The notes beneath the pieces are model-generated. The model did no database searches. It was not told the origin of the DNA and worked only from the letters and a program-made list of their open reading frames with translations. From Allacma fusca (Eukaryota; Arthropoda; Collembola; Symphypleona; Sminthuridae), in NCBI GenBank assembly GCA_947179485.1, contig OX359246.1, forward strand, positions 22,754,001 to 22,818,000: 64,000 bases of DNA, in the 5' to 3' direction. Of the stretch, positions 1 through 64,000 are shown piece by piece (within the stretch, counting starts at the first letter, position 1; each line of letters starts with the position of its first letter). Made by a program: the position numbers and the translations under genes.

Positions 1-1258
1 CGCGCCCTTTTGCGTTAACCTAGATATCTAGTCCAATGTCCCAGTGCGGACAAACGTTCGGGCCATCTCTCCCTGGTATGCGCCTGACATCGTGCAGAAG
101 TTTAAAATTATAATTCGTCGCCAAAGGGACTGCAACTTAAATTTTCCAATGTTAAATCTCATAAGAAGCTTTTATTTTCGGTAGTCGGTGCAATAAGTTA
201 ATACACGCTGAATTACATTTATAGAATGCATTCATCATGATGGTTTATTTAAAGGCTCAAATACTAACCAGTATTGGTCAGCAATGGTTTCTTCGCCACA
301 ATAATTCGGTTCTTATGGGCTTCAATGTACCAATACTGATCACAGCTGGTTTCTTGGCCTAAGGCTGACCAATATTAGTCGTAGCTGGAATCGTGACCAC
401 AAATTAGTTAATATTGACCACTGATGTTTTTTGACATAAGATTGGCCAATATTGGTCATATCCGGTTTTTGGCTTCGGATTTGTCACATATTGGTCAATA
501 TTATTTAATTATTTGATTTCACCGGTTTCTAGCGAAACGGCTTTCAAATTTTATAGTCATGGGTGTCTTACTCATCAACTCAAGTTGAAATATCTGATGG
601 TTTTTAACTTCTGCAGTTACCAATTCCAATAATCGTTTTGTTAAACATCTTTTGACGCAAATTTGTAACAGATATCATGGGTTTTTTTGTGGGTAATTCA
701 ACAGTTCTCTGTGTTGAGAATTTTGAGCAAGTTTGAAGAAATTTAATTTCTAAAGCAAACGGGAAAAGGACTGGAAAAGAGAAAATTCTGATCTAGCCAT
801 GTTTGCATGAACTGTCTGGCGTTTCTAAAATTATTTCTCACAGCTCTGATTGTAGCAAATTTAAAGGAATTTCATTTGAGTCTTCCACCAATATTAAACA
901 TGTGACCACGATTCCAGCTGTTATGAGGCCAACAAGCCATTTGTGACCAACATTGGTTAGTATTTGAACCTTTAAACATCTTATGAATACATAAATGTGC
1001 CATTCAGCATGTGTTAACTTAATGTACCGACTTTCGAAAATATAATTTTTTATGAGATTTAACATTGGAAAATTTAAGTTGAAGTCCCTTTAGCGACGAA
1101 TTAGAATTTAAAACTTCTAAACGATTTCCGGAGCAAACCAAGGCGAGACGAGACGAACTTCTGTTTGGGTGCATTGGGCCAGGTTCCTAAGCACACGCAA
1201 AATGTCATTCCGGTCCCGAGTGGACATGGGGCGAGGGTTTCTTGTCAGTGTAAATAAA
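1..1258. mobile_element. Foldback MITE, left end cut by window edge
   Basis: The first ~300 bases are an inverted copy of about 930-1250. For example AACTTAAATTTTCCAATGTT at 136-155 reads in reverse complement near 1058-1077, and the outer arms align weakly out to the first base. The interior repeats the palindromic word CCAATATTGGTC. The right end looks like GCGAGGGTTTCTTGT near 1232-1246; the matching left end must lie just before base 1. Related right ends occur near 45050 and 49550. No coding capacity is visible. The superfamily is not established because the left target duplication is outside the window. Confidence 0.75.
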
Positions 1259-1518
1259 CACTTACATGTACAAAGTAATATGGGGGATGGTGTAAATTAA
1301 GGTCAAATTTAAAAACAAAAATCATTTGAGAAAATAATATTATTGTTGTTTTAGATAAAACGTAAATAAGGAAGACCAAACACGAAACCATTAATTCAGT
1401 AAGTAAATTTAATGAATTCAAAAAATTACATTTTTAACCTGATTTATGCAAATTCGGAACACCTCAATGATATACTATTGAAGTTTCATGTTGAAATGGA
1501 ATAGAAAAGGGAAGCGTT
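1259..1518. repeat. Flank duplicated near 6.1 and 8.3 kb
   Basis: A stretch including ATATGGGGGATGGTGTAAAT (1279-1298) reappears near 6100, and TAAATAAGGAAGACCAAACA (1363-1382) reappears near 8351. The last ~100 bases before the NB-ARC fragment also match the bases just upstream of the second NB-ARC copy (9630-9736). The block is therefore an older duplication that was later split by insertions in the right-hand copy. Confidence 0.65.
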
Positions 1519-1969
1519 ATGAAGCGCCAACGGCTTAACAACACAGGTGTTGCCCTAAAATCCAGAAGAATCAACACAGTTCGTGCGAATGTAATACATG
1601 GCGACCGCAATTCCGTTTACGTCAATCATGAGCAACCAGTCACAAGGATACGTCATATTAACAATTTAGTTTTGCATTTCACCGGGAGAAGCAATCTACT
1701 GGATACCACTGATTTAGCGTATAAAAGCGAAAGCAAAGAAAAATCTCTGCCAAATATCGTGGTATTGCATTTTTGGGGACATGCCCAAAAATTATGCAAG
1801 GGTGCAGGCATTTCCAAAGGGGCTGGCAAAAATTGCAGAGCATTTTCAATCGACATACCCTAATTACAATGCTGAACGCAGGGGCATATTCAATAGCTCC
1901 TTAAAATTCAATAATGTTTCCAATAATCCAGTGTCAGGAGCTGTTTGGAAACAAATTTTGAAATTCTAG
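1519..1969 (+). pseudogene. Truncated N-terminal copy of NB-ARC gene
   Basis: This ORF starts MKRQRLNNTGVALKSRRIN and is nearly identical to the start of the larger NB-ARC gene at 9737 (MKRHRLRNTGVALKSRRIN), with the shared run VLHFTGR.NLLDT.DLAYKS. Homology stops just before the Walker A region. There the frame changes and continues for ~50 codons without recognisable NB-ARC motifs, and no later exons follow. The upstream 100 bases are also shared, so this is a DNA duplication, not a retrocopy. It is a fragment without ATPase function. Confidence 0.7.
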
Positions 1970-4204
1970 TTTCATAATTAAAAATTTGATTTTTCTAAAC
2001 AAAAATTCAATTCCCGTACCTTTTATATCCAGTTTTGGCATACCTAGGTTAAATAAATTGGAGAAACCTTTAAAAAGATGCTAAATGGGGAATTTTATTA
2101 TTTTGTACAATATACATATAATTACCCCTAATTTGGGTTAGGGCGGGAGAAAAACCGTTCATCGACCCCTATTTAATGGACGCTCCCATAGTAAAAGTGC
2201 TATTATCTTATCCTATAATGCTCTACCGGCCTGTGTATTGTGTTTATTTTTGATAAAATGGTGGCTAAATCACTTTAAAATATGGGGTTTTCGACGTACC
2301 TGAATAGATCTTAAAATAAAATCAGTTACTATTTTGTCGCGGATTAACAATAAAAACATGAAACAATTATCCTGAGACTGGAACCAGTCCATTTACTTTA
2401 CCTATAATTACGCTTGTTTTTTTTCATAAATACATTCGGAAAATTCGGTGCGTATAGAATACAGAAATCTGAAAGATTTGTGTTGCGGAAATATGTACGG
2501 AGATATGGGAGGGTAAAGGTCACCTAAGAAGTGTATACGTAATCACCAGATAAGCGCCAACTGCACACATTCAATAAATAAAATTAGTATTCGTAAATTA
2601 GTGTTGGCGTGCAAATAGTCCGTATTTTTTTGTAACTTGATTTATATAAGTTTCGAGTTAATACTGCCTTGATATCGATAGTTTCTGGTAGGACATGCAA
2701 ACATATTATAGCATATACATTTATCGGTTAGTATTTCCTCGTGGATGGAACTAAGCGGGCAACTTAATATTTGAAATTAAATATTCCTAATGTTACCAGA
2801 TTCAAATTTATTTAATAAATAGGTTACATATGTTTGCTAGAGCTTCTACTGGGAACAGAAATTACCCTCTGGGACAATTTTACTGCCCCCATTTCATTAG
2901 GATTTTAAGTTGAAGAATTTTTCTGTCCCCGTTTCATTCCGATTTTAAATGAGGACATTTTTGCTTTCTCCGTTCCGTCCTCATGTCCTGAAAATTGTGA
3001 CACCGCCGAATAATTCCTTTTTAAAGATCATTCCAAACTTAAATAATTCTACAATAATTGCTTACCAGGCTCGGCTTCAGTACCCGTTGTACTGTTGCAA
3101 TCAGTAAGAATTGCAATTTAAGCCATTGTATTAAGTCGAGAACTTGAAGTATAAATCCCTAGGATTTAATCAAATATTTTCTATAAATTCCAATATAATT
3201 CAAATTCTTTAGGTATTAAATATTAATTTCTTTAGGTACTAGAGCTCCGAAAAATATCGTAACTTTTCAACTAAATTTAAGCCAAAAAGTTTCTAAATTT
3301 GACAAATATGAATGCAAAGAAACCAGTGGATATGCCAGACCATTTTATAAAGGCATTACTGCTTATTGTTAGCCTACACAAGTACAAAAACCGCAAATGA
3401 CTTGTTTATTCACCTTTTTCTTCAGGGATACTCTAGTAGTCAAAATACTAATATTAATTGTTTGAGAAGTGAGCTTCATCCTATTTCCCCTGAAAAACGT
3501 AGACCCATTTTTCCCACATCAGTAAATTTCAAACGAATTTGTTCCCTAGTTAGCAGCGAATTGATTTCCAGAAAAAAGTTAGTGTCATTGCTCTGTGTCA
3601 TTTTGTAGAATCAAACGTAATCCCAAATTTTATATTCCAACAAATAGTTCTACAAAATTATGTTGTGACTGAGTAAAAAACTCCTTTTATAGTTTGAATT
3701 CACGAGATAAACTTCAACATGTCAGGAGGTTTTCGGATAGCTAAGCATTGGATAGAATATTCAAGTATACTTTGAATACTAATTCGAATACGGGCATTAT
3801 TTTCGATTCAATATGGATTTAAATACTTGAAAAAATATATTTAAGAATATCAAATCCGATAAAAATCGCAAAAATTAGGAATGAAATACCGATTCAAATT
3901 TATTCTAGTTCCAAATCAAATGACCAACCCTGCTGGGGAGAAAACATGTCGACATTCTGAGAAATGTATCAACGCAATAAAGTGGTTTTACATTTAAAGC
4001 TTGTGCTTTACTTTCCTATAAAAGGAAAATATTGAACCTTCCAAAGTGAGTCGTCCATTTGACACGAGTCAGATTTACAACAATTACTACAAACGATTAC
4101 ACCCATATGTGGGTTAAGAGCTGGCAAGCGTTTCGTGCATCAATTTTAACCCAAAACTAATTTAAACAATACACATTTTCGTGTCGGCGATTTTCTTAAT
4201 TTAA
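1970..4204. other. AT-rich stretch without recognisable genes
   Basis: No ORF with family features is visible; short ORFs such as 3366-3608 have no coding character. The interval contains an inverted copy of the repeat also found at 34.5 and 38.2 kb (listed separately). Near 3750-3900 it has a TTCGAATA/AATATTC-rich stretch ending ACCAACCCTG. That stretch could be another degenerate hAT-like element, but no matching left end was found. Confidence 0.5.
2330..3010 (-). repeat. Dispersed repeat C, inverted copy
   Basis: In reverse complement this matches 34.6-35.3 kb and partly 38.25-38.6 kb. Anchors include GGAACCAGTCC (2382-2392; GGTTCCAGTC near 35287), GGAGATATGGGAGGGTAAAGG (about 2499-2519) and TGCAAACATATT near 2696. 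Outer ends and any target duplication are not clear, so the repeat type is unknown. It carries no intact ORF. Confidence 0.7.
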
Positions 4205-4560
4205 TTAAATAATAGGGGAACCCATGAAGACTAGAACATGAGAACAAGATGTGAGAATAAGACATATGACAAATGAAATGCTAAAGGTGGAAACATGCAT
4301 GTGGGAAAGCTATACAGACGATCAAATACAGTACAGTGAAAGGCACTGAATTTCCTTTAACCCCAATTACAGCAAAAGGGAATTCTATTGATAATACACT
4401 GAGTGCGTTGTATGTATTTTATTGCAAAGTTCAGGCAAGAAATTAGTTTGATTTCCTATTGATACACCAAGGTTTTGATTGGATAAAACCAGATTGGCCT
4501 CTCCAGATCAAATTTGGAGAGAAACTAGTACAGATATATTTAAAGTGTGTACACAAATAT
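4205..4560 (+). repeat. Segment resembling upstream region of the 22.4-kb gene
   Basis: The stretch ending GGATAAAACCAGATTGG (about 4481-4497) matches the stretch before the secreted-protein gene, where GGATAAAACCAGATTGG recurs near 22003-22019. Several flanking blocks are also shared (TTTCCT-TAACC, ATTTCCTA.TGATA). In the second location the match ends about 430 bases before the start codon. It may be a duplicated promoter region or a short dispersed repeat. No recognisable gene follows it here. Confidence 0.5.
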
Positions 4561-4827
4561 AACATTAATATACACGGATTACAAATTATTTACAAGCCCA
4601 AATAGATAACTGCGTCACTTGTAATAATAATCAACATTCTACAACCCCTCATTATTATCATCGTCAAAATAATTTTCGTTCTAAAAACGCAGTAACAAAA
4701 CTTCCCCTGGAATCCCGTTAACATTTAAATCTTGCTTTCAGGGATTCCTTAAATATTTCTCTAGATTGCCTGTGAATGTTGCTCTGATGACATTTCCAAC
4801 ACAAATTTTTTGTTATAAAATTTCGAC

Positions 4828-5516
4828 TAAGGTTCCTCACGGATAGGATAAATGACTTATCCTATCCGTATCCTATCCTATCCGGAAATTCTCGGATAAA
4901 TTAAAATCTAATCCTATCCTATCCGCTAATTTCGGATATAAATTTCTTGTTATCCGAATCCTTTCCGAAAATTTCGGATCGGATATAATTTGTATCCGTA
5001 TCCGACGGATAATTGTGACACCTTATCCGATCCTATCCGCAGATATCCGAAATCATCCGCGGATATACAGTTCTAATTCTGAAATGACTCTTGCACACTA
5101 AAATTTATAAAAAAAATAATTTTTAAAATACAGAAGGACTCATAAAAACACTCCAGTTTATATGGAGAGTTAATAAAGGATTACATAGAACACTTAGATA
5201 CCACTAACTTCACTAAAATATTCATTCTTCTCTTAGTCAAAATTGATTAGGCCGGTAATCAACAGATGGCAGATGGAACTATCCGCGGATAACCGCAGTT
5301 ATCCGACGGATTATCCGAAACTGAATATTATGTTATCGTATCCGTGCGGATAATTTTGCATATGTATCCTATCCTATCCGCATTAGTTGATCGGATAGAA
5401 TGTGCCTATCCGATCCGAGCGGATAAATGCGGATAGGATAAAATCATTAATTATCCTATCCGAAATTTATCCTATCCGCGGATATGCGGATATATCCTAT
5501 CCGTTGAGGAACCTTA
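4828..5516. mobile_element. hAT-like MITE, TATCCG-word family
   Basis: The termini are inverted: TAAGGTTCCTCA at the left and TGAGGAACCTTA at the right. A perfect 8-bp direct repeat ATTTCGAC flanks the element (4820-4827 and 5517-5524), as expected for hAT transposition. Most of the interior is the word TATCC/GGATA in both orientations (TATCCTATCCG, GCGGATA), separated by a short unique AT-rich core near 5080-5260. There is no ORF. It is non-autonomous. Confidence 0.88.
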
Positions 5517-5524
5517 ATTTCGAC

Positions 5525-6836
5525 TATACAAATGATTTAAACTGAATATTCTTCAAAATTCTCCCTACCATCAGCTCTTGGACCTCTCTTCTCTAAACAT
5601 TCACTGTTATACTGTACATAATCTATTTCATTGGACACTTCGCCCGTTTGAGTAATGCAAATCTTTGCTCATCAGTACTATTCTTAACTGTATTCGTTTT
5701 TACGAAGATGAATTATTTTGCAATTTGTTAGAATCGTCTTCTTTTTGAAAGATTTGTGCAGCGAAATAAGTAGACACCTGTGTATGCTTTTACCGATAAT
5801 GAAAAACAGGGAATTTTGATCAACTCCCGAACCCTTGAACCTAACTCAGTAATCAAAGACAAAAGTTTTTGCATAAATATATACCATGAATGGCTTTAGA
5901 ACAATAATAAAGTCGCAGCGGAACGATTTTTGGCCAGTATATAAGATAATAACGTCTGGCTATATAGCCATCGGCATCCCTATATCTTAATTACAACAAT
6001 TCACTAAACTTATCAAACTTCCGCAATCGAACCACTGACACAGACACTCTTGTACTAACATCCAATCGATACCCAGTTGAATAAACAATAACATGTAGTT
6101 ATATGGGGGCGGGTGTGAATTAAGGTCAAATTTATAAACAAAAGCCATGAAGTGAATGCATGTATCTCAGTTTATTCAAATTTGTGAGAACAGTGCAGAA
6201 CATGAGGGTTGATTCGTAAGTATTATATGCTTATGTCAACATTTAATCGAATCTTCACATTTTATCTCCTTCATATGAGTATAGTTTGCCAAAAACATGT
6301 TTGTTCTTCATTGTGTTCCTAGCAATGCTATAAGAATATAGTAATCCCAGTCGGAAAACTAAAAGCGCTCGGAAGTAATTTTTTAGGTGCCTGTCATTTT
6401 AGGGTATGCCATAGCCTACTGGTAAGCTAGGAAGGTAACGGCGCTGTCGTAACAACTCGAAGTGGCGAATAAAATCTAGCGACGCCCGGCTACATTGATT
6501 TGATTTAGAAACGACAGTGGTTAGTGTCATCATCTCATAATATGCCCAATGCTTGAAATATGATCAAACGCCTTTGAGTAAACTCAGCTAAATCGGCAAT
6601 ACATTTCTATATGGTATCAAAACGGTGCGTGCCGGGCATGCTGAATTTTGCTTTGTCAGTTTAATTCTGCGAACGTCGAGGCAACAACATGTTAGCTCCG
6701 GGAATAGTTAACACGAAATTTTTTACAGTTGTCTGTTTCTATACGAAAGAGAGCGGTGGTTCCAATAATATAGTTAACACCGCAAAGATTAAACTGTCAT
6801 TGGCCAAATTTTAGTGAACCCTCATTGATAAAGTTA
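5525..6836. other. Intergenic; no gene recognised
   Basis: AT-rich sequence without convincing coding frames. Around 6095-6150 it carries a copy of the duplicated flank also present near 1280. The last ~30 bases lead into the start codon of the small three-exon gene. Confidence 0.5.
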
Positions 6837-7456
6837 ATGACAAATCCAAATTCCGTTCCGAAAAGTACTTGGAAACTCCGCAGCGTTGAAGCCCAAGGAA
6901 AATACTGTAAGTTTTACTTTGATTTTTTATTACAACTAACATAATGTAATACGGTGACATCAATTCAATTCATTTTATCATTTTATTTTCACCACACTCT
7001 TTGGCATTTTTTCAGGGACTCTCAAATCTGCTCGTAAAGCTACGGAAAATGCTTTGGAAACGTCTACTGTAGAAAGCGACACTGACAATGAGGTTCTGAG
7101 TATAGGGAGGACCAGGCAAAGACGAAAACAACCTTGTCAGAAGGAATCTAAAAGAAGCGACTCCGAAGAGAGAGAAACTACTAATCATTGTAGCAACTTG
7201 GCTTTATTAACACCAGAACAAGAAATCTTGCAAGGTATTTTCGATATTAGATTTTGTAGAATTTATTTCCGGACACTAGACATTTTTGAGTACCACGTAA
7301 TTCCTATACAATGTCAAAATATAACGTGTATTGTGTTTTACAGATACATTTTTGAATCCTCCAAACCATCCTCATATTCCGACTCCGATCATCACATGGG
7401 ATTTGGATATAGGATCAGGGTCAGATTGCATTTTACTTGAACGTTTGCTAGGATAG
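6837..7456 (+). CDS. Small three-exon gene, unknown product
   Basis: Exons can be placed at 6837-6906, 7016-7234 and 7344-7456. The donors are GTAAGT and GTATTT, the acceptors TTTTTCAG and TTTTACAG, and both introns fall in phase 1 and join cleanly. The ~133-residue product begins MTNPNSVPKSTWKLRSVEA, followed by a lysine/arginine- and serine-rich acidic stretch (SDTDNEVLSIGRTRQRRKQ) and a short C-terminus. The N-terminal pattern (W..., YW..., K..A., then SD.D.E and a basic run) recalls nuclear DUF4806-type proteins, but the diagnostic C-terminal domain is absent, so this is only a suggestion. After the TAG at 7454 the same frame stays open to 7774 with plausible coding text. The stop may therefore be a disabling mutation in a longer gene. 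Confidence 0.5.
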
Positions 7457-8381
7457 GAGCCTCAAGTTACGTTGCAAGAAGGAAGTCAGATAATATTTAC
7501 GCATCTTCCGGACACTAGAGAGCTTCTCTATGTAGAAACGAGGGATGCTGGTGCTCGGACAGCACATCGGGGGAAAAATTTAGCTAAATATTTCAGTATT
7601 CGACCATTGTATGTTGAACCGCTCTTAAGTGTCTTATTGCCTGTCTATATTGTTCAAGCTAGCCATGTTTCAAGTGTATTTATTATACTCAATTTCAATA
7701 ATTCGGAAATGTGTATTTTTTCCTTTAAATGTTATGGGCGATGTTGTGTATTCTTATGGTTGTTAATTGCTTAAATAAAAGAAGTAATAACTACATATCA
7801 ATAATATGGGCAAATTAGTATAACCATCGCCGCCGCATCATAAGGCATACATCATAAATGATGCGCCTGATATTAATTTGGGAAGCGCTCACATATATAC
7901 GGCGGATCAAGGGCGCTATTAATTTCGTATATTGAAGGCGACGTAGTAATGATAGCGCCACTACAGAGGGACTCCTCATGAATAAACTTTGTGCTGCTAA
8001 CCCGGCAATGCTGGAGCGCACAAGCGCCCACTGATACAGTTCTGACACGCAGGCCGTCCCACGGCTTATATTATTTACGTGTAGTCGGGCATGCATAGTT
8101 TTTCTGTAGCCACCCGAATTTCTTCCGACTGGGATGCACAATTGCTTCTAGGAGCAGTACTACGAGAAATCGATAATGCGCTGGAATTCTAAAAATTCAT
8201 TCCATACATTTACAGTGTCCCAAAAGAAAATTTCAAAGTTAGCATCGCTATCTAATACAGGTGTTATTATTTACATAAAAAGCATCCAAACACCGAGGAT
8301 AATGACAGCACAAGAAAATAATAATAACTATTGTTGCTTTAGATAAAATGTAAATAAGGAAGGTCAAACACGAAACCATTA
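7457..8381. other. Possible read-through extension, then unassigned sequence
   Basis: From 7457 to about 7774 the frame of the preceding gene stays open (EPQVTLQEGSQIIFTH and onward), which may be the continuation of a broken gene. Around 7810-8150 the sequence is more GC-rich than its surroundings, with partly open frames on both strands, but I cannot assign it. The last 50 bases are part of the duplicated flank that precedes the NB-ARC copies. Confidence 0.35.
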
Positions 8382-8858
8382 AGGGTTCATTCTTTTATTA
8401 CGTCATCACCAAAGGGGGGAGGGGGGGACGAGAAGAAATGACGATGATGAAGGTAGGAGGGGGGAGGGTTTAGTAGAAATGACGACAGTAACATCATCCG
8501 CGGGAAAATCAAATGTTTACTGAACTTATTACTAAAAAACTAAAAGCTAAAGTTGAAAAAAGCTGAAAGTGATCTGCGTAGACTAGTCTATTCACAGTAC
8601 TATTAATTGTATGAGTGAAACGTACTGGATTCGACGTGTTTAGACTCCTTCATATTAATACGAATCAAAACTGTTCCACGTGATATTGTCACCGGCAAAA
8701 CATGTGCCACGGGTGTATCAGTGGTTACTGATGACGTAATAAAAGAAGGGGGAGGGGGTGTAAACAGTCGATGATGAAAATGATGATGGTCTGAACAAGG
8801 GGGGAGGGGGGGTAAAAATATGGCAAAATTTTGATGACGTAATAAAAGAATGATCCCT
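8382..8858. mobile_element. MITE with ~28-bp TIRs, superfamily unclear
   Basis: The ends are AGGGTTCATTCTTTTATTAC at the left and GTAATAAAAGAATGATCCCT at the right, inverted with one mismatch and continuing through TGACGTCATC-like sequence. The interior has G-rich and C-rich stretches (GGGGGGAGGGGGG) and a second internal pair of the ACGTAATAAAAGAAG motif. It lies exactly inside the duplicated flank shared with 1330-1400, which shows it is an insertion. A clean target duplication was not found, so it cannot be placed in hAT with confidence. Confidence 0.75.
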
Positions 8859-9736
8859 AAATATATTTCTGCATGAACGTAATTTTGTAACATGTATCTC
8901 ATATAGTAAATTTATTCAAGGAGGTGGTGTAAAAAAATGTACACATTTGCATATATCTGTACATAGGTAAAATCACACCTATGTGAATATAAACAACTTC
9001 AAGCATAGCCTTATTAATCAATTGCTTCTTTGTTTTCAGATTTCATTAGATACAAATTGGGACACTTCATAAAACCACTCTGAAATACGTTAATTATTCC
9101 TATAGTGCTCGCAGGGAAAACAGTATACAAAAGTTCGTTCTACAGGAATTCCTTCCAACCGAAAGTTTTACGAAAGAAAAACAAAAATCTGGAACAATAT
9201 GCTCAGGTACTTTCCGTGTTTTACATCACCCAAATTTTATGCAACAAAACGTTTCAACACAATTTTAGTTTTGACCATAAGAATTGTTTGAGAAAGAATT
9301 AAATTAGATAGGAAACTGCAAGCAGCTTATTTTGAAATATTTGAAAACATGTACTCTTTTTGGAAAACAAATGATCAGATTTCTTGAATGGGTTTTCATG
9401 GGTTTCTTTGAATAAATAGTGTTCCAATTTTGATTTGTAAATATCTTTAAAAAATTACTTGGATTATGATAGGGGGAAGCTTTGCTAGTCGTTTACTTTC
9501 TGGAGAAAATGTAAACTTGATTTTTTGTTTGGGAAATCCTTTAATATTTTGATTTATGTGAACTTCAACAGCAAAAAGTAAGTCCCAAATTGCTTTATTT
9601 TCACTTCCAAAACTAAACCCTCAAAGCTGCTAAAAGTACACTTTGAATGTAAGTTATTCAAATTAGGAACACCTCGAAGAGATACATTATTAAATTTCAT
9701 TTTGCCATTGAACATTGAATAGATTAGCAAAGCGCT
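8859..9736. other. 5' flank of the NB-ARC gene
   Basis: No gene is recognised. The last ~100 bases match the region just before the truncated NB-ARC copy at 1519, which supports an extended duplicated promoter/5' region. The short ORF at 9105-9302 has no recognisable features. Confidence 0.45.
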
Positions 9737-12074
9737 ATGAAGCGCCACCGCCTTAGAAACACAGGTGTTGCCCTAAAATCCAGAAGAATCAACAAGGTTC
9801 GTGCGAATTTAATACATGGGGACTGCAACTCTTTTTACGTCAACCCTGAGCCCCCATTAACACCCGTACCAGTAACACGGATACAGCGTATTCAAAATTT
9901 AGTTTTGCATTTCACCGGGAGAATCAATCTACTGGATACCATTGATTTAGCGTATAAAAGCGTCATCAGAGAAAAATTGCCAAATATCGTCGTATTGTAT
10001 TGACTGGGGGGAATCGGAAAAACGGAGTTGGCCAAAGCATATGGCCACCAAAAACTGGAATAGGGGGAAAATGTCGTGTGGATAGAGGCGAGCGTGATAG
10101 TAGTAGTTATTCGATCAAGTTTTGTTTCCGTGGCCCGAAAATTAAACATTCGCCCAGATATTCTTAGTAAACAGGAAATTAACCTGGAAGATGTGGAATT
10201 TATAGCGAAAGAAGTGTATCAACATTTTTCCATGCACATTAAATCCGGACTTTTCATTTTCAATAATTCCCAGGATATGGTAACTTCCAAATTTGGTATT
10301 GGAATCACGAATTTCCTTCCATTAGAGGCACTTCCGCATGTGCCGACTATTTTGATCACGTCCCGAAAACTGGATTGGGGTGTTGTGGGAGAAAATATCA
10401 AGAAAATTCCTGTGAATCCACTTAGCAAAGATGAGGTAGAGGAATTTCTTCTCCGGACATTTGGGTTACTGGAATGCAAAGATCTTGTAGGTCCTGAGCT
10501 TCTTCAATTACTTCAAGAGTTTGGAAACCTTTTTCAAGGATTTATCCTGGCATTATCGCATGCAGCTGCAGCGATCATTAGGAAATCTGCCCGTAAGTTG
10601 GCTTATATATCAAATTATGATTATTACTAAATTATTGCTCAAATAATCTGTATAACATTCATTATAACCTCAGCAAAAGCTTCCCTCAATTTAACATGCA
10701 CTGAAAATTTCAAACATTTAAAGTTGAACTCAGATTTTTAAGAAAACAGTTATAAATTTATACGCTAGTAATGCTAACACTAGCAAAAAAAAATGCTACC
10801 ATCAGACCAGTAGACGTAAAACATAATTTCGCTCTAAATAGTTATAATTTATTTTGGAAATTTCAGGGGACCTGGCGAGCACTGACAAAAATGCTTACAT
10901 TAATGAAATCAGCCCCAAACTTCGTGACGGGATCAACTGGTACATAGCTCGTTTCAACAACCCAGAAGGTGACTGGGTGAGCGATCCACCCGGACCAACC
11001 TGGTCAAACGACAACAAATTCATTATGCGTAATGTTTGGTCCATAACTTTCAAAAAAATTAAACAGTTGAACCACGGAACAGTGGCATTGAATTTGCTCA
11101 GTATTTTAGCCCACCTCGACCCAAATCATATTTACATTGCCATGTGTGAATCGATTTATTATGGAAAAAGTTACGAGCGATATGGAATCCGTCTCCGAGA
11201 ACAACTGACTCAGGAACTTCAAGAAGGGATAGAACTTCTAGTGGAATTCTCCATGATTTCCATTGAAATTAATGAGAGTCCAGAGGCCAAGAGAGAGATG
11301 GTCAGGATACACAGCTTGGTACAGAAGTGTACTAGAAAACCATCTCGCAACCTCGATGCGTTAGTGAAGTGTCTTTACTACGTGAACAAGTACTTCAAAA
11401 CGTGCATGTTACAAAAGCTCGTTGCGACTACATATACGGCTATCTCAACGAGATGAAGGCTGCCGCATCCGAGAGATGTCAAGATTTCTCTTGGGAAAAT
11501 CTAATTCGCATAAAATTTGGAATATTTTATGCGAATTATCGATTGAATCGGGATCTTCGGGATCTTTACGATTTCGTTGATGAGATAAAGACAACTTCAG
11601 TCTCCAATATCGAAGACATAAACTTGTTGCGTGTTGCTGTCCATGGACTCCACAAAATTGTTTTCAGGCAAAAAATCTACCGTTTCGTTACTAAAGTATT
11701 TAAAAAAATAGAATTCAAATACAAATGCGAAAATTTAGAGGAAAAATAATATAATAATTATTGTTTCATTTTGTTGCAGCAGAATATAATCAATAATTAT
11801 TTAATTTTGCCTTAATCAACATAAACTGATTATTTTGCAGAGAACACTGCCCTTAGTCTTGATATGGATTCAAGCGGCTTGCCGGAAAGCTTTACTTGGC
11901 ACTGATGATTCACTTTTGACAGAGGTTCTTAACATTGTGACAACATTGGTGGGTATTGACAACATTGAGTGTTGTATTACTACCGAGATGGATGAGACGA
12001 TATATGAAATACTGGAAATTGCCTTCCAAAACCTTAGTCCCAAAATTTGTTTTCCTTACTTGGCCACAATTTTC
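9737..12074 (+). pseudogene. NB-ARC STAND ATPase gene, broken
   Basis: Exon 1 (9737-10592) encodes an NB-ARC ATPase: a Walker A region GGIGKTELA (~10007-10033), a Walker B-like strand LFIFNNSQD (~10252), the ILITSRK sensor strand (~10348) and a GLPL-like FGNLFQGFILAL (~10516). Donor GTAAGT at 10593 joins in phase to exon 2 at 10867, which carries the winged-helix-like stretch VWSITFKKIKQLN and VRIHSLVQ. Helical TPR-like sequence follows, with a further exon at 11841-12074. Breaks: an in-frame TGA (10001-10003) immediately before Walker A, an in-frame TAG (10061-10063), and a frame change near 11340-11370. The TGA sits where these proteins normally have glycine, so a point mutation is likely. 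The family includes nucleotide-driven scaffold proteins of cell death and defence; this copy should not make one. Confidence 0.82.
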
Positions 12075-13010
12075 GTAAGTTCATTGCAGAAATAATATAT
12101 TTATATTATATAAGGTCTATATTTTTTTGTGTAGCATTTCATAAGACTTTGTCTATAATAATTATAGAGCTAATGAATATTTATTATTTACAATTTATAT
12201 TTTTAAAGGCAATACGTAGAGGAAGTTTTTTTTACCTTACGTACCTTACGTTTACGTTTTATTTCCCCATCTACGGATAGTCCCCTCGTAGTAGTTCTTT
12301 AAAAACTTCGTTCATTGGATAAGGACCATTTTGTATGTCACAAACGTTAGACAAAATCAGGACTATGTAAGGTCTTTACGCTACATTATTTTGATTTCCA
12401 AACAAGACTAATAACTATTGAGTTTATCCAGTCACCAGCCACCACCAGTAATTTGAGGGAGTAGGGTTGGAGAAATTCCGATTGTCATTTTTAAAGCAAA
12501 CTGTGGAAGCACAGACGAATTTTAAAGCACTGGGTTTTCAGTAAAATTTCTGAGGATTCATTTTGTTTTCATCGGATAGCAGATCATTAGGTCAAATAAT
12601 GCAGACACGGAAATTGGAAACTAATTTGCTAGAAACTGGAGCAATTAAATTGTGGTCACAGTATATTTTAAGGGGAAAAGATCTATTACAGAATCAATGT
12701 TTACATGTTTTAGGGTCCCAGAAGTCACCTGGACATTACTTCCGGAAATGAGAGTAACTAAACAATACTTCAACTACACCATATTTGTGGGATTATGGTT
12801 TAAAATGATTCTATATTTTATTAGATGCAATTGGAAAGTACATAAAAAGTGTGGGGAAAAACGTGATTTATATATTAGTGGACACCTTCCTTGAAAAAGA
12901 AGAGCCATGGACGTGGTGTATTTTATCCCATTTTTACACACTGGGTAAACAGCTCATATTTAATTTGTTATTTTGAGTATTTGCCATATCAGATGTATTT
13001 TTCCTTGCAG
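12075..13010. other. Intron or intergenic sequence
   Basis: AT-rich, with no convincing exon. The phase of the preceding exon (ending at 12074, phase 0) does not match the next likely exon at 13011 (needs phase 1). Either a small exon hides here or the two belong to different, decayed genes. Confidence 0.4.
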
Positions 13011-13523
13011 ACGTACTCCTTCAAAATATCCAGAAGGAAAACTACAGCAGCTTGTTTCAAGACTCAAAACAAGTGAATAGTCTTATGGCAGGGCTGGAGA
13101 AAGGAGGCTTTACGAGGTTTCCTGCGAATAAACTGGTATGACTGATTTTCCATGAAACTGGTTTTGTTTGTCCTTGTGTATTGAATATTTATACGCACAA
13201 AAGAGGTTGAAAATGATAAAACATTTTACCAAATACTTATTAATTTGGCTTACCCGTGGAGTGCTGTACACAGTACCATTTTAGTGGGATAATGAAAATA
13301 TATACGAATATTAAAATTGTACGAATATATATAATTACGAATATTTTTGCCATACATTGTACATAATTTCTCTACTTTAGGTGAGTATCTATGAATTCAA
13401 CATGTGCTGCATTAAGGAACTTTTGTCGAAAGACAACCCGGAAACTTCCGGGGATGAGCCATTTTCTGAAAATTCTGATGCCAGGAGCTCAAGGTTCCTT
13501 CATAATGCGGCCTTTCAAACTGG
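13011..13523 (+). CDS. Two probable coding exons, unknown product
   Basis: Exon A is 13011-13135 (acceptor TTCCTTGCAG, donor GTATGA) and reads LLQNIQKENYSSLFQDSKQV in a clean frame. Exon B starts at 13381 after a pyrimidine-rich acceptor, joins in phase 0, reads IYEFNMCCIKELLSKDNPET and then an acidic serine-rich stretch, and reaches a possible donor GTAACA at about 13524. The leucine-rich helical character and position suggest they are 3' exons of the NB-ARC gene upstream. The phase does not connect directly and no stop codon or final exon was identified. Part of a gene, function unknown. Confidence 0.45.
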
Positions 13524-14182
13524 GTAACACACATTTACAAACAAATTTCCAGCCATGCTCTGCCGAGGTTGCTGAATTTCAAAATAATCTGTCCTAGTTT
13601 ATGTTATAGAAACCCTACGGAGAAGCACATTTTAGTAGAGTCACTCCTGGCATTTAATGGAAGCCAAGATCCTCGGACGCCCAAATGTGGTGGAACCCAA
13701 CAGGGAGCCAATACACACGAATAATGCTTTTGTACCGGACACAAACTTCCTTTATTTTTAGTGACATAGTTTTGAAATCCATAAGCAGCGCCGAGAAGAA
13801 GAATTGAGGGCTTTTCGTTGAATAATAATATATCTAGAACAAAATCTAAAATTATGCTGTATTGTTTGAGAATGAGATTATTACCAAATAATGTAGCTCT
13901 TGAAGTGTATTTCAACACCATCAACCTTAAAATTATACATTTATAATTTACACGAATTAATTCCAGTACTATTTATTAGATAAGATTCCTAATAAATAAT
14001 TTACTTTAACCAAATGACCTGCAGTCCTTGGTTTCGTGAAAATGTTTTCACCTGATTGAACAAAATGGAGTCCTCATTTGAAAAAATGAATATAAGTAGA
14101 ATGTATACATTCTATACTGTTAGGTTAGTATATATACTGGCAGTGTTCACAATAGCATCGAAAGTACGCTTGTAGTAATAGG
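13524..14182. other. Intergenic; no gene recognised
   Basis: The ORF on the minus strand at 13604-13924 has no family features. The final eight bases (14175-14182, GTAATAGG) are the left target duplication of the next element. Confidence 0.5.
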
Positions 14183-15333
14183 CAGTGCATCGCATGGGTA
14201 CGGTTAGTACCTGAGTATTTGGGTACAGGTACAGGTCCAGGTCCGAAATGGGTACTCTATTTAAGTTCCCAAACTGAATGGGTACTTTATGGGTACTAGC
14301 TATATGTACCCAAATTTTGGGTACAAAACCAGGTGTTGGGTACAGGTACAAACTTGGCCTTTTTAGGGTTGTACCTGACAGGAACAGGTACAAGCTTCCA
14401 ATATACCTGGACCTGACAAATTAATACCTGAAAATGTGGGTACTTTTACAAACAGAAATCCATCTTACGAGGCATCTAGTGTAGTATGAGGCTATCTCTC
14501 CGACCTACAGGTTTATTTGGATATTCAGTGTTTTCAGGAGTGCATCGTAATTTTTGAAAAAGCATACGTTTATGCAACAGAGATGGTTGACTTATTGTTA
14601 GCACAACGTGCCAGCAATAAGTACTTGTAATTACAAACTCCACTTTTTATTCAGTAAAAATGGTGTTAAATGACACTGTGGTTATGGAGGATGACCTACA
14701 AGTGGAAAATTTAATTGGTGATGGCAATACCTCAGATGGTATAGAGGTCATAGTTACATTAAGATGTCTAGTATTGCAAAAATTATGACGAGGCAGAATT
14801 TTTCCTAGTTTGTAATTGGTGTGAACAGGCCTGGCGTTCAAGTTCAAGTAAAACTTGACAAGTTCGGGTCAAGTTCAAGTTCAAGTCAAGTTCGGGTTTC
14901 AAGTTAATTTGAACTTGACACTGAAATCTCAAGTTCGGGTCAACATGAAATTTGAACTTGATTTTAAGGCTCGAATCAAGTTCATGGTCAGGTCTTCATT
15001 ATTGACTTGACATCAATGCCATGATCAAGTTCGGATCACATAACCCCAAAACCATGAACATGAACTTGACTTTTCATGGTCAAGTTCTTATACTCATATA
15101 ATACGCTGTAGATAATCGTTCTTATGCAGATGTCCTTGCTGAAGCTGTAAACGCTAATTTAAATCACAGCGTTTTCGCGTGCTAGACCGGTATTTCTAAG
15201 TTTTCAACGAGCAACGTGCTCCGGGCTCAAATATTACAAGCTAAATCCTGTTGTATTTTCTTCTTCACAACATATTTTCAATTTTAACTTGATTTAAATT
15301 TTTGAATAATCATATTTTAAAAACAACTGGAAA

Positions 15334-15510
15334 ATGAGCACATCTGAAAAGTCTCAACAGTGCGAAGAAGATGCTAATCCTGGAAGTCTAACTGCATCAA
15401 GTAGCCGGAAAAAATGACCTAAGGTCCACAAGCATTTCACATTTTGCACATTGCACATTTTACATTTTTTGATTCTACAAAAAAAATACAGCTGCAAACA
15501 CTGCTCGTAA
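15334..15510 (+). pseudogene. hAT transposase N-terminal relic (BED-like)
   Basis: The frame starts MSTSEKSQQCEEDANPGS and runs through SSRKK, a TGA stop at 15415-15417, then PKVHKHFTF and, about 20 codons later, KYSCKHC. The spacing of the aromatic/basic stretch and the CxxC pair fits the first half of a BED zinc finger as found at the N-terminus of hAT transposases. The histidine half is missing. The stop codon and the loss of the catalytic core show it is dead. Confidence 0.6.
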
Positions 15511-15881
15511 GCACTGATCGTATATATATATATATAGGTACTCAATAGGTACTCAATAGGTATATATATATATACCTGTTGAGAATTGAATTGGCATAGT
15601 TTTGCTACTGTGTAGCAGTAGTAATTGTTACTGCTATTAGTTTTAATTGAAGAAAGTGAAATTATTTTATTTAGCTATTTTTGTCATTTCTAAGTTATTT
15701 GACAATAGCAAAAGTATTGAATATTACTTTCATAGTAATAATTGTAAGGCAAGTATTATGAATGTAGCATAGCAAGCGCATGTAAGTATTAGTACATTGA
15801 TCTGGTTAAGATGCAATGATGACTAGCGCTTGTAACAGAATGCATTAAGACACGGAACTGTTAACATCTCAATAAATACTC

Positions 15882-16202
15882 TTGTTAATCTTTAGAATAG
15901 TAATTCTTGTATTCGGGCAAGTCAATTACTTAATTACACGTGCAATCTGCAACTTTCATAGTAAATCAAACTACATCGGGATTTTACTATTTATCAGTCA
16001 CACACACCTCAACAATACCTGTTTCAGTTGTCCTGGCACAGACCTACTAACTCCTAAAAGAATGTTAGAAGACATCATTTGTGTTTGTCTGTGCTTGAAG
16101 GGATGGTTGAAATTCAAATCTCAAACCAATTTTGACGAAATCCATGTCTCATTCAAAAAATTCGACGGGAAATCTAGTTATTTTTATATTCTCTTATTAT
16201 AA
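15882..16202 (+). pseudogene. hAT transposase C-terminal relic
   Basis: Residues from about 16024 read CFSCPGTDLLTPKRMLED and then a CLCLKGWLK stretch. This is the signature of the hAT C-terminal dimerisation region (usually FS.AG.ILT.KR..L....VE.LVCLK.WL). The DDE catalytic core that should precede it is absent, so the piece is a deletion remnant. It supports the hAT assignment of the surrounding element independently of the target duplication. Confidence 0.72.
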
Positions 16203-16328
16203 GTTTTATCAATCATTACTTCTAAATTTTGATATTCAATTTTAAAAAATAAATGGAAATTAAATCTCAGGTAATGTGTTAGCCTTTATAATTATAAGTA
16301 TACATACAACACTATAACTAGAAATTCA

Positions 16329-16503
16329 AGTCCATGGTCAAGTTCATGGTCAAGTTCATGGTCAAGTTCATGGTCAAGTTCATGGTCAAGTTCATGGTCA
16401 AGTTCATGGTCAAGTTCATGGTCAAGTTCATGGTCAAGTTCATGGTCAAGTTCATGGTCAAGTTCATGGTCAAGTTCATGGTCAAGTTCATGGTCAAGTT
16501 CGC
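16329..16503. repeat. 12-bp tandem repeat ATGGTCAAGTTC, ~14 copies
   Basis: About fourteen nearly perfect head-to-tail copies of ATGGTCAAGTTC lie in the right subterminal zone of the GAACTTGA-family hAT element. The unit contains the element's characteristic CAAGTTC word, so the array appears to be a local expansion of that subterminal motif. It opens a meaningless reading frame of repeated MVKF. Confidence 0.95.
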
Positions 16504-16962
16504 CGAAATGAACTTGATTATGTGAATTTGATTACTGCGGTTCGTACCTACTTTTAAAAAATCAAGTTCAAGTTCGGATCTTAATTATGGTGATATAATC
16601 AAGTTCGGGTCAAGTTCAAGTGCGAATCATGAGTTGAACCGAACTTGAGGCCAGGCCTGGGTGTGATCATCGAATGTTGAATAGTTTTCAGTAATTTTTT
16701 AAAGTACCTGATTGGTACAGGTCTGTAGGAAAATTTTTCAGGCACAGGTCCATATATTGGGTATATTTGGGGTACGGGTGAAATTCAGGAACAGGTACGC
16801 ACTACTTGCAAAATAATCAGGTCCAGGTACCAACATTTATTTAATGGGTACTTTTATTCAGGTACGGGTTTTGGGTACGATTTTTGCCGGTACCCACTAT
16901 TTGGGTCCAGGTTCAGGTTCAGGTACAGCATTTTTGTACCCATGCGATGCACTGGTAATAGG

Positions 16963-17225
16963 TTGAAAGGAGAAGTATTTCAAGCTCAAAGCCTCGTAAA
17001 TAGGATGGATTGCATGATTCCCGAATGTATGTACCTGCCGCATTTTTAATTGCGTTGGAGTTATTATAAACTACAAATCTCTATCCGAGCATTGAAACCT
17101 CGGCAATTTTAAATAAATGTGAGGTACAAAACCTGAAAAATTAGCATGTTATTTCTCGACTTCCAGAAAAATGTATCAAAGCGCTCAATGTAATATGTTT
17201 TTAGACAATATACATGGCTGCACGT
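16963..17225. other. Short spacer between elements
   Basis: No gene recognised. The last eight bases (17218-17225, CTGCACGT) are the left target duplication of the next element. Confidence 0.5.
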
Positions 17226-17579
17226 CAAAGATGGGCAAATGAAGTGCCTAAGCCTATAGCCTGCCTAGTTTCTTTCAAAAAATATCGCCATCCTATATAG
17301 GCTAATAGGATGTTCCAACGAAAAGAAGAGCCTTAATACCACAGGTCAAGTACTCTAACTGCCTGCCTATTAGCCTATATCTGTACTAAAGTGCATTGCT
17401 TGCATGCCTATATTTGCTGTACAGCTTCTGACAGCGCTTTCCCAGCCTATATAGGCGATATAATTGTGAGCTTTAGATAGTGCAAGCCTTATACAATGAT
17501 CACATGCAAAATGCAATTGGAATATCAATGTAGGGGTTTGATTAATGCTGTAGTAAAATACGTAGTATCCAGTGAGAAT

Positions 17580-18268
17580 TAGAGCATCTTGGGTGGTTAA
17601 AAGTTACGGGTAAGCCCGTAGAAAGCCCGACCCGCCCGAGCTTCGGGCGGGTACGGGTAAAATTTATTGCGCTTGACGGGTTACGGGCGGGTACGTTCTT
17701 TTCAATGCGGTTAAAAAAGACTGTGAAAGCCCGTAAAAGCGCGTGAAAACATTCATGAGTGGTGCATGCAGGATCAGGGGTTATACATGGAACGATTTTC
17801 AAACGTTTGTAATTTTACCTGTAAAACAAAGCCTTAATATACAATGTCAACGAATTAAATCACAGGAAATAACCGTAAAATCGCAAGTTTGGAAAAAATT
17901 TAAACAAATACTGTACCATGGTTGACTATAGGTTTCCATACATTATGTGAAGTACAATGAGTGCAGGAATATTTTAGGAGGCAATCGCGCCAAGGAGGGA
18001 CATCAACTCTGGCCAAATATAATTGTAAGAATTTTGTAGTGGAAGCAACCCCAGCTCTTGCCAATTTCATTCAAAAAAGGTCGAAAATGAAAAATTGAAT
18101 AAGCAAATTGTTCTGGGTCTATAGCTATGGATTTACAAGCTGAACTAGTATTAGCGGGCGGGCTACGGGCTTTTTTAAATTTTACGGGCCGGGCCGGGCT
18201 TTATCGTTGAACTTTAATTTCGGGCCGGGCGGGCACGGGCCTAAAATATCCCACGGGGTGATGCTCTA
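17580..18268. mobile_element. Nested hAT-like MITE, ACGGGC-word family
   Basis: The termini TAGAGCATC and GATGCTCTA form a perfect 9-bp inverted repeat. Flanking octamers GTGAGAAT and GTTAAAAT agree at 6 of 8 positions. The interior near both ends is packed with CGGGCGGG / GCCCG, giving local GC far above the surroundings. A unique AT-rich middle separates the two arms. Non-autonomous. Confidence 0.75.
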
Positions 18269-18325
18269 GTTAAAATAATAAAATATGGGACAATTATGCA
18301 TGTACTATGGTACACATGTGCATAT

Positions 18326-18870
18326 CACTGATCGGCGCACTCACGAGTTTTGAGAGCAAAACTCGCACTCAACTCGCACTCAGAACTCAAAATTTGAGTG
18401 CCGAGTGCGAGACCCGCGGCATTCTGAGCAGAACTCAGTTTGTGAGGCCGAGTGCCATAAAAATAGATTGCAGTCATTGAGCGAGAGTGTGAGGGCAGTA
18501 TTTGGAACTCATATATTCCATAACGGAATGCATGTTGCCCCCATCTACACTTACAAATTTAGTACATTTTGCCTGCATTTAGCGTTTTGATGACTTCGTC
18601 TCCGCTAAAAATGTGAGCTATCGTCAGTACAAGGGACGGCTTCAGCGTTTTGCTTTGGCGGATTCCTTGAAATGGCGCTAATTTTAATTTGTTACTGAGA
18701 GTTCCTGAGTGCGAGTTTGAGTGCAAGATTTTATTATGGTCGCTCATGAGTGCGAGTGCGAGCTCTTGTTTGATTCAGAATTTGAGTTCCTGAGTGAGTT
18801 CTGAGTTCCGTTTAGAGACTCCAAGCACTCTTGAGTGCGAGATCGAGTTCAAAAATTTTGCCGATCAGTG
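18326..18870. mobile_element. Nested hAT-like MITE, GAGTGCGAG-word family
   Basis: The termini CACTGATCGGC and GCCGATCAGTG are a perfect 11-bp inverted repeat. A perfect 8-bp target duplication GTGCATAT flanks it (18318-18325 and 18871-18878). Both arms repeat GAGTGCGAGT / ACTCGCACTC and GAACTC. There is no coding capacity. Confidence 0.92.
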
Positions 18871-19224
18871 GTGCATATACTTTGGTAATTACTGGTTTCA
18901 AGTAATTCCCGCCTCATTGTCAGCCCGTCTCTGCAAACGTTTTCCCAACGTTTGTAATCTTGTCCTAACAAATTGGTGCTTTGAGAATGTTCCGCTCACC
19001 ACCATTGCCTAGCCTTTACTTGAACGAACTTGTAGCCTGCCTGAATAGCCCAGTCCCTTTTTCGGAAATATCTGAATATCCTAGAATTTCCCTAAGCCTA
19101 TATTGTAGTGGTGATTGCCCAGCCTAGAACCTCGCCTAGATTTATATCCCAACTTGCAGCATCCTAGAGCCTTCGCCTATTACAGGGCCTAGAATCTAGG
19201 CAGGCGCCCATGTTTGCTGCACGT

Positions 19225-19582
19225 AATTGATGTAAACGGAGCTCTTTATATGCAAGCATTTGTAACTACTGACAAGAGTCCTACTAACATACATTTGAGC
19301 AAGCTCTTTTTTATATTCCCCAAATTAAGTCCGTAAATACTGGTTGAGGTTTTTAAGCAAATTTGAAAATTTTGTGAAAGTGGGTAGCGTTAGTATACTC
19401 TCTACTTAGCCTCACTATGTATGTAAGCACTGCAGATGAACCAGAAGAAGTCAAGACAACATAGCAATTGATTCGGCTTGAGTTTTAAAAGTAATTGCTA
19501 CCAATAAGTAACTAAAAATGTGCGAAGGGCTTGGCAATGATTTTGTAATTATTTTTCCCGTTTAAATTCCCATACCTTAAAC
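19225..19582. other. Spacer between elements
   Basis: No gene recognised. It ends with CCTTAAAC (19575-19582), the left target duplication of the next element. Confidence 0.5.
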
Positions 19583-21517
19583 TAGTGCTGTAATTTGTTC
19601 GTTTTGTTTGGTTTTGTTCTCTTCGGAAATGAACAAAAGTGGAACAATTTGAGTTTTGTTTTGTTCACCGAGTTTTGTTTTGTTTTGTTTTTTGAACAAT
19701 CCGAATTGTTCAAAAAACAATCCATATTGTTTTGTTCTACCGATGTAGAAGATGTTAGAAATTTGTGAAATTGATTGTTGTATATTAGTAATAGAGCATA
19801 TTGAAGTTGATTGGTGTAAATTTGGTCCGCGCACAAAGGACGTTAAAACCAAAAAAACGGGCTTTAACTAATTTTAGGTGGATATGCTTTACAACTCTTA
19901 TTTAATACACTCATTAAACTTTTTGTTGATAGTTTCTAGGAGTGCAAGGCGTAATGTAATTCCATGCATCCACAAGACCTGAAATGACCGCATTTATAGA
20001 CATAATATATTGTGGTGGGGTTTACCTAAAGCTACCGATACGCATCGTTTTCGGTTCGTCCGATGCCTTGATTGAATTAATAACCTGTATTGTTTTTTTG
20101 GACTGCTTAGACCTCTTTTATTTCTGTGTCTTCCTGTCAACTCACAGGCAGACTAGTTTCAACATTTTTGGATCAAATCAAGTTTATCATTTAGCATCCA
20201 AGTCATCCTTCTGCATTTTATTAAAAACAACAAAACAAAATCAAATTTCAGCAGTGGAGGTGACATTTGTTCAACTAAGGACTGGTGTCCAACAGAAATT
20301 TCTCTCGTTTACAATATCCGATGTAACCAAACATTTAATATCAGTACAGGTTATGGTCATAGAAGGTAACAATTAATTACTCCATTGACCTCAAGTAGGC
20401 ATTCTAAGTTACACGTTGTTCAATAACTTTAGATTGGCCTTCAACATCTGTAAATATAGTGCAAGGATTTTGTTGACCTTACTTAAGCCCAACGGTTCAC
20501 ACTATCACTTCAAAAGCTTCTAATGGTCATTATGATGTTATTTGAGATTCATTTCAAAGTGTATGTAAGGTTTTGGGTCTACTAATAACCCACAAAGGTC
20601 AAATTGAGGTCATGGGTCTACTAATAACCCAAAAAGATCAAATTGAGGTCATGGGTCTACTAATAACCCACAAAGGTCAAATTGAGGTCATGGGTCTACT
20701 AATAACCCAAAAAGATCAAATTGAGGTCATGGGTCTACTAATAACCCACAAAGGTCAAATTGAGGTCATGGGTCTACTAATAACCCACAAAGATCAAATT
20801 GAGGTCATGGGTCTACTAATAACCCACAAAGGTCAAATTAAGGTCATGGGTCTACTAATAACCCACAAAGGTCAAATTAAGGTCATGGGAATTCTTGTGA
20901 CCCATCGAAAAATGAGATAATGAAACTCCTTTTGACCCATCGAAAAATGAGATAATGAAACTCCTTGTAGCCCACTGAGGTCAAATTGAGGTCATTAAAA
21001 TTTCTTGCAGCCCACTGAGGTCAAATTAAGGCCATGGAATTTCTTGTGACCCACTGAGGTCAATTGGAGGTCATGGAACTTGTAACTCATTGAGGTGAAT
21101 TTGAGGCCATTAAACTTTTTATGACTCACTCAGGTCAATTTGAGGTCATGTTGCTATTTGTGACTTATTCAGGTCAATTTGAGGTCATGTTGCTATTTGT
21201 GACTTACTCAGGTCAATTTGAGGTCATGTTGCTATTTGTGACTTACTCAGGTCAATTTGAGGTCATGTTGCTATTTGTGACTCACTCAGGTCAATTTGAG
21301 GTCATATTACTTTTGGGCACTTTTTCAAACTCAAGTTTGAAAAGGTTATTGCTTGCTGTCGTGGTGGTTTGTTTGTTATAGTTTTGTTTTATCTTATCGC
21401 GGTTTTGTTTTGTTCTAGTTTTGTTTTTTCGAAAACGGATTTTGTTTGTTTTGTTTTGTTCAAAAAACAAGAACTGAACAAAAGAACAAACAAAACGCGA
21501 ACAATATTACAGCACTA
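19583..21517. mobile_element. hAT-like element, TTTTGTTC-word family, with minisatellite
   Basis: The termini TAGTGCTGTAAT and ATTACAGCACTA are inverted, and the perfect 8-bp target duplication CCTTAAAC flanks the element (19575-19582 and 21518-21525). The first and last ~150 bases are built of TTTTGTTC/GAACAAAA. The ORF at 19984-20376 has no recognisable domain and is probably not a gene. The right half is a large 39-bp minisatellite (separate entry). No transposase was found. Confidence 0.9.
20570..21310. repeat. 39-bp minisatellite rich in AGGTCA
   Basis: Eight close copies of a 39-bp unit (containing GGTCTACTAATAACCCA and AAATTGAGGTCATGG) run from 20570 to ~20890. More diverged units of similar length follow to ~21060, and then five copies of another 39-bp variant (CTCAGGTCAATTTGAGGTCA) to ~21310. 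All share the core AGGTCA-N5-AGGTCA, with some first half-sites mutated to AGATCA. The multiple-of-three length keeps two frames open, which explains the long spurious ORFs here. Confidence 0.93.
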
Positions 21518-21525
21518 CCTTAAAC

Positions 21526-22453
21526 ACAATAACCCAAAATTGGACTTCCTTCTTCCGTATTTTTATTTTGAAGAGCTGCATTATTTCAATTTCTCAAACC
21601 CAATTACTCAAAATTAGCCTCAGGAAGCATTCAGGATCCAGGAATTATTATCAAAAGCAAGATTTCTTAGTGCATCAAAATATTTTGAATTAAATCAAAC
21701 TCATACACAAAAATACATCGTGGATTTCCTCATCATAAATTAAATAGTAAGATAACTTAGTAGACATATTCCTGGATCAGCAATTTAACATGAGGACACC
21801 ACATGATGACGAACATTCTGAAGGTGGAAAAATTGCTGGGGAAAAGGTACTCAGAGAGTAAAAATCATTGGATTTCCTCTAACCTAGTTGCAGTCAGAAG
21901 GAATTATTATTGACAATAGATTACATTATATCTATTTTATAAAAAAAATCCCAGCCCAGAAAATATTTTTATTTCCTACTGATATACTCAATAGACTTTG
22001 AATGGATAAAACCAGATTGGTCTTTATCGATGCAGTTTGTTTTTCCTACAGAGAGAGTTGATAAATAGCAAAGGTTACTGGAATCCAATGCACTGGCCAA
22101 GGCTTGTGAAAAAGACAATTAGCATCAGTCCAAAGCATGGGATGTGATGTACTGAGGAGGTTAACGTTTTTGCAAATTAATCAATGGAATGTGCCCATAA
22201 ATAGCTCACACTTGTGGGCTCGTGTGAACTGTATGCTGCACTGTGTGCTTAATGCTTGTGGCAATTGAAGGAGTTGAAATGTCACGACCTTTGGCCCCGT
22301 CTTTGTGCAAGATTTCCTCCAGCCTTCCTTCTATTGCGAAATTATTGGGGCGGGTGATAAGATACAGCCATGACTGGGATAACAACGTACAATTACAATT
22401 AAGAGTTTCATTCGGTTCCTTCCCTCCTCCATGTAAAAGCACACTTCCTTATT
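21526..22453 (+). promoter_or_regulatory. Upstream region of the secreted-protein gene
   Basis: No ORF of note. The part at about 21845-22025 matches 4330-4500 (both contain GGATAAAACCAGATTGG), and is either a shared promoter module or a short repeat. No TATA box at a convincing distance was identified; the sequence immediately before the start codon is TATTATGGG. Confidence 0.4.
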
Positions 22454-24907
22454 ATGGGTAATTATTTATTGGATCGATTTTCCCTAGTAATTGTTTCCAG
22501 CCTGTTGTTACACAATGGCTGGGCTCAGGGGAGGGGTGTCTTGAGATCCGCATCATCTGTCAGCCTGGAGGACAATGACATTGAAGACGGGAATTTAGAG
22601 GGTCCTTGCTCATGTCAGAACGAGCTAAATTTGGTGAGAAAAATTTAAATAATTATATTTCCTAATTTTGTACAAAAAAATGCTCACTCTAATATTAATT
22701 TCGAAAATGTTACCAAGTTATTTTCTTTTTTAGGTTCTGGCACGACTGGAAACTCTGGAATCAGCATTTGCAGAGGTACGTCATTAAAATTTGTTCTGCG
22801 TCAGTATGTCATATGTTTGTATGTCATTTTAATATTGAACAGTGCTAAAATAAATACAGCACTATTTTCAAGAGAATCCCTAAACGTAATAAAAATCCGT
22901 TCTTAAGATACATTTGCCTTGGAATAAAATCTTGAAAATTTTTGAATTGACCAGAAATCTATGAAAATATTTTAGCCCCTTTAGATAAAATGTTATTTTT
23001 ATATGATATCTTATGGACAGAGTACACTATATTTGATTTGGCCAAGCTTTCATTGAAGCCTTTATAATCTTATCTTATCAATGTTTTTTTAGTACAAAAA
23101 ATCTGAAGATGACCGGCATTTTTATTTGACAGCAAGGACGGACTTAATAGCAAAAGAGCTCGTGAGAGTCCAACCAATTGGAAATGCTAGCCCCAACAAT
23201 CTCACACAAATCATTAATCAGGCGAATTTTATCCAAGAAAATATTATGGACCCAAATTCCCTGAAAAAAATCGCAGGGAAGATTTGGACTGCAGTTTTAG
23301 CCTTCCCAGAAGTATCTACAGATAATATGTTTGAAGTATTCCAGCATGTATTCCAGTCATCACCCTCACTCTTCGTGCCAATGTATGAGTACCTGTTTGA
23401 TCATCTCGATGCAAGGGGTGCTGTATCGGAAAATTTAACAAAACTGATTGAGTACTTGAAGTCCATGTTGGAGAAAGCTAGAACCATGCCCAGTATCGCT
23501 TGGACCGATGAACTCCAAATGAAATTACTTCAAAGGATTTTTGCGAACGTAATCGATTGGTCCGAGGCATTCACATTAACATCGTCGAATTTCTTTGACT
23601 CCTTCCCGAGTCTGTCTGAGCTGGAGACTTTCAGCATTGCTTTGAAAGTATTGGGATCGAAAACGGAATCCCATTTGTCAACAGAGGAATTAACTTTTGT
23701 CAAAAGAATTTGTTTACAGTCGATCTTCTGCTCTAATCAATCCTTGTATGGCGATGATACCACTAGAAATGTTTTTCTGAAGTCAAAAATCCAAAAGAGT
23801 ATCAGACAGGAGATTTTCTCGGAAGTGAAATCAAATTTTACCGATGCAACTCAAATCGGCTTGAGATATTTTCGAAAATGGGACCTGCTGCTGAGTGAGC
23901 ATCGCTTAATCGATTCCGTTCAAATTAGTGGGCTGGAATTGATCCACAAGAGCGACATCTTACGTTCATTTGCTGCAGACGTTTTCTTAGAAGCGATCCA
24001 AAACGGTGTCATTACTTTCAATTCGAAAGATCCAAATTTTTTCAAGTTTCTTCAGATTATTGGCCGATCTCGAAAAGCTGTTGAGAAGTATCCAATTTTC
24101 ACACAAGAGTTCCACAACATTGTCGTACGGAAATTTAGACACAACTTTACAAATTTCGAGTCAATCCGGGAATTTCTGGAGAGTGTGGACAAGGTCAGTG
24201 TACCCGTCAAAGTTTGGAAATTCTTCGTGGAATCGATGCGCGAGAACCATCAGTTAAATGGGAATGAGGCCTTTCAACTTGGAGAACTTCTGGCGGAAGG
24301 TAATCGAAACGGCGATGCGATTTGGGATGAGCTCCCTCAACCCGTCAAACTCCTCTTCGATTCCTTGGACGATGTCAAGTGGAGAGTGAAAGTTCATCGA
24401 GGGAAACATTCCGATGTGGAATACTTTGATATTGTCTGCAACCCAGATTTGACCCTCGGTCTCGTCCCTATCAATTCCACCGGGAGTTACACTAAAGTTT
24501 GGAAATTTGATAAATACGATCCTTGGTTTGCTTACAAGAGGCTGGATGTGGGCTACAGCGAAGTCTCTGGGAATCTAGTCACCTTCACTATCCAAGCTCC
24601 AGATATGAGTAAAAAGGGTAAAGTGGTTCTGGGGGGAAAAGACCAAGATGGTAATCGGCGTTTGGGTCAAAGTGAGGATTTCGTAGGACCTGAAAAAGAC
24701 GGACTCACTTTTAATATATTTAAACCCAGTTTAAATCCCAACTTACAAGTCTTTCATCTCAGCTTGCTCATGGTCAGTGAAGACATGCCCATGACTGTGG
24801 AGAGATTTTTGAGCGTTTTATATGACTCAGAAAATAATCCCGTTGGGTTGGGAGTGACTTCAGGGAAGACGGCAAAGGCTGAGTTTGTAATGTCTAATGA
24901 AAGTTAA
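22454..24907 (+). CDS. Secreted coiled-coil protein, unknown family
   Basis: Three exons join cleanly in phase 0: 22454-22633, 22734-22775 and 23093-24907 (donors GTGAGA and GTACGT, acceptors TTTTTTAG). The predicted protein is 678 residues. Residues 1-25 form a signal peptide (LVIVSSLLLHNGWAQG). A short acidic segment with a CxC pair at 52 and 54 is followed by a charged helical, likely coiled-coil, stretch at ~56-100. Residues ~100-480 are helix-rich. From ~500 the sequence becomes beta-rich (WRVKVHRGKHSDVEYFDIV). I do not recognise the family and no enzyme motif is visible. The protein is probably extracellular. The 42-base middle exon and the junction before a tyrosine at the large exon resemble the start of the nucleotidyltransferase exons at 28.4 and 40.8 kb. 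Confidence 0.85.
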
Positions 24908-26008
24908 TTTATTTACAATGTACTTGGTGACCGTACTCTAAATACACGTTAAAATTCCAAATTTTTACCTCCTGCAAATTTTCTGAATTGATACAATGAG
25001 CCACTCATGCATTCCACGATAATTCATACAAACGTCAAGGTTGTTTCGTCAAACGTTTAAGCCTGGGAACATCTCCGAAAAAGCATTTGAAATGAAACCT
25101 GCGTGCACATATTTTGCAACCTATTAAGTATTACTTTCTTAATTCTTTCCCACAGAACGTCAGCATTTTAATGCCTGCATGGAAAGCAAGGCGTAACTGG
25201 ATACAATATCGTAAAAATCATTATTACAGTAAAATCTTTGCACATATATACAATGACCTGCTATCGGCTATATAATTGCTTGTTGTTCATATTGGTCTGT
25301 ATCACAGTGCCCCATTAACTAAAACATAAAGACACTATTAAGGTCACTGTGCATAGCGAGTTCAAATGCATCGTATACATAAATCATTCTATATATATTT
25401 GTTCCATATCCCTATTTCGAAGTTCCTAGCTGCTAAACGTTCACAAGAATTATTATCGACTGCAGAATGCGTAGACGAGATACAATGCTACATCCAGTGC
25501 GGTAATGGATGGATCAGATTTCAAAAAATTAATTAATTACTACATTAAGTACATTATGTTGGGCATTACGAACTACACATAGGATGCTCTCTTTTATTAA
25601 AAGAACCAGAGTGTCTACTGTTTGCTGAATACCCTTACAAATGCTCTTACAAGCAGGGCTGCTTGTATAGCGGCACTTTACTGCATTGTCCAAATTACAC
25701 CATGTTTTGTCTCCTCGAATTCCTTATTGTTTAGCCAGCAAAAATAGTATGTCGTGTGGATTCAACGGCATATGTCTGGTCCGCGTTAAATGGGGCACTT
25801 TAGGATGTGGCAACAGGGTCGACGTCGACGGCTCTCAAGTACTACCAACAACCGAGGCTGTTAATATGGTTTACGTGCTATACTAGTACGTCTCCGGTGT
25901 AATATGTACTTCAACTTTTATTTATAAAAAGGAAAAAATACAAATACTTCCTATGGAGCAGCAATTGTCCTACGTCCTACGGTTGCTACATTTAATCCCT
26001 GTTTGCAG
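24908..26008. other. 3' flank; no gene recognised
   Basis: AT-rich sequence with short unconvincing ORFs (for example 25686-25886). It ends at the octamer GTTTGCAG, the likely left target duplication of the next element. Confidence 0.5.
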
Positions 26009-27222
26009 CAATGCTGGGCGCATACCCTGCATGTACTATGCCTACATGTAGGCAAAATTGTAGGTTATGTTCACATTGTCAAATATTTTGTAGGCAATTG
26101 TATGTAGACTGTTTCGAGGAAAATTCTGCAATTTATGTATCCTGGGAATAATCAGTATGTAGACACAGACAGGGGTCGGACGGGTTTTTGAGGGAAGACG
26201 AGAAGATTCCTCCCAGGGAAGAAATATTTCTGCCAGGGAAAATCTCAAAAGGAAGGTATTCTTTTTTCTAACAGGGATTTTTAAATTCCTTGACCTTTTT
26301 TTGGCCAGGGATTTTTTTACGGAAATAATTGGCTACGCAAACAGGGATTTTTAGATTGGTTTACCTTATTTGTCAGGGATTTTACGTCTTGTAGCCAGGG
26401 AAATTATTTTTACCAACAGGTATTCGTTGAGGACCTTCCAGTAGGGATATAAAATTCAGCAGGGAAATTTACAAATGATCTTCCAGGGAGATTTACGAAA
26501 ATCCGGCCCCTGGACACAGAAACAAATGTAGGTACTTAAGTGTATATGCACGTAGGTATATGTATGCTCGAACCTTTGATATTCTAAAGCGCTGCATAAA
26601 AGCCCCATATAGATTTTCTTTCACATATGTTTTTTTTTACTTTTGTTTACTTGCCGCAGTGCAAAAGATTTCAATTTTTCAAAGTCTTGATCCCTTCCGA
26701 AAAAATGTTTTATCATGAAAAGTTGATTCAGCATGAGAATCGGTATGTACATTTGTCTAAAATGTCCGGCATTAAGCTGATGATTTTATTACTGTTCACA
26801 GAATCATCTTCTAAAATTCACACAATTTCTTCACTACTCATTATTAAAATTAATGAATTATAAATCACGCAAGAGAAAATTATTTTTAATGAACAGCATT
26901 TCTAAAAAATTACTGTAAATACGATCTGAAACTTTTCGAAAGCAAATTTTAATGTGACTTGAACATTGCATTTTCATAGCCAACTTTGTATTGTTTATTT
27001 TTAAAGTAAGATCATTGTAAATAACTTGTAGGCTTCAATCTATGCATGTATAATTTCATTTTAATTTGCAGGTAAGGTTCTATTCCGACAAAAGATGTAT
27101 GTCGGTTGTAGGTAGGATCAAATCTCGGGAATGATCTATTTAGGCTATTATGTATAGACTCTACATAAGAATCTAAAAATATGTAGGATTTAGGGTATGC
27201 GAATATATTTTGCCCAGCTTTG
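26009..27222. mobile_element. hAT-like element, GTAGGC-word family (outer)
   Basis: The termini CAATGCTGGGC and GCCCAGCTTTG are inverted with one mismatch, and the next block GCATACCC / GGGTATGC is inverted too. Flanking octamers GTTTGCAG and CTTCGCAG agree at 6 of 8 positions. The subterminal zones repeat TGTAGGC / CTACATGTAGG. A smaller hAT-like element is inserted at 26170. No transposase is visible. Confidence 0.72.
26170..26512. mobile_element. Nested hAT-like MITE, CAGGGATTT-word family
   Basis: The termini CAGGGGTCGGACGGGTTTTTG (left) and CGAAAATCCGGCCCCTG (right) are inverted with few differences. A perfect 8-bp target duplication GACACAGA flanks it (26162-26169 and 26513-26520). Almost the entire 343 bp is made of CAGGGATTTTT / CAGGGAAAT words, with hardly any unique core. 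No coding capacity. Confidence 0.92.
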
Positions 27223-28441
27223 CTTCGCAGTGTTAATTCGCGCTCTGTGATGAGAATCTCGGGTTTCTTTTTACATTGTCATTATGTGTTGATAACCCAT
27301 TTCACTCGCAGGCTACTAGAACATTCCTCGAAATTGAGCTTGTCAGGGCAGTTTAGTAGTTTTTACAACACTATTGAATAAGTCGTCGATTGTTGTAGGC
27401 ACAATCGGATGACATATTGCATATAATTATATTCCAAGAATTTTACGCCCGTGATTTAAAATGGTAAGCATGGGATTGACGGTAATTGTGAATTGAGCAA
27501 TTTGTGAAAGGTGAAGGTACATTATGGAGCGTAGCATTTATTTCTTAATAATAACTATATATGGGGTGCATACCCTTTTTCTCCCCCGTAGCTTCCCTAA
27601 AAAGGAACTAACTCATAAAATACATGATTCCAGTTTGTATCAATATTCTTTTAAAGACTTTTTAAATTTGATTTCGTTGGCCACCGTTAACTTGTGCGGT
27701 CATTGGGGTCAAAAGCATGAGACCAGGTGGGATATTTGTACGGATTTTGAATTCAGTAGTTGTTAATTTTTGACAAATATATTTTGAAACTTCTGTGTAG
27801 AATCAATTATGGGCTTTCCAGGGAACTGTCACACAAGTCTCTACGTTTGGAATTGAAGTCATGGTCCATTTAAAGACAGGGCAAGGTGGGAGATATTTAT
27901 ACGGGAAAGAAGACTGTTTTTTTATTTTTTCATGGACGGCCTGAAGTTCATAAAAATATTTCAGATTGACATAATTATTATAGTCCATTTCACGGGGATT
28001 CGTTTGATTCCAATATGATCTTCCTGCGTCGAAAATTGCGGTCTCAGGATCTAAGAATCTGACTCGGTGGGGCATTACGAGACAGGTTAAAAAGACCCGT
28101 CCAGGCATTTGATCTCGCCACCACATCTCTTGACCTCAACATTCTATAACTGACAGAGACTGTTATTATTAACCCATGCTTACAAGAAAAAATTTTTGTG
28201 TTAAACAATAGGGGTACCCTTTGATCAAAAAAATTATTACTGGGGTGCATAGAACCGTGTGCAAAATATCTTTCTGCCCCAGTAGAAAATAATTGCACTT
28301 ATTCAACGGGCTTCTAATCATTTATATCATTTATAGTAGAGTAGGTTTCAAGTTTTGGAATGGCAGATGAATATTTCCCCCTATGTTGTAATAATAAAGG
28401 TTATAAATTTAGTAATTTTTTGAAAATGTCCTCACTTTCAG
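27223..28441. other. Upstream region of nucleotidyltransferase 1
   Basis: No firm gene. An ORF at 27524-27766 begins MERSIYFLIITIYGVHTLFLP, which looks like a signal peptide or anchor. It could be a first exon of the nucleotidyltransferase gene, but I could not find a splice path linking them. Minus-strand ORFs at 27803-28298 have no family features. Confidence 0.3.
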
Positions 28442-29497
28442 TATCCGTTGTTAAACCGGGATCTCAAAGATTTGGCAAATGCGGAGCTGGATAACTTACA
28501 TTCGTACAAGACTGCTGGACGGGCCATTTTTGAAAGGGTATACAAAACCATCGTACATTTCTCCCCATACCGAATCTCCAGATATGTATTAGCGGGGAGC
28601 ATGGGGAAGAATATATCCCTAGGCCTGGATTTCCAGCCAGATTTTGATTTTGTGATCTTTGTTCGAGAAGTAACTCCGCCTTTGAAGCCAGTCGTAGATG
28701 AGTTCTACCGCATCCTGGAGACTCAGCTACCCTCGAACTGTGCGGAATGGAATGTATTTGACCCTTTCAAAATGACTAAGACTTCCTACAGCATTAAATT
28801 CCTAATGACTACAGTCATTGAAACATCCAGAGGTCGACAAAAGGTCCATATGGAGTTTGACCTACTTCCAGCCATCAGTTTTGCCAGGGATATCGCCAAG
28901 CAAACTGGAGCCACTTTGGGGGCCATTCGGAGAACAAAAAATCCAAGGGTCGATTGGAATCACTACAGCACAGCCCTCTGCGAAAATACCATTCGTTTTG
29001 TAAGAGATCAGCCACCATTCACTCACTCTGTCATTCGATTGGCCAAACTGTGGGATTCAAAGTTGAAGGTAGAGCTGCAGGAAAGTGGAAACAAGTTTCA
29101 TTTCTCCGGAAGATCCAGCGTAATAGAGCTCATTGCAATACATGCTGCAAATTTACAGGAGAAGAAAGCCAATCTCTTGGAAGCTTTCCGTCGATTTTTG
29201 AATCTCATTGAAAACATCGACGACATTCAGATTAATTTTTGCAACTCAACAATTTACCCCAAAGATCTAAAGCCTGGGATTTTCGACTCCATCAATCCCT
29301 ACAACAACTACGCCGACAAAATCGATCCAGTCAGTAAACAACTCTTGAAGGAGAGGGCGAGAAGCACGTTATATTCCCTCACATCGGTGGCCAAGATTAC
29401 GAATGAATCGGATTATGCCACAGGATTTGCTTCTGTCAAAATGACTTATTTAGTTAAGGAGAGAAATTTAAACGGAGGCTTCAATTTGTACCAATGA
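28442..29497 (+). CDS. OAS/cGAS-like nucleotidyltransferase 1
   Basis: This large terminal exon follows the acceptor CTCACTTTCAG and begins with tyrosine in phase 0; upstream exon(s) are not identified, so the N-terminus is missing. Numbering from that tyrosine, the nucleotidyltransferase GS motif is GSMGK at 52-56, the first two metal-binding aspartates are in PDFDFV (67 and 69), and the third lies in MEFDLL (140). A helical C-terminal half follows, with FSGRSSVIELIAI and NPYNNYAD, matching the OAS/cGAS-like layout. Enzymes of this fold make 2'-5' oligoadenylates or cyclic dinucleotides on sensing nucleic acid; substrate and trigger cannot be read here. The catalytic triad is complete, so activity is plausible. 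It faces acetyltransferase 1 tail to tail. Confidence 0.85.
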   Translation, partial: YPLLNRDLKDLANAELDNLHSYKTAGRAIFERVYKTIVHFSPYRISRYVLAGSMGKNISLGLDFQPDFDFVIFVREVTPPLKPVVDEFYRILETQLPSNCAEWNVFDPFKMTKTSYSIKFLMTTVIETSRGRQKVHMEFDLLPAISFARDIAKQTGATLGAIRRTKNPRVDWNHYSTALCENTIRFVRDQPPFTHSVIRLAKLWDSKLKVELQESGNKFHFSGRSSVIELIAIHAANLQEKKANLLEAFRRFLNLIENIDDIQINFCNSTIYPKDLKPGIFDSINPYNNYADKIDPVSKQLLKERARSTLYSLTSVAKITNESDYATGFASVKMTYLVKERNLNGGFNLYQ

Positions 29498-30023
29498 GAG
29501 TTCATTGAACTTCGAGGTTGCCTTTTGTAGCTCAGCTTAGTTAGTTCAAGATTCCAAACTATGAGAATTTAATTTTATATAAAACTTTGTATTACATTGA
29601 CTAAATGTTCCGATGTGCGAGCCAACAATTAATTATAAAATTGTTGAATATTCTTAAAATTCCTAAATTTCATTCAAGGAAACTGTAGAAGATAGCAACT
29701 GGATTTTTTTTGGTATTTGATTAATTACGTTATTTTGATTTATTCGTATCTACATGACCTTGTACAAATTACAAATTGTCTTAATAAATGCATTTCAGAC
29801 TACATGACTATCTACAGGTGATTGGCTCAAAACAAATATCTAATAAAGTAAGTACATCCTATTGTGCTCATACAAAAGGTGTTTATCTTACAATTAGTGT
29901 CAGATGAGATGTAGAGAGCAGTTTCAAGAATAAAATTACAATGTATTGTCCAGAACACATACAATCACAAAAGCGTTTGACAAATTGGCAAAATGGTTGT
30001 TTTCCCGCTGTCAAAAATGGATA
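29498..30023. other. Convergent intergenic region
   Basis: AT-rich sequence between nucleotidyltransferase 1 (+) and acetyltransferase 1 (-). It contains AATAAATGCATTT near 29782, a possible polyadenylation signal. The first part of the 3' flank (GAGAGTTCATTGAACTTCGAG at ~29497-29517) recurs after the nucleotidyltransferase remnant at ~36056. Confidence 0.55.
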
Positions 30024-30640
30024 TCAGTTACCACTCGGGTTGTTTTCCATTCTAATAATTTTAGCCGGGGCCCCTGCCACAACGGCAAAGTCGGGTACAT
30101 CCCGGGTGACCACACTTCCTGCACCAACAGTAACACCATTTCCGATGGTGACACCAGGACAGACCACGGCCCTCCCTCCAATCCAAACGTCATCTCCGAT
30201 AGTGACGGGCAATCCGAAGTCGGTCGTTCTCCTCTTCAAGTAGTCCAGGGGATGAGTGGCTGTGTAAATTTGAACATTTGGTCCAGACATGAAATTCTTC
30301 CCGATTTTAACCGGAGCAACGTCTAAAATACAAGTGTTATAGTTGATGAAGGAATTTTCTCCAACGGTGATATTATATCCATAGTCAACTTTAAATCCGG
30401 GTTTGGCATACACATCAGGGGCCGTGTCAGGATGTAATACTTGGAGGATGATTTTTCGACGAGTAGCTGCATCCTCTTCGGGGGCAGCATGAAATTCACG
30501 GGTGACTTTTCTACTGGCATCCCTTTTCTCAACTATCTCATCCCATTGACAACTATAAGGGTAACCTTGGACCATCCGGTCCCAGGGACTTAAGTGTTCG
30601 TACTCTTTAGGGTCCGCGTCAACCTTTGGGTATCCTGTCT
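30024..30640 (-). CDS. Maltose/galactoside O-acetyltransferase-type protein 1
   Basis: This left-handed beta-helix (hexapeptide) acetyltransferase is of the bacterial Maa/LacA/NodL class. It transfers acetyl from acetyl-CoA to a sugar hydroxyl; the exact sugar is unknown. An N-terminal helical part (MVQGYPYSC and the basic stretch) is followed by the hexapeptide repeats, the catalytic-histidine motif TATHPLD, and the acetyl-CoA binding run WIGGRAVVCPGVTIGNGVTVG. Reading leftward, the exon seems to start at 30640 after an acceptor-like TTGCAG. The coding frame is open there without a start codon, so either an upstream exon carries the start or the ATG at 30575 is used. It lacks the ~20-residue C-terminal tail of copies 2 and 3 and is the most diverged of the three. 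Confidence 0.88.
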
Positions 30641-31137
30641 CTGCAATTGTCAGATTTATTATGTCAAGCGGGTCCTTCGGGATTGACTTTAAAAATTACC
30701 AGCACTACAGTCATACAACTCTGTCTGTCATTAAAATCTAACGTAAATAAGGTTGATCTTCTGAACATTTCTAGCACATCCAGCTCAAACTGTCCTCTAT
30801 TAAAGTATATCTAATTATTGAAATGTCATGTATTTGCAATTCAGATTTTAAAGATGTACTTCTTCACTTACATTATTTCTAAGAAAATAATAGTTTAAAA
30901 GAACTTCGGACAGTAACTACTCATAAAAGCTTGAAAGGTTTTTATACACGAAAAGAAATATGTTCGAGTTTAATGAAATCAAAAATACTACAGTTTGGGA
31001 AAAGCAGAAGAAACTTACATCGAAACATATTCAAAAAATTTTAACGTTTTTTTCAAAAAATCATAAATGCCCAACATGATGGGCCGACTTTATTCCCAAA
31101 TTCTTTGACTATATGCATAAATTTAAATATTTTAATT
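30641..31137. other. Intergenic between acetyltransferases 1 and 2
   Basis: AT-rich. It could contain the first exon and promoter of acetyltransferase 1 on the minus strand; no convincing start exon was found. Confidence 0.4.
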
Positions 31138-31776
31138 TCATTGAGTGTATGGAGTTAAAGTCGGAGCAGCATTACTTGCATCCTCGCTGGGCTTGTCCAA
31201 ACGCTTGATAATCCTCGCAGGGTTTCCGGCCACTACAACAAAATCCGGAACGTCCTTCGTCACAACACTCCCAGCTCCAACCACAACCCCATTTCCGATC
31301 TTGACCCCGGGACAAATCACTGCCATCCCACCGATCCAAACGTCATCTCCGATGGTTATGGCCTTCCCCAACTCATACTCCCGTCTCTCGATGCAATCCA
31401 CAGGATGAGTAGCAGCGTAGATATGAACCCCTGGAGCAGCCAGGAAGTTCTTCCCGATGGTCACCGGAGCCGGGTCCAGAATACAACAATCGAAATTCAT
31501 GTACGCATTCTCCCCAAAAGTAATATTTACTCCGTAGTCACATCGGAAATTGGGCTCGATGTAGATCTTGTCCGTGGATTCAGGGCTAAACAAATCCTTC
31601 AATATCCGGGTTCTATCAGGCAGGTCTTCATCACTGCTGGCGTTAAATTCCCGGATAAGCTTCCGAGATTTCAACCTGGCTTCCACCAATGCGGGTTCCA
31701 AAGGGTTGTACGGATATCCTTGAAGCATTCGCTCCTGGTTGGACAAATGCTCATATTCTTTGGGATCTGGTGCCAT
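31138..31776 (-). CDS. Maltose/galactoside O-acetyltransferase-type protein 2
   Basis: An intact 212-codon ORF starting [20 protein letters not shown]. It has the full class layout: N-terminal helices, hexapeptide beta-helix from ~80, catalytic His124 in AATHPVD, and the acetyl-CoA motif [15 protein letters not shown]. The C-terminal tail [12 protein letters not shown] extends beyond the usual family end. The start codon follows directly after TTTTTTTTAG, so a non-coding upstream exon is possible. By eye it differs from copy 3 at about 27 of 212 positions, almost all outside the beta-helix core, which indicates a recent duplication with the enzyme core kept. Such enzymes are common in bacteria and fungi and uncommon in animals; horizontal acquisition is an inference. 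Confidence 0.9.
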
Positions 31777-34509
31777 CTAAAAAAAAATATTAAAAAACTC
31801 CATAAAAAAATCAACGATTTTTTCCCCTAAATACAAATCCATCTTTATAAAAATCGTAATTGTCCTATTGATTGCCTATTAATTTAAATTTAATTATTTT
31901 AAAAAACTATTCCAAGACAATTGGAACCTAATATAACCGCTACTACATACATTATATTTAATTACTGATTTGATGCTGGCACATTATTAATTTATTAATT
32001 TTATTGAATTTATATTACGATTATAATAATTTTTTCAGTTTGTTTAACCCCTGTCAAAATCTCACCCATTTAAAAGGTGTGCCGTATTTCTGAGGCTAGG
32101 TGCCGACCTCTGTGTGTACTTAAAAACTCAATGTAAAACTTACATTTTAAAGATTCTGTTCTTCAGGTCTCTTAAGTTTACTAATGTTTTTGGTTCGACA
32201 GTTCTGTCTGCACTATTTACACGTGAAGACTGAGCCAAATACAAATTGCACTGGGTATATTCAAGTTTGTATAATTTGTCACGGGACACTAGACACACTA
32301 CAGTTCACTAATCTTAAATATTTGGAGGTTGAATCCAAGGCCAATGTCATAGAGAGTCTGAGTTCATATGGAGGATTTTTTATCAGTAAATATAAGTACG
32401 TGTTTTAGTACGTGGCCCTACACTTTGGTCTCAGCACTCGAAAAGTGCGACAGCCAAATAACATTCTATGCTCGACGACGTCTAAATACACAAACTGTGC
32501 ATAGGATTGTGAGCGTATAAGGAAAGAGCTGTCAGTGCCTGTGTGGAAGTTTCAGCTTCAAAAGAGTATAGTCAATCCAGAGCTCTCCAGTGGCCTTCGT
32601 GCAAAAATCAATGTGAATATTTCTGCACTGCAAAAGTTTGCGCATGTAGCAATGCTGAACACCTGGCGTAGTCTACCTTACAGAGTTTCAAGTTTTAAGA
32701 GTAGTAAATACACAACCTTACATTATGTATGGTTTTTGAAGATTTTATTCATAAAACATGTATGAAATTGGGAGGCATGTGTACTCTAAAAGCTTAATAT
32801 AACTTACAGTTTTTTATTGAAATTAACCTTCGCCCGAATAATGTAGGAAATAATGTAAAAAGATTTGCTGTCGTTTTGTGCACATAGTCTCTATTTTTTT
32901 GCGTTTGGTGTTGATATTATTTGAATTATAAGGATCGTTTTTATTGATTTTACTGAAATAAATGTGAATAAAAGTAATCTTTCCAATAAAAAAGTATATT
33001 AATAATGTAATTTTTGTAACATTTGACTACAAGAATAATAATTCGGTCCCTTCTGTTTTGATGGGGCGTGTGTGAAAATTTCCTACGCATTTAATTTACG
33101 TGACCTTCATAAATTTGTTGTGAAACATGGGCAAATTTATTGATTAATGCCAGTTCCAGGAAGGGGAATTTTATAGTGACATTCAATTTTTGGGTGGATT
33201 TTGTGGGAATATAGGATTACCTGTAAAATGAATTGAAGAAAAATATTTTTTTATGATTATTTGAAATTTTGAAACGTACACAACGTGCAGAACCTATTTC
33301 CTAAAATTTGTGCATCTAATTTTAAATTGCAGTGATTGCGGAATTGGCTGAAATTTCTGGAATCAAATATCAGAATATACTTTAAATTTACGTTTAATAT
33401 GTTTACCCATTTATAAAAATTCTGAAAATTGACGCATTTGGTGACATTAGTACTACTCTTTACTACAAATTATGAATTTCACTTGTAAACTTGTTAATAA
33501 TCATCAATTTGTCCCACAGTCAGGGTCGTGATGTCGGGAGAGATATATCACCTCACATAAACTCATCTGAAATAAATTTATAAGCAGTGAAATATGAACA
33601 ATAAGAAGAACGAGTTTGAGCTGGAGATGAAATGTTGAACTGGAAGGTTTGTTCATGACATTTCATGAATTCAGTTTTAAAGAAATTTATTGTGAATCTT
33701 CGTATAACGCTAAATTGACTCCTTTAAAATTTCAAAATAAATAACTAAAGGATCATTTGAATAATTCAATGGGATATTTTCAAAAAGCACGATATCATAA
33801 TTTTCTTATGCTGAATATTTTAGGAACAGGAAATAAAAGTGAAAGGCATAATTTATATTTTGAAAGTGCAAAATCTGCTCATATGTACATAAATTAAAAA
33901 CTTAAAAGATTAAAGAAACCAACGTAGTTCTTGGCAGTTAGCCAATAATTGTTTCATTTTTCAATATTTGGTTAACTTCTGACCTGACTATTGAAAGTCA
34001 GTGACATGACCTCGCAGGATCGAACGGTAGCAGTAAAGGCTACTCCCTTAACTTCACGTATGGGTTTTCGAGTCAAATATTTAGAGGAGAATACATTCAT
34101 TATTCGAGGAAATATTTTTCGTCTATCTCAGAATCACTACGTAACCCAAGCATTCCAATTAGCCTGACATTTCAATTACCAGTTCAACCAACACCAACTT
34201 TTTCAAGTCCAGCATTATTTGTGGTTGGCATGTAAAATTGTAAACCTATAGTTATGAGTGCCGAAACCTTTGATAATAATGAGCCGTGTTAGTGACATTA
34301 TTAAATTACTCCAATCGGATTCTAAATACATATAAGAGTCTCCGTCATTATAAAAAACAATTTTTGTTTCTATTTCGAATAAAACTTAGAATTTGGGATG
34401 TCATCGATATACATTTTTGCTAGAATTTCGTGCAAGTAGTTATTTTGCTATTGTAAAACTAATTTGTATAAAAAAATTGCACTTTATTAAAACACATCTA
34501 GATCTACAC
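31777..34509. other. Duplicated flank plus unique insert, no gene
   Basis: The segment from 31777 to about 32800 matches 36888-38030 closely (for example TTCAGTTTGTTTAACCCCTG near 32035 and 37317). The portion ~32800-34500 has no counterpart in the second unit, so it was inserted here or deleted there. No coding region was recognised; ORFs at 32184-32408 and 32535-32765 lack features and do not stay open in the duplicate. Confidence 0.55.
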
Positions 34510-35660
34510 TGTTTTGCCACAGCACCCCAGATATTTGTATAATTATTTCATTTCTCATGAAAAACTTTCCAAGAAATACTTGGGAAATAATTACTCTAGA
34601 ATTATAAGTGTGACTGATTTCCAGAAAGGAAGAATTAATTCGATTCCCTTGAACGGAAAATATTTTGGCGGTGTCCCAATTTTAACATATGAGGACAGAA
34701 GGGGGAAAGAAAAATTGTCGCCGTGGGTAATCGGGACGAGAGGGAATTTCTGTCCTCAGTAGAAGATGTAGCAAACTATTTATTACCTCAATTTCAATTT
34801 TCAGCATTAGGAATATTTAATTTTGAATATTAAGGTGCCAATGCATGCATTGCTCACTTCAGGAAAAAACTTCTTACCTACATATGTAATTACATATAAT
34901 TATATTATAATATGTTTGCATGTCCTAGCATAAGCTATCGATATCAGGATAGTATATATGTATTAATATATTAACCCGAAAATTATGCTCCACATAAAAT
35001 GATCAAGTTACAAAAAAATACGGACTATTTTTGTAAGCCAAGACTGATTTACGAACACTAATTTTATGAAAGTTGGCATTTGGTACGTATCCGTTGATTA
35101 GGTATACATTCCTGAGATGACCTTTACCCTCCCATATCTCTGTGCACATGTCCGCAACAAAAATCTTTTAGATATACGTATGTACATATATATTTGTAAT
35201 CCAGGCGAAGAATTTTTTGAATCTATATGTGCATGAAATAAAATATTATCAAATGGATAGCTATAATTTATTATATTAAATGGGCTGGTTCCAGTCTCAC
35301 TAAAGGATCATTTTATATCAAAGGGGAAAAACCCTTGTAGGTGATGAAAGTATCACTTGTTTTTAACTGACTGTTTCGTCCCTACATATATTGTTTTATG
35401 GTATCCCTTACACAAGTATTGGAATGCAGTAATAAATTATTTCTTAATTAATCCTAGCATACAAATATTATTTCAGGAGATGAGATATATGGACGTTCTA
35501 AGTGTTTACATTGTAGCTGAAATTTGTCCGCGGAGAAGGCTGGGATTCTTTTTTTGTGTCAGCACTAATTTATGCAGATGCGTTTCTCCAGTTGCTATTA
35601 TATTCTTTTATGGAGTTCTGTGTAGCAAGAGTACACTTGTATAGACTGGTCAGAGGATGA
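34510..35660 (+). repeat. Dispersed repeat C, copy at 34.5 kb
   Basis: It matches 38150-38900 in direct orientation, and 2330-3010 inverted. Anchors include GAATTTCTGTCCTCA (34744-34758; 38338-38352), GCTATCGATATCAGGA (~34933; 38491) and TTTATGGAGTT (~35609; 38854). The ORF at 35357-35644 corresponds to a stop-broken frame in the other copy and is not considered a gene. Repeat class unknown. Confidence 0.75.
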
Positions 35661-35854
35661 GGATAAAAATATTTTTATGACTGCATCCCTGAAAACTGTT
35701 GTACATACATTTGTAAAGCTACAAGATCACGAAGTACAAAATAGAAGGCTCTGTGATTGCATTTTAAGATTTATTCAGGGACGTAAAAAATCTGTGGTAC
35801 AATTTAAATTTAAACGGATTTAACTGGCTTTTTATCGAACATCACCACAAAACA

Positions 35855-36075
35855 CAGGCCGGTTTACAGGAGAGGAAAGCCAATGTTTTTTCCGCCGATT
35901 TTTAAATCTCATTGAAAAAATTGACAAGATTCAGATTAATTTTTACAACTCAACAATTGACCCCAAAGATTGAAAACATGGGATTTGCTTCCGTCAAAAT
36001 AACTTATTTAGTTAAAGGAGAAAAACTTAAATGGATGCTTGAATTTGTACCAATGAGAGTTCATTGAACTTCGAG
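35855..36075 (+). pseudogene. Remnant of nucleotidyltransferase 3' end
   Basis: The sequence GAGGAAAGCCAATG...TTTTTAAATCTCATTGAAAA and AACTCAACAATT reproduces bases 29155-29265 of nucleotidyltransferase 1 with many small indels. It then jumps to the last ~70 coding bases (GGATTTGCTTCCGTCAAAAT) and the same 3' flank. The catalytic half is absent and the frame is broken. It marks the left end of the duplicated unit that also contains acetyltransferase 3. Confidence 0.88.
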
Positions 36076-36248
36076 TATGAAGATTGTAGCTCAATATGAT
36101 TCCAAACTCTTGGTATTTAATTATTTTATTATCAACGAGCAACAGTATGGCTGATGTCTTTATTATTTGTTTGAAGTAGTTCATGCGGGCAGACTGTAAT
36201 TCCCATATTTTTTGATTATAATTATACATAAATCTAAATATACTAATT

Positions 36249-36887
36249 TTATTGAGCGAATGGCATTAAAGTCGGAGCAGCATTACTTGCATCCTCGCTG
36301 GGCTTTTCCAAATGCTTGATAATCTTCGCAGGGTTTCCGGCCACTACAACATAATCCGGAACGTCTTTCGTCACAACACTCCCAGCTCCAACCACAACCC
36401 CATTTCCAATCTTGACCCCGGGACAAATCACTGCCATCCCACCGATCCAGACATCATCTCCGATGGTTATGGCCTTTGCCACCTCAAACACCCGTCTCTC
36501 GATACAATCCAAAGGATGAGTGGCAGCGTAGATATGAACCCCTGGAGCAGCCAGGAAGTTCTTCCCGATGGTCACCGGAGCCGGGTCCAGAATACAACAA
36601 TCGAAATTCATGTACGCATTCTCCCCAAAAGTAATATTTACTCCGTAGTCACATCGGAAATTGGGCTCGATGTAGATCTTGTCTGTGGATTCAGGGCTAA
36701 ACATCTCTTTCAATATGCGGGCTCTATTAGGCAGATCTTTATCACTGCTGGTGTTAAATTCTCGTACAAGTTTCCGAGATTTCATCCTGGCTTCCAATAA
36801 TGCGGGTTCAAAAAAGTCGTACGGGTATCCTTGAAGCATTCGCTCCTTGTTGGACAAATGCTCATATTCTTTGGGGTATGTTGCCAT
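36249..36887 (-). CDS. Maltose/galactoside O-acetyltransferase-type protein 3
   Basis: An intact 212-codon paralogue of copy 2, starting [20 protein letters not shown], with the same domain order, catalytic histidine in AATHPLD and acetyl-CoA motif [12 protein letters not shown]. Differences from copy 2 cluster in the N-terminal helical part (residues ~3-62), around 133-138 and in the C-terminal tail. It lies just left of its own duplicated upstream region and next to a dead nucleotidyltransferase piece, so the enzyme survived where its neighbour did not. The start codon again follows an acceptor-like CTTTAG. Confidence 0.9.
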   Translation of the reverse strand: MATYPKEYEHLSNKERMLQGYPYDFFEPALLEARMKSRKLVREFNTSSDKDLPNRARILKEMFSPESTDKIYIEPNFRCDYGVNITFGENAYMNFDCCILDPAPVTIGKNFLAAPGVHIYAATHPLDCIERRVFEVAKAITIGDDVWIGGMAVICPGVKIGNGVVVGAGSVVTKDVPDYVVVAGNPAKIIKHLEKPSEDASNAAPTLMPFAQ

Positions 36888-38149
36888 CTAAAGGAAATAA
36901 ATAAATTCCCATGTCAAATAAATCAATGATTTTTTTTGTCTAAATGCAAATCAAGATTTGTAGAAACGTAATAGCCCCCTTTATTGCTTATTAGTATTAA
37001 TTGGATTAAATTTGAAGATCACATTTTGAGATCGAAAGCTTGGCAAATAAATTGATTCTAAGTAATATTCACTTATTCCAATTAGTTAACTTTGGTTGAT
37101 ACTATGTTGAAATAATGCAACACAAATTATTGTAATTTAAACAACAATAACACAATTCTTTGCAGTAGCACAACATTTCTAAAAACAATTACTTCAAGTA
37201 AAAATGCAACCTAGTATAACCGATACTACATTCATTATATTAATTAATGAGTTGCTATTGACACAAAATTGATTTATTAATTTTATTGAATTTATAATAT
37301 GATTGTAATAATTTTTTCAGTTTGTTTAACCCCTGTCAAAATCCCACCCATTTAAAAGGTGTGTGCGTATGTCTGAGGTTAGGTGCGGACCTCTGTGTGT
37401 ACTAAAAACTCTATGTAACTTACATTATAAAGATTCTGTTTTTCAGGTCTCTTAAGTTTACTAATGTTTTTGGCTTGACAGTTCTGTCTGCACAATTTAC
37501 ACGTGAAGACTGGGCCAACTACAAATTTTACTGGGTATATTCAAGTTTGTATAATTTATCACGGAACACTACACACACTACAGTTCACTTATATCTTATA
37601 AATTTGGAGGTTGAATCCAAGGCCAATGTCACAGAGAGAGTATGGGTTCATTTGAAGGATTTTATCAGTAAATTTACGTGGCCCTCCACTTTGACTCAAC
37701 ACTCAGAAAATGACACTGACCAATAACATTCTATGTTCGATGACGTCTAAATAGACAAATTGATTATTTGTACATGATTGTAAGCTTATGGGGGAGCTGT
37801 CAGTAACTGTGGAAGTTTCAGCCGCTCCAGAGTATAGTCAATCCAGAGCTCTCCAGTGGCTTTCGTGCAAAAATATTTCTGCACTGCAAATGTTTTCCTG
37901 TAGCAATGCTGAACACCTCGTGTAGTCTACCCTATACAATTTTAAATCCTAGGAGTAACAAATAAACAATCTTACATTATGTATTGTTTTTGAAGATTTT
38001 ATTCATAAAACAGTGTTGAAATCGGGAGATATTTATTTATACTAAAAATTTAATCATATATAAAGCTTTTTATTACAAAATATTTTCATCTAGACTATAT
38101 ATTTTGACTTATCACTCCTGATATTTAAATAATTCCCATCTGTTGTAAA
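36888..38149. other. Duplicate of the 31.8-32.8 kb flank
   Basis: Upstream region of acetyltransferase 3 (minus strand) and near-colinear copy of the acetyltransferase 2 upstream region. It has small indels, and the ORF of the first copy is not preserved. No gene recognised. Confidence 0.6.
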
Positions 38150-38900
38150 ACAATCCACAAAATAATTAGAAATTAATTATTCTAGAATTATTTATTTTTG
38201 GAATGATTTCCAGAAAGGAAGAATAATATTAATTCTATCGCCCTGAGAGGACATTAATTCGGCGGTGTCCAAATTTGCGGGACATGGGGACGGCACTGTG
38301 ACAGAAAATCTGTCCCAGTGGATAATCAGAACGGGAGGGAATTTCTGTCCTCACTAGAATCTCTAGCAAACATTCAAAACCTATTTATTAAAACAATATA
38401 CAACAAATTGTTCATACATATGCATAGTTCACACCAGGAGGAAATACTAACCAACATATATATTACAATATGTTTACACGTCATAGCATATGCTATCGAT
38501 ATCAGGAAAGTATTAACCCGAAAGTTATATAATTTTCTCTGCAGGGGAAAAATCCTTGCAGCTCAAAGCAAGTTACTTGTCTTTAGCTGACGGAATATAA
38601 AATGTTTCGTCCCTCCAAGTCAACAGATACATATCTTGTTTTATGGGATCCCTTACACAGGTTTTGGAGTGTAATACTAAGCTATTTCTTAATTAATCTT
38701 AGCATATACTATACATGATTTCAGGAGATATGCACGTTCTAAATTTTTATGTTACTGCTAAAATTAGTCTGAGGAGATGGCTGGAATTGTTTTGAGTCTG
38801 CAGGAATTTACGGAGATTCGTTTGTCCAGTTGATAATATGTTCCTTTATGGAGTTGAATGTAGCCAGAGCACATTGTATAGATTAGTCATCACATTCGTT
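38150..38900 (+). repeat. Dispersed repeat C, copy at 38.2 kb
   Basis: A shorter direct copy of 34510-35660, lacking part of the middle (the segment that in the first copy includes the GGACTATTTTTGT stretch). It is broken relative to both other copies and carries no gene. Confidence 0.72.
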
Positions 38901-40334
38901 CCTTACCATATAAAGGTTTACCAGTTCTCTTTAAGTCCAACAACCCGGAGTGTAGTTCTTGGTGTGCCCACATTGACCCGACAACGATTAGAGATCCAGG
39001 GTAATAAATTCCGACATAGTCATTAAATTTAATTGGAACCCCTGGCCGACCTTTTGGTTTTAAAGCCGAGGGACAATGTAAAAATTTTGTTATGTCTGCA
39101 CCGCTGACAACTACTGTGCAAACAAATGTCACGTACGGAGAGTGAGGGGATGGAAAATACAATCGTGAGATGCTTCCCTTGCCAGAAGATAAATAAATGA
39201 CAACAGGGTTCTGCCTACGGTTACTGTATAGAGGGACAGTACAATTATTGTATCTTGAATCTGTAGAGATCATGTTTTGAGAGTTCGGGTGATATCACTG
39301 CGGTAGAATTGACTCCCTGTTTTAATTTATATACTCCTCAGAAGGTTCTAGTGCATGTGTTACATTGTTTTTATCTGTGGCTCATCCATACGTCTGTCTT
39401 GCTCGGACGGTAGTAAACGCCTTTGAAACGTTTTCAAGAGAAAATAAATGCTAACAAACTTACCACGTCGATTTATTTGACGGAGCAAATTCATACGGGA
39501 AGGGTACATTACTTCAGCTTGCTGTTGGGGAGAATTAAATTGAACGTTTGGGATTACGAAGCAAACTGAAATGGGAAGAAAGACAAAGGTATTGGCGTAT
39601 TTTGCTGTAAAATTTTCTATTTCTTTAGTTTATCATACAATGGAACCTTTTGAGCACAAATTAGTCATACAATTTGTAAGAAATACTAAAGTATTCCAAC
39701 CAGAATATTTTTAACGGTGAGCGTACATTTTTAGAGCTAGAAACTTATATTTGTATATGAATGCATATCTGCATTCATAATAATGTACGCATTATTAAAT
39801 CAGGTCTGGTACTGGGGTGCCAGAAGGATGTCAAAAGGGTGTCAAAAGGGCAAAAGCCTCTGCCCACCCGGCAGTCGTGAAATATTTTCGATTTCCCAAT
39901 TTTCTCACAACTTTTATTTTAGATACTTATATTAACATTTTTAGTTTAACTCTTATCAAAACACTGTCGATAAAGTTGTAAATGTTGCGACGCAACGACA
40001 CAGGATGTTTCTGGGAAAACGTGTATAAAGAAAGGTTTGAATATTTTTTTTTCCAAATATGTTCTAAAATACTTTTTGATGTTCTTTTGAAATTTTATTG
40101 GGATTTTGTACTACAGCTATCAATCAGGTCCTACTTTGACAATTTTGAACATGAACGGTAAAAATAAACAAAATTTTAAGAATATGGAAATTCAGCTTCA
40201 GGGATGAAAGTATTTTTATACTGTTTGACGTTCATAAAAATGGAATAAAGGTTGGTTTGAAAATATTTTATATGTTAGAAAGTTAAAATTGGTTGACGTG
40301 TAAAAATTGAAGGCTCTGACTTATTGTTTTACAG
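38901..40334. other. Unassigned sequence before nucleotidyltransferase 2
   Basis: A minus-strand ORF at 38890-39273 (127 codons) has a reasonably protein-like composition, but I recognise no motif and splice context is lacking. The remainder is AT-rich. The promoter and first exon of nucleotidyltransferase 2 should lie here, but I could not place them. Confidence 0.35.
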
Positions 40335-41851
40335 GGACAGAGCGCGAGATATATTGAGGAATTAGCATTGGTGGCTACGGATCATCGGAACATCCTTGAT
40401 TTAATGCCGGAGATGAAGGGGAGCTCAGGTAATAAGGAAAATTAACTGAAAAACTTAAACGCATCAAAACTGCAATAATTTAATAATTAAGACTTCAAAA
40501 TTCAGTTCATAATATTCTGCAATATCTTTCAAGAGCTCGTTGAAAGGGAGCAATATTTGACTCTTTTAATGATATATGTTCCTATATAAGGAGACAAATT
40601 AACATTGTTGTAAATGTGAATGTGTAGAAATATTTTTACAATTTTCGTCCTTGTTGAAATTGCCCACTAAATGTGTCTTCGTCTCTTAGAAAAATATAAA
40701 TTGGCTGTAGTATGGACAGTGTAAACTGTACCAAAAGAATCCAATGGGGATTGCAGCAAGATTAGAATAAGTTACGTAGGGTCCAATGTAATATATGCTT
40801 CGTAAATATATACAATGCTCGTACTCTAAAATTGCAGTATGAATCTGAACTGAAGAAGGACCTTCAAAAATTGGCATCCAAGGAGAAGGAGTACTTTAGT
40901 TACTACAGAAAAGCTGGGAATGAAATTGTTACTGAGTTTTCAAAACTTCTGCAAGACAACGGAAAGTATGAGATTTCGAGAACACTTATTGGAGGTAGCA
41001 CTGGAATAAATACTTCCCTTGGAATAGAGTCCGCACCGGATTTTGACATTGTATTTTTCATCAATGACGCTAGCCCTCCCTGCACGGACATTGTAAAGGC
41101 CTTTCACGAAATTCTCCAAACACAACCTCGACGGTTCTTGAATATCCAGGAAACCCGATTTTCTGTCCAGTTTTCGGTGGAAGCAACTCTGCTACTACCT
41201 ACCGGTGTTAAACACGTTCGCATACAATTTGACGTACTACCCGCCGCGAATTACACTCATCACCCAGTTTTTTATGTGGAAAAACAGAAGAAACGAGCAT
41301 CACAAAACATCGACAGAATTCCAGAACCCAAAAAGAATTGGTATTTGTTCAGCCCCAGCTTGGGCGAAGCAAATGTGATTTGGGTGAAAAATCAGCCAGA
41401 ATTTATTCACCATCTTATTATTTTGGCCAAGATGTGGGACCACCAGTTGAAGAAGCTCATGAACGAGAAAAAGCCCGATTCTTCGGAATTTTCGGGCAGG
41501 TCGGCTTTCATTGAGCTTATAGCAACTCAAGCCGGGCACGATGCGGGCAAAAACATCTTTGGTGGATTTCGTCGATTTCTGAACCTGATGCGGGGTTTTG
41601 ATAATCTCAACATTGATTTCATACCATCCCACAAGGGTACGTTTGACAATGAGGAAGGACCATTGGTCCGGGACGAAGTGAACCAGTACAACAACTATGC
41701 AGCTGCTATGAATCCACACAACATTTCGCAGTTCAAGTCCTGGGCACGCCTTACTCGGAAATTTATCAACCGTTTGGCCAGATCAGATAGTGACCGGAAT
41801 TACGAATCAAATTTTCAGGTACTGAGAACCACATTTTTCGGTAAGGAATAG
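40335..41851 (+). CDS. OAS/cGAS-like nucleotidyltransferase 2
   Basis: The main exon is 40838-41851, after acceptor AAAATTGCAG, again beginning with tyrosine in phase 0. Numbering from there: the GS motif GGSTG is at 52-56, the metal-binding aspartates are D68 and D70 in PDFDIV, and the third is D132 in IQFDVL. The C-terminal half carries FSGRSAFIELIAT, FRRFLNLM and NQYNNYAA, aligning with copy 1 throughout but clearly diverged. A likely upstream exon is 40335-40428 (acceptor TTTTACAG, donor GTAATA), reading ARYIEELALVATDHRNILDL. Its phase (1) does not fit the main exon, so another small exon is missing or this piece belongs elsewhere. Fold and triad suggest an active nucleic-acid-sensor-type or signalling nucleotidyltransferase; ligand and product unknown. 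Confidence 0.83.
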
Positions 41852-42443
41852 TATTGTTGTTAGTATGTTACTTGAAGATTAAACTTTAAAAGTATTTGAT
41901 GCATTAAATAGCCCTGAATCCATTCATAATTCCATTAATACTCTTTGATGATAAAAGAAATTCACAAAAATGATTTGTTTGAAATAATTACATTAAATTT
42001 CTAACCCGATTTTTGGGAAAGTATTTTATTTTTGCATTTTCATACTTTGAAGAACGATCACATTGTGTAGTTTTCATTGTGTTTCTGGGATTATTGAGGA
42101 GACCGTTGAACTTGGTTATATTCACTTATTCTTCTTCTCCTCTTGAGCATATTTTCATGTAAAATTTTTACATCTGATTTTACGTCCAAATTAAAATACT
42201 TTCATTCTATGGAATTTAATTCCTGATAAATCTTCCTCCTGATGATAATATTGCCGATTACAGTTCATTTCCGATATTTTCCTCTTAGATGGCATTCCCT
42301 TAATTGGCATAATTAAGAATACAAATTTAAGATAACTATACACGCTCAATAGTAAATTTGAAATTTTTCAAATATAATTTTTTCCATAAGAATATTTTTT
42401 GCACATATACATTCGCATGACTTCATACGTTCTTTGAAACAGT
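41852..42443. other. 3' flank of nucleotidyltransferase 2
   Basis: AT-rich, no gene recognised. It ends with GAAACAGT (42436-42443), the left target duplication of the next element. Confidence 0.5.
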
Positions 42444-43134
42444 CAGAGCTGTCCAAAATACATGCTCTCCAAATACAAACTACAAAATACAAAATACATT
42501 CTGCCGGCGTCGAAAACACAAACTACAAAATACAAAATACATTCTTCCGGCGTCGAAAATACAAACTACAAAATACTAAATACATTCTTCATGCGTCGAA
42601 AATACAAACTACAAAATACAAAATACATACTCAAAACGTAGAAAATACAAACTACAAAATACTAAATACATTCTTCAGCCGACGAAAATACAAACTACAA
42701 AATACAAAATACATACTTGAAACGTAGAACATCCAAAATATGGAATTTAGTTTTATGTGATGTTAAAACGATTGCATTTCGTTTTACTTGATTGATGTGA
42801 TTGGTTTTTGGCATAAACTGAATTTTCAAACCCAAAGAAAGTGCGCCAACAAAAAACACAAGTAGCTTATAAAGCGAACAAAATACAAACTACAAAATAC
42901 ATTGCTTACTTTACGTAAGTAAGACAAAATACAAACTACAAAATACAAAATACATTGCATCGCAAGACAAAATACAAACTACAAAATACAAAATACGTTG
43001 CATCGTAAGACAAAATACAACCTACAAAATACATACCTAGCCACGAAAATACAAAATACAAAATACAAAAGTGTATTTGAAATACGTATTTGAAATACAT
43101 GTATTTAAAATACCATGTATTTTGGACAGCTCTG
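42444..43134. mobile_element. hAT-like MITE, TACAAAATAC-word family
   Basis: The termini CAGAGCTGTCCAAAATACAT and ATGTATTTTGGACAGCTCTG are perfect inverted repeats. A perfect 8-bp target duplication GAAACAGT flanks it (42436-42443 and 43135-43142). The left arm is a ~50-bp tandem array of ACAAACTACAAAATAC with intervening CGTCGAAAA; the right arm carries similar units around AAGACAAAATACAA. The terminal CAGAGCTG is shared with the element at 45609, so these two belong to related families. No coding capacity. Confidence 0.93.
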
Positions 43135-43142
43135 GAAACAGT

Positions 43143-43794
43143 TATCCACTGTTGAATTTTGACCTGATTCTTTAATAAAATTCTCACGGCTGTATTTAAT
43201 GTGACTGATTATGATTCATAGTAGGATTGTATTAATATATATGTTATTCTTACAGTCGCAACCAGACATGTGTAACCTCGTGTAGATTTCCCATAAGCGA
43301 CGTCCCGTGCTGACCCTGTGACGTCACCCAAGTGTCGCCTCGGGCTATTTCTGTGTTTTCTGTGAAATACTATGTTTAAGGCAAAACCAACGACGCGAAT
43401 CGTTTCCATATAATACCAGGAGCTTAAATTAATTTTTCGGGCTCATTCGGGTTACAGGATACCAGGCCTAGGTTATCATGTTTTAATGACGATTACTGCC
43501 GTTTGTGTTGGCCAATTAGGACCAAACAAAATGCAAACCCACTTATGACTTATAGTCCGTTGCTTTACTGTTAATGTAAATATTCGACGGGTACTGGAAC
43601 CGGGTAATACAATACCCGATATTCAAAAATATTTAAAAATTCGTGATTTTCACTGCAGTAATATTTTTAATTGCTTGTTGGGCGTCAGGTTATCTTCGTG
43701 CTAATGACGTCCGGGCATTTCACTCGGGTAATACAATACCCGATATTTAAAAATATTAAAAAATTCGTGATAGCCTTGTGCTTACATTAATTTC
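43143..43794. other. Unassigned, with short duplicated motif
   Basis: The block GGGTAATACAATACCCGATATT plus an AT-rich tail is present twice (about 43603 and 43725), each followed by AAATTCGTGAT; the unit contains the inverted pair GGGTA...TACCC. At ~43318 GTGACGTCAC forms a perfect palindrome of the CRE type. A 66-codon minus-strand ORF here has no features. Confidence 0.5.
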
Positions 43795-44145
43795 GTGTAC
43801 AAACTTTACTTCATTTCGGGCTCCACGGTTAATTATTTTATAGCAGTGAGTTTGTTCGGCGAGCAGCCTTTCAATGCTGGACATACATTCACTCTGGGAC
43901 TGTATTCGTCGGGCTTGTATATTTGCCTGTATGAGAAAGCATTCATAATTCTGGAGCGAATGGGGGACTTGAAGAATGGCATCCGAACGGCATCACATGG
44001 CTTAGGAATATGGGAACAGGGTTTGCTTGTGAGGAAAATGGTACAGAGAGTTCCCAATGTGGGTTTAGATTTTAGGACAAGTTGCATATGTGATTCATTT
44101 CGATTTTACATCACAATATATACGCTGATCGTTTTGAATTCATAA
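43795..44145 (+). CDS. Probable terminal exon of a membrane protein, partial
   Basis: The frame is protein-like with balanced codon use and ends in TAA at 44143-44145. It contains the hydrophobic runs VNYFIAVSLFGEQPF and FYITIYTLIVLN and a stretch RKMVQRVPNVGLDF. That stretch recalls the C-terminal SIQRVGVKVGQF of the chemoreceptor-like genes downstream, which suggests a distant relative of that family. No upstream exon was found and no real ATG start is visible (the frame begins at a GTG after stops), so it is a fragment or a last exon. Confidence 0.4.
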   Translation: MYKLYFISGSTVNYFIAVSLFGEQPFNAGHTFTLGLYSSGLYICLYEKAFIILERMGDLKNGIRTASHGLGIWEQGLLVRKMVQRVPNVGLDFRTSCICDSFRFYITIYTLIVLNS

Positions 44146-44159
44146 ACCTGAATCGGTCA

Positions 44160-45055
44160 TTACAGTATTGGTAAAAACAGGATTCCTGGTCCGGCTGAGT
44201 TTTATCACAACTGGATTCTTGCCTCCAGATTTGCCCATATTGGTAAGTTGTTTTCTGGCCTCAGTTTGGTCAATATTGGTCAATCATTTCTGAAAAAACC
44301 ATTCCTCGACACTCATGTCCGAAATATTTTTTGGAACGCTACGTACCGTCCATTAATGTCAGAATTTTATCCTTTTACTAATCATGTTCACGTTTCCTGC
44401 AGAAACTGAATTTCCCCAACCTTGCCCACAATTCTCAACTCCGACTTGCTGACCAAAGAAAAGCTGGGGAAATCAAATAATTAAATCTGTGATCAAGAAA
44501 CCAGTTGTGATCAAAATGGGCAAATCTGAGGCCAATAAACCAGCTTTGACCAGTATGGACTTTGACTTTGACTAGTAGAGACCAATATTATAAATGTTAG
44601 GCCAACAAACCAATTGAGACAAATATTGGTCAATCTAAGACCAAGAATCCAGTAGTGATCACTATATATAGTATGCGCATACATGTCCATGAAACCAACT
44701 GGGATGGAATTGGGCCAGTCTGACGCCAGGAAACCTGTTGTGACCAATATTGGCCAATCTGATGCGAAGATTCCATTGGTGACCAAAAGTGATGAAAGAA
44801 TGCCAAAATTTGTCATTTAGCTTTATTACATTACTTCACCGAATTTAAAAAATGAACATTATTATGAAATTTAAAACTAGCAACTTTAAGCTGGACCACG
44901 AGTTAGAATTTGAAACGTCGGCGCGATTTCCCGCGCAAACTAGTGCGAGATGGGCCGAACTTTTATCTGCGCTGGGATATTGGACCCGCTATCAAAGCTC
45001 ACGAAATTTCATTCCATTTCCGAGTGGGCATGGAGCGAGGGTTACTTGTAAGTAA
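44160..45055 (+). repeat. CCAATATTGGTC-rich block, unit 1
   Basis: Repeats of about 40 bp combining GACCAATATTGG, AATCTGAGGCCAAGAAACCA and GTTGTGACCA, ending GGGTTACTTGTAAGTA. This right end matches the right arm of the foldback element at 1-1258, so this block is a truncated or rearranged relative. A complete inverted left arm was not found. Confidence 0.75.
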
Positions 45056-45608
45056 TATTAACATCATTATCAGTATATGTATGTACATACATACACAACA
45101 GCATTGGTAAAACACACACGCTTGTCAATGTTCGACGGGTGTCACTTTTTTAAATGGTAAAATGGTTAAGTTAATAGATCCCCATTAAAATAAGCACAGT
45201 AATAAAACCATAGCTAAGTTTTCCATTCCAATTAAAGTACATTTCCAAAGACAATTTGGGGCTAGGAAATTTTATTCAGCAACCAATTAAAATAAAAAGA
45301 ATGTGAAAATTATTTTAATTGATTGCCACCTTAATTTCCACAATAGGGACTAATGGAACGGTTGAAGACTGAAGCGTAAAACTGTCAAACAAACCCGGTT
45401 AGTATCTATGTAATCAATACGGTAATTAATAAATTACTAGATGTATAACTACAAAGAAATTGCGGAATAAATTATCAAGTATAAAACTCATTTCTCGAAA
45501 GCATATTTGATGAATACCCATTTGATTAAGTGTTATTCAAATAAAGTTTGCAATTAAAAGGCATTTAAGATGGACCAACTTCAAATTATGGGCTACACAT
45601 GAGTAAAC

Positions 45609-46508
45609 TCAGAGCTGCGTTCATGTTCGGTTCAAATAGCGATTCGAACATGAACATGACTCGAACATGACAATTTTAAATAAACCACGATCTGAACATG
45701 ACCTGAGTACTTCAAGTTCACGTCGTAACTTGACCATGAAAGTATGATAAGTTCAAGTTGATTTCACCGAACTTGAACATGGTGCTAACATGAAGATCAA
45801 GTTAGCTCCGTTACTTGACCCGAACATGCACTTGAACTTGAACATGACCACGAATTTAAAGTTATACGGGTAAAAAATAAATTAAGTAAGGACTCAACAT
45901 TGCAACCTTTTATGTTATGTCAGCTTAAAATGCAATAGACAAAATTAATAACCACAATATTTTAATCAACATTCCCCCAGGGGTTTCTCTGAAACTTTGA
46001 CCACCGGACGCTTTTTCAGTCAGTATAAATGTGGACCACTTTGAATTAACTTAGTTTTATGAGCTATTGATTTTATTTAACTGTATTTCAGCTTTATGAT
46101 ATGACTTTACTTTACCATGCGGTTGACGGGAATAAGCACGTTGAGTTTTTTATACATGCGTGTATGTATTTTAGATGCTCCTGTTTGCAAACAGTTGAAA
46201 TTTTAAATCAGGTACAAGCTGTAAATAAAGGATATCTTGCAATCACGTTTTATTCATCGTTTTTAACATCAACTTGAAATGACATGCTCATGTTCAAGTT
46301 TTTCCAGATGGCTGAACCGACCATGAACATGACAATGTTGTCAAGTTGGATGATGAAGACTTGAACTTGAACATGATTCGGACTTGAATGTCATGTGAAA
46401 ATTTGACGTAAACTCGAACATGATGCTTCATGGTCAAGTTAAAATAATCGTCAAACCGAACTTGACATGAACATGACAAGTTTTAACATGAACTTGACCG
46501 CAGCTCTG
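45609..46508. mobile_element. hAT-like element, AACATGAACTTG-word family
   Basis: The termini are CAGAGCTGCGTTCA and the inverted TGACCGCAGCTCTG. The octamer GAGTAAAC flanks it on both sides (45601-45608 and 46509-46516), with one extra T on the left. Both arms repeat GAACATGA / ACTTGAACTTGAACATG. Unit 2 of the duplication has no such insertion at the corresponding site. The core (~45870-46260) is unique and non-coding. Confidence 0.88.
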
Positions 46509-46889
46509 GAGTAAACACAATAGGTTGTCGCTGTAAGTGACACTTTCACACGGGTATTTTGAGCAGCTCTGATGTATACATAACTACAAAGAAATAGCGG
46601 ATTAAATTATCAAATATAACACTCATCATTTTCGATTGATGTATATTCCTGTAAACAATTTGCTAATAACAGGCATTTAAGATGGCTAAACTTCAAATTA
46701 TGGGCTACACATGAGAAAACAAAATACGTCGTCACTATAAGGAACTCTTTCACAGAGATGTTTTGTCTCCAGCAGAAAACTCAATTTGAGTGGCTCTAAA
46801 CTACCACACTATTTGACGACTTAGGGAAGAACAGAGAAATAAAATCGTGTGTGAGCAGTCTTTTGAACTGCACACTAAAATTTCTAGAT
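46509..46889 (+). promoter_or_regulatory. Upstream region of chemoreceptor-like gene 1
   Basis: This ~300-bp region is shared with the other units (for example AGGCATTTAAGATGG, GACTCTTTCACA / AACTCTTTCACA and CTCAATTTGAGT before the start codon). Conservation across three diverged units suggests promoter/5' UTR content, though recent duplication alone could explain it. Part of it (ACTACAAAGAAAT.GCGG...AAGATGG) is itself present a second time just left of the hAT insertion. Confidence 0.55.
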
Positions 46890-48467
46890 ATGGGAGAAAT
46901 GAAATTATCACACGACCGCTTGACAATTAGAACACTGAAAAACCAGCCCGGTCTTAAAATGATTTCTAAAAGGGACTTATGTGTAAATTTATATGCAACT
47001 TACTGTATTTCTTGGCTGGGTTTAATCCCACTCGAAGCTGACCGGAAAACTTCTCACTTCCGTTTTCAGTCGTCCAGATTTAAGCTCACGATAAGTTTTT
47101 TGTACATATTTACCTGGATAGGTCATTTTTGCATTTGCGTTTATCGACTAGTTAATTTTTTCCTCGTTGAATTACCAATACATGGTAACATTGACCATCT
47201 GCCTTGTCCAATTGCATGTATTTTGGCGTCTTCATGCAGCCTGTTCGCTCACAAGGCAATTTTTTGGTCAAATACGACGCCAATGGCAATATTTCTGTTC
47301 AATGAAGTTTATCATTGTTTCCCAGGTACGTACCAAGTATCAATGCACAATTCGTATAAAGCTTGAGACTGAACGACTTGCAATTTCATGTTTATTGACT
47401 TTTCATTTCTGGCTTTGTAGACAGGAATGATAGATCCTGGGGCAGTTACAGTCGTCAGGAAGTGCTGCTTGTGTTAATATTTGCATTCTGCATGACCCTT
47501 GGTTGGTTACATTTGAGCGTATTCCTTGTTGAGCCTGGGGGATTTAATTTCGTCTACAACAACCTCCCAGTGTTTATCGATAAAAGTAGCTGGATCACGT
47601 TTGGGGTTTGTGCATTGATCGAGTTACGTTTGGCGATAATTTGGCTCAGCTCGGCGGCGTATTCAATGTTTTGGTTACTGTCATTTTACGTAGTGGCGCA
47701 TGCGCACTTGAACTGCGGCATTACCCTGGTTGCGTAAGCCGCTAATTCATTTATGCAATCATTTTAATGTTTTTTACTATTTTATGAGGCTTTTTGGAGG
47801 CCGTTATTTTGGCACTATCATCCTCATTCGTTTTTTTGCTAAGCTTTTGAAATATAGAGCTTTTATTTAAAATTTTTGCCCAGGTATCTGAACTTGAAGT
47901 TTTTTTATGCCTTGATGTTCACAAAGTTGGATCATACAAGCTTGTAATTAAAATATTGTGTTTTTTGATTACAGAAATCGTAGAAACGGCCAGAAACACA
48001 TAGATCGCGTAATGAACGCCTGTCAAAGCTTAAGGGAACTTCAACTCTGCACGAAGTACGTGAATGAAATATCTAGTAGCCCGTTATTTATAGCAAAGCA
48101 AGCATACCTGTACCTTTCAGTGGTATTCGGTTTCTATGGTGTGAGGCTTTTGGGGCAAAGTAAATATACTCTAGGGACAATCTATTCCGTGCTGTTCTTC
48201 TTATCAGTGAGCATATTCCCCATTACTAACGAGCTCGCCTTTTCTATTCCAATTTTAATTGACTCCTTCAAACGTAGTATCATATTCGAGGCACATTTTT
48301 TGCCCGCAGTCGATCGCTACCATACTTTGAAAGTAGTGGCCTCCATTCAAAGAGTGGGGGTAAAAGTGGGGCAGTTTACTGAATTGGGCCCGCTTTCTGC
48401 TCTAGAATTCATCGAGTTTGTGGTTTGCACAGTAGGGGATTTATTAATTGGTTTTAGTATTAAATGA
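46890..48467 (+). CDS. Multi-pass chemoreceptor-like membrane protein 1
   Basis: Exons 46890-47325, 47421-47733 and 47975-48467 join in phases 1 and 2 with GTACGT and GTAAGC donors, giving 413 residues. The ATG is chosen because the downstream paralogues start at the same place (MGGM, MAEK). A conserved cytosolic N-terminus (RTLKNQPGLKMISKRDL) precedes about seven hydrophobic segments: near 66-93, 105-140, 157-180, two at 200-245, two around FPITNELAFSIPILI, and a weak C-terminal one (LEFIEFVVCTVGDLLIGF). Length and topology fit arthropod gustatory-receptor-like proteins, but the TYhhhhhQF signature of insect GRs is absent, so the family name is uncertain. Expected at the plasma membrane of sensory or other cells; ligand unknown. 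All splice sites and the frame are intact. Confidence 0.8.
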
Positions 48468-48689
48468 GACTTTCATTACTATGACTCGTTTAATGCAACT
48501 ACATCTTGTATTTCACAACGTGTCGAAAGAGTTGGGAAATGTATGCAATTCATCTTGCGGGCCTTTGTATCTTCCATCTTCAGGGATTCTGAAATATGAG
48601 CATGGTTAGAAAATAAAAGGGTTAAAGTTCCATGCCTGGTATATAGGAATTTAACGGGGATTTTATCTGGTATATTATAGGCATGGAGT

Positions 48690-49560
48690 TTCCAATGTGA
48701 CGTTTTCTGACCTCAGTTTTGTCAATATTGGTCAATAATTTTCGAAACAACCACTTCTCTAAACTAATGTACGAAGTATTTTTAAGAACGCTACGCACCG
48801 ACCATTAATGTCAGAATTTTCTCCTTTTACTAATCATGTTCACTTTTCCTGCCAAAACGAAATTTCCCCAACCTTGCCCACAGTTTATAACTCAGAATTG
48901 CTGACCAAAGAAAAGCTGGGGAAATCAAATAATTAAATCTGTGATGAAGAAACCAGTTGTGACCAAAATGGCCAAATCTGAGGCCAAGAAACCAGCTGTG
49001 ACCAGTATGGACAAATCTGAGGTCAAAAACTAGTTGTGACCAATATTGACAAATGTTAGGCCAACAAACCAATTGTGACAAATATTGGTCAATCTAAGAC
49101 CAAGAATCCAGTGGTGATCATTATGCGCATACATGCCCATGAAACCAAATGTGATGAAATAGGGCCAATCTGAGGCCAGGAAACCGGTTGTGACCAATAT
49201 TCGCCAATCTGATGTGAAGATTCCAGTGGTGACCAAAAGTGGTTATTATATATGAGCCTTGGAACCACTTATGATGAAAGCATGCCAAAAATATGTCACT
49301 TAGCAATATTACATTACTTCACCGACTTTAAAAAATGAAGATTTTTATGGAATTTAAAACTAGCAACTTTAAACTGAACACTGGACCATGGATCACGAGT
49401 TAGAATTTAAAACGTCGTCGCGATTTCCCGCGCAAACCAGGGCGAGATGGGCCGAACGTTTGTCTGCGCTGGGATATTGGACCAGATACCTAAGCTCACG
49501 AAATTTCATTCCATTTCCGAGTGGGCATGGAACGAGGGTTACTTGTAAGTAATAGTATTA
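48690..49560 (+). repeat. CCAATATTGGTC-rich block, unit 2
   Basis: A close copy of 44250-45055, with the same order of CCAAGAAACCAG and GACCAATATTG units and the same end GGGTTACTTGTAAGTAATA. Small length differences in the array distinguish the copies. The minus-strand ORFs here are repeat artefacts. Confidence 0.8.
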
Positions 49561-49773
49561 ATATCATTATAAGTATACATACCTACACAACAGCATTGGC
49601 AAAAACACTAACGTTTGTCAATGTTCGACAGGTGTGACTGAAATGGTAAAATGGTTAAATGAATAGATCCCCATTAAAATAATCACAGTAGTAACACCGT
49701 AACTAAGTTTTCCATTCCAATTAAAGTATATTTCCGAAGAAAATTTGGGGTTAGGAAATTTTAACCCTCAACC

Positions 49774-50712
49774 CAAAGGTGTCCGCCTATCCTACATATA
49801 GGCCTATTTGTAGGCTATTTATAGGGTGCAAGGATTTTACTGAATAGGCTTATAGGCAAAATAGGATGCAAGAATATACATTTGAACCCTAGACTACAAA
49901 ATAAGTAGGCTCAGCCGTCGTAAAATAACACGCATATATGTATAAGCTACTGAAGCACATAATTTTCAATTTATGGCATGTGGAACGGGTAACATAAAAA
50001 TTAAAGAATAATCTGCCAGCTTTGCAGATTGTATGTTTTATGGTGTGTACCAAAAGTAAAAATGTTGTGCCATTTCGCCTTGATATTCGCTGAAACCTCA
50101 TCGAAATTAAGTTCGAAATAATTATTCGATAAAGTAGAAAAGATGTGAATATTTACGTTTGACCAAAATTCGAATTTCAAACAGGATTTCCTACGAGATA
50201 TGTTGTCAGTCAGCTAATACCTTTCCGTTGTCCCAATTTAGTTGTTTTGCTCACATTGGAAAATGTTTATTGTAATATTTAAATTGTGAAATCTCAAGTG
50301 CAGCATCCCTTTTTAACAGTTATAAAATTTCGGCACGTTTTCCAGCGCAAACCAAGCCGAGATCGGCAAACTGTTTTGATCTTAGGAACTTCGGCCAAGG
50401 TTGCCAAACTCAAACTATTTTATTTCAATCCCGTTGAATTGAAGGAGGGGTTTTAATTACAAAACCAACGAATGACCTTAAGTAACCTGTCGCTCACGAA
50501 AAGTATATAACATGTAGGAAGAGTGTAAAATACATTGAGCTTATTTGTCAATAAAATGTTGGCTAATACGTAGGCCTGGTGTTCCCCATTTAGAAAGGAT
50601 ATAGGATAGGCTGATCTACTCGGCAGTTTAAATGTTGGCATATATGTAGGTTCGGCCCCAATATTAAATATTGGAAGGATATAGGGTAGGCTGAGTCATT
50701 TGGACACCTTTG
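49774..50712. mobile_element. hAT-like element, TATAGGCCTA-word family
   Basis: The termini CAAAGGTGTCC and GGACACCTTTG form a perfect 11-bp inverted repeat. The flanking octamers are CCTCAACC and CCGCAACC (7 of 8). In unit 1 the equivalent site is empty (near 45275-45285), which directly proves insertion. The subterminal word GCCTA/TAGGC is shared with the element at 17226, so they are related families. The middle part contains a diverged copy of the GCGCAAACCAAG segment seen at 1130 and 49430. Non-autonomous. Confidence 0.88.
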
Positions 50713-51239
50713 CCGCAACCAATTAAAATAAGAATGTGAAAATTATTTTAAATGATTGTCACCTTAATTTCCACAATCGGGGACTTACGGAACGGTTGAA
50801 GAATGAAGCGTAAAACTGTCAAAAGAACTAGGTTAGTATCTACGTACGTAATACGGTAATTAATACTTTACTAGATGTATAACTACAAAGAAATTACGGA
50901 ATAAATTATCAAGTATAAAACTCAATTCTCAAAAACATTTTTGATTGATGTCGATTCGTGCATACAATTTACTAATAACAGTCATTTAAGATGTCTAAAC
51001 TTCAAATTATAGGCTACAGGTAGGTCTACGATGCAAACAAAATACGCCCTCACAATAAGAGACTCTTTCACATGGATATTTTGTCTCCAACAGAAAACTC
51101 AATTTGAGTAGCTCTAAACTACCCCACTATTTGACGACCAACGGAAGGACAGAGAACTAAAATCGTGTGTGAGCATTCTTTTGAACTGCACACTAAAATT
51201 TAGATTTTTATCTCCCCATATCTAGAAAATTTTCTAGAT
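50713..51239 (+). promoter_or_regulatory. Upstream region of chemoreceptor-like gene 2
   Basis: Colinear with the upstream region of gene 1 apart from the hAT insertions. It contains the same CATTTAAGATG, GACTCTTTCACA and CTCAATTTGAGT blocks. Just before the start codon there is a local inverted pair around TATCTAGAAAATTTTCTAGATA (51220-51241) that gene 1 lacks. Confidence 0.5.
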
Positions 51240-52797
51240 ATGGGAGGAATGGAATTACCTCACGACCGCTTGACAATTAGAACACTGAAAAACCAACCCG
51301 GTCTTAAAATGATTTCTAAAAGGGACTTATGTGTAAATTTCTACACAACTTACTGTATTTCTTGGCTGGGTTTAATCCCACTGGAAGCTGACCGGAAAAC
51401 TACTCACTTCCGTTTTCAGTCGTCCAGATTTAAGCTAATGCTGTGTTTTTTGTACATATTTACCTGGATAGGTCATTTTTGCATGTGTTTTTATCGACTA
51501 ATTAATTTTTTCCTCGTTGAATTACCAATACATGGTAACATTGACCATCTGCCTTGTCTAATTGCATGTATTTTGGCGTCTGCAACCAGCCTGTACGTTA
51601 ACAAGGCAATGTTTTGGTCAAATACGACGCCAATGGCAATATTTCTGTCCAATGAAGTCAATCATTGTTTCCCGGGTATGTAACAAGTATCAATGCAGAA
51701 ATCGTATAAGCTTGGGACTGAACGACTTACATTTTAATGTTTATTGACTTTTCATTTCTGGTTTTGTAGACAGGAATGACAGATCCTGGGGCAGCTACAG
51801 TCGTCAGGAACTACTGCTGCTGTTTATATTTGCATTCTTTATGGCGTTTGGTTTGTTCCATTTGGTCATATTCCTTCTTGAGCCTGAGGGATTTAATTTT
51901 GTCTACAACAACCTCCCAGTGTTTATCGATAAAAGTAGCTGGATCACGTTTGGGGGTTCTGCATTGATCGAGTTATATTTGGCGGTAATTTGGCTCAGCT
52001 CGGCGGCGTATGGACAGTTCTGGTTATTGTCATTTTACGTAGTGGTGCATGCGTACTTGAACTGCGGCATTACCCTGGTTACGTAAGCTGCTAATTCATG
52101 TGTAAAATAGTTTTAACGTTTTTTACCATTACATGCTATTTTTACACTTTCCTCGTTCGTATTTTTAGAGCACTTTTTATAGAGCACTTTTGGTATAAAA
52201 TTCGTTGTCCAGCATCCGAACTTGAAATTTTTGCATGCCTCTTGATGTTCATAGAATTGGATAATGCAAAATTGTTATTAAAATATTGTGTTTTTTCATT
52301 ACAGAAATAGGAGAAACGGCCAGAAACACGCTGATCGCGTAATGAACGCCTGCCAAAGCTTACGGGAACTTCAACTCTGTATAAAGTACATAAATGAAAT
52401 ATCGAGTATCCCGTTATTTATAGTAAAGCAAGTATACATGTACCTTTCAGTGTTAGTCGGTTTCTATGGTGTGAGGTTTTTGGGGCAAAGTTAGTATTTT
52501 CTAGGGACAATCTATTCCGGGATATTCTTCTTTGCAGTGGGCATATTCCCCATTACTAACGAGCTCGCCTTTTCTATTCCAATTTTAATTGACTCCTTCA
52601 AACGTAGTATCATATCCGAGACACAATTTTTGCCCGCAGCCGAGCGCTACCATACTTTGAAAGTAGTGGGCTCCATTCAAAGCGTGGGGGTAAAAGTGGG
52701 ACAGTTTACTGAACTGGGTCCGCTCTCCGCTCTGGAATTCATCGAGTTCGTGGTTTGCACAATTGGGGATTTATTAATTGGTTTTAGTATTAAATGA
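51240..52797 (+). pseudogene. Chemoreceptor-like gene 2, nonsense-broken
   Basis: A paralogue of the 46890 gene with identical exon sizes: 51240-51675, 51770-52082, 52305-52797. All splice sites are kept. The only disabling change I see is TAG at 52492-52494, where gene 1 has AAA (GQS-K-Y changed to GQS-stop-Y). After the stop the frame remains open and conserved for 100 codons to the normal TGA. The break is therefore young or tolerated: a truncated protein lacking the last transmembrane region, a polymorphic allele, a sequencing error or stop read-through are all possible. The rest of the protein keeps the NQPGLKMISKRDL start and the NNLPVFIDKSSWITF motif. Confidence 0.85.
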
Positions 52798-53039
52798 GAC
52801 ACTTTCATTACTACCATTCGCTTAACGCCCTTACAACTTGTATTTCACAATGTTTGGAAAGAGCTGGAAAAGTTCGGGAATAGTAAGGGGAATATGTGCA
52901 ATTCATCTTGAGGGTCCATGTATGTTCCATCTTTAGGGATACTGAAATACGTGCTTGGTTGGAAAATAAAAGCTTGAAAGTAAACTAGCTTGAAGATAAA
53001 ATCAAAATCATAGTTCAAGCTTGGTATAAACGGGCCGAG

Positions 53040-53608
53040 AGAAATTTATCATATGAACGTTTTCAATTTATATAAATTAAATGCGAGTGCTTTCCGTAAC
53101 CAATTAAAATAAAAAATTATGTGCATCTTTTTAAATAATTGTAACCTTAATTTCCATAATCGGGGACTTAGAGAAGGGTGTCACTATTTTGAGACATACA
53201 TAATAATTATAACATGTTCACACTTTTTCAATGTGATGGTTGAAACTGCCAATAGTAGGTCTAGGTTAATAAATCACTAGATGTACAACTACAAAGAATT
53301 TGCGTAATAAATTATCAAGTATAAAATTTATTTTTAAAAAACGTTTTTGATGAATGTCTATAATTACTTGAGTAAACGTTATTCAAATAAAGTTTACAAA
53401 TAAAAGGCATTTAAGATGGATGAACGCCAAACACATGAGCAAGAAAATGGGTCCCCGCGCTGTAAGGGACTCTTTCACACGGGGTATTTTGACTCCAGCA
53501 GAAACCTCAATTTGAGTGGGTTTAAACGAATCCAGTATTTGACTACTATTACGAAGTGACAGAGATATAAAGTCCTGTTACCAGTCTTGAACTAAAAATT
53601 TCTAGAAA
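53040..53608. repeat. Third, truncated copy of the unit upstream region
   Basis: Blocks such as AACCAATTAAAATAAAAA, ACTAGATGTACAACTACAAAGAA, AAAAGGCATTTAAGATGGAT and GACTCTTTCACACGGG follow the order seen before genes 1 and 2. The copy is more diverged and continues into the gene relic at 53609. Confidence 0.75.
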
Positions 53609-53770
53609 TGAGGGCAATGCAATTATCGCATAACCACTTGAAATTTAGAACCCTGAAAAATCATCCGGGTTCTAAAAGGGATTTATGTAAAAATTTATAT
53701 ACGTGCTACTTACAGAGTTTCTTGGTTAGGGGATTAAACCCACTATAAACTGACTGTAAAACTACTGTCA
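53609..53770 (+). pseudogene. Chemoreceptor-like exon 1 relic
   Basis: The frame starts MRAMQLSHNHLKFRTLKNHPG, then lacks the LKMI residues, continues SKRDLC.NLYTCYL, and hits stop codons where gene 1 reads LGLIPLEADRK. Nothing of exons 2 and 3 is found downstream. A dead copy older than the nonsense-broken gene 2. Confidence 0.85.
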
Positions 53771-55323
53771 GGGCAGTTTGCCAATTATTGACAGGTAGGC
53801 TGTACTCTACAGTGACAGTGAATCAGGATATTTTTGTTAAATACTTTTTTTAATCCGATACTTGAGGTATTGACACTTTCGAGGGTAATAATAAGAAGCT
53901 TTAAATTAGACACTGAACGTCCGAAACCAATTAATTCGTTAATTTTGATGACAATGAAAGTATGAAGTAGTTCTACACATCCGAGGCTCCTTGAACATTG
54001 AAAAATTGGTCGTGTTTTTGAATCGGTGATATGTATTTGTGATTTGGTTTTCAGGGTCGGAATAGTTGCGTGAGTTCCTTACATTAATATTTTAAACTTC
54101 TGTGGCAAATCTCATGAGGATTTATTAGTCTAGTATAATCTTCGTAACGAGCAAAATTTCCAGTTTTGAGAACTAAAATGCAAGGTAAAGTTAATGAACT
54201 TGCAAAAAACTGACATAAAAATAATAGTTTTTTGTTTCAACCTTGCCTCACAATTTCATTTCCTGAATCTGTTCATTTTGGCTTGGAAAGATGCTTATAG
54301 GCAAATTAATTCCCACAAATTTTTCTACAATTAGAACACTGAAATATTACTCCAATGGCTAGATCAGCAATGGAAAAAATTGGAAGATCAGAATTTCATT
54401 TTACATGTTTTTATTACTTTGGCTGCTAAAACAAAATTTTCCTTTTCTCAGTGTCCTTACAGGACATGTTCACCATATCTCCCAGGATAATGTTTGTAAA
54501 ATTTGTAAAACAAAATAAGCGTCAAGAAGTATTTCATGAAATGGTATGTTATATCAATGATTTTATATCTTCAATTATTTTACCATTATACCTGGTATAG
54601 TTATCACAGTAGGAGAAAAGCGTTTGTAATGTCGTCTGGTTTTGTTAACTGCGAGATACTTTTGAGAAACTAAACATGTTCTGCAATGCATACAATTTTT
54701 TAATTATTTTAGATTGGTAATTTTACTACTAACAAAAACCGTAGGTTTAACGATATATCGGCTATTGCCGATGTATCCCAAAACAGATTTTGGCCAACAG
54801 AGAAACCCGATATATGTAATTAAGCAAAGTGGCTATATTTATGACTGATGTTTGTCAAAGCCATTAGAAATACGGGTATACAATTATCCACTGAAAATCT
54901 GCCAATGTGGCATTTAAGCCAATGAGTGTCCATAAAAATGCTTTTGATTACAGTGAATGAGACAGTTTCCATAAAATAATTAATTTTCTATAAAATATTC
55001 AGTAAACTTCCTGTTAGCGTATTCAAATGGCATACGATACCAAGGTTTTGCGCTTACTGTATGATTTCTAAAGGTTTTTGGCAAAGTTATTAATTTACGG
55101 GAATAAAATTACATGTTACGCGTGTATTTCGGAGAAATAAAGGTAACCTTTAGGGTCGCTAAATATACAGATAGTCTTGTGCCCATCACAATTCTTGCCT
55201 AAACTGACGCCTACGGAAGAATATTAAACAGTTCCTTGTGACGAGGATATTACCCTTCGGTTTGCAAAACATTTAACAAGCAATCGCATTCGTCTTAAAT
55301 TAACATTCAATTTTCTTTGGGAA
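53771..55323. other. Intergenic; no gene recognised
   Basis: AT-rich, without protein-like frames. The immediate upstream region of gene 3 does not share the blocks found before genes 1 and 2, so gene 3 was not made by the same recent duplication. Confidence 0.5.
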
Positions 55324-56778
55324 ATGGCAGAAAAGGAATTGGAACTTCGGTTGAAATTCCGTAGTTTGAAGAATCAACCCAGTCTTAAAATCATTTCATT
55401 GCGAGATTTACGCGTAAATATTTATATAATTTACGTCTTTGGGCACCTTGGTTTAATGCCAGTAAAAATGGATAGGATTAATTTATTAATTCGTCGGCAA
55501 AAGTCCTCTCTAAAGCTAATTCTGAATTCTCTCTACTTATTTTGCTGGGTATTTCAATTGTGTGTGTGCATATATCGATTGGTAGGATTTTTCCTCGTTG
55601 AATTACCAAAGGATGGGAACATTGATCATCTGCCATGTCCTATTGTCTGCATTTTGGCGTCTGCATGCTCCTTGTACTATCAATATATATTTTTTTGGTC
55701 CAGACAAAGCTCATCGTTTGTATGTCTAATCAATGAAATTGCCCAGTTTTTCCCAGGTAAGTTCAATTTTTATGACCTTTCAAAATCAACCGTAATACAA
55801 ATTCCTTTAAATACCTTTTATATATAGAAAGAAATAGGCGGAGATGGCAAAGCTACAGTCGTCAAGAGCTACTCCTTTTAACCATTTTCTTCTGTTTCAT
55901 TGTAATGGCGTTTTTGCATTTGGGAGTATTCCTTGTGGACCCAACTGGTTTTAATTTTGTTTACAACAATCTCCCAGTTTATTTCAATAAAAACAACTGG
56001 ATAACCTTTGCGGTGTCTGCATTGGCGGAATTACTTTTGGCAGCCATTTGGATCTGCACGGCGGCTACTTCAGAATTCATGCATTTGACATTTTACATCG
56101 TAATTCATGCTTATTTGAATTGCGGCATCGTCGTTAGTAAGTAAGTAAATTTTGAAGTAATCCTGACAAATTTTCAATGGGACCAAAATCTCAGAGATGC
56201 ACCTTTTCATGAAATTAGTTTTAGTAACCCATGATTGCGTAAATATAAATACTAAGGTTTGAAAAGCTTATTATTTTGATTGTAGGAAACGGGAAAATGG
56301 CCAGGATAATTTTGTTCGATTACTGGACGCCTGTACCAGCTTGCGTGAACTTCAGTTCTATATGCAGTTCTTCAACGAATTGGGGAGCACTCCTATATTT
56401 GTGGTGAAACAATTATGCCTATGTCTATCAGTTGTCTCTGGGTTCTATGGGGTGAGGCTTTTAGGGCAAAATAATTATGTCCTGGGGGGAATTTATTCCT
56501 GTCTCTTCTTCCTCATAGTGATTATATTTCCTATTACTAATGAGCTGGCATTTACAATTCCGATTTTGACCCACTCTTTTAAGAGCAGTATCAAGTCCGA
56601 GGCCAGATTTTTACCAACACACCAGAGATATTATATTGTGAAGGTGGTGGACTCCGTTCGGAACGTGGGGGTGAAAGTGGGTGAATTTAGTGAAATGGGT
56701 CAGCTTTCAGCTCTGGAATTCATCCAATTTGTTGTTTGCGCAATTGCAGATTTATTGATAGGTTTTAAAAATAAATGA
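55324..56778 (+). CDS. Multi-pass chemoreceptor-like membrane protein 3
   Basis: Exons 55324-55756, 55828-56140 and 56286-56778 (donors GTAAGT; acceptors TATATAG and TGATTGTAG) use the same phases as gene 1 and give 412 residues. Exons 2 and 3 are exactly the same length as in genes 1 and 2. Conserved points are FRSLKNQPSLKIISLRDL at the N-terminus, VELPKDGNIDHLPCPI, FNFVYNNLPVYFNKNNWITF, FPITNELAFTIPIL and VGVKVGEFSEMG. It is clearly diverged from genes 1 and 2, so it is an older family member. About seven hydrophobic segments; ligand unknown. Introns 1 (71 bp) and 2 (145 bp) are short. No disabling change. Confidence 0.82.
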
Positions 56779-57740
56779 TGCCCAAGACGGCTTTCGAATT
56801 TTCTATTCTGTCTCATCTACAAGAACAATTCATATTCAGAAGGGTAAATAAAAATATAATAATTATTATAGAAAGCTACCCCATAGGCCCCCTATATAAG
56901 TCTAGGCACGACCATACAAGATCCTCCTAAATGTGATTTTCGTCGCCGGAATTATGCAACACGATCTCGCCTTCAATAGCTCGTAAATTCCCTTGAATTT
57001 TTTATTAGCGGCGTCAAATAATTATTTATTTAGTCTGGATCCAACTTCAGTTTTTAAGTATTTTTTTTTATACCACACTAAAAATATAAGTTAACACAAA
57101 TAAAAGTTCCTTTCAATAAGAAATGTAAATTATTATCTTATTAATAGCCTTTAGAGGTATGTAACACAAAATTCAATTCCTTTCTCTCAAAGTGGGAAAT
57201 ATATTATAAAAGCGGTCGCTAAATCCACCTTATTAGCCTCAATTATTATTGTTCCACGAGTTTCAAAACGAAAACCAGTTAAAATAATTGATGTAATTAC
57301 AGATAAGTCGTAAACGTAGTTATTGTTTTCGTCGTATTTTATTCCAGTAACTTATATACTGTCAAAATCCTTTGAATAATCGTATAGCAAGCGCAAAACC
57401 CTTTTGTCTTAAGCCGTTTGAATCCGAACGCATGAAATTTATTACATATTAAAGTGAGTACTAATTAGTCTAAGGAAACTGTCGCATTCAGTGCAATAAA
57501 AAGCATTTTTATGAACTGATATTGTTTTAAATGCCCCACCGTCGGATTTTCAGGGGATAATTAGCCCCATTTCTAGACTATTGACACCTGTCATTCATAT
57601 CAGCATGACAGTTGTTCCCCAAAATGATGCTTACGAAAATATGAAGTTAAATCATGTGGCTTATTGATTGCATTTTGGAAAACCATCTAACAAGCAATAT
57701 AATTTGCATTAGTATTCTCTTCAGTAATTTCCCCGCAGAG
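56779..57740. other. Intergenic; no gene recognised
   Basis: AT-rich. AATAAAAATATAATAAT near 56847 may hold the polyadenylation signal of gene 3. Confidence 0.5.
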
Positions 57741-58020
57741 ATGGCTGACAAGGAATCGGAAAATCGGTCGAGACTCCGTAGTTTGAAAAATCAACCCAGT
57801 CTTAAAATTTTTTCTCTACAGGATTTACGTGTAAATTTGTACACAAATTACATCATTAGGCTCCTGGGTTTAGTACCAATAAAAACGGATAGGATTAATT
57901 TCCTTCTGCGACAAGCGCCCCTGCCCAGACAATTCTAAATGTTGTGTGTGAATATACCGATTGTTAGAATTTTTTCTCGTTGAATATCCAAAGGATAGAA
58001 ATATTCATCAGAAGATAGGT
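57741..58020 (+). pseudogene. Chemoreceptor-like exon 1 relic 2
   Basis: The frame MADKESENRSRLRSLKNQPS is a close relative of gene 3 (MAEKELELRLKFRSLKNQPS) and continues through SLQDLRVNLY and VPIKTDRINFLLRQ to a TAA near 57936. Beyond it, further gene-3-like codons (VCEYTDC, FFSLNIQR) are visible in broken frames up to ~58010. Exons 2 and 3 are missing. A dead copy. Confidence 0.85.
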
Positions 58021-58349
58021 AAACCCGATTATAAAGCTACTTTTTTCCTCAGGCAACCTTTGTGCTGATAATGTAAAATATAGTACTCTGGGCTATAGGC
58101 TCAGAACCGGTTGTAGATGCTACAAATGGCGGCATCTTACGGATAAATTATGTACTCCGTACTGCACATAAGAAACTATGGCTCCAAGTTTCAAATTAAC
58201 TATTATTAACCTCAAACTCAAAATGTTAAATTAAAACGTCCAGTTTAAATATAGCATCTTTCAAACGTTCGACTTGAGTCTGTGTATATTAATAATTACA
58301 CATTTACACACCGCATATACGAAGAGGTAAGATTAGCGTAACGAAATTA

Positions 58350-60103
58350 CAGCAGCGATGGAGGGTCGTCGGGAAGGGGTCGTGTGCAGTTCACAGCTGC
58401 AAAGGTAAGCACTTGTAATTTGTTACAATTTTTCCTCTTCATAACCTAAACGTAATAATTATGTGCAGGTAATTTCTTAAACACACTGTTAGCGTTCCTT
58501 CTGGTTTTTTACCCGAGTTGTCAACACGTTTAGTTTTTTGTTCTCGACTAGATTATTTTTTCCGTAAATAATTCGAGGTTTCTTTATTCTTTTGTCTATT
58601 TGCTTGTTTATAGATAGCAAAATGAATAATTGTAAGTCTATAGGTGTGCATTAATTTAGGTATTATTATTAATTGTGTCCGTGTCGTGCATTTATGTTGA
58701 TTTAATTTTTCTATTTTTAATTTTAGTGTGCTCGCTATTGAGCTCCTGTCGGGATTGTGTCCTCAACCCAGATTGTAATTGGGGGATTTTGTTCCAACGA
58801 GCAGGACAATGTGTGCAGGACATTGCACAACTGGGAGAGGAAGTTCTTGGCGTTGCAAGAACTACGGTGGATTGTAGTGACCCACGCTGTGCCACAACAC
58901 TTGTTCGGACGGTTGCAACCATCGATTGGTCCGTCACAGGTAAAATCATTTCAAATTATAATATTTGTTTTTGTTGAAATTTATTCAGAGCTAATTATCC
59001 GTGCTAATATTTAATGCTCTCAAATATTTGTTGAGCATTCTCGAGCATGCTCTCAAATTATTGTTGAGCATTCTTGAGCATGCTCTCAAATTATTGTTGA
59101 GCATTCTTGAGCATGCTCTCAAATTATTGTTGAGCATTCTTGAGCATGCTCTCAAATTATTGTTGAGCATTCTTGAGCATGCTCTCAAATTATTGTTGAT
59201 TATTCTTGAGCATGCTCTCAAATTATTGTTGAGCATTGTTGAGCATGCCCTCAAATTATTGATGAGCATTCTTGAGCATGCTCCTAAATTAGTGTTGAGC
59301 ATTCTTGAGCATGCTCCTTAATTAGTGTTGAGCCTTTATCATTTACGCCAATGATTTTAATTGTTATAGTTAATATTCCAGGCTTGCTGAGCGTTGTCGG
59401 TTCTGTGTTCCTCGGAGCAATTGGGTACGCAGCGTTTTGGAGCCTTCAACGACGCTACAGGCCAAACCAGCCACTACCCAATGAACCGGAAGTTTTTGTT
59501 TCCTCCAGTCGTGAAGTATGGTCGTCGTCGTGTCGTCGAGGCTTGGTTGGACGAACTCATGCGTCAGGAAGGAGACGCTGAGGATGTCGCTCTGGGCCAA
59601 GCAGGTAATATTATTGTTATAGTTTAATAATAATTTTGATTGATTTGAATACACGAATGTAAAAATAATTCAAGTAATTTAAGTAATTGGTTCAATATCA
59701 TATCTGTTTTCCAGCCCTCATCCAACTTCGGGCTGGAGGTGAAGCTGCCATTGAAGCAAATGAAGCACTAGTCCAGCTTCATGACGTCAATGTCATCGAA
59801 CATTTGCCACCCCAGCCCAACCAAGTGCCAGTTATTCCAAACCCTCTACTACACGCAGGAAATAATTTTGATCCCTTGGACCATGACGAGCAACCCGCTT
59901 TATTGAACTTGGAAGAGCATGTTGGGGAAGGGAATGAGGAGGTAGCCGTCCAAATAGAGATGGACTTGGTGGGGAATGAAGACTTCGGTCCAGTCATTGG
60001 CGTAGATGGCGAACCAGCTCCACCCCCAGTTGTTCGTCATAACCTTAGACGAAATGCTAAGGATGCTGCAATTGTTCGGTTGAGGCAGTTCTGTGGGCGT
60101 TAA
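58350..60103 (+). CDS. Cys-rich ectodomain/TM-like gene, unknown
   Basis: Likely exons: one ending at 58404 (GTAAGC donor), then 58727-58939, 59382-59605 and 59716-60103. With the first exon read in the frame KGSCAVHSCK, exon 2 follows in phase with a Cys-rich stretch (CSLLSSCRDCVLNPDCNWG), which resembles a PSI-type pattern. Exon 3 starts with a hydrophobic segment (LSVVGSVFLGAIGYAAFW) suitable as a single membrane span. The second half of exon 3 and exon 4 (acidic, proline-rich, ending LRQFCGR) are in phase with each other, but need a +1 shift relative to the TM part near 59485-59520. Either an alternative acceptor at 59461 is used or the gene is frameshifted. AATAAA at 60273 is a plausible 3' end. 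It could be the first gene of the integrase-bearing element or a host gene. Confidence 0.5.
59019..59340. repeat. 33-bp tandem repeat with GAGCATGCTC palindrome
   Basis: Nine to ten head-to-tail units of ~33 bp (GTTGAGCATTCTTGAGCATG then CTCTCAAATTATT) lie inside an intron of the Cys-rich gene. Each unit carries the perfect palindrome GAGCATGCTC flanked by TT/AA-type complementarity, so each can fold into a hairpin. The unit length is a multiple of three, which keeps long spurious ORFs open on both strands. Confidence 0.95.
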
Positions 60104-60426
60104 TGTTTTGTTTATTTATTTGTTGAATTGTTTCTTCAATGAACTGTGCCTTTAACTCCGTGTGCTTTAATATTTTTTCGTTGTCTCAGTAATCTGTTTG
60201 CATTTTATTAATTACTGGCTAATGTATTGGTGCTACAGTAAATATGTTGTTGCATTTACAAAATTGTTGTTAAATAAAAGTGTTTAAAAACGACAAAACC
60301 CAATCAACACACATTATTTTTAAAAAGTAACATCTTTAACTGCCAGTCGTGTAAAGTAGTTGGAGCAAAGTAGCTGCTGTGTGTGTTTGGTTCCATTTAT
60401 TTCACATAAGACCGTAAAAAACTAAA
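60104..60426. terminator. 3' flank with polyadenylation signal
   Basis: AATAAA at 60273-60278 lies 170 bases after the stop of the Cys-rich gene and 150 before the next start codon, marking a boundary between transcription units. No gene in between. Confidence 0.5.
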
Positions 60427-60960
60427 ATGAAAGTTAAGGAACTACAGTGTCATTCAAGCCGTTTCGGTTACCTATACAGAGTTAAGTCTACCAGTACGAT
60501 TGAACTACAAGTTCACGATTCCAAAAGGTTTTGCAAACGTTGTGCAGTTATTTACTTGACGAGAAAGACTATTTGTAAAATTGAAAGCTCTGGTAATTTG
60601 AATAACAGTAGTAGTCAGAACACGGCGACCACTACGGAGAGTAATGCGTTGTCAAAATTAGAAAAGATCTTTGACCGAGGGTTGTGGATAAAAACATATA
60701 CTTCATTTTGGAATTACAAGTGTGAATTTTGCAAATCTGACAGTTTGGAAGAAGAAATTGTGGAGAGGCAGTTTCACTTTGACACATTTAGCGACTACAA
60801 GGAATTGTGTAAAGGAATTCCAATATACGAGTTTGCACTGTTGGACAGGATTAGACTTTGCGAAATTTGCTTTTCTACCTTTGTACTCCTGCCAAATATC
60901 CCAGAGATTGCGAGTTCATTTAAAAGGGTGATGCTGTCATCACATCTAGTAGTGACATGA
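60427..60960 (+). CDS. Zn-ribbon-like ORF upstream of integrase
   Basis: 177 codons starting MKVKELQCHSSRFG. Three CxxC pairs are visible: CKRC (36/39), CEFC (99/102) and CEIC (145/148), suggesting one or two zinc-binding folds. A serine/threonine/asparagine-rich linker (SSGNLNNSSSQNTATTTES) separates the first from the rest. Its TGA overlaps the start of the integrase ORF in ATGA, so the two are probably expressed from one transcript. The role is unknown; a DNA- or RNA-binding accessory protein of the element is plausible. Confidence 0.7.
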   Translation: MKVKELQCHSSRFGYLYRVKSTSTIELQVHDSKRFCKRCAVIYLTRKTICKIESSGNLNNSSSQNTATTTESNALSKLEKIFDRGLWIKTYTSFWNYKCEFCKSDSLEEEIVERQFHFDTFSDYKELCKGIPIYEFALLDRIRLCEICFSTFVLLPNIPEIASSFKRVMLSSHLVVT

Positions 60961-62276
60961 ACCCGGGTGAAGTTAGACGAAGCTATGTGAACCAGCGCTT
61001 GTCAGGATCATTTTCAGGCTTGAATGGATTTTTGACGCAGCGTAAAAAGTGGACTGATAAACAAGCCGTGGAACATGAGTTCCAAAAAATCGAATGTTAT
61101 TCTTTACACAAGCCAATACGGCGGAAATTCCAGAGACGTAAAGTTCAAGTTGGGCTTCCTAATTCAACGTGGTGTGCCGATCTGAAAATTCTGTCAGACA
61201 AGTGGGTCCCCTATAACAATTGTAACACTTGCGTTCTAGTTGGCATTGATTTCTTGAGTAAATATGCATATGCACGGATGTTAAAATCGAAAAGCTCCGA
61301 GCATATGACACGAGCCTTCAAGTCAATTCTGAAGGAGGCTAGTCCTGTGAAGCCTGACTATCTCTGGACGGATGAAGGTATGTAATGATAACATTTGTCG
61401 CTTTAAAACAATTTAGTATTTAACCTTCAAAAATCGTGATTTGTCAAATACGCAAAAATTATACTTATTATCATATTTAATGTGCAGGAACGGAATTCCG
61501 GTCACGTACCTTTCAAACGATCCTTGACGAAAACGAGATTGTATGGTATGCCACATCCAGTCCCATCAAGTCCAGCCCCGTGGAACGCTTTATAAGGACA
61601 CTTTTTACCCGTATTCAAAGGTATTTAACACACCACAACACGCTTAAGTTTGATGACAAACTGCAAGACTTTGTCACTACGTATAACAACACTGTGCATA
61701 GCAGCATTGATCGTACACCTGCCTCCGTCTCCCCAGAAAATAGCTTTGAAGTTTGGTGGCACGTCTATAGAAAATATATACAGGAGAAGGCTCTACCTAG
61801 AAAGCCTCCAGCACTTCAGTTGGGGGACTTGGTTCGAATTGGAAAGCACAAGATTCGTTTTGAAAAGGGTAAGATTATTATAATTATTACAGTAATTTTT
61901 GAAAATTCGTAAAACGATTTAGCTACGACAAATAATAAATCCAAAGTATTTAATGAGGAATGTTTTATTCGTTCTAGGCTATTCAGAGAATTTTTCCCGT
62001 GAGGTGTTTCGAGTGAGTGCAGTGTACGAGACAGTTCCATATACATTTACGCTCACAACGCTGGAGAACGGAGAGCCGGTGGAGGGGAAATTTTATTTTG
62101 AAGAATTATCACTGGTGGAGAGTCCCGAAAGAAAGAGGGGACTTGTTGAACATACAGAGACTAATACCACAGGAACTCCATCGTCAAGTCAAAATGTCAA
62201 TACATCAGAGCCCCTTTCAGCAGCAGCAGCAGGAACCCAAACCCATATGGGTAAGCCTGAGCAGCAAAATGAATGA
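60957..62276 (+). CDS. DDE integrase of Polinton/Maverick-like element
   Basis: Exons 60957-61377, 61488-61868 and 61978-62276, all phase 1, encode 366 residues. The retroviral-type integrase core shows D75 (TWCADL), D139 (LWTDEGTEF) and E173 (PVERFIRTL), with 33 residues between the last two. The C-terminal GDLVRIGKHKIRFEKG and REVFRV segment is the small DNA-binding domain typical of Polinton-type and related (F54H12.3-like) integrases. It joins element ends to target DNA. No HHCC finger is seen in this ORF; the CxxC pairs of the preceding ORF may substitute. The start codon overlaps the previous stop (ATGA), and the 3' 83 bases overlap the next ORF. All catalytic residues are present, and no break was found. 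Confidence 0.93.
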
Positions 62277-63783
62277 CAGTTCGACGCCAAATAATTTGGT
62301 GGCATCATTTGGCACGAGTCCAATACTTTGCCCGCATACTGCCTACGAAGTCGGTCTTGTGAGTTTGCGGTACACTGTAAAGGACCCAAACGAAGAAGTG
62401 CCTCTCGTCCCGGACAAACCGGATCCTTCGCCAACACACCCCCTTCCAAATCCCATCTTCCCACACATCAAAGTGCCAACTGTGAAGAAATTCACCCATA
62501 AAAACACGTCTGACGACGTACTCGTTTTTCTTGGACGTTTTAACAAAGCTCTGGAAGATAAAAACATTGATGTGCGGTTCACTACTACCATAATTGAGAT
62601 TAAGCCGGACACTGAATTGCTAATTGAAGTTCATGTGGGTGAATTGGCTCCGGACCAGCATTTGACACTTTCGCAGCAATTGGCCGAACTGTTTGGGTTT
62701 CAGCGAAGGCATTTTTATTTGGGAGCCACGACAGCTAGGCAGACTTGCAAAGAAAGTACATTCAAAGCATTAGTTCCCAACGGATCGACTGTAGACCTGG
62801 AACTTGTAACATTTCCAAGGGGTGAGGGCTCTCAAGAAAATATTATTTTTGTTGACAATATTTATGAATCTCTTTATGCGTACATTTATAAACCCAAAGA
62901 GAATTTGGATGTTTTCGTATCCCACATAAATACAAAATTAGAGAAGAATGGACATCACTTGAAGTTCCTGTTACGGGACGATGGTAAAACTTTGATGGAT
63001 TTTAAATCGTATGCAAAAAAAACTGGCGAATCAGTAACACTAGCTGCCGAAGTTGCTGAAATATTTGGATTTGACGAGACGAAATTCGCTGTGGGCATTC
63101 ATACAAGTGATCGTTTAGCAAGCGAAGATGTCATGAAAAAACTAAAGCACGGCAAAAAATGTTATTTCTACTTTGGTCTCTACAGTCGTCTGGTGTTTTT
63201 TATGTACGAACCGGCTAGTCGTGACGCAGATGTTGTAATCGAAGGAATTAATTCAACTTTTAAGACCCAGAAATTCAATGAATTTGACATTACATTCAAG
63301 ATTGAGGGGGGTGAGTTATTTGTGCGGCAACTTCCACCTCACGTTACGATTTTCCTCCCTCCTACCCTAAACAAGTTTTTTGGTATCCCCGAAAAAGCAA
63401 GATTTCAAGATGACACCCGTTTTACATTATCTAGTGAAATAGTTGCGGAGGAGATTAAAGAGAATATCAAGGATTATACTAATGGTTTTTACTTCCCCAT
63501 GCATAATGCGGGGATTGCAAAACGCCTGCTTATATTAGCTGATTGTGTGGAGAACCAATATTTTAGTAACTTCCGGTTGCCATTGCTCCGTGACGTAGAC
63601 TTGGAGTCGGAAAACCATATTAAACCAACAACAATAACATTCGAGCCAGTAGTTTATCTTGGGCTGACCAGTGACATGCTGTCGAAATTGCGTGTAAAAT
63701 TTGTGGACGAATTTCTGCGTGATAGTGAATTTAGTGCAGATTCGGAAACAGTTGTCTGTCTCCATTTCAGGCCAAAGTACTGA
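62194..63783 (+). CDS. Element structural-type protein with three repeated modules
   Basis: 529 codons from ATG at 62194 (glutamine-rich start, then KPIWVSLSSKMNDSS) to TGA at 63783. The N-terminal pattern WVSLSS..N.....SFGT...L...YEVGL is one I associate with a protein next to integrases in Polinton/F54H12.3-like elements. The body contains three similar modules. Each starts DV.V......N and ends in L...FGF or FFGI: about residues 107-170, 239-293 and 346-397. Repetition of this sort fits a virion spike/fibre or capsid-associated protein, which is inference. No enzyme motif is seen. The start lies inside the integrase ORF in another frame. One uninterrupted exon. Confidence 0.8.
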   Translation: MSIHQSPFQQQQQEPKPIWVSLSSKMNDSSTPNNLVASFGTSPILCPHTAYEVGLVSLRYTVKDPNEEVPLVPDKPDPSPTHPLPNPIFPHIKVPTVKKFTHKNTSDDVLVFLGRFNKALEDKNIDVRFTTTIIEIKPDTELLIEVHVGELAPDQHLTLSQQLAELFGFQRRHFYLGATTARQTCKESTFKALVPNGSTVDLELVTFPRGEGSQENIIFVDNIYESLYAYIYKPKENLDVFVSHINTKLEKNGHHLKFLLRDDGKTLMDFKSYAKKTGESVTLAAEVAEIFGFDETKFAVGIHTSDRLASEDVMKKLKHGKKCYFYFGLYSRLVFFMYEPASRDADVVIEGINSTFKTQKFNEFDITFKIEGGELFVRQLPPHVTIFLPPTLNKFFGIPEKARFQDDTRFTLSSEIVAEEIKENIKDYTNGFYFPMHNAGIAKRLLILADCVENQYFSNFRLPLLRDVDLESENHIKPTTITFEPVVYLGLTSDMLSKLRVKFVDEFLRDSEFSADSETVVCLHFRPKY

Positions 63784-63788
63784 GAGAA

Positions 63789-64000
63789 ATGAGGGAAGTT
63801 ATTTGCAAAGACGGTCAAGAAGCGTGTACATTGTCACCTCCCAGTAGCAGCAGCAGCATCACAAACAACAGTTCCAATAATATTGGTAGTGAGCATAATT
63901 TTCAAGTCGGCGGGAGATATACGGATACTGCCTTGATTGGAATGCCATCTTCGATGGGTGGTGGTGGTAAGACGGGACTCTCCACCGAATCCACTTCATA
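63789..64000 (+). CDS. Partial ORF of the element, cut by window end
   Basis: An ATG at 63789, six bases after the previous stop, opens a frame that runs to the window end. It starts MREVICKDGQEACTLSPPSS, with a serine/asparagine-rich then glycine-rich stretch. The 70 visible codons have no recognisable domain. Its tight spacing fits the compact gene arrangement of the element. More of the element must lie beyond 64 kb. Confidence 0.65.
   Translation, partial: MREVICKDGQEACTLSPPSSSSSITNNSSNNIGSEHNFQVGGRYTDTALIGMPSSMGGGGKTGLSTESTS

Follow-up and report, generated by a model that had tools for sequence, protein, structure and literature searches.

Why should transposons that lie close together in one genome each have their ends packed with a short word, repeated many times and differing between most families? 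The question is raised by a 64,000-nt stretch of Allacma fusca DNA (the window, analysed at its full length), in which twelve hAT-type elements, with three nests among them, span positions 4828-50712. They are listed below with their terminal inverted repeats (TIRs) and target site duplications (TSDs); no strand is assigned to any of them.

F1, 4828..5516: word TATCCG/CGGATA; TIR TAAGGTTCCTCA; TSD ATTTCGAC at 4820-4827 and 5517-5524.
F2, 14183..16954: word GGTACAGG/TGGGTAC; TIR CAGTGCATCGCATG; TSD GTAATAGG; contains F3.
F3, 14826..16659, within F2: word TCAAGTTC (GAACTTGA); TIR CAGGCCTGGC, 10/10; TSD GGTGTGAA/GGTGTGAT, 7/8.
F11, 17226..19216: word GCCTATA/TAGGC; TIR CAAA(G/C)ATGGGC; TSD CTGCACGT; contains F4 and F5.
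F4, 17580..18268, within F11: word ACGGGC; TIR TAGAGCATC, 9/9; TSD 6/8.
F5, 18326..18870, within F11: word GAGTGC; TIR CACTGATCGGC; TSD GTGCATAT.
F6, 19583..21517: word GAACAA/TTGTTC; TIR TAGTGCTGTAAT; TSD CCTTAAAC; its interior is partly a 39-bp minisatellite distinct from the word.
F7, 26009..27222: word GTAGGC/CCTACA; TIR CAA(T/A)GCTGGGC; TSD 6/8; contains F8.
F8, 26170..26512, within F7: word CAGGGA, on one strand; TIR CAGGGG(T/C)CGGA; TSD GACACAGA.
F9, 42444..43134: word TACAAAATAC, on one strand; TIR CAGAGCTGTCCAAAATACATG, 21/21; TSD GAAACAGT.
F10, 45610..46508: words AACATGA and AACTTGA; TIR CAGAGCTGCG; TSD GAGTAAAC, with an extra T at 45609; read by eye.
F12, 49774..50712: word TAGGC/TATAGG; TIR CAAAGGTGTCC, 11/11; TSD CCTCAACC/CCGCAACC, 7/8.

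The original observation of at least eleven elements with mostly exact 8-bp duplications is borne out by this set, in which the TSD is identical at all eight positions in F1, F2, F5, F6, F8, F9, F10 and F11 (8 of 12), at seven in F3 and F12, and at six in F4 and F7. hAT TIRs are short and of the form (C/T)A..G, which the left tips fit in 11 of the 12 elements, the exception being F3 (CAGGC); at the right tip of F11 the sequence is CAAAC. A blind scan of the window, requiring a TIR match of at least 11/14 and an exact TSD, returned six 8-bp pairs, where 10 shuffles gave 0.6 on average, and recovered five of the twelve elements; the seven that it missed (F3, F4, F7, F8, F10, F11 and F12) were located by sequence reading together with a local scan. 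The combined TIR and TSD score of F7 is 15, against a mean of 12.6 and a maximum of 14 in 30 shuffles, and the extra T hid the tips of F10 from the local automated scan. The pair 12138-15762, also returned by the blind scan, was discarded as probably due to chance.

Several of these elements recur throughout the genome. The right-tip pattern of F1 is found at 35+32 places (reversed-pattern control, 5+4), the tip pattern of F2 at 589+588 (control, 0+0), the left-tip pattern of F3 at 56+67 (control, 1+0) and the tip pattern of F9 at 222+213 (control, 0+0); short, non-coding and present in many copies with common tips, these four are MITE-like. Among 14 copies of F9 picked on one contig (C1) for having the pattern at both tips, 13 are flanked by an exact 8-bp TSD, each different, so that the length of the duplication is consistent between copies. 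The copies themselves range from 201 to 939 bp. A second copy of F4 (L028:7228-8025) has a perfect duplication, GCGCCAAC (8/8). Of six F1 ends retrieved from the genome, five carry the same word block and one (L047) does not; a test for paired tips failed on the 750 bp fetched for each of the six, the second tips probably lying further out.

How strongly, and how far inwards, are the tips marked by their words? In 10 of the 11 elements F1-F11, the most frequent tip 6-mer is commoner than in any of 50 shuffles; the word of F4, counted as a 6-mer, occurs 7 times against a shuffle maximum of 8, and the top 6-mer of F12 occurs 5 times against up to 8, so that neither rises above its shuffles. Seven of the 12 elements contain word-rich stretches according to a scan blind to their positions. 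The word blocks begin at the tips, which, like the consistent TSD length of the F9 copies, does not speak against the original reading, and they have an inner edge: in consecutive 50-bp bins, words learnt from the opposite tip occur 12.8, 11.5, 11.3, 7.0 and 5.7 times per 100 positions, falling to 1.9 and 0.8 and to 0.1-1.1 further in (40 tips of 20 elements, counted without copies L013, L014 and L028 and without F12; F8, at 343 bp, is too short to have an edge). The zone ends about 150-260 bp from most tips and about 350 bp from one tip of F3, measuring about 150 bp in the group with TAGTGCTGTAAT tips and about 230-260 bp in several other families. With words covering 6-30% of the bases in the 11 elements measured, the idea that the zone has grown until it makes up most of the element does not hold.

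Two further claims about the words stand for most families, namely that each has its own and that it lies at both ends on both strands. The first fails for F3 and F10, which have GAAC[TA]TGA in common, and for F7, F11 and F12, which share a TAGGC core; the second fails for F8 (11 words on the plus strand, none on the minus strand) and F9 (29 and 1). Neighbouring words on the same strand are preferentially spaced by 5-6 and 10-12 bp, partly an effect of tandem arrays, of which F3 (14.7 copies of 12 bp) and F9 (43-bp units) contain true examples. Because of these arrays and the one-stranded words of F8 and F9, slippage evidently contributes, and the words could in principle be nothing but minisatellite-like by-products of slippage or gene conversion, devoid of any binding role and drifting by chance in each family; the variable length of the F9 copies fits such an origin. 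We nevertheless regard it as improbable, considering that the same word occupies both tips, mostly on both strands and with irregular spacing, that word zones keep an edge in elements 0.5-7 kb long, and that, as described below, words track the finger helix in sister families with the same tips and agree with the published sites of Hermes and ZBED1/DREF.

The preferred explanation, in which the words serve as protein-binding sites, calls for transposases. A genome search with PF05699 gave 860 first-look candidates, and all of the 150 that were scored lie above the cut-off. In 11 of 20 fetched loci the match is spanned by TIRs (at least 11/12) with an exact 8-bp TSD, compared to 0/20 and 0/20 in two shuffle controls; TSD lengths of 5, 6, 7, 9, 10 and 11 gave 1, 8, 0, 0, 3 and 0 of the same loci, six of the eight at length 6 and all three at length 10 containing one-base-shift shadows of 8-bp pairs. 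An 8-bp TSD by itself is not unique to hAT elements, and the window families might belong to another superfamily with such duplications (P, Merlin). This is extremely unlikely given that a hAT dimerisation domain lies within 8-bp-TSD tips at L010-L014, L016-L018, L020, L021, L027 and L028 (for L028 the second pair was used, the top candidate being chance-like, and L014 was accepted with a 10/12 tip), and that the coding copy of F3 (G000:C8:42488357-42492536, minus strand) has a hAT-type catalytic region, as judged by eye. The hAT-like character originally ascribed to the elements is thus supported by TSDs, tips and relatives that encode this domain and a BED finger. Matched coding relatives exist for F1 (L012-L014, with a nearly identical tip), F3 and F6 (L020, with matching tips), but none was found for the other nine window families, and the exact tips of F1, F2, F5 and F9 are absent from the searched loci (a set without L029-L048). 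We infer that the window elements are mostly non-autonomous and moved by several hAT transposases encoded elsewhere in the genome.

L016 and L027 score above the curated cut-off of zf-BED and L020, L011 and L018 below it, and the tested pieces of L010, L012 and L021 give no match, those of L012 and L021 lacking the whole finger. A profile built from 15 fingers retrieves ZBED1 (2.1e-8), C2H2 fingers (from 1.6e-4) and ZBED2 (0.017); Hermes was recovered neither by this profile nor by phmmer with the L027 finger alone.

Does the word depend on the finger? One comparison is between families that share TAGTGCTGTAAT tips and whose transposases are 56-67% identical outside the BED finger. Counts of GTACAA/GAACAA/CAACAA are 12/0/0 in the tips of L011 (BED helix YTTNLKKH), 0/11/0 in those of L020 (YSTNLKNH) and 1/0/20 in those of L016 (FTTNLKDH), with 0/13/0 in the tips of F6; the sister words GAACAA, GTACAA and CAACAA thus go with Asn, Lys and Asp, respectively, at the position that corresponds to Hermes R70, as assigned by spacing in the collembolan fingers. 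In the TATCCG group, whose helices read STSNMGYH or STGNMGYH, residue 70 is Tyr. Twelve loci (pieces) have Arg at this position: five carry AGT words, one a doubtful AGT tandem array and one ATGCC, and five have no clear word. After row exclusions, an AGT word is present in 5/5 Arg-70 families and 1/8 others (Fisher p 0.005, from hand-entered counts, uncorrected for ancestry and for a contrast picked once part of the data was known). Left out of this count are L061 (a one-strand tandem array of uncertain membership, with AGT present), the five Arg-70 loci in which no clear word is seen (L069, L079, L081, L083 and L085), L010, whose finger Pfam does not recognise, L009, where no element was found, L015, which has an unclear word, L017, which has no finger, L057, L059 and L075, from which no finger was read, and further copies of families already counted (L014, L019, L022, L023, L049, L051, L053, L055 and L071). 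L077/L078 were likewise omitted, their ATGCC array being judged the tip of an adjoining element that starts with CAGGGTTGCAC. The word of L021 does not rise above its own shuffles (10 versus 11), nor does that of its copy L028 (10 versus 13).

The expected correspondence between word and BED region is therefore visible in the same-tip sisters, in Arg with AGT and in Tyr with TATCCG, but it has exceptions. Because Lys-70 accompanies both GTACAA (L011) and TCAAGTTC (the F3 partner), and Asn-70 both GAACAA (L020) and ATCCGA (L018), residue 70 alone does not fix the word; that Asn-70, like Lys-70, pairs with two unrelated words also makes a finger code somewhat less probable. The words might instead be binding sites whose match to the finger is merely inherited, each clade having retained the word of its ancestor without any continuing joint change of word and finger. 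Words do group by transposase clade (AGT with that of L027, TATCCG with that of L012), the families are few and the association is uncorrected for ancestry; however, the TAGTGCTGTAAT clade alone holds three words with three states of residue 70, and a constant core with varying flanks is seen in F7/F11/F12 and in L027/L066/L067. Inheritance alone is accordingly a serious but rather unlikely explanation. Far less credible is the notion that the tips work by folding as single strands into foldback hairpins rather than as docking sites for protein: inverted pairs such as TATCCGCGGATA do occur in the tips of F1, L012, L013, L014, L018 and L019, but the words of F8 and F9 are almost unidirectional at both ends, and their word blocks are therefore not mutually complementary.

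Taken together, these elements are quite probably hAT transposons whose words are predicted sites for the BED fingers of their own transposases, word and finger changing together; for a given family, such a site is the most likely identity of its word. With a 5-8 bp word repeated many times over a tip stretch of family-typical length, the transposon end would be found and held by the numerous fingers of a multimeric transposase; the short terminal repeat would then be cleaved and inserted across 8 bp of the target. A change of the recognition helix appears to go with a change of word, and the outer tip can stay as it is. In the stronger form, in which hAT elements write their own DNA-binding motif some 15-60 times into their tips and that motif co-evolves with the BED helix, the proposal is tentative. 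Repeated co-evolution, as first proposed, is favoured by the same-tip sisters and by the agreement with Hermes and ZBED1/DREF, and weakened by the small number of families, the residue-70 exceptions and the possibility that related families have kept both helix and word from a common ancestor.

hAT transposases, like host factors such as ZBED1/DREF, read DNA through their BED fingers, and a recognition code for these fingers does not appear among the matches listed from open-licence titles and abstract openings. If tips record the site of each finger, genomes already contain very many finger/site pairs, and the hundreds of transposase loci in one genome would together make up a natural BED recognition code, consisting of position 70 plus neighbours (Arg with AGT, Tyr with TATC(C)G and, in one clade, Asn/Lys/Asp with TTGTTC/TTGTAC/TTGTTG). 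BED specificity would then be predictable from sequence; switching of words behind a fixed tip would offer a route by which hAT lineages split into families that do not cross-mobilise, and zone length would serve to gauge how large the docking complex is across hAT clades.

How do these elements compare with known systems? The ends of Ac/Ds, Tol2, Tag1, Tgf2 and Herves have been studied family by family, the Tgf2 zinc finger and the Herves transposase reportedly binding the ends of their transposons, and we know of no set of sister words from a single genome. Subterminal DNA past the TIR is required in Tol2 (200/150 bp), Tag1 (about 100 bp) and Ac (at least 200 bp), as cited in PMC10368747. 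According to the same paper, Hermes has an 8-bp target and a short TIR and requires about 200 bp of end in cells; its BED finger, in which N67 and R70 go with the site, reads the 4-bp AAG(T/C), repeated 17 and 14 times in its two ends (PMC10368747). Since the Hermes BED fingers are described there as binding the left end and not the right (PMC10368747), dense words at both tips need not mean that both are simply docked by BED fingers. As in Hermes, N67 and H71 are present in the fingers read here, save for L009 (Gly at 67), R70 is found in the L027 clade, and Arg-70 fingers pair with AGT words, resembling the AAGT site, wherever a clear word was captured. Unlike those of Hermes, as far as its repeats are described, the words in the window are longer, often denser, and varied among sister families with the same tips. 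The TATCCG group has a counterpart in ZBED1, whose BED helix (NTSNLSYH) resembles that of the group and also has Tyr at residue 70; the reported sites of ZBED1, TGTCG(C/T)GA(C/T)A, and of fly DREF, TATCGATA (PMC6179265), resemble TATCCG without being identical to it, and both proteins are host transcription factors rather than transposons. That the word is a binding site has direct prior art in CGGBP1 and its relatives: hAT-derived proteins with BED and Hermes domains show diverse specificities on binding arrays, and motifs of the four hAT-encoded CGGBPs have matches in subterminal regions of their own Repbase models (PMC8097297). In that work proteins were measured and, in its section 3, helix residues are not linked to the words of same-tip sister transposons, as they are in the present analysis; the elements are of a known kind, and it is the natural dataset of words and fingers that is the interesting part.

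Twelve hAT-type elements (F1-F12, each number also naming a family) lie at positions 4828-50712 of the window, bearing out the at least eleven hAT-like elements of the original prediction, and form three nests in which F2 holds F3, F11 holds F4 and F5, and F7 holds F8. The left tip fits the form (C/T)A..G in 11 of the 12, the exception being that of F3 (CAGGC). As had also been predicted, target site duplications are mostly exact over 8 bp (8/12), with seven of eight positions matching in two elements and six of eight in another two; F4, whose duplication in the window is imperfect, has another copy (L028:7228-8025) with an exact 8-bp one. Scanning the window for inverted tips with exact duplications returned six 8-bp pairs, one of them considered to be chance, where ten shuffles averaged 0.6; it overlooked 7 of the 12 elements. 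An extra T separates the left duplication from the CAG tip in F10 (window 45609) and in the F3 partner elsewhere in the genome (L087).

The window corresponds to G000:C8:22754001-22818000 in a genome of 392.7 Mb and 91 contigs, across the whole of which four tip patterns were counted, with the reversed pattern as control.

Places matching each tip pattern in the genome
F2: 589+588; control 0+0
F9: 222+213; control 0+0
F3: 56+67; control 1+0
F1: 35+32; control 5+4

Among 100 listed of the 435 F9 places, 14 whole copies on contig C1, selected for both tips matching, were read. Ranging from 201 to 939 bp, they show a single base difference in one tip and carry an exact 8-bp duplication in 13 cases and a 7/8 match in the remaining one, so that duplication length is consistent across copies. 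For the patterns counted, the window elements are families rather than accidents. At G000:C1:41530290-41554039 and 43660447-43697286, F9 tips are near-regularly spaced (5.6-6.7 kb and ~18 kb), which suggests tandem duplications carrying F9 along.

The commonest tip 6-mer exceeds all 50 shuffles in 10 of 11 elements tested, that of F4 lying within the shuffle range (7 vs 8; 50 shuffles); in F12, a later find, it is also not above shuffles. An element-blind scan of the window yielded twelve word-rich regions, ten of which overlap F1, F2, F3, F6, F8, F9 and F10 (one being mainly a 39-bp minisatellite within F6) and two of which are other tandem arrays; F4, F5, F7, F11 and F12 fall below its threshold. 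When words learnt at one tip were counted at the opposite tip (both tips of 20 elements measuring 0.3-7 kb, 40 tips in all), they were dense to 150 bp, dropped by 250 bp and were nearly gone past 350 bp. The zone therefore resembles a landing strip of fixed size rather than the predicted expansion to most of the element. By eye in the zone table, words end at ~150 bp in the TAGTGCTGTAAT group and the transposase locus L027 (~250 bp at one L020 tip), near 200 bp in F5, at ~230-280 bp in F1, F2, F9, F10, L012 and L018, and at 300-350 bp in F3, leaving out F4, F7, F8 and F11 as too sparse or short. The predicted use of both strands is seen in F1 and F11, which are balanced, whereas F8 and F9 are one-stranded, F9 also in its genome copies. 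Similarly, a different word per family holds save that F3 and F10 share GAAC[TA]TGA, and F7, F11 and F12 share TAGGC, with a varying first base.

A genome search with PF05699 gave 860 candidates, and all 150 scored were over the cut-off. Tips of at least 11/12 and an exact 8-bp duplication enclose the transposase in 11 of 20 whole loci, compared to 0/20 and 0/20 in two shuffles, supporting the hAT-like assignment. At duplication lengths of 5, 6, 7, 9, 10 and 11 the same 20 loci gave 1, 8, 0, 0, 3 and 0, respectively; 8-bp pairs shifted by one base account for six of the eight at length 6 and all three at length 10, leaving two loci at length 6 and one at length 5. Together with L014 (tip 10/12, exact duplication), the 11 loci make an autonomous set of 12, in 10 of which the top word is above all shuffles; it is not in L021 and its copy L028. 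Transposase-coding relatives were matched for 3 of the 12 window families, so that autonomous partners stand for F1, F3 and F6 and not for the other nine: L012-L014 have the F1 word and nearly its tip, L020 matches F6 in both tips and word, and a copy at C8:42488357-42492536 (duplication 7/8, extra T) carries a BED helix along with a hAT-like catalytic region, bordered by the F3 tip and word. The zf-BED profile scores above cut-off in L016 and L027 and below it in L020, L011 and L018.

Other features of the window are as follows.
30024-30575, 31138-31776, 36249-36887 (-): three ORFs alike by eye
28448-29497, 40832-41851: two ORFs alike by eye
46851-48467, 55324-55827: ORFs alike and insect chemoreceptor-like by eye
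20574-21327, 44200-44780, 48702-49236, 248-976: minisatellite-like arrays judged by eye to be related, one within F6
59014-59333: 9.7 tandem copies of a 33-bp unit, ATGCTCTCAAATTATTGTTGAGCATTCTTGAGC; both strands contain open frames

The sole ORF tested of the first three (36249-36887) scores as a maltose-acetyltransferase (Mac and hexapeptide), possibly reflecting bacterial origin and duplication, and the sole one tested of the pair (28448-29497) matches OAS1_C (2'-5'-oligoadenylate synthetase). No Pfam match was found for 46851-47366 and 55324-55827, the two chemoreceptor-like frames tested, or for a 588-aa open frame at 62017-63783. The minisatellite-like arrays contain TGACC/TGGTCA words, with a period of ~39 bp where Tandem Repeats Finder gives one. 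The ~1.1 kb at 50-1164, bounded by an inverted repeat of 118 bp with 84% complementarity, represents another kind of element.

Each word is likely to be a binding site for its family's own transposase, because the Hermes BED finger recognizes repeats within the ends (PMC10368747) and the motifs measured for four hAT-encoded proteins match their own subterminal regions (PMC8097297). In Hermes, helix residues including N67 and R70 read AAG(T/C), and the octamer provides many fingers, which engage the left end but leave the right one unbound (PMC10368747).

Three loci, L020, L011 and L016, have an identical outer tip, save one base at one L016 tip, and different words: GAACAA, GTACAA and CAACAA, respectively (GTACAA/GAACAA/CAACAA counts of 0/11/0, 12/0/0 and 1/0/20). 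Their BED helices are YSTNLKNH, YTTNLKKH and FTTNLKDH, and the position equivalent to Hermes R70 is therefore N, K and D; outside the finger, identity is 56-67%. On these sequences residue 70 is a candidate word determinant, and not the sole one, because positions 64 and 65 also vary. For L053 and L055, with an Asn finger, no tip was seen within the pieces fetched. Lys-70 accompanies two words, GTACAA (L011) and TCAAGTTC (F3 partner), as does Asn-70, with GAACAA (L020) and ATCCGA (L018), which counts against a one-residue code.

In a second clade, selected via protein similarity to L016, the helix has retained Arg at position 70, the residue found in Hermes; the resemblance between L027 and Hermes had been recorded before the remaining Arg-70 loci were read. 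Words containing AGT are TCAGTC (L027, L073), CAGTC (L063, L071), CTAGTC (L066) and GAGTG (L067/L068), occurring in 5 of the 12 loci fetched as pieces, several with only one tip captured, L027 being whole and extra. F5, whose word is GAGTGC, is predicted to depend on an Arg-70 finger resembling that of L067. Another 5 of the 12 loci have no clear word; L061 contains AGT in a tandem array whose membership is doubtful, and the ATGCC of L077/L078 was judged to be the tip of a neighboring element. On the reverse strand of L078 (C10:21950850-21951950), what is probably another hAT tip, CAGGGTTGCAC, begins at about base 870 and has GGCAT as its word.

In a third clade, TATCCG accompanies the helices STGNMGYH and STSNMGYH. 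The human ZBED1 finger helix is NTSNLSYH, and the sites given are TGTCG(C/T)GA(C/T)A for ZBED1 and TATCGATA for fly DREF (PMC6179265), a parallel spotted after the fact. In summary, despite the two words found with Lys-70 and with Asn-70, the predicted co-evolution of word and finger is supported, albeit not proven, by the same-tip sisters and by the outside yardsticks of Hermes and ZBED1/DREF.
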